This document shows positions 1 through 22,775 of a DNA stretch of 22,775 nt, piece by piece. Source of the stretch: a virus; IMG/VR virus record IMGVR_UViG_3300045999_010421, positions 1-22,775 of that record, one strand, 5' to 3'. Numbering within the stretch: the first letter of the stretch is position 1; every line of letters begins with the position of its first letter. A model generated the notes under the pieces. That model made no database searches. It was not told the DNA's origin and saw only the letters and a list, made by a program, of their open reading frames with translations. The translations under genes and the position numbers were made by a program.

Positions 1-258
1 GATATAGCATTAATGCAAAAAAATCCAAACATAAAGATTGAATTAGGTGGACACTCCGATGCGCTTGGTGATTCTAAGAAAAATCAAAAGCAATCTGAGG
101 AAAGAGCAATGTCTACTAAAGGATATCTTCTTTCACGTGGTGTTGATGAAAGTAAAGTAATAATTAAAGGATATTCTAACACTGAACCAGTTGGTGATAA
201 TACAACAGATTTTGGAAGACAATTAAATAGAAGAGTAGATATTAAGATATTCGAATAA
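1..258 (+). CDS. OmpA-C domain protein, 3' end only (peptidoglycan-binding)
   Basis: The frame is open from the first base, so the gene begins upstream of the window and only about 85 C-terminal residues are seen. They match the OmpA C-terminal (OmpA/MotB) peptidoglycan-binding fold: GGHSDALG near the beginning, an SEERA helix, a YLLSRGV turn, KGYSNTEPVGDN, and the hallmark GRQLNRRVDI close to the end. In this family a conserved Asp and the Arg of the NRRV segment bind the diaminopimelate of the peptide stem. The protein therefore probably docks non-covalently to the host cell wall from the periplasm or outer membrane. The N-terminal part, which would show a signal peptide, membrane anchor or virion domain, is missing, so its exact role is unknown. 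A strong terminator follows 24 bases downstream. An OmpA-C domain in a phage is uncommon, but the next genes also concern the envelope. Confidence 0.85.
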   Translation, partial: DIALMQKNPNIKIELGGHSDALGDSKKNQKQSEERAMSTKGYLLSRGVDESKVIIKGYSNTEPVGDNTTDFGRQLNRRVDIKIFE

Positions 259-282
259 TATAATATAAAACTATTTGTTTAT

Positions 283-311
283 GATCCCTTCAAACGAAGG
301 GATCTTTTTTT
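283..311 (+). terminator. Rho-independent terminator after the OmpA-C gene
   Basis: A perfect 9-bp stem (GATCCCTTC, loop AAAC, GAAGGGATC) is followed at once by seven T residues at 305-311. It lies between the stop codon of the OmpA-domain gene and the start of the next gene, and should end upstream transcripts. Confidence 0.93.
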
Positions 312-313
312 AA

Positions 314-322
314 AATATTTAT
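314..322 (+). promoter_or_regulatory. AATATTTAT motif, putative phage promoter, 4 nt before ATG
   Basis: Nine-base motif directly after the terminator T-run and ending 4 bases before the ATG of the exported-protein gene. The terminator would block read-through, so this gene needs its own promoter and this is the only candidate space. Promoter function is inferred from recurrence (see findings). Confidence 0.55.
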
Positions 323-326
323 TGAT

Positions 327-1298
327 ATGAAAATAATTTTCAAAGTAGTATTTTTACTATGCTTAAGTTTAAATTGTTTTCCCCAATGCTTGGACTTTTT
401 TGGCAGGAATGTAGACTGCCCCACAGAAAATGACTCGCTCGCCGTATATAATAACTCATTAAAAATATATGAGTTTTATGAAAAAAATCCGGACTATATT
501 AAACTTAAATCGGTAAAATTAAGAACAAAACAAGATGTATTAAATTGTTTTTATAGTTTACAAGATGCCGTAAAAGAATTTAATGAAAGATTTGTTTTAA
601 GACAAAGAGTACTTAATGGTGAAAATCTTCCTAATGTACTATTACCAAGAAGTGGTAAAAATATTCCATTAAATGATTATTATGTATATGTGGATGAATA
701 TAGATTTTTTCAAAGAGAATTAGAAAACGGTATACTTAATACTAGCTCCCCATTCCCTATTTACGATGTTAGAATAGCGCCATTAATAATTAATTCATAT
801 GAAAATAGATATGGTAAAAATGAATTTAATGGAGATTATGTTAATATCGCTTTATATATCCCAGTTACAGTTAAACCATACAGACTATTAACTGAAGACG
901 AAAAAAAAGAACGAGAAATGATATTAAGCGGTGTAATTAGCCCTAATATAATAAAACCTAAAACTGTTGCTAAAAAAATAACACCACTTACCGAACTTAA
1001 GAGAATTACTAACGACACAACAGTATTACCAACAGCTAATATTGAATATACTTTACCTATAGTAGCCAAACAAACCCCAGGATTTACTTTAGTACCCGCT
1101 ATTGCTACCCCAGTATTCTTTGAAGGTAATGGATGGTTAATAGGGCATATGATTGGTAGGAAGTTTCGTAAATTTCAGCCCACAGATGAATTTTATTGGG
1201 CATTACCACAATCTATGAAAGACTTTTTAATGAATAATGAAGCTATTAGAGTGTATTTAGAATTAGTATACGGAAAATATTACGACGGAATATATTAA
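327..1298 (+). CDS. Exported protein of unknown function
   Basis: A 323-residue protein that I do not recognise. It starts with a Sec-type signal peptide: Lys at positions 2 and 6, a hydrophobic core FKVVFLLCLSLNCF, and probable cleavage near Gln20. The mature chain then begins with a cysteine-containing segment (CLDFFGRNVDC). The Cys at position 17 does not have a good lipobox (SLNC), so signal peptidase I processing is more likely than lipidation. The rest is rich in Tyr, Asn and charged residues with no evident membrane segment. The start is the first ATG after the terminator, with a promoter-like motif 4 bases upstream. Its 3' end overlaps the convergent L,D-transpeptidase gene by 4 bases. 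An envelope or periplasmic role is likely from the leader and neighbours, but no function can be assigned. Confidence 0.8.
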   Translation: MKIIFKVVFLLCLSLNCFPQCLDFFGRNVDCPTENDSLAVYNNSLKIYEFYEKNPDYIKLKSVKLRTKQDVLNCFYSLQDAVKEFNERFVLRQRVLNGENLPNVLLPRSGKNIPLNDYYVYVDEYRFFQRELENGILNTSSPFPIYDVRIAPLIINSYENRYGKNEFNGDYVNIALYIPVTVKPYRLLTEDEKKEREMILSGVISPNIIKPKTVAKKITPLTELKRITNDTTVLPTANIEYTLPIVAKQTPGFTLVPAIATPVFFEGNGWLIGHMIGRKFRKFQPTDEFYWALPQSMKDFLMNNEAIRVYLELVYGKYYDGIY

Positions 1299-1312
1299 TT
1301 AAAAATATATTC
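1288..1312. terminator. AT-rich inverted repeat over two convergent stop codons
   Basis: A perfect 8-bp inverted repeat (GAATATAT ... ATATATTC) with a 9-base loop spans the overlapping stop codons of the two converging genes. It could act as a weak bidirectional transcription end, but the stem is nearly all A-T, so this is tentative. Confidence 0.3.
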
Positions 1313-2026
1313 ACCATTTGAATTAATCCTATATACTAACTCAGATCCATTCGTACTAAAAATATCGTATCCTGTTTTTAAATTCTGCCAAAACGGATAA
1401 TTTTTATTTATTTGATATAAATCCAATTCATTATTTATCATCATGAATGGAAAAATATAAATTGGAATATTTAATTGTCCTGCATTTCGAGCGTACACAG
1501 CATAAAGATATAATTCTTTTATATCATTAGATATAGGTATACATCCAATTGTTGCACATTCACCATGAATGAATATATCACCACCTAATCTTCCTCGTGT
1601 ACCTAATATTGAATCTGATTTATTAGGATAACTTATTTTTAATGATAAGAAATATTGACTAGTAGGATTAAATGCACTTATATTATAAAATCCCTCTGGT
1701 ATTTGTTTATCTCCAACTGTTCGTTTTGGACCAAGAAGTCCAATATATAAACAAAAAGGATACCTAACTATAAGTTTATATCTAGTATCACTATCATTTT
1801 TACCATATATTTCTAAAAATCTTTCCTTTTTGTATGCTACTAATATAATATTAAGGTAATCTTTATCTATTCCTTTATTTTCTAGATCTTTAACAACACG
1901 ATCATTTTTTTCTTCAAACGCTATTTGAACGTGCTTAAATTTTTTCTGTTGAGTAAGAAAATCATCCGATGGGATAAAAAAGATAGTAGTAAATATCAAT
2001 ACTACAGTTGCGATTATTTGTCTCAT
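1295..2026 (-). CDS. L,D-transpeptidase, YafK/DpaA-like (YkuD superfamily)
   Basis: 243 residues. A short hydrophobic N-terminus (residues 3-18) predicts export to the periplasm. Residues 99-114 (GPKRTVGDKQIPEGFY) and the catalytic block around 152-163 (FIHGECATIGC) match the YafK subgroup of L,D-transpeptidases. His154 and Cys162 are the expected active-site pair, in the HG...xxGC arrangement. Family members form or cut 3-3 peptidoglycan links; E. coli YafK (DpaA) cuts the bond between murein and Braun's lipoprotein. The catalytic residues are intact, so an active enzyme is likely; its substrate here is unknown. This is the only minus-strand gene in the window, converging on and overlapping the exported-protein gene by 4 bases. 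Its upstream region carries the same promoter-like motif as the phage genes, oriented to this gene, which argues that it belongs to the phage. Confidence 0.88.
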   Translation of the reverse strand: MRQIIATVVLIFTTIFFIPSDDFLTQQKKFKHVQIAFEEKNDRVVKDLENKGIDKDYLNIILVAYKKERFLEIYGKNDSDTRYKLIVRYPFCLYIGLLGPKRTVGDKQIPEGFYNISAFNPTSQYFLSLKISYPNKSDSILGTRGRLGGDIFIHGECATIGCIPISNDIKELYLYAVYARNAGQLNIPIYIFPFMMINNELDLYQINKNYPFWQNLKTGYDIFSTNGSELVYRINSNGEYIFN

Positions 2027-2064
2027 GGTTAATGATTTTTATCGCAACCTAATAGTGGTCTTAT

Positions 2065-2073
2065 ATAAATATT
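2065..2073 (-). promoter_or_regulatory. AATATTTAT motif on the minus strand, putative promoter of the L,D-transpeptidase gene
   Basis: Reads AATATTTAT on the minus strand (ATAAATATT on the plus strand), 38 bases before the ATG of the minus-strand gene. It is the only copy in this orientation with a minus-strand gene to serve, and so supports the motif being directional. Confidence 0.5.
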
Positions 2074-2114
2074 AATAATATCAACATATCATATGAAATT
2101 ATTGGTAAATCTAA

Positions 2115-2123
2115 AATATTTAT
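2115..2123 (+). promoter_or_regulatory. AATATTTAT motif, putative promoter of the T5orf172 gene
   Basis: Second motif of the divergent intergenic region, 27 bases before the plus-strand ATG at 2151. It lies 41 bases from the minus-strand copy and points the opposite way. Confidence 0.5.
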
Positions 2124-2150
2124 TTATATTCAATATAAAAAAATAAATAT

Positions 2151-2627
2151 ATGATGAAACGTGTATCTATTGAAGAATCTCAATATTATATTAAACTTCC
2201 CGCAGGTAAAGCTAAAAAAGCCGATGCCTTTACACTAATACCCGATGAAGATGGGTGGGAAAAAGTACAATACTTAGCTACAGCTATATTAGATCCTACA
2301 GGTGTTGTACGCCCTACTGAATATGTTTATGTATTAGTTAATAAATCCGTACCTAATATGGTTAAAATCGGTATGACTAAATCAACACCGGATGAAAGGG
2401 CACGTCAAATATCCGCATCTACAGGAGTAGCTACCCCATGGATTCCCGTATTTTGGTATGAATGTTATCGTTCAGATTTACTTGAAGTTGAAGTTCATGA
2501 ATATTTTCAAGAACATCGTGTTAACACACATCGTGAAATGTTTTCAATTGATTCATATACTGCTGAAAAAATTATAACTGAATTAGGGTACAAATATTCT
2601 ACTGCGCTATGGAAAGTAGGGGAGTGA
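2151..2627 (+). CDS. T5orf172 domain protein (GIY-YIG nuclease superfamily)
   Basis: 158 residues. After an N-terminal extension of about 55 residues come YVYVLVN (58-64), MVKIGMT (70-76), DERARQIS (81-88), then VEVHEYFQ (113-120) and HREMFSI (127-133). This pattern is that of the T5orf172/MUG113 family, a GIY-YIG-like nuclease fold named after a phage T5 protein and frequent in phages. The tyrosines, the Arg near 83 and the Glu near 129 would be the catalytic set; activity is not proven. The biological role is uncertain and could involve DNA metabolism, host-genome attack or mobility. Two ATGs sit in tandem at 2151 and 2154, and either could be used. It has its own promoter-like motif and is followed by another one before the next gene. 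Confidence 0.8.
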   Translation: MMKRVSIEESQYYIKLPAGKAKKADAFTLIPDEDGWEKVQYLATAILDPTGVVRPTEYVYVLVNKSVPNMVKIGMTKSTPDERARQISASTGVATPWIPVFWYECYRSDLLEVEVHEYFQEHRVNTHREMFSIDSYTAEKIITELGYKYSTALWKVGE

Positions 2628-2635
2628 TATTTTTT

Positions 2636-2644
2636 AATATTTAT
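2636..2644 (+). promoter_or_regulatory. AATATTTAT motif, 4 nt before a GTG start
   Basis: The spacing of 4 bases to GTG at 2649 equals that seen before three ATG-started genes. The motif therefore also supports GTG 2649 as the true start; the ATG two bases earlier is followed immediately by a stop. Confidence 0.55.
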
Positions 2645-2648
2645 TAAT

Positions 2649-3170
2649 GTGAAATCATATAAGATTAAATTAGAAGACAAAGCTGCGTTTTTAAATCGCT
2701 TAAAAGAAGCTGGTGTAAAAGCTAGTAGCTATGAGATTAAAGATGATACTTTAAATAAACCCCACTCATTCACAATTACTTTTTCTAATCCTGAAGATGA
2801 AGAGAAAGCAAAAACTATATTAAAGCAATCCCCTAAAATAAATCAATTAAAAGAAATGAAAACATTAAGAGAGCAATTAACCGTAATAGTTCGTGAAGAA
2901 TTAGCTAAAGCTAAAACTGCTAAAAAACAAAAACTTGACGAATTATCTCCTGAATTTATATCGGCTGCCCAAGGAGTAGGAGCTGTAGCAGGCGTTTTTG
3001 GAGCTGCAGCAGCAATTGTAAAAGCAGGTATGGCTAAAATAAAAAGTGATTTAAAGAAAGAAAACCCAGAAATGAGCGAAAAAGAAGCTGAAGAAAGAGC
3101 AGGTGATATATTAAAAGGCTCTGTAGATAAAACTCTTGGAAAGAATGTAGATATGGATAGGTGGCAGTAA
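2649..3170 (+). CDS. Small phage protein of unknown function with Gly/Ala-rich helix
   Basis: 173 residues starting at GTG, with no usable ATG nearby. Residues 1-60 look like a small alpha/beta domain (KIKLEDKAAFLNRLKEAGVK ..., then a strand-like HSFTITFS). A charged helix VIVREELAKAKTAKKQK follows at about 80-96. A Gly/Ala-rich hydrophobic stretch (about 107-127, GVGAVAGVFGAAAAIV) could insert in or lie on a membrane. The C-terminal tail is charged and helical (EKEAEERAGDIL). I do not recognise the family. It is flanked by its own promoter-like motif upstream and a strong terminator downstream, so it appears to be a separate transcription unit. A structural or membrane-active role is possible but unsupported. 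Confidence 0.7.
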   Translation: MKSYKIKLEDKAAFLNRLKEAGVKASSYEIKDDTLNKPHSFTITFSNPEDEEKAKTILKQSPKINQLKEMKTLREQLTVIVREELAKAKTAKKQKLDELSPEFISAAQGVGAVAGVFGAAAAIVKAGMAKIKSDLKKENPEMSEKEAEERAGDILKGSVDKTLGKNVDMDRWQ

Positions 3171-3194
3171 AAAGATATTATATATTACTTAAAT

Positions 3195-3225
3195 AGGACG
3201 TCTTTAAAAGATGTCCTTTTTTTTT
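3195..3225 (+). terminator. Rho-independent terminator
   Basis: A 10-bp stem (AGGACGTCTT / AAGATGTCCT, one G-T pair, loop TAA) is followed by T's up to 3225 with no interruption. It lies 24 bases after the stop codon at 3170. Confidence 0.93.
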
Positions 3226-3257
3226 GGAAATATAAAATTTTTTTCATAGCTTCAAAA

Positions 3258-3265
3258 TACATTTG
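3258..3265 (+). promoter_or_regulatory. Possible Bacteroidota-type -7 element (TACATTTG)
   Basis: Matches TAnnTTTG, the known -7 consensus of primary-sigma promoters in Bacteroidota, in the gap just after the terminator. No TTG at the usual -33 distance is seen, so the call is weak. If real, it would give a host-RNA-polymerase transcript through the purine-rich leader into the small genes. Confidence 0.2.
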
Positions 3266-3269
3266 GTTT

Positions 3270-3323
3270 GAAAAGGTGAGGGAAAAGAAAATGGGGAAAT
3301 GAAATTAATGGAATGGAAAGAAG
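3270..3323 (+). other. Purine-rich, C-free intergenic tract
   Basis: Of 54 bases, by my count 28 are A, 19 G, 7 T and none C, including GAGGG and GGGG runs. No reading frame of note crosses it. The strand asymmetry contrasts with the AT-balanced surroundings. It could be an untranslated leader, a protein-binding site or a replication-related element; no function can be assigned. Confidence 0.5.
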
Positions 3324-3325
3324 CG

Positions 3326-3334
3326 TATATTTAT
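3326..3334 (+). promoter_or_regulatory. TATATTTAT motif, 15 nt before ATG
   Basis: Variant with T first, upstream of the 66-residue gene. The region around it is all A/T (ATATTTATATATAA), so chance occurrence is more likely here than for the other copies. Confidence 0.4.
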
Positions 3335-3349
3335 ATATAAACATATATT

Positions 3350-3550
3350 ATGAGATATAAAAACAATGTTCTAGACAAATTAAATCAAATAGACATTATT
3401 GCTAATCGTCTTAATATTCAAGTAAACAGGGGTGGAACTCAAGATCAAGTTCTTGAATCTATCGAAATGTTAAAAGAAGTAATTGAGTCTACTAGGGAAA
3501 TGGTTTCTATTGAGTCGGATGATTTTGAACAACAATTTAGACCACAATAA
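3350..3550 (+). CDS. Small phage protein, 66 residues
   Basis: A short, mainly helical, acidic protein (VLDKLNQIDIIANRLN, then LESIEMLKEVIESTREMV) with a FEQQFRP end. No catalytic motif is visible. From memory, similar small proteins sit beside small membrane proteins and the late sigma gene in marine T4-like phages, but I cannot verify this. It is followed after 7 bases by the next small gene, so the two are probably co-transcribed. Coding status is supported by the compact arrangement, regular codon pattern and balanced amphipathic helices. Confidence 0.65.
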   Translation: MRYKNNVLDKLNQIDIIANRLNIQVNRGGTQDQVLESIEMLKEVIESTREMVSIESDDFEQQFRPQ

Positions 3551-3557
3551 TTAATTT

Positions 3558-3836
3558 ATGCAAGTAGTTTTATGGGTAGTTTTAGTTCATATTATTGAAC
3601 TAGCTATCGTAGCCGGATTTCTGTTAGTTAAGAAAAATAGCAAATTAGAAAATACAATTATTGAACAGCAACAATACATTGATGCTATTAGTATTGTTAT
3701 TAGTAATTCAAATAATACTATACGAGAATTAGATAATCGTGGTGCTTTTGAAGCTGATGATGAAATAGGTACTTTCTTTAGAAGTATAAAAGAAATACAA
3801 GATACTTTAAACGAGTTTAATGCTCGTAAAATTTAA
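3558..3836 (+). CDS. Small membrane-anchored phage protein
   Basis: 92 residues. One N-terminal membrane segment (about residues 3-24, LWVVLVHIIELAIVAGFLLV) is followed by KKNSK. The positive-inside rule therefore places the C-terminal part in the cytoplasm. The soluble part is a predicted helix pair: ENTIIEQQQYIDAISIV, then RELDNRGAFEADDEIG, then FRSIKEIQDTLNEF. I recall similar anchor-plus-helix proteins in T4-like phages of marine bacteria; their function is unknown. It lies between the 66-residue gene (7-base gap) and the sigma-factor gene (55-base gap). Confidence 0.7.
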   Translation: MQVVLWVVLVHIIELAIVAGFLLVKKNSKLENTIIEQQQYIDAISIVISNSNNTIRELDNRGAFEADDEIGTFFRSIKEIQDTLNEFNARKI

Positions 3837-3841
3837 GTTTG
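3834..3841 (+). promoter_or_regulatory. Possible Bacteroidota-type -7 element (TAAGTTTG) before the sigma gene
   Basis: Matches TAnnTTTG and overlaps the preceding stop codon, 50 bases upstream of the gp55-like start. No WATATTTAT copy is present in this gap. Transcription of a late sigma gene by host polymerase would make sense, but no clear -33 TTG is seen, so this is weak. Confidence 0.22.
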
Positions 3842-3891
3842 GTTTCGATATTTTCTGTTATTATATTCTTATTTAAACATTAAATATCATT

Positions 3892-4671
3892 ATGTCAATT
3901 TACTACGAAGAAGATAACCTCGATATATTTCTAGAAGATGCAACAATTGCACTAAACAAACGAGGTCAACCCCGCAAACGCAAACCCAAAGAACCCCGCG
4001 TTTATTTTACCACTGACACTGAGGAAGCTATAATTGAATATTTAGCCTCCCAGGATCAGGATTTCCGTAATCGAATTTACCAGGATCGTATTGAATATGC
4101 TTTCTATAAGTTAGCAGAAAATATTATCCATACATTTAAATTTTATTATACGGATTCAGATACAATTGAGGAGTTAAAGCATGAAGTTGTAACATTTCTA
4201 CTTGAAAAACTTCACTTATACGACCAGTCTAAAGGTAAAGCATATTCTTATTTTGGTACTATTGCTAAACGTTATCTTATAGTTTACAATAATAATAACT
4301 ATAAAAAACTCCAGGAACATGCTACTATAGAAGATATTGATGAAGATAAAAACATATTAAACGAAACTATTCGCGAATCAGAAGAAAAATCAGATCCCAA
4401 TACTTTTATTGATCAATATATTCGCTATATAGACAAATATTTGTATCAACTTTTCCCCAAATCTCAGGACGCTCGTACTGCCGATGCTATATTAGAATTA
4501 TTTCGTAAACGTGAAACGCTAGAAATATTTAATAAAAAAGCACTATACATTTATATTCGCGAGATAACAGATACATCAACTCCTCACATCACTAAGGTAA
4601 CTAAAAAGTTAGACACATTACGTACTCGTCTATTTAATGAATATTATAAACATGGGTATATAAAAATCTAA
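3892..4671 (+). CDS. gp55: gp55-like late-transcription sigma factor
   Basis: 259 residues. The core at about 58-140 resembles sigma region 2 as found in gp55-type factors of T4-like phages. It comprises FRNRIYQDRIEYAFYKLAEN, a helix with FKFYY, the segment IEELKHEVVTFLLEKLHLYD, and the signature KGKAYSYFGTIAKRYLI. Such factors direct host RNA polymerase to phage late promoters, with sliding-clamp and gp33 coactivation in T4. The N-terminus is basic (RGQPRKRKPKEPR). A C-terminal extension (about 195-259) includes a helix pair around YIREITDTSTPHITKVTKKL that looks like a helix-turn-helix; T4 gp55 (185 residues) lacks region 4. The likely targets are the WATATTTAT sites in this window, which is inference. 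The gene sits immediately before the late structural block. Confidence 0.72.
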   Translation: MSIYYEEDNLDIFLEDATIALNKRGQPRKRKPKEPRVYFTTDTEEAIIEYLASQDQDFRNRIYQDRIEYAFYKLAENIIHTFKFYYTDSDTIEELKHEVVTFLLEKLHLYDQSKGKAYSYFGTIAKRYLIVYNNNNYKKLQEHATIEDIDEDKNILNETIRESEEKSDPNTFIDQYIRYIDKYLYQLFPKSQDARTADAILELFRKRETLEIFNKKALYIYIREITDTSTPHITKVTKKLDTLRTRLFNEYYKHGYIKI

Positions 4672-4677
4672 GTATAT

Positions 4678-4686
4678 TATATTTAT
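4678..4686 (+). promoter_or_regulatory. TATATTTAT motif, 4 nt before ATG; head of the structural block
   Basis: Located between the sigma-factor gene and the ATG at 4691, with the same 4-base spacing as three other copies. It may be the first promoter of the long late operon. Confidence 0.55.
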
Positions 4687-4690
4687 TGAC

Positions 4691-5116
4691 ATGATAAAGT
4701 TAATAGATTTATTATATGAAGCTAAACAAGTAGGTACCTTATATCATTTTACAAGAACAGGAGAACTAATAGGTATACTTGAAAATAATATACTAAAAGC
4801 AAGTGATATGTGGGCTACTAATAAAGATTCTAGATCATTTAATGCTTTTACTAGGAATAAAAATGGATGGAATGTTGGTGGTTTTCCAACTGATGTAAGA
4901 ATATCTATAGATGGTGATAAATTGTCTAATAAGTATAAAATTCAACCTTTTAATATGGGATTTGAAGTTGATGAAATGGAAGAAAGAATTTATAAAGATA
5001 TTCCCAATATTAAAAACTATATTACAGACATAACAATCAATACTAAAACAAAAGGGAACTATGAGTGGCATAAAGATACCATTAATAAACTATATCCAGA
5101 AGTAAAAATAATATAA
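4691..5116 (+). CDS. Possible ADP-ribosyltransferase-fold phage protein with capsid-targeting-like leader
   Basis: 141 residues. Residues 17-36 (LYHFTRTGELIGILENNILK) resemble the first motif of DarT/ART-like folds (an H-[YF]-T followed by a GILxxxxL helix). There follow AFTR (52-55), VRISIDGDKLS (69-79) and an acidic EMEERIY (95-101) that could supply the catalytic Glu. If this reading is right, it would transfer ADP-ribose to a host protein or nucleic acid; this is inference from motif order only. The N-terminus, MIKLIDLLYE followed by Ala, resembles the capsid-targeting leaders of T4 internal proteins, which are cut after (I/L)xE. An almost identical leader recurs on the gene at 21847. The stop is one base from the next ATG, so it is co-transcribed with baseplate genes. 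Confidence 0.5.
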   Translation: MIKLIDLLYEAKQVGTLYHFTRTGELIGILENNILKASDMWATNKDSRSFNAFTRNKNGWNVGGFPTDVRISIDGDKLSNKYKIQPFNMGFEVDEMEERIYKDIPNIKNYITDITINTKTKGNYEWHKDTINKLYPEVKII

Positions 5117-5117
5117 C

Positions 5118-5513
5118 ATGGCTAATTTTGATGACGTTACCTTATTCGGTAACACGTCACTATCCGATATATTTAAACAAATTCATCGCAATAATAAGGA
5201 TACTGACAAACAAATTAATGAATTAATTGATGCTCTCAAACCACTTGCATCATCTAACGCTGGTTCTGCAGTAATGCTTATGCCTACTGTTAAAGATTTA
5301 ATTGATGTTAATGTAAAAAATAACGAACAATTAATTAAAATGGCAGGTATTGCGCAACGAGCATCAACCTCTAGTGCATCTAATAACCAGGAAATATTCT
5401 TTGACCCATCAGAAATACAACAATTACTAGAGGAGCAACGTGCTGTACAAATTGAAGGACAAAAATTATTAGATCAAACTGAAACTATCCAGAATCAAAT
5501 TGAAAATAAATGA
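5118..5513 (+). CDS. Conserved phage virion-module protein, unknown
   Basis: 131 residues, with no recognised domain. The N-terminal half is helical (FDDVTLFGNTSLSDIFKQI, then KDTDKQINELIDALKPL), followed by VMLMPTVKDLIDVNVKNNEQLIK. A Ser/Asn linker precedes a C-terminal coiled coil (about 95-130, EIQQLLEEQRAVQIEGQKLL). I recall proteins of this shape near baseplate genes of marine T4-like phages but cannot confirm homology. Its stop overlaps the next start as ATGA, which implies translational coupling to the spike gene and a related role, perhaps in baseplate assembly. Confidence 0.65.
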   Translation: MANFDDVTLFGNTSLSDIFKQIHRNNKDTDKQINELIDALKPLASSNAGSAVMLMPTVKDLIDVNVKNNEQLIKMAGIAQRASTSSASNNQEIFFDPSEIQQLLEEQRAVQIEGQKLLDQTETIQNQIENK

Positions 5514-6673
5514 GGATAAGAGAAAATTTAGGTGGATTAGTAGCTTCTACAAGTAAACTTACTCCATTATCTGCTACTAAACCTCAAATAGGTAAAGTAT
5601 ATGGTATAGTATTAGATCAAAATACTCCTTCAAAAGAATTATTTGAAAAAGTAGGGGGCTGGAATGGAATAGGTACTGTATTTTATTTAGATTATGAACA
5701 ATCAAAAAATATACCTATAGATCAAGTTAACCTAAGTACATGCAAAACTGCTAAACCTTTTTATTCTAGTATCCAGGATTATCCTTTAAAAGGAGAATTA
5801 ATTAGTATCATAGATGCTCCTTCTCCTACAAGTCAAATTAATAATAGTGCTGCTCAAAAATATTATACAGGTACTATTAATTTATGGAATAATAATCAAC
5901 AAAATTCTCTTACTGATGATGCTTTAGGTAAAACATTTACTGAAAAAGCAGACATTAGAAATTTATATTCATTTGAAGGTGATAGAATATATCAAGGTAG
6001 AAAAGGTAATGGAATTAGATTTGGTAGTACAGTAAAATTAAAATCAAATATTAATGAGTGGAGTAGTGTAGGAAAAGATGGAGATCCTATCACTATATTA
6101 GTGAATGGTTATATAACTACAGATACAGGTTCTTCTGTCCCTAACGTTGAAGAAATAAATAAAGAATTATCTTCAATTTATCTTACATCGACTCAAAAAC
6201 TCCCTTTAACACCTGGTTCTCTTATATTAAATCCTTTATATACTCCTATTCCTCCAAATAAATATTTTGAACCTCAAATTATATTAAATAGTGATCGACT
6301 TGTATTTAATTCTAAAAAAGATGATATATTGTTATATTCAAGCGGTTTTATTGAATTAAATACAGATAGTATTACTAATATAAATAGTGGAACATTAATT
6401 AATTTAAATTCTCCTATAATATGGTTAGGAGTAAAAAAAGATGGGACTGAACCTACTGAACCTTTGTTACTTGGAAATAAAGTAAAAGAGTTATTAAATT
6501 CACTATTATCTACATTAGAAACTCTAGGAAATAATCTATCTTCAGTAGTAGTTTCTCCTGAAGGATCTCCACTAGCCGGGGTAAATGTAGCAGGAGCTAG
6601 TTTAACAGAAAGTCTTTTAACACTCCATAAACAACTTAAAGATATAACATCTAATACTAATTTTACAGTATAA
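5510..6673 (+). CDS. gp5/VgrG-like baseplate hub spike protein without lysozyme domain
   Basis: 387 residues. Residues about 25-105 look like an OB-fold (GKVYGIVLDQNTPSKELFEKVGG, then GIGTVFYLDY, YPLKGELISIID). Next comes a segment GDRIYQGRKGNGIRFGSTV (157-175) and GDPITILVNG (191-200). Residues 253-308 (QIILNSDRLVFNSKKDDILL, IELNTDSITNINSGTLINLNS) have the short alternating strands expected of the triple-stranded beta-helix that forms the spike in T4 gp5 and VgrG proteins. The tail end is helical and Leu-rich. Known relatives sit at the centre of the baseplate and puncture the outer membrane. T4 gp5 carries a lysozyme between OB-fold and helix; none is seen here, while a free M15 peptidase is encoded a few genes downstream. 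Start by ATGA overlap; stop by TAATG overlap. Confidence 0.62.
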   Translation: MRIRENLGGLVASTSKLTPLSATKPQIGKVYGIVLDQNTPSKELFEKVGGWNGIGTVFYLDYEQSKNIPIDQVNLSTCKTAKPFYSSIQDYPLKGELISIIDAPSPTSQINNSAAQKYYTGTINLWNNNQQNSLTDDALGKTFTEKADIRNLYSFEGDRIYQGRKGNGIRFGSTVKLKSNINEWSSVGKDGDPITILVNGYITTDTGSSVPNVEEINKELSSIYLTSTQKLPLTPGSLILNPLYTPIPPNKYFEPQIILNSDRLVFNSKKDDILLYSSGFIELNTDSITNINSGTLINLNSPIIWLGVKKDGTEPTEPLLLGNKVKELLNSLLSTLETLGNNLSSVVVSPEGSPLAGVNVAGASLTESLLTLHKQLKDITSNTNFTV

Positions 6674-7905
6674 TGATAAATCCAAATAACATATCTTCAT
6701 TAACTAATCCAGATTTAATTTCTTTAGCTAAAAATCAACTTACCCAGCAACAGGATAAAATTAAACAAACTGTACTTACTAAAGCTGATAAATTACAAAA
6801 ACAATTAAAAGAATCTTTTTTAGAAAGAAAAAGAATAGATGATGAATATAATGAATTAATTAAAAAAGTACAAAGTGATAATTCTTTATCTGAAGAAGAT
6901 AAAGTAAATCAAATAAATAATTTACAAGAAAAAAGATTAAATGAAATTTCATTATTAGAAGAAAAAGAAAAAAAAGTTAAAGATGATATTTTTACTATAA
7001 ACAAAGATCCTTTAAAACAAATTAAAGAGGAAAAGAAAAAAATAGATCTTAAAATAAATAAAAGTATTAAAAAATCACAATCGGATCAAAAGAAAGCAAG
7101 TGTTACTAGAAGAAAACAAATAGCCCAAAATGTTAAAAAAACATTACCTGTTATAGTAATGTCTACTTTAGTACCAATTTTAATTAAGTTAACACAACAA
7201 AATAATAAATTACAAGAATTAGTAGATAAAACTAATGATTTTATTAGATCAGCTAATACTCCTGAAAAAATAAATCAGGCCCGTATATTAAGAAATACAG
7301 CCCTCAATATTATTAATTCCCAGGAACAAAAAATAATATCTATTAGAAATACACTTAAAAGAATTCAATCTATATTAAATGTATTTTCTACAATATTATC
7401 TATAATTAATGTAATACTTAATTTACCTTTACCTTTTTTAATAATAGGTCCTATAAAAGTTCGTTTACAACCTATTTTACAAAGAATATTAGCTATACTA
7501 AATAGTTTAACAGTAGTATTAGCTATAGTAATTCCTTTATTAGAATCTATAATAGCATATTTGGAAGATTTAAAAAGACAATTACTTGCTATTAATGATT
7601 TATTAGATACAATAGCATCTTCTAATATATCAAATTTAAATGATATATTAAATATAACAGAAGGAATAGGTGGAGAATTTGGTGCTATCACTTTTGAAGA
7701 ATATAAAGGATTTAAATTTGCATTAAAAGAGGAAAATAATCCTGATCGCAAGTTTACTATTAGAGGTAATAAACGCCACTATGCGGTAGCAATTGATCGT
7801 GATAATGTAGAAGTATTAAAAAGCGATTTATCATTTACATTAGATCCAAATGATTTGATAGAACAATTAAAATTAATAATAGATCAACGAAATTTACAAG
7901 CTTAA
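6673..7905 (+). CDS. Large coiled-coil and hydrophobic virion protein, unknown
   Basis: 410 residues. Residues 20-150 are a long, strongly charged coiled coil (KADKLQKQLKESFLERKRID, EEKEKKVKDD). A hydrophobic segment follows at about 158-173 and a longer one at about 237-300 (ILSIINVILNLPLPFLIIG, LTVVLAIVIPLLESIIAYLE). A C-terminal soluble domain (about 335-410) contains FKFALKEEN, RGNKRHYAVAIDRDN and SFTLDPNDLIEQLKL. The combination of coiled coil, apolar helices and position beside the spike recalls tape-measure or hub proteins. It is short for a full tape measure and no family is recognised. It could be a hub-associated factor that helps open the inner membrane. It starts on the last base of the previous stop (TAATG), indicating coupled translation. 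Confidence 0.65.
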   Translation: MINPNNISSLTNPDLISLAKNQLTQQQDKIKQTVLTKADKLQKQLKESFLERKRIDDEYNELIKKVQSDNSLSEEDKVNQINNLQEKRLNEISLLEEKEKKVKDDIFTINKDPLKQIKEEKKKIDLKINKSIKKSQSDQKKASVTRRKQIAQNVKKTLPVIVMSTLVPILIKLTQQNNKLQELVDKTNDFIRSANTPEKINQARILRNTALNIINSQEQKIISIRNTLKRIQSILNVFSTILSIINVILNLPLPFLIIGPIKVRLQPILQRILAILNSLTVVLAIVIPLLESIIAYLEDLKRQLLAINDLLDTIASSNISNLNDILNITEGIGGEFGAITFEEYKGFKFALKEENNPDRKFTIRGNKRHYAVAIDRDNVEVLKSDLSFTLDPNDLIEQLKLIIDQRNLQA

Positions 7906-7913
7906 ATATTTAT
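7905..7913 (+). promoter_or_regulatory. AATATTTAT motif, 4 nt before ATG of the gene preceding gp25
   Basis: It begins on the last base of the preceding stop codon and ends 4 bases before the ATG at 7918. It may be an internal late promoter for the gp25-gp6 group. Confidence 0.55.
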
Positions 7914-7917
7914 TCGT

Positions 7918-8277
7918 ATGAATGTTAAATTATTTAAAAAATTAATTAAAGAAGCGGTAACCGAGGCTATTTATGAAGAATTGCCTGATATTATCAACGA
8001 AGCATTAGCTAAACAAAATAAACAACCATTACGTGAAAATAAATCATTTAATTTCACTAGTGCTGATGTAGTTCCATTACCCGGGGATGTACGTAGTTCG
8101 TTAATGGCTAAAATGGGTGCTGAATTTGGTTTTCAACCACCTACTCCACAATTAAAAGTAATTGATGAAATTGATGAAACAACTGGAGAAAAAGTAAACC
8201 CATATTTAGCTTTTATAGCCGATGCAGCTAACAATATGACTCCAATGGATAAATCAGGTTTAAGAAATTTAGATTAA
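7918..8277 (+). CDS. Small conserved virion-module protein upstream of gp25
   Basis: 119 residues. An amphipathic, acidic N-terminal helix (LFKKLIKEAVTEAIYEELPD, then IINEALAKQN) is followed by a Pro-rich segment with VVPLPGDVRSSLMAKMG, FGFQPPTPQ and a tail AFIADAANNMTPMDKSGLRN. There is no known domain. The N-terminus contains several (I/L)xE sites (IKE, IYE, INE) of the kind T4-type prohead protease cuts, but these also arise naturally in acidic helices. The gene ends one base before the gp25-like start, so it is probably a baseplate assembly or capsid-associated factor. The function is unknown. Confidence 0.65.
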   Translation: MNVKLFKKLIKEAVTEAIYEELPDIINEALAKQNKQPLRENKSFNFTSADVVPLPGDVRSSLMAKMGAEFGFQPPTPQLKVIDEIDETTGEKVNPYLAFIADAANNMTPMDKSGLRNLD

Positions 8278-8278
8278 C

Positions 8279-8695
8279 ATGCCCATACCCCAAACAATAC
8301 GTGTCAATCCATTAGATTTGCAAAAAAATATTGCAATTGGGGTATCTTTACCATTTAATGGCCCTGCAGGACCATTTAATAAAACATATAGTACTAAAGA
8401 TCAAATTAAATATAATTTAATCAATCTTTTACTTACAAATAAGGGTGAAAGAGTATTCAACCCTGAATTTGGAGCTGATTTAAAAAGAATACTATTTGAA
8501 GGTATAGTAGAAGATATATCGTCTACAATACAAAATTTAATTATTACTAATGTTAATATCTTTATTCCTGAGGTACAAGTAACAGATGTAGTAGTAAATA
8601 CTGATAATAAAGAAAAAAATAGTATTGCTGTAACAGTTGTATACCAATTAAGAATATCAGGAACTTCTGATCAAATAACCGTAGAATTTATATAA
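8279..8695 (+). CDS. gp25: Baseplate wedge protein, GPW/gp25 family
   Basis: 138 residues, close to the T4 gp25 length. It has the family signature: DQIKYNLINLLLTNKGERVF (about 41-60), then NPEFGADLKRILFE. A C-terminal beta region (VQVTDVVVNT, SIAVTVVYQLRISG) folds like lysozyme-related gp25/TssE. In T4-like phages and type VI systems gp25 sits at the junction of the baseplate wedge core and the first sheath ring. It is needed to trigger sheath polymerisation. The N-terminal 35 residues hold the conserved Pro/Gly-rich stretch (GVSLPFNGPAGPFNKTYST). It is one base apart from both neighbours; the order gp25 then gp6 is conserved in contractile systems and fixes the identity of the module. Confidence 0.93.
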   Translation: MPIPQTIRVNPLDLQKNIAIGVSLPFNGPAGPFNKTYSTKDQIKYNLINLLLTNKGERVFNPEFGADLKRILFEGIVEDISSTIQNLIITNVNIFIPEVQVTDVVVNTDNKEKNSIAVTVVYQLRISGTSDQITVEFI

Positions 8696-8696
8696 A

Positions 8697-10541
8697 ATGG
8701 CAGATAATAAAGTATCATATTTAAATAGAACATTTAGTGATTTCAAGGCTAACCTTATAAATTATACTAAAACCTATTTTCCCACTGTATATAATGATTT
8801 TTCAGATGCTAATCCTGGGGCTATATTCATTGAACTAGCAGCATATGTTGGAGATGTTACTTCATTCTATACTGATACTCAAATTCAAGAAAATTTTCTA
8901 TTATATGCTAAAGAAAAAGAAAATTTATATGCTTTATCTTATGTATTAGGGTATCGTCCTAAAGTATCATATGCTGCTAATGTTGTAGTTGATATATTTC
9001 AACTAATTCCTTCTATATCAAATGTAGGTAGTACTATACCTGACTATAGTTATGCCTTAATAATTCCTGAAAATACAGTACTTACTTCTGCTAGTACTGG
9101 TATTAAATTTTTAACTATAGATAAAGTAGATTTTTCTGATACAACTGATACTGAAATAACATTTGTAGATGCTAATTATTTTTTATTAAAAAAACAAGTT
9201 AAAGCAATATCGGCTGAAATTAAATCTACAACATTAAACTTTAGTACACCAACAAAATTTCAAATAGCTACTATTACTGATACTAATATGTTACAGATAT
9301 TAGATGCTACTGATACTCAGGGAAATAAATGGTATGAAGTTCCATATTTGGCTCAAAATACTGTTTTTGATAAAATTGCTAATCCCTCTTATTCAAGTGA
9401 TGGTGTTCCTTATTTATTTAGATTAAAAAGAGTACCTCGTCGTTATGTATCTAGATTTTTAACTGATGGAACATTACAATTAGAATTTGGAGCTGGCTTA
9501 TCTAATACATCTGATTCAACCTTATTACCCAACCCTGATAATGTACAATTAGGATTAGTACCTGGTATATCTAATTTATTGGATGGTTATAATAAAGCTA
9601 ATGCCTTTTTTACTCAAGAATATGGTTTAGCCCCAAGTAATAATATTACTATCAGATATCTTGTAGGAGGTGGAATAACATCAAATATACCTAGTAATGA
9701 TTTGACTACTATAGATTCAGCAGGAGTAAGCTTTGCCAATAATAGTACAACAGGGCCCTTAGCAGATCAAATTAAAGCAAGTATAGCTTCCACTAATCCT
9801 TCCCCAGCAGCTGGTGGTAGAAATGGGGATGAAATAGAAGAAATTCGCAACAACGCACTATATGCATATCAGTCCCAATTACGCGCTGTAACTAGAGAAG
9901 ATTATATGATAAGAGCATTATCATTACCTGCAGAATATGGAAGTATAGCTAAAGTATACGTTACACAAGATATGGCTAGTGAAGTATTACCTACACCAAC
10001 GGTAGCAACAACTGAAGAAAGAAATCCACTTTCATTAGACATGTACATACTAGCTTATAATTCCAATAAAAAATTAATTACAGCTGCTACTACATTAAAA
10101 GAAAATTTAGCAGCTTATATTAATCAATATAGAATGGTTACAGATGCTGTTAATATTAAAGATGCATTTTATATTAATATAGGTATTAATTTTGATATAG
10201 TAGTACAAAGTGGATATAATAATAATGAAGTTTTAACTAATTGTATACTTGCTATACAAAATTATTTTGATATATCTAGGTGGACTATAAATCAACCTAT
10301 TATATTATCTGATATTAGTTCTCTTTTAATAGATTGTAAAATAAAAGGTGTCCAATCTGTATCTAAAATTGAAGTAATTAATAAACAAGACAATACAGGA
10401 GTTACTTATTCTCCATATGCCTATGATATTAAAGGAGCTACAAAACAAGGAGTAATATATCCTTCATTAGATCCAAGCATATTTGAAGTTAGGTACCCTA
10501 ATACAGACATACAAGGTAGAGTAGTACCATTTGTTATATAA
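8697..10541 (+). CDS. gp6: Baseplate wedge protein gp6-like (baseplate J)
   Basis: 614 residues against 660 in T4 gp6. The N-terminal region (about 5-100) is typical of gp6: YLNRTFSDFKANLINYTKTY, DANPGAIFIELAAYVGDVTS, then ENFLLYAKEKENLYALSYVL and LGYRP. A central beta-rich insert includes RRYVSRFLTDGTLQLEFGAG. The baseplate-J core appears around 390-420 with AVTREDYMIRALSLPAEYGS followed by IAKVYV. The C-terminal third carries the dimerising segment ending near FEVRYPNTDIQGRV. In T4, gp6 dimers form the continuous inner ring that joins the wedges and drives baseplate rearrangement. It begins one base after the gp25 stop, so stoichiometric co-expression is likely. Confidence 0.92.
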   Translation: MADNKVSYLNRTFSDFKANLINYTKTYFPTVYNDFSDANPGAIFIELAAYVGDVTSFYTDTQIQENFLLYAKEKENLYALSYVLGYRPKVSYAANVVVDIFQLIPSISNVGSTIPDYSYALIIPENTVLTSASTGIKFLTIDKVDFSDTTDTEITFVDANYFLLKKQVKAISAEIKSTTLNFSTPTKFQIATITDTNMLQILDATDTQGNKWYEVPYLAQNTVFDKIANPSYSSDGVPYLFRLKRVPRRYVSRFLTDGTLQLEFGAGLSNTSDSTLLPNPDNVQLGLVPGISNLLDGYNKANAFFTQEYGLAPSNNITIRYLVGGGITSNIPSNDLTTIDSAGVSFANNSTTGPLADQIKASIASTNPSPAAGGRNGDEIEEIRNNALYAYQSQLRAVTREDYMIRALSLPAEYGSIAKVYVTQDMASEVLPTPTVATTEERNPLSLDMYILAYNSNKKLITAATTLKENLAAYINQYRMVTDAVNIKDAFYINIGINFDIVVQSGYNNNEVLTNCILAIQNYFDISRWTINQPIILSDISSLLIDCKIKGVQSVSKIEVINKQDNTGVTYSPYAYDIKGATKQGVIYPSLDPSIFEVRYPNTDIQGRVVPFVI

Positions 10542-10552
10542 AATAAAAAAAC

Positions 10553-11068
10553 ATGGAAGATCAAATTACATTACAAAGAATTCAATTATTACATCCTAAA
10601 CTAAGGAGCGAAGTTGAACATATATATCGAGCACAAATAGTTCCTGCTTTAACAGGAAATGCTATTTGCCGCTTTGCATATACCCTTAGAACATTTGCTG
10701 AACAAAATGCATTATATGCTCAGGGTAGAACAAAATTATATGATGCTAAAGGTAAGCGCTTAGGCGTTGTTACTAAAGCTAAAGGTGGTCAGTCACTACA
10801 TAATTATGGCTTAGCATTAGATATTGTTTTAATAAAAAATAATAGTACCGCTTCGTGGGAAGATACAGTAGATTTTGATAAAGATGGTAAAGCAGATTGG
10901 ATGGAAGTTGTACAAATATTTAAATCAAACAGATGGGAGTGGGGAGGTGACTGGAAATTTAAGGATAGACCACATTTTCAAAAAGTATTTGGTTACACTT
11001 GGCAACAATTACTAAGTAAACATAATGCTGGAGATTTTATTCCTGGTACTACTTATGTAAACATTTGA
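10553..11068 (+). CDS. M15 family peptidase (L-Ala-D-Glu/D-Ala-D-Ala type endolysin or tail-associated hydrolase)
   Basis: 171 residues, a typical single-domain M15C size. Zinc ligands are visible as His83 and Asp90 in SLHNYGLALD and His141 in DRPHFQ; Asp138 is the expected catalytic acid. The surrounding TLRTFAEQNALYAQGRTK (44-61) and the RWEWGGDWK block (127-135) are also characteristic. Relatives such as the T5 endolysin cut the peptide stem of peptidoglycan. No signal peptide is present. It lies between gp6 and the fibre genes, 11 bases after gp6, rather than beside a holin. It could therefore be a virion enzyme that locally opens the wall during infection, replacing the lysozyme missing from the gp5-like spike, or the phage endolysin. 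I favour the virion role moderately. Confidence 0.9.
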   Translation: MEDQITLQRIQLLHPKLRSEVEHIYRAQIVPALTGNAICRFAYTLRTFAEQNALYAQGRTKLYDAKGKRLGVVTKAKGGQSLHNYGLALDIVLIKNNSTASWEDTVDFDKDGKADWMEVVQIFKSNRWEWGGDWKFKDRPHFQKVFGYTWQQLLSKHNAGDFIPGTTYVNI

Positions 11069-11076
11069 TTAGACTG

Positions 11077-11085
11077 GATATTTAT
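11077..11085 (+). promoter_or_regulatory. GATATTTAT motif, 20 nt before ATG
   Basis: The one intergenic copy with G in the first position, in the 37-base gap between the peptidase and the next virion gene. An identical nonamer also occurs inside a coding sequence near 16137, so chance is possible. Confidence 0.4.
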
Positions 11086-11105
11086 ATGTAGTAATCATGT
11101 AAATT

Positions 11106-12200
11106 ATGGCAGTTTATAAAATATTTCCTAAAAAAAGTGCTACGCTTTTCTCATACTACCCAACATTAAACACGGGGTTAGATGAAATATTAGAGCTTAG
11201 TACATTTGAATCTACCGATAACACTAATGAAGTATCACGCCCTCTTATTCAATTTTCGCAGGACGAAATAAAAAATGTTTTTAGTAGTCTAGTTGGAGCA
11301 GCATCATATAGTGCTGAATTAAAATTATCTTTAGCATACGCTACAGAATTACCACTAGAATACACAATATTTTGTCATCCACTAGCAGCAGAATGGAATG
11401 TAGGAACCGGTAGATTAGCTAATTATCCTATAACAACAGACGGTGTTAGTTGGAAATATAAAGATCAATTAGATGGTAGTGTATGGTATTTAATCAATTC
11501 ATTTCCTTTAGGTACTACTGGATCATATCAATCTGGTAGTAATATAGGCGGTGGGCTATGGTATACAGCATACGAATCTACTCAATCATTTTCACAAACA
11601 ACTACTAAAGATATAGTATTAAATGTTACTACTACTGTAACAGCATGGTCAGGAAGTACTATACCTAATTACGGGTTTATATTAAAACATAGCAATTTAG
11701 TAGAATTTACTACAGCTTCTAAATTTGAAACTAAATATTTTTCAGGTAATACTCATACAATATATCCTCCATGTTTAGAAATAAAATGGAATGATTTTAC
11801 CTATAGTACAGGATCACTATTAGTTGTTACTTCTTCTAATATTGTAGCTACATTGGGTAATAATCAAAATATATACCAACAAAAATCAATACAACGTTTT
11901 AGGATAGGTGTTCGTGATAGATTTCCTGCTCGAGCATTTCAATCAACTTCGGTTTATCTTAATAATAAAGCTTTACCTACTTCTTCTTATTGGTCAATAA
12001 AAGATTTGGATACTGAAGAAACTGTCGTAGATTTCGATACAATATATACTAAAATTAGTTGTGATTCAACTGGCAACTATTTTGATGTTTATATGGATGG
12101 TTTAGAACCAGAACGTTATTATAAAATATTAATTAAAACTATTATAAATGGTACTACATTAATATTAGATGATAATTACTACTTTAAAGTTATAAGATAA
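11106..12200 (+). CDS. Baseplate/tail structural protein with DNRLRE-like N-terminal domain
   Basis: 364 residues, nearly all beta-strand. The N-terminus (KIFPKKSATLFSYYPTLNTG, then LDEILELSTF) resembles the 'diseased' strand of DNRLRE-type carbohydrate-binding jelly rolls. SRPLIQFS and repeated Gly/Ser/Thr-rich strands follow (SGSNIGGGLWYT). The C-terminal 100 residues (QRFRIGVRDRFPARAF, SYWSIKDLDTEETVVDFD, DVYMDGLEPERYYKILIKT) look like a separate beta-sandwich. I recall that tail region in virion proteins of marine myoviruses, at a position equivalent to T4 gp8 or gp7, but homology is unverified. It ends one base before the next start. It is most likely a wedge or fibre-attachment component. 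Confidence 0.6.
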   Translation: MAVYKIFPKKSATLFSYYPTLNTGLDEILELSTFESTDNTNEVSRPLIQFSQDEIKNVFSSLVGAASYSAELKLSLAYATELPLEYTIFCHPLAAEWNVGTGRLANYPITTDGVSWKYKDQLDGSVWYLINSFPLGTTGSYQSGSNIGGGLWYTAYESTQSFSQTTTKDIVLNVTTTVTAWSGSTIPNYGFILKHSNLVEFTTASKFETKYFSGNTHTIYPPCLEIKWNDFTYSTGSLLVVTSSNIVATLGNNQNIYQQKSIQRFRIGVRDRFPARAFQSTSVYLNNKALPTSSYWSIKDLDTEETVVDFDTIYTKISCDSTGNYFDVYMDGLEPERYYKILIKTIINGTTLILDDNYYFKVIR

Positions 12201-12201
12201 T

Positions 12202-12552
12202 ATGTCACAAATTCCTATAGAAAAACAAGTATTTGATAAAGATGCTTTTGGTAGAGTAATTGATACTCAATTTAGTTATTTACTAAATAATCAAGGAGCA
12301 GAAGAAACTCCTGTATTTACTATAGATAATTTTTTTGAATTATACGAACAGCTATTTTATCAGATTCCAAAAGAAGGTGATACAAATTCTCATAGATTTA
12401 TTTTAGAAAGAGAAGCAGAATATTTAGGAGTAATAATAAACGAAGAAGATATTCAAGCTTTATTAGATGAAATTACATCATTAAGACAACAAGTATTGGA
12501 TACTCAAACTACTCTTAATGAAGTAAGTAAAACAACAACTACAATTAGGTAA
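12202..12552 (+). CDS. Small virion-module protein with C-terminal coiled coil
   Basis: 116 residues, no recognised domain. The N-terminal half (VFDKDAFGRVIDTQFSYLLN, then FTIDNFFELYEQLFYQIPKE) is mixed helix. Residues about 85-110 (ALLDEITSLRQQVLDTQTTL) form a coiled coil suited to trimerisation. The stop shares a base with the next start (TAATG), tying translation to the 1326-residue protein. A chaperone or linker for that large protein is a reasonable guess from the coupling. Confidence 0.65.
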   Translation: MSQIPIEKQVFDKDAFGRVIDTQFSYLLNNQGAEETPVFTIDNFFELYEQLFYQIPKEGDTNSHRFILEREAEYLGVIINEEDIQALLDEITSLRQQVLDTQTTLNEVSKTTTTIR

Positions 12553-15500
12553 TGGCAGATAATATTAAAATAGTAGGAAATATAACAAATACTACAACAG
12601 TTTCTCGTTATTCTGAAGAAGATATTAAATTGATTCCTTCTCGAAAATTACAAGAAAATTTTGGTGGTACAGGAGACTATATTGAATATTACGTATATGA
12701 TGCTGGGGAAAATCTATTAAATACAAATTACAACTATCTTAGTTATAAATTACCAGCAAATATTGGATTAATTCCAGGAGTAAGTAATCCTCCAAACACT
12801 ACAGGAGAAATTCAAACTACTAATGTAGGTATAGATTCTACTTTAGCTACACCAACTAGTTCATTATATCCTATTATTGAAATAGATCCTATTAAGGATT
12901 TACAAGATTTAGGTTATTTATCGGGAGAATTTGTTACTAGATATACATTTTTTAAAAGTATATTATCTGATTTTACTGATGAAGCTTTATTTATTAAAGA
13001 AATATCACCTGATAGAACAGAACTTAGATTAGCTTCTATTACTCTTACTAATGAAGAAATAGATAGTAGTATAACTGCTTTAATAGAAGAGATAAATAAT
13101 TCTACTTATTATGTAGATTATTTATTAAATTTTGGTGATAACAGACAAATATTAGGAATAAATGTAGCTTTAAATAAAGAAGCTGAAGGGTATGAAGTAT
13201 TAGTAAAATTGTATGAACCTTTATCCTTAGATATCCAAGAAAAAGATACATTATGGATAGTTGAGGAAAAAGTAAGTCCATATGTTTTTGATATTAATCT
13301 AGACAAATTAATTACCCCTGCTCCACCTCCAAAATTAAAAGGACCTAATTTTGATATTGAAATTAGTACTAATCAAGGTACAGTATCTACCCCTTATATA
13401 AATTATGAAGGAGCTTTATTTAGTTTACAATCACTACAAAATTCATCATATCAACAAATATTAAACTTGCTAGCTACACAAAGTGTAGATATCAATATTG
13501 ATTATTCTGATTTTGATAACTTTGTATTTTTTGGATCAGCATACCAAAGAGTAAACAATTTTTATAATAAAGTTAAAGAAATTGAAGATTATAATACATT
13601 AATCAGCACTTATACACCTAGTGTTGGAAGTATACCTAATTTACAAACTGAAATAAATAAAGCGTCTGCTAGCATAAACAACATAATTTCCCAATTTGAT
13701 GGATTTGAATATTATTTATATTTTGAAAATACTTCAAATTTAACCTCATCAGTACAATATAGCATAACTCCCTACCCTAAATCAGGATCTTTAAAACCTT
13801 TTTCGTTACTTTCTACAGGAAGTGTATCTGCTTCTGTTTGGTTTAATTGGGCTACAACTAATGCTTTAGATTATGATAATAACAACTATGATAATTTAGA
13901 GTTTGCTGTACCTCCCTTTTTAGGAGATAGTGGAGATAATCAACCATTTTTCTTATTTTTAAATATGGTTGGTCACTACTTTGACAATATATGGATTTAT
14001 TTAAAATCAATTACTGATCTTAATTTAGCTAATAATAATTTAGAAGTAGGTATATCTAGAGATTTAGTATATAGCCAATTAAAATCATTAGGTCTCCATT
14101 TATATAACAGCCAAGCTGGAGAAAGTGTAGATCAGTTTTTGATTGGTGCTAATACTGGTAGTAGTACATGGGATAATAATACTACAATTACTGGTAGTTA
14201 TTTAAATAATATACCACGTAAAGATTTAGTATCTGAACTATATAAGCGTATTTATCACAACTTACCTTTACTTGTTAAAACAAAAGGTACTGTTGCTGGT
14301 TTAGATCATTTAATGACTATATTTGGTATTCCAAATCAAACGTATTATACAATTGGTAGTGAATCATTTTATACTCCAACAGGTAGCTCTGTTACCTCTA
14401 GCATCTTAAATGTTAAAGAATTTGGTGGTTCATTAAAATCTAATTTAATAAATGGATATAATAATGATAAGGTACGAATTGTACCTAATAGTATAGTATC
14501 CAATACTGTATATAGCGGTAGTGTATTATCGCCATTATTAAGCTTACAAACATTCCCTACATCATCTAATAACTTTAGGGAAAATGATATGCATTATATA
14601 GACATATCTTTTTCACCTGAAACACAGATGGATACCTATATTTCAGGAGCTATAGCGTCAAATAATCCAACATGGAGCTTAGATGATTATATTGGTGATC
14701 CTAGACAACAATACAGTTCATCTTATCCTGATTTAGATGCTCAACGTAAATTATATTTTGAAACAGGCGTTCCTGGATTTGCTCCATTTACGGCATCATT
14801 ATTAGATTATAATGGATTTATCAGATTAATACAATATTTTGATAATGCATTATTTAAAATGTTGAATGATTTTGTTCCTGAAAGAACAAGTCTATCAACC
14901 GGCATTACTATAAATTCCCCTGTATTAGAACGTAACAAAGTAGCTTATAGTATTCCTTATGTAGCTACACAAAGTGTATATGAAGCTGAATATGATTTAA
15001 TTGATATTGAACCACAATATGGTTCTTTATATAATGCTTTACAAGGTGATAAAAAACCATTTTTTACTGGCGAAATAAGTGGTAGTGTAATAGATATAAA
15101 TCAATATTTTGAGGATGATTTTAATCCATACGATGGAGATTGGAATGTATGGAATAGTCAAAATTCACTTTTTCCTGATAGACAAATTAATTTAAATACA
15201 TTTCTCCATTCAGATTGGAACGTATTATTAAATAATGTTTCTAAAAGTGTAGTATCTAGGGTAAGAAGAGATATTGAATATATTTGGGGAACTACGGGTA
15301 GTATAACATACCCTGCTGAACTACAAGATTCCTATTTATCATTACGTTCATATAATACTTCTCGTTACGAAGGATCTAAAACTACTAGCTTACTTTATAA
15401 CACATATACTAGTGCTTCATATACAGGATCTGATGGATTTACTATTGTTACTGGAGATAAATCGTTTGGTAAAACAGCGGCTATTGATCATACTGTTCGT

Positions 15501-16532
15501 AAAATAGGTTTATTTACTCAAATAGAATCTAGCTCATATTTACCGTTTAGAAATAATGTAGCTATAAAATATCTTGTAGATGAATTTGGAAATTTAACAG
15601 AATTAAACCAACGCAATAAACGTTGGCAAGAAGTGCAAAATACATTTATTGCTGGGGATTATTTAAATGTATCTTTATTTGATAATAAAAAATATTCTAA
15701 TCAAAAATTTACTGATGGTAATAAATTAATATTTGATAGTGGATATTTGTATTCTCCCATTTTATATTTTGCTTCATGTAGTAAAGATCCTAATTTGTAT
15801 TTCCAAAGTACAGGACAACCAAGTGCTTATACTGCTAGAGCAAGAAATAGTCTATCACCAAATGGAAATATTAGTGGTAGTAGTGGTACATTAGGATATC
15901 CAATAAGTGCATCATATATAATGAATATATTTGATCAAGTAATTGAAGGATCTACTATATATGCTGGTGGTACCCCAACAACTTTTCCATCATACTCAGT
16001 CCAAGAATCAGCTGCTCATAAAATAGAAGTTAGTTTACCTGTTACTTGGACTATACCACTTTCATCACCATATAGTGCTAGTGTAGCATTACAAACCTTT
16101 GTAAGTAGTTCCACTGGAATTACATTATTAGCACAGGATATTTATCAATTTACAGGATATCCATCTGCTGTAACTTTATCTTTAATTGATTATTCAATAG
16201 GGCGTTTTATTTTTACTTTATCTAACCCTATGCCAGTAGATATTGTTATTAATACAGCTAATGTTTATGGAAGTATTAGTACTGCTAATTGCAACATAGC
16301 TGATGAAAGTGATAATTTAACTCTTGGTATTATCCCTGCAGGAGTAACATATATTGAATTAATAGGAAATAGTGCTATGGGATGTAGTGTAAATAGATAT
16401 CTAATTCAAAATCAAATAGGAATTCAAGGAATAGCAGGAACTTTAAATAGTGGAGATACATTTTCTATAGGACCCACTACAGTAACAATTTTTATAAATA
16501 CTAATTGTAATACAAGCTATGCTTGTTCATAA
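12552..16532 (+). CDS. Very large baseplate structural protein (gp7-like position)
   Basis: 1326 residues, the largest product here; T4 gp7, the wedge initiator, has 1032. The N-terminal part (1-250) holds SRYSEEDIKLIPSRKLQENF, GDYIEYYVYDAGENLL and YLSGEFVTRYTFFKSIL. A central segment near 558-600 (ELYKRIYHNLPLLVKTKGTV, then HLMTIFGIP) is a conserved 'long-protein' motif I recall from other myovirus wedge proteins. A further region at about 755-800 includes FDNALFKMLNDFVPERTSLS. The last 190 residues are Ser/Thr-rich beta-sandwich modules with scattered Cys (TANCNIADESDN, NTNCNTSYACS), which look like an added surface domain. Position after gp6 and before fibre genes supports a wedge backbone role; the gp7 equivalence is inference. 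Confidence 0.62.
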   Translation: MADNIKIVGNITNTTTVSRYSEEDIKLIPSRKLQENFGGTGDYIEYYVYDAGENLLNTNYNYLSYKLPANIGLIPGVSNPPNTTGEIQTTNVGIDSTLATPTSSLYPIIEIDPIKDLQDLGYLSGEFVTRYTFFKSILSDFTDEALFIKEISPDRTELRLASITLTNEEIDSSITALIEEINNSTYYVDYLLNFGDNRQILGINVALNKEAEGYEVLVKLYEPLSLDIQEKDTLWIVEEKVSPYVFDINLDKLITPAPPPKLKGPNFDIEISTNQGTVSTPYINYEGALFSLQSLQNSSYQQILNLLATQSVDINIDYSDFDNFVFFGSAYQRVNNFYNKVKEIEDYNTLISTYTPSVGSIPNLQTEINKASASINNIISQFDGFEYYLYFENTSNLTSSVQYSITPYPKSGSLKPFSLLSTGSVSASVWFNWATTNALDYDNNNYDNLEFAVPPFLGDSGDNQPFFLFLNMVGHYFDNIWIYLKSITDLNLANNNLEVGISRDLVYSQLKSLGLHLYNSQAGESVDQFLIGANTGSSTWDNNTTITGSYLNNIPRKDLVSELYKRIYHNLPLLVKTKGTVAGLDHLMTIFGIPNQTYYTIGSESFYTPTGSSVTSSILNVKEFGGSLKSNLINGYNNDKVRIVPNSIVSNTVYSGSVLSPLLSLQTFPTSSNNFRENDMHYIDISFSPETQMDTYISGAIASNNPTWSLDDYIGDPRQQYSSSYPDLDAQRKLYFETGVPGFAPFTASLLDYNGFIRLIQYFDNALFKMLNDFVPERTSLSTGITINSPVLERNKVAYSIPYVATQSVYEAEYDLIDIEPQYGSLYNALQGDKKPFFTGEISGSVIDINQYFEDDFNPYDGDWNVWNSQNSLFPDRQINLNTFLHSDWNVLLNNVSKSVVSRVRRDIEYIWGTTGSITYPAELQDSYLSLRSYNTSRYEGSKTTSLLYNTYTSASYTGSDGFTIVTGDKSFGKTAAIDHTVRKIGLFTQIESSSYLPFRNNVAIKYLVDEFGNLTELNQRNKRWQEVQNTFIAGDYLNVSLFDNKKYSNQKFTDGNKLIFDSGYLYSPILYFASCSKDPNLYFQSTGQPSAYTARARNSLSPNGNISGSSGTLGYPISASYIMNIFDQVIEGSTIYAGGTPTTFPSYSVQESAAHKIEVSLPVTWTIPLSSPYSASVALQTFVSSSTGITLLAQDIYQFTGYPSAVTLSLIDYSIGRFIFTLSNPMPVDIVINTANVYGSISTANCNIADESDNLTLGIIPAGVTYIELIGNSAMGCSVNRYLIQNQIGIQGIAGTLNSGDTFSIGPTTVTIFINTNCNTSYACS

Positions 16533-16546
16533 AATTAATTTAAAAT

Positions 16547-17266
16547 ATGTCTTATACTTCATTAAATCATACCTTTACAATAAATCAACCTTCAGTAGTA
16601 TTAAATAATGGAGATAAATTAATTTTTAGATTTTTTATATCTTCTTCATCATCTGCTAATTTTACTGCATCTTTATCAACAGGTAATTTATTAATATCTT
16701 CTTTAGCTCCTCAAACAGGATATGCAACAGTAGCTTGTCCTGTTCTTTCTTCTACATATATTAATACTGGTTCTAATGCTAATGAAATTGTATTTACTTC
16801 TGGATTAAGTAGTTTATACAATAGTGGATATACTTTTGTACCTAATCCTGAAGGTTTTCCTAGTAGTAGTTTATATCCAATATATGGAGATGTAGATTAT
16901 CCTTTTGTTGCAAAAATATATGATATTGTATTAATTTATTTATCTGATGGGACCTACGTAGAATATAGGGTAATAAATGCTTATACTGATTCTAATAATC
17001 TAGTACGTTTAACTCTAGATACTCCTTTATCTCAGTTTGCAAAAGATGATTTAGTAGGAAATGGACATTGGTTTAGACGTTTCTTATTATTATCACGAAT
17101 AGAAGATGAAACAAATGCCTATATAATATACCAAAAACGCCCAGGCCAAACATCATATGGGTTTATAATCCCTCAAAACATAGCCCCAGATATTCTAGAA
17201 AATATAGATACTATTACTAAAGAAGTAAAACAAAAACTATTAGCAGACCAACAAGGACAAACATAA
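16547..17266 (+). CDS. Virion structural protein, wedge or tail, unknown
   Basis: 239 residues. The first 110 are a Ser/Thr/Asn-rich beta domain (NNGDKLIFRFFISSSSSANF) similar in flavour to the end of the preceding protein. The C-terminal half (about 115-239) is more conserved-looking: VDYPFVAKIYDIVLIYLSDG, GHWFRRFLLLSRIEDETNAY, KRPGQTSYGFIIPQNIAPD, and a final helix ENIDTITKEVKQKLL. I recall this second half from phage structural proteins but cannot name a function. The arrangement suggests an exchangeable exposed head on a conserved attachment domain. It follows the large protein after 14 bases. Confidence 0.62.
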   Translation: MSYTSLNHTFTINQPSVVLNNGDKLIFRFFISSSSSANFTASLSTGNLLISSLAPQTGYATVACPVLSSTYINTGSNANEIVFTSGLSSLYNSGYTFVPNPEGFPSSSLYPIYGDVDYPFVAKIYDIVLIYLSDGTYVEYRVINAYTDSNNLVRLTLDTPLSQFAKDDLVGNGHWFRRFLLLSRIEDETNAYIIYQKRPGQTSYGFIIPQNIAPDILENIDTITKEVKQKLLADQQGQT

Positions 17267-17283
17267 TAATTTTTAAATTTTAA

Positions 17284-17292
17284 TATATTTAT
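17284..17292 (+). promoter_or_regulatory. TATATTTAT motif, 24 nt before ATG
   Basis: Lies in the 50-base gap before the gene at 17317. It is followed by a short tandem repeat (three CAATAAA-type units at 17301-17317) that makes an unstructured A-rich leader just before the start codon. Confidence 0.45.
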
Positions 17293-17316
17293 AGTATATA
17301 CAATAAACAATAAACA

Positions 17317-17982
17317 ATGGCAATATTAAATCCTACAATAGTAACAGTAGACGCGGTATTAACAACAAAAGGTCGCGAATTATTAGCACGTAATGATGGT
17401 TCGTTTCAAATTACCCAATTCTCATTGGCTGATGATGAAATTGATTATACTTTGTATAATCCAACTCAACCATCAGGCTCTGCATTTTATGGTGAAGCAA
17501 TTGAAGCAATGCCTATAATTCAAGCATTTCCAAACGATACACAAATAATGCGTTACAAATTAGTAACATTACCTCGTGGAACATCACGTTTACCTGTTAT
17601 TAGCCTTGGTTACAATACTATTACACTTAAACAAGGTGCTTCGTTAACTATAACACCACAAACATTGAATTATCTTGGTGCTACAAGTACATTTGAAGCT
17701 AATGGATATGTAGCTACAATTGCTGATATTAGGTTGTTATCTTCATTCCAAGGCACAGGTATTACGACTACAACAACTGGTGACCAAACATTAAATACAA
17801 CCACCGGAGCTGTATTATCTAAATCAGTAATAGGAACTTCGTTTACATTAACTGGCACAACAGTTAATACATTATTCGGTACATCGTTAACCACATTATC
17901 TACTACAATTACTGTAATTGGTAGGGATAGTGGTGCTAGAATTACTATCCCAGTTAATATTTCAAAAGTATCAACAACCTAA
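17317..17982 (+). CDS. Virion structural protein with Ig-like C-terminus
   Basis: 221 residues. The N-terminal 60 residues (VTVDAVLTTKGRELLARNDG, FQITQFSLADDEIDYTLYNP) form a recognisable phage structural motif: 'LTxKGRELLA ... FsLaDDEIDY'. It appears in many tail or fibre proteins of marine myoviruses (from memory). Residues 100-221 are a Thr-rich Ig-like beta-sandwich (GASLTITPQTLNY, then TTTTGDQTLNTTTG, GRDSGARITIPVNI). Such Ig-like add-ons are thought to contact cell-surface sugars. It has its own promoter-like motif and an A-rich leader, suggesting high expression. Confidence 0.62.
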   Translation: MAILNPTIVTVDAVLTTKGRELLARNDGSFQITQFSLADDEIDYTLYNPTQPSGSAFYGEAIEAMPIIQAFPNDTQIMRYKLVTLPRGTSRLPVISLGYNTITLKQGASLTITPQTLNYLGATSTFEANGYVATIADIRLLSSFQGTGITTTTTGDQTLNTTTGAVLSKSVIGTSFTLTGTTVNTLFGTSLTTLSTTITVIGRDSGARITIPVNISKVSTT

Positions 17983-18001
17983 TTTAAAATAAAATAACAA
18001 T

Positions 18002-18979
18002 ATGTCATTTTCAAGATACGCAACAGATGATTCAGTAATAAGCTCCGAAACCGTAGTTCGTGGAATGTGGACTGGTGATAATAATAGATTAACAAACTTT
18101 GTTACTGCTAGTGGATATACTGAATATTATTTAGATGTATATAATAATAATCCTGCTCTCTCTGGCTCTGAATTACAATTTGATATTCAATATGGTAATA
18201 TAAATGGATCAGGATCTGTTCCTATTAACCCAATTATTTCTGGATCTTCACCATCACGTATTGTTTATGGTCAATACCGAAATTTAGTGTATGGCACTGA
18301 AACCACAAATTTTAGTTTTGATGGTGGTACTACAACAGCTCAACAAATTTACGTAATTAATATTTCTAGGGCTAGATATAAACAAGCTATTTTACCTGGC
18401 TCATTTAATTTAACCTTAGGAAGCGGTAGTGCTACCATTCAATTAACTGATGATAGTAATACTACTTCATTAACACGTTTTATTGGTGAAAACAGGGTAT
18501 TTTATATTATTAGTGGAAGTAATGGTAATGCCTATACTGCTAGCGCCGCTACTGGCCCTTATTATGGAATAATGCTACCAGATATGGGATTTATTGTATT
18601 AGATGCTTCTGGGTCATTAAGGCCATATATAACTGCTGCTAGCCAGTCCGTAGCTATAGCTTCTAATAATCATCTAAACTTATATAGATCTATAGTATCT
18701 GGAAGTAATTTTACAGCACAATCTTCAGAAGTAGTATCATCACGTTATTTCTTTACACGTGTTAAAAATGGCGAATTCAATTATACAACAAATCCATCTA
18801 TTATAGATGCTAATGGCAACTTATTATATACTACATTAATTGATAATCCTCAAACATTTATCACTACAGTAGGTATGTATAATGATAATAACGAATTATT
18901 AGCTGTAGCTAAATTAAGTAAACCATTAGTTAAAGATTTTACAAAAGAAGCCTTAATTAGAATCAAATTAGACTATTAA
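18002..18979 (+). CDS. Virion/fibre protein with C-terminal module shared with the 101-residue protein downstream
   Basis: 325 residues. The start (MSFSRYATDDSVISSETVVR) is followed by a beta-rich domain (YTEYYLDVYNNN, ELQFDIQYGNI, INISRARYKQAILPGSFNLT). There is a Gly/Ser/Ala-rich middle (about 170-240), then a C-terminal module of about 85 residues. It reads FNYTTNPSI ... FITTVGMYNDNNELLAVAKL, then SKPLVKDFTKEAL and a final RIKLDY. The same module makes up most of the protein at 21534-21839, so the two are paralogues in this part. That module probably provides attachment to a shared partner. The function is unknown beyond a virion surface role inferred from context. Confidence 0.62.
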   Translation: MSFSRYATDDSVISSETVVRGMWTGDNNRLTNFVTASGYTEYYLDVYNNNPALSGSELQFDIQYGNINGSGSVPINPIISGSSPSRIVYGQYRNLVYGTETTNFSFDGGTTTAQQIYVINISRARYKQAILPGSFNLTLGSGSATIQLTDDSNTTSLTRFIGENRVFYIISGSNGNAYTASAATGPYYGIMLPDMGFIVLDASGSLRPYITAASQSVAIASNNHLNLYRSIVSGSNFTAQSSEVVSSRYFFTRVKNGEFNYTTNPSIIDANGNLLYTTLIDNPQTFITTVGMYNDNNELLAVAKLSKPLVKDFTKEALIRIKLDY

Positions 18980-18982
18980 TGC

Positions 18983-21520
18983 ATGTCCTCATTCAAAAAA
19001 TTAAACAAGGCAGACGTTACGACAGTAGACTACACCGCTAATAAACGATGGAATTTATTTTATACTTGTCCCTCTATTAGTAATGGTTATTTTAACATAT
19101 ATAAAGGTACCAATATAGATGGAGTTTTTTATCCCGATGATCCTTCTATAGATCCTGTTACTAATAACCAATATGAAAGATTAATATTTGATTCTATGAA
19201 TCATTTATTCTATCAATCATATAGTGGTAGTTTATTAGATACAGGTTCATTAATGTTTAATATAAACACATATGAATCTGCTTCACAACAACGCCCTACT
19301 AGCTCCTATTTTAATTATAATTCTAATCCTTTATTAATTAAACGATTCCCAACAGGATCAGGAAATGGAATAAGAGTAATATCTGTTGATCCTGATGTAT
19401 ATGGAGCTAAATTATTACCCCACAGTATTAATTTATCGTCATCTGCATATAATATAAAAGATGACGGATATGGAAATTTATATGATATATCTGGGGTAGG
19501 AGATGATTATATAGATTTATCCTATCTTACCGTAGCTACTGTTAATGGATATTTTGATGATTTAACCCCAGGGCAAGGGATACAATTTATAGGAAATGTA
19601 TTTTATGCTCATGGATTAATGGTAATTACTAATCCGGATTATCAAAATATATTTCCCCTCCCTCCCTTAGCTCTTAACGACTTATATTCTTTTGATCAAT
19701 ATGATTCACCAAAGAGTATGAGTATATTAAGTAATGATATTGCTAGAACAGGTATATTAGATACGGGTTCTGTAGTATTATATGGTAGTAATTCCCCCTT
19801 TTACACTATAAACGCTAACGGAACCGTTACATTAACTACTACAACCCCAGGGAATTATAATATATATTATACTGTTAATAGTCTTTATGGAAATGGATGT
19901 TCATTAACTAGTAATAAAGCTAAAATTAACGCTATCGTAACACCATCTCCATTTACTTGTTTTTATTATTTATTAGAAGCTAATGCTAGTCCTACTGTTT
20001 TTTCATTTAATGAATGTTCAACAGCTTCACCTACTACAATGACCCTAAACGATAAAACAATAGGGTATGTATGTGCTGAACAAAATTCAGTAACAGTAAC
20101 TCCTGAATCAGGTGTTATAACTCTTATAGGAAATTGCCCAGATAGAATGACTATTCAAGCTAGTAATTTGAATTCATTTACAGCTAGCTTTACCTTTAAT
20201 AATACTGGATATATGACAGTATATTGGGGAGACGGCACAGCAGATTCAGTTCCTTATAGTAGTAATACTCAATTACCTGCACATACTTATGGTAGTGCAT
20301 ACAATGGAGATATTATTATAGAAGCAACAGATTTATCTCATATTACTACATTTAATATACTGACAACTTATACTAATCCATCATCACCAATACCACTTGC
20401 TATTGCTGGGTCTGAGTTTGCTAAGTTAGATGGATTAGTAAATGTAAATATACGTAATGCTACTGTAACAGCTACAATTCCTCAATTAGCTCCTACTATT
20501 CAAAATTTAGAAATATGGCCTGCTAATATTAGTGGAACTACTACTCAGATTGGTAGTCATTTTACTAATAATATGAATAAAATATTTCTTCTTGAATTAA
20601 CTAATATAAGTGGAGATATTGATAATTTACCATCAACTCTTACTAATGTTCAAATATATGGTAATAATACTTTAACAGGAGATATAGCAAATATACCACC
20701 AAATTGTATTTTATTTGCTGTTATAGGTAAAAATACTTTATCAGGTTCATTAAAGAATTTACCAAATCCATCTTTTCTTACTACATTTAATGTACAAGGA
20801 TTAAATACTATATCTGGAGATATAGCAACATTCCCTACAAGTAGCCAATTAACTTTATTATCTATTACTGGCGATTCTGGAAGTGGATACAATGGCAATA
20901 CAATTTCGGGCAGTATAGATAATTGCACATGGAACGCTGGACTACAAGTATTCCAAATTAAAGGATCTAATACAATTTCGGGTAATATAGCAACTCTTTC
21001 TCCTTGCACTTCATTACAACAATTAATTGTAACTGGAGAAAATGTTAGTATTCCATCTGCAGGAAATACATTATCTGGTAGTCTAGCATCTCTATCTTCC
21101 AGTCTAAACATAGTATCTATTTCAGGTAAAAATACAATATCTGGTACTCTAGCAAATATATCTTCTCTTACTAATTTAACTTATTTTGAACTTAGTGGTC
21201 TTAATACTATATCAGGAGATGTTAAAGATATTCCTACTTCTGTAAGTTATATAAACATTCAAGGTAATAATACTATTAACACATATAGTGCAACTAGAGC
21301 TTTTCCTGGCACTATGTATAATCTTAGAATAACACCTACAGTTTTCCCTACAACAGATCTTGATAGGTTATTAACAGATACTAGTGGATCTAATTGGGCT
21401 GCATACCCAGATAAATTACCTAATTTAATCTTAAAAGGAACTTATACTGCAACTGCTGCTTATAATACATTATCTAGCAAAATAACATTAGCTGGAGGAA
21501 CTATAAGTATAACACCTTAA
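18983..21520 (+). CDS. Putative receptor-binding fibre with Ig-like, PKD-like and LRR-like repeat domains
   Basis: 845 residues in ordered modules. Residues 1-215 are a virion-attachment-type domain (FKKLNKADVTTVDYTANKRW, then LFYTCPSI). At about 228-318 there is an Ig/cadherin-like domain beginning ALNDLYSFDQ and including SILSNDIARTG. At about 320-385 there is a Cys-containing beta segment. At about 390-450 there is a PKD-like domain with VYWGDGTAD (413-421). From about 490 to 785 there are roughly ten LRR-like units of 22-32 residues, each starting NT[IL]SG and containing hydrophobic positions ending in IxG. The C-terminus (TTDLDRLLTDTSGSNWAA, then LKGTYTATAAYNTLSSKI) caps the solenoid. 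LRR and PKD modules bind proteins or glycans in other systems, so host recognition is the likely role (inference). It starts 3 bases after the previous stop. Confidence 0.62.
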   Translation: MSSFKKLNKADVTTVDYTANKRWNLFYTCPSISNGYFNIYKGTNIDGVFYPDDPSIDPVTNNQYERLIFDSMNHLFYQSYSGSLLDTGSLMFNINTYESASQQRPTSSYFNYNSNPLLIKRFPTGSGNGIRVISVDPDVYGAKLLPHSINLSSSAYNIKDDGYGNLYDISGVGDDYIDLSYLTVATVNGYFDDLTPGQGIQFIGNVFYAHGLMVITNPDYQNIFPLPPLALNDLYSFDQYDSPKSMSILSNDIARTGILDTGSVVLYGSNSPFYTINANGTVTLTTTTPGNYNIYYTVNSLYGNGCSLTSNKAKINAIVTPSPFTCFYYLLEANASPTVFSFNECSTASPTTMTLNDKTIGYVCAEQNSVTVTPESGVITLIGNCPDRMTIQASNLNSFTASFTFNNTGYMTVYWGDGTADSVPYSSNTQLPAHTYGSAYNGDIIIEATDLSHITTFNILTTYTNPSSPIPLAIAGSEFAKLDGLVNVNIRNATVTATIPQLAPTIQNLEIWPANISGTTTQIGSHFTNNMNKIFLLELTNISGDIDNLPSTLTNVQIYGNNTLTGDIANIPPNCILFAVIGKNTLSGSLKNLPNPSFLTTFNVQGLNTISGDIATFPTSSQLTLLSITGDSGSGYNGNTISGSIDNCTWNAGLQVFQIKGSNTISGNIATLSPCTSLQQLIVTGENVSIPSAGNTLSGSLASLSSSLNIVSISGKNTISGTLANISSLTNLTYFELSGLNTISGDVKDIPTSVSYINIQGNNTINTYSATRAFPGTMYNLRITPTVFPTTDLDRLLTDTSGSNWAAYPDKLPNLILKGTYTATAAYNTLSSKITLAGGTISITP
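20591..21330 (+). repeat. Protein-level LRR-like tandem repeats within the fibre gene
   Basis: About ten units, most opening with NTISG, NTLSG or NTLTG. The DNA copies share fragments such as AATACTATATCTGG, AATACAATTTCGGG and AATACATTATCTGG. DNA divergence between units is substantial, so the array is old rather than freshly duplicated, apart from short near-identical blocks (AATACAATTTCGGG occurs twice, near 20898 and 20970). Confidence 0.75.
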
Positions 21521-21527
21521 TATTTAT
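21519..21527 (+). promoter_or_regulatory. AATATTTAT motif, 6 nt before ATG
   Basis: Starts inside the stop codon of the fibre gene and ends 6 bases before the ATG at 21534. It would allow the last genes of the block to be transcribed independently of the 2.5-kb fibre gene. Confidence 0.5.
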
Positions 21528-21533
21528 CTATAT

Positions 21534-21839
21534 ATGCCACTACATACAGGATCATTTACTTTATCGTTTCAAAATGAACATACAATCTACGAAAACGAAG
21601 TACGCTGTATAGTTAGGGAAAGTGATTTTAATTTATCATACAACCCAACGTTAGTAACAGGAAGTTATGAAGGTGGAGTATTACGTGATTTTGCTACTGG
21701 CTCATTCTTCCAACCCTACGTTACAACAATAGGGTTATACAATGATGAAAATGAATTACTAATGGTTGCTAAATTAGGTAAACCAATAGTCCTATCATCA
21801 GATACTGATATGACATTTATTGTTAAATACGATACTTAA
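21534..21839 (+). CDS. Small virion protein, paralogue of a C-terminal fibre module
   Basis: 101 residues. A short N-terminal strand region (HTGSFTLSFQNEHTIYENEV, then RCIVRESDFNLSYNPTLV) leads into VTTIGLYNDENELLMVAKLG and KPIVLSSDTDMTFIVKYD. Aligned by eye, this matches the end of the 325-residue protein at 18002-18979 (FNYTTNPSI, ITTVGMYNDNNELLAVAKL, SKPL). This short gene thus looks like a free-standing form of that module. It lies directly after the LRR-like fibre gene and 7 bases before the next gene. It may be a tip, adaptor or attachment subunit. Confidence 0.65.
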   Translation: MPLHTGSFTLSFQNEHTIYENEVRCIVRESDFNLSYNPTLVTGSYEGGVLRDFATGSFFQPYVTTIGLYNDENELLMVAKLGKPIVLSSDTDMTFIVKYDT

Positions 21840-21846
21840 AATAATA

Positions 21847-22775
21847 ATGATTAAATTAATAAACATATTAAAAGAAATATACATTGATAAACAAGGTAAT
21901 CTTGTTGGTGATGCTGATTTTGTTATTTTAGAAGGAGGAATGCGTGGAGGAATATTTAAAAATAAAAATCAAATAAATGTAGACGATTATGTTAATTTTA
22001 CTACTAAATTATCTTCCTTTAGAAAAAAAGATATTGCTAATAAAATTTTCAAACAAATTATTTCTGTATATAACCAATCAGCACTTAAAAAATACAATGA
22101 TTCTATAAATTTTACCCCATCTTTATCATATAGTGCTGGGGGAGGTATGGATGCTCCTGGATATGAAATTCATTTAACTCAAAAATTAGGAATTGAAGGA
22201 TTAGTAGAACCCTCCCATTACTACCCAGAAACAGGATTTGATGATTTTATTAAACAAATGAGGCAAGATTTAAATGTAGATGATTCAGAATTTAAAGATG
22301 CAGAAAATATAAAAAACCAAACTAAAGATTCAGAAAGATTTACAGATTTAGATGTAAAAGATTTAGAAGATAAAATTGAATTTATTCCTATAGTTTGTAT
22401 TCCAAAATTTAACTTTAATGGTAAATTAATAAATCAAATAGATGTTAAATTAGATACGGAAAATTATAATTTTAATGATCAACATAATTTATATACTAAA
22501 TCAAATCTATTAAATGATTTAAATGAAGCAGGTTTATTTTTAATGTCTGAAAGTAAGAAATCAAAAGATATAGATTTATCAAAAACGGAATATACTTTAT
22601 ATTTAGTTAAACCAGATGCCATTAATACAGGTTATTATTCTGACGGAAGCGGCACATATAAAAGCCAGTATAGAGAACCATTTATTGTATTTTGCAAAGA
22701 TAATGAAAATTGGAAAGATGTTTTAAAAAGATATCATAAATCTTCCTTTGAAAGTGTATATAAGGATTATCTACG
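21847..22775 (+). CDS. Unknown phage protein with capsid-targeting-like leader, 3' end beyond window
   Basis: An open frame of 309 codons with no stop before the window edge, so the true length is unknown. It begins MIKLINILKEIYIDKQGNLV. The first ten residues are nearly the same as those of the gene at 4691 (MIKLIDLLYE) and fit the T4-type leader that ends in (L/I)xE. Further on there are GGMRGGIF, SFRKKDIANKIFKQI, a Gly-rich SYSAGGGMDAPGYEIHLTQK, an acidic linker (DSEFKDAENIKNQTKDSERF) and a beta segment with FIPIVCIPKF. I do not recognise a domain. Coding is certain from length and composition in this AT-rich DNA. If the leader is real, the protein would be packaged in the head and injected. 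Confidence 0.75.
   Translation, partial: MIKLINILKEIYIDKQGNLVGDADFVILEGGMRGGIFKNKNQINVDDYVNFTTKLSSFRKKDIANKIFKQIISVYNQSALKKYNDSINFTPSLSYSAGGGMDAPGYEIHLTQKLGIEGLVEPSHYYPETGFDDFIKQMRQDLNVDDSEFKDAENIKNQTKDSERFTDLDVKDLEDKIEFIPIVCIPKFNFNGKLINQIDVKLDTENYNFNDQHNLYTKSNLLNDLNEAGLFLMSESKKSKDIDLSKTEYTLYLVKPDAINTGYYSDGSGTYKSQYREPFIVFCKDNENWKDVLKRYHKSSFESVYKDYL

Follow-up and report, generated by a model that had tools for sequence, protein, structure and literature searches.

The nonamer WATATTTAT is very likely, to judge from its distribution, the late promoter of the phage analysed here and of the T4-like aquatic phages related to it, which form a large group. One reading joins the observations with good probability: a late -10-type box would be used by a phage sigma-like factor, RNA would start 5 nt after the box, and a minority of genes, with exactly 4 nt between the motif and the start codon (d = 4, where d is the distance from the motif end to the start codon), would yield leaderless messages. 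The window, the whole stretch of DNA analysed, is a 22.8-kb IMG/VR virus record of 29% GC. Gene calling gave 25 genes, of which 24 are plus-stranded, and its gene content includes gp25-like and gp6-like baseplate wedge genes, an M15/VanY-type peptidase and a sigma-like protein. By their baseplate and sigma-like proteins, its closest named relatives are Flavobacterium phage immuto and Microcystis phage Mel-JY01 (40-50% identity); phage immuto is an isolated relative that infects Flavobacterium. An IMG/VR scan with the sigma-like protein as query found about 600 relatives, nine of which, large and uncultivated, were combined with the window into a ten-genome set of about 0.9 Mb with genes called by one script; a larger motif set consists of the ten genomes and further related loci.

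Ten copies of the motif had been reported in the window by the first-pass annotation, and all ten were found at the positions and in the orientations it gave, nine on the plus strand and one, at 2065, on the minus strand. The plus-strand boxes at 314-322, 2636-2644, 4678-4686 and 7905-7913 lie 4 nt before ATG 327, GTG 2649, ATG 4691 and ATG 7918, respectively; the predicted start of transcription (+1) is the first base of each of these codons (327, 2649, 4691 and 7918), and the messages are predicted to be leaderless. A terminator-like hairpin stands directly on the 5' side of the box at 314. The plus-strand box at 21519-21527 is 6 nt from ATG 21534, with a predicted +1 at 21532 and a 2-nt leader. 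Longer leaders are predicted for the other plus-strand boxes: 23 nt from a +1 at 2128 to ATG 2151 (box 2115-2123), 11 nt from 3339 to the gene that starts at 3350 (box 3326-3334, in the context CGTATATTTAT), 16 nt from 11090 to the gene that starts at 11106 (box 11077-11085), and the interval from 17297 to the gene that starts at 17317 (box 17284-17292). The minus-strand box, 2065-2073, is placed to serve gene 1295-2026, which starts at 2026, from a predicted +1 at 2060 (a G) with a 34-nt leader. Predicted leaders measure 0-2 nt at five of the ten sites, and the predicted +1 is a purine at nine of the ten, the T at 17297 being the sole non-purine. As had been noted, the box at 11077 is the one copy with G as its first base (-13), and the recorded exceptions are also real: a copy at 16137 (GATATTTAT) lies inside a gene, and those at 6258(-) and 2143(-) are reverse-oriented.

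Over the whole window WATATTTAT is not in excess, with 11 occurrences on both strands against a shuffle mean of 10.6, and location was therefore tested instead. The 822 nt of gene-upstream gaps hold 11 gene-oriented copies of ATATTTAT, including 2143(-) because it faces the minus-strand gene across the divergent gap, as against a mean of 1.08 after dinucleotide shuffling; the maximum was 6, and none of the 5,000 shuffles reached 11. Across the ten genomes, noncoding DNA (88 kb) contains 259 gene-oriented and 16 reversed copies of ATATTTAT, and coding DNA (827 kb) has about equal numbers on the two strands (64/54). Gene-oriented copies in the gaps of these genomes number 241, versus 20.2 by shuffling (100 shuffles, maximum 29), and with further related loci included ATATTTAT is the most strand-asymmetric 8-mer in gaps (492 versus 38). 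Because EM refinement, at a stringent threshold, never left the exact 8-mer, the strictness of the motif was tested with explicit one-mismatch counts: all such variants are far rarer than ATATTTAT, and the commonest gene-oriented one, altered at the last position, gave 66 versus 34. Strand bias of ATATTTAT is lacking in T4, and also in the 484-kb relative LR756508 (21/16), despite the presence of a sigma-like homologue there. No published description of the motif was found in the literature searched, which excluded most subscription papers, and this is weak evidence of novelty.

The motif is associated with late genes. A copy is present in the gaps of 59 of 132 structural-gene homologues versus 3 of 81 replication or metabolism genes, and when its reach is followed through short-gap operons the counts are 112/123 versus 35/86. 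The PhoH gene, located within the late cluster and preceded by the motif in 6/6, was omitted from the group of 81 and kept in the operon-reach count of 86. About half of the structural genes lack a copy directly before them and must depend on read-through from upstream. The major capsid gene was considered as an exception (0/6 within 60 nt, and none within 260 nt), a view dropped when the motif was found farther upstream: in the relatives examined, the capsid operon has it before the scaffold-like gene that precedes the capsid gene, at a distance of approximately 105-115 nt. The motif is directly upstream of the sigma-like gene in none of 80 orthologues. The earlier proposal of a gene-oriented promoter associated with late genes is thus borne out by orientation in the gaps, by enrichment and by the difference between structural and replication or metabolism genes.

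A second class of sequence, CGTATATT, often with TTGG upstream, precedes small genes and one PolB gene, and almost never coincides with the late motif. TTGG occurs in the upstream zone of 26 of 48 of these early-type sites versus 14 of 240 late sites, and no TTG signal of a -35 element was found at the late sites, only weak purine/G enrichment at -30 to -28. The location of the CGTATATT class and its TTGG fit an early, host-type class that is distinct from the late motif, which has no upstream element. This distinction bears on the possibility that WATATTTAT is a variant of the standard Bacteroidota promoter of the host (-7 TAnnTTTG, -33 TTTG), used by the host primary sigma factor with no phage factor. 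Three observations are in keeping with such a variant: TATATTTA resembles TAnnTTTG; the -7 element of F. johnsoniae extends from -12 to -5, 4-5 nt from the start site, with a weak -33 signal (PMC6847099); and the isolated relative has a Flavobacterium host. However, the final G of the host element is absent, roughly half of the sites have A or some other base in place of its first T, the gaps show no enrichment of TAnnTTTG itself (39 on the same strand, 45 on the opposite strand), the upstream TTGG is a feature of the early-type sites much more than of the late ones, and the motif is largely confined to late genes, all of which makes a host promoter unlikely.

The distances from the late box to the start codon fall into two classes. 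In the ten genomes, 29 sites from 17 gene families form a spike at d = 4, which a valley at 5-13 separates from a broad peak that begins at 14; in the larger set, 103 sites at d = 4 compare with 2 at d = 3 and 4 at d = 5, few sites are found at 5-13, and a second peak spans 14-19. To allow for the non-independence of related sites, each gene family in the ten genomes was also represented by a single site, giving 15 at d = 4, none at 3 or 5, nine at 5-13 and the rest mostly at 14 or more. In the leadered class (n = 196 sites), a purine stands at motif+5, the predicted +1, in 92%, and G precedes it in 2%. In the d = 4 class, motif+5 coincides with the start codon's first base, which follows a pyrimidine at 29 of 29 sites, versus 702 of 1166 (60%) of all starts. 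Both the bimodality of the spacing and the 4-nt class were absent from the first-pass annotation.

From the bimodal distances and the purine at motif+5, RNA is predicted to start 5 nt downstream of the motif. A start fixed at this position would make the d = 4 genes leaderless, and among the remaining leaders a length of at least 10 nt would be common and one of 1-9 nt rare; one fixed start site is the simplest reading of the spacing classes, and the d = 4 genes, about one-eighth of the sites, are likely to give leaderless late mRNAs. A Shine-Dalgarno sequence was identified in only 2 of 184 leadered genes. Mel-JY01 has the motif, lacks the d = 4 class and has Shine-Dalgarno sequences in 70 of 221 genes, and this one comparison suggests that the leaderless class goes with relatives that lack Shine-Dalgarno sequences.

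Since the motif lies near start codons, and in one class at a fixed spacing of 4 nt, it might be thought an element of translation initiation or mRNA stability rather than a promoter. This is very improbable because the other class is 14 to more than 100 nt away, as it is before the capsid operon, because the purine keeps a constant distance to the motif rather than to the start codon, and because the valley at 5-13 fits a start-site rule and not a ribosome-binding rule. Slightly less probable still is an RNA processing site, where a phage or host nuclease would cut to give the 5' ends of late mRNAs: the motif is strict and AU-rich, and cutting could also yield leaderless ends, but a purine at +1 with a base other than G before it is characteristic of transcription initiation, and the hairpin right before the box at 314 should leave little upstream transcript.

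Promoter spacing is also conserved among orthologues. The small gene at 7918-8277 (plus strand) has a universally conserved, predicted leaderless promoter: among its orthologues, of 32-87% identity, ATATTTAT is found at d = 4 in 48 of 48, with four spacer bases that vary and a last spacer base that is always C or T, and the orthologue in immuto, whose d = 4 gene is at 81525, has ACTATTTAT at d = 4. The gp25-like and gp6-like baseplate genes at 8279-10541 (plus strand) are predicted to be read from the same promoter at 7905. Leadered distances are kept as well, in 44 of 51 orthologues of gene 11106 and in 10 of 10 of gene 17317, all of which have the motif; the box at 3326 is present in 27 of 36 orthologues. 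At least 77 of the 80 orthologues of gene 5118 are preceded by the motif, and in the window the corresponding gap holds gene 4691-5116, with a d = 4 promoter of its own. The promoter of gene 2151 (box at 2115) is not conserved in position among orthologues.

A plausible reader of the late box, and the best candidate, is the sigma-like protein encoded at 3892-4671 (plus strand), which has weak similarity to sigma region 2. Weak Sigma70_r2 matches were found in 8 of 19 members of its family, and the gene is conserved beside the tail operon; in immuto the sigma-like protein is KNV73_gp118. An AlphaFold model of moderate quality (pLDDT 70.5, pTM 0.41) has mostly sigma factors among its fold matches, which are weak (best E 0.15). 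Homology to T4 gp55 was not detected (hhalign probability 1.4%, with a PDB profile search also negative), and phmmer with T4 gp55, the co-activator gp33 and the activating sliding clamp gp45 gave no matches in the relatives, where a small, diverged gp33 could escape. As the relatives were recruited via the sigma-like gene, the joint presence of gene and motif does not count as independent evidence. The Pfam clamp model PF02916 gave no matches and its controls were empty too, and a sliding clamp was therefore sought by gene order, blast and fold. The relatives possess a PCNA-fold clamp (pLDDT 91.5) together with PolB, gp44-like and gp62-like genes, so that late transcription in these phages may be clamp-activated. 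No sliding clamp was found by blast in immuto, though the motif is present there; the window itself is a fragment.

In the proposed mechanism, the host RNA polymerase would be redirected by a phage-encoded sigma-like factor, for which the 3892-4671 product is the best candidate, and would open the DNA at W(-13)ATATTTAT(-5), i.e. W(-13)A T A T T T A T(-5), with no need of a -33/-35 element. RNA would start 5 nt after the box, on a purine following a non-G base. Most sites would produce a short, A-rich leader without a Shine-Dalgarno sequence, and at the fixed minority with exactly 4 nt between motif and start codon, the +1 would be the first base of that codon and the message leaderless. The balance tips slightly towards a widespread lineage of the T4 superfamily that combines a sigma factor without detectable relation to gp55, a rewritten box (TATA-TT-TAT), and leaderless beside leadered late mRNAs. 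If this is true, two translation tracks would be set purely by the spacing between promoter and start codon. The motif offers a rule for annotating late operons and exact 5' ends in a phage group that is common, has hundreds of relatives in IMG/VR and is almost uncultivated, and it illustrates the divergence of a T4-type late box. For phages that do not use Shine-Dalgarno sequences, leaderless late mRNAs are predicted as a conserved class, and this prediction is testable in one cultivated pair, immuto in Flavobacterium sp. LMO8.

When each box is numbered from its own +1, the motif and the T4 late box TATAAATA (-13 to -6) coincide in strand and register; for this reason the earlier view that the motif resembles the reverse complement of the T4 box is rejected, and the late-associated, oriented promoter that went with it is retained. 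Six of the eight positions of the T4 late box are matched (-13, -12, -11, -10, -7 and -6), AA is changed to TT at -9/-8, and an extra invariant T is present at -5. The T4 consensus itself occurs in the gaps 29 times on the same strand and 170 times on the opposite strand, where it overlaps the motif. Like T4 late promoters, the motif is a strictly kept, AT-rich box that precedes virion genes and lies one helical turn upstream of +1. PMC2988020 gives TA at -13/-12 of the T4 box, A at -13 in nine sites and no conservation at -35, and both the lack of a -35 element and the tolerance of A at -13 are shared with the motif. In contrast, T4 late genes have Shine-Dalgarno sequences and, in a control on T4, distances from TATAAATA to ATG of 13 or more, never 4, whereas a leaderless class is predicted here; the T4 factor is gp55, whereas the candidate factor here has no detectable gp55 homology. 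KVP40, 44RR, S-PM2 and Aeh1 are T4-superfamily phages with late boxes predicted in silico, and Aeh1 indicates that box positions can change, at -13/-12 rather than at -9/-8 as here; for these four phages, the passages of PMC2988020 consulted mention no leaderless class. The motif is not filed as a T4 late promoter, though it works like one, because the defining sequence has changed and the factor family is unproven.

With the sigma-ABfr promoters of Bacteroidota (TAnnTTTG / TTTG), the motif shares a similar position and the 4-5 nt to +1 (PMC6847099), but it differs in having no terminal G and no -33 signal and in being largely limited to late genes. Only about 3.7% of 5' UTRs are shorter than 10 nt in B. 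thetaiotaomicron (PMC7366714), and leaders exceed 10 nt in 87% in F. johnsoniae (PMC6847099). Phage transcripts are said often to be leaderless (PMC5312081); unlike known leaderless mRNAs of phages and bacteria, those predicted here have a strict promoter-to-start spacing that is conserved orthologue by orthologue.

The scaffold/major capsid operon possesses a leader of about 100 nt downstream of the late motif (WATATTTAT-type, read as the late promoter) in five of the large uncultivated relatives (G001, G002, G003, G005 and G007) and in Flavobacterium phage immuto. This leader contains hairpin-like segments and, in most of these genomes, an AAGGA element, and it differs in this from other late genes. 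Late sites of all nine relatives (G001-G009) show weak purine/G enrichment at positions -30 to -28 (G at -29 in 38% of sites, versus a background of ~13%), which does not amount to a TTG element.

A second, early-type promoter class was observed in the gaps of the same nine genomes (for example, G008 genes 21-55), consisting of TTTGGC, then ~14 nt, then TTCGTATATT, upstream of small genes and one PolB gene. The gaps of immuto (loci L009-L012) contain an additional gene-oriented motif around TATTTAGGTA (15-20 vs 0-1); in the remaining genomes this motif does not rank with the leading ones.

Window positions 280-2073 look like an inserted cassette: a terminator-like hairpin is followed by a leaderless promoter (late motif 4 nt before the start codon) and an orphan gene at 327-1298. 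Convergent with this gene is one for a YkuD-type L,D-transpeptidase (1295-2026), which has a separate promoter on the minus strand.

Forty-one otherwise dissimilar proteins of the window phage, G001, G002, G003, G007 and G009, including those encoded at window positions 4691-5116 and 21847-22773, begin with MIKL, and 33 of them carry L/I/M-x-E at residues 8-10, giving the consensus MIKLLDILxE, compared to 38 of 2,222 other proteins with L/I/M-x-E there. Because this N-terminus matches the capsid-targeting sequence of T4, in which the prohead protease cleaves at L/I-X-E (PMC9026906), the MIKL proteins may be packaged in the capsid and injected. The window ORF at 4691, with a sub-threshold match to ADP-ribosyltransferase, is reminiscent of T4 Alt.
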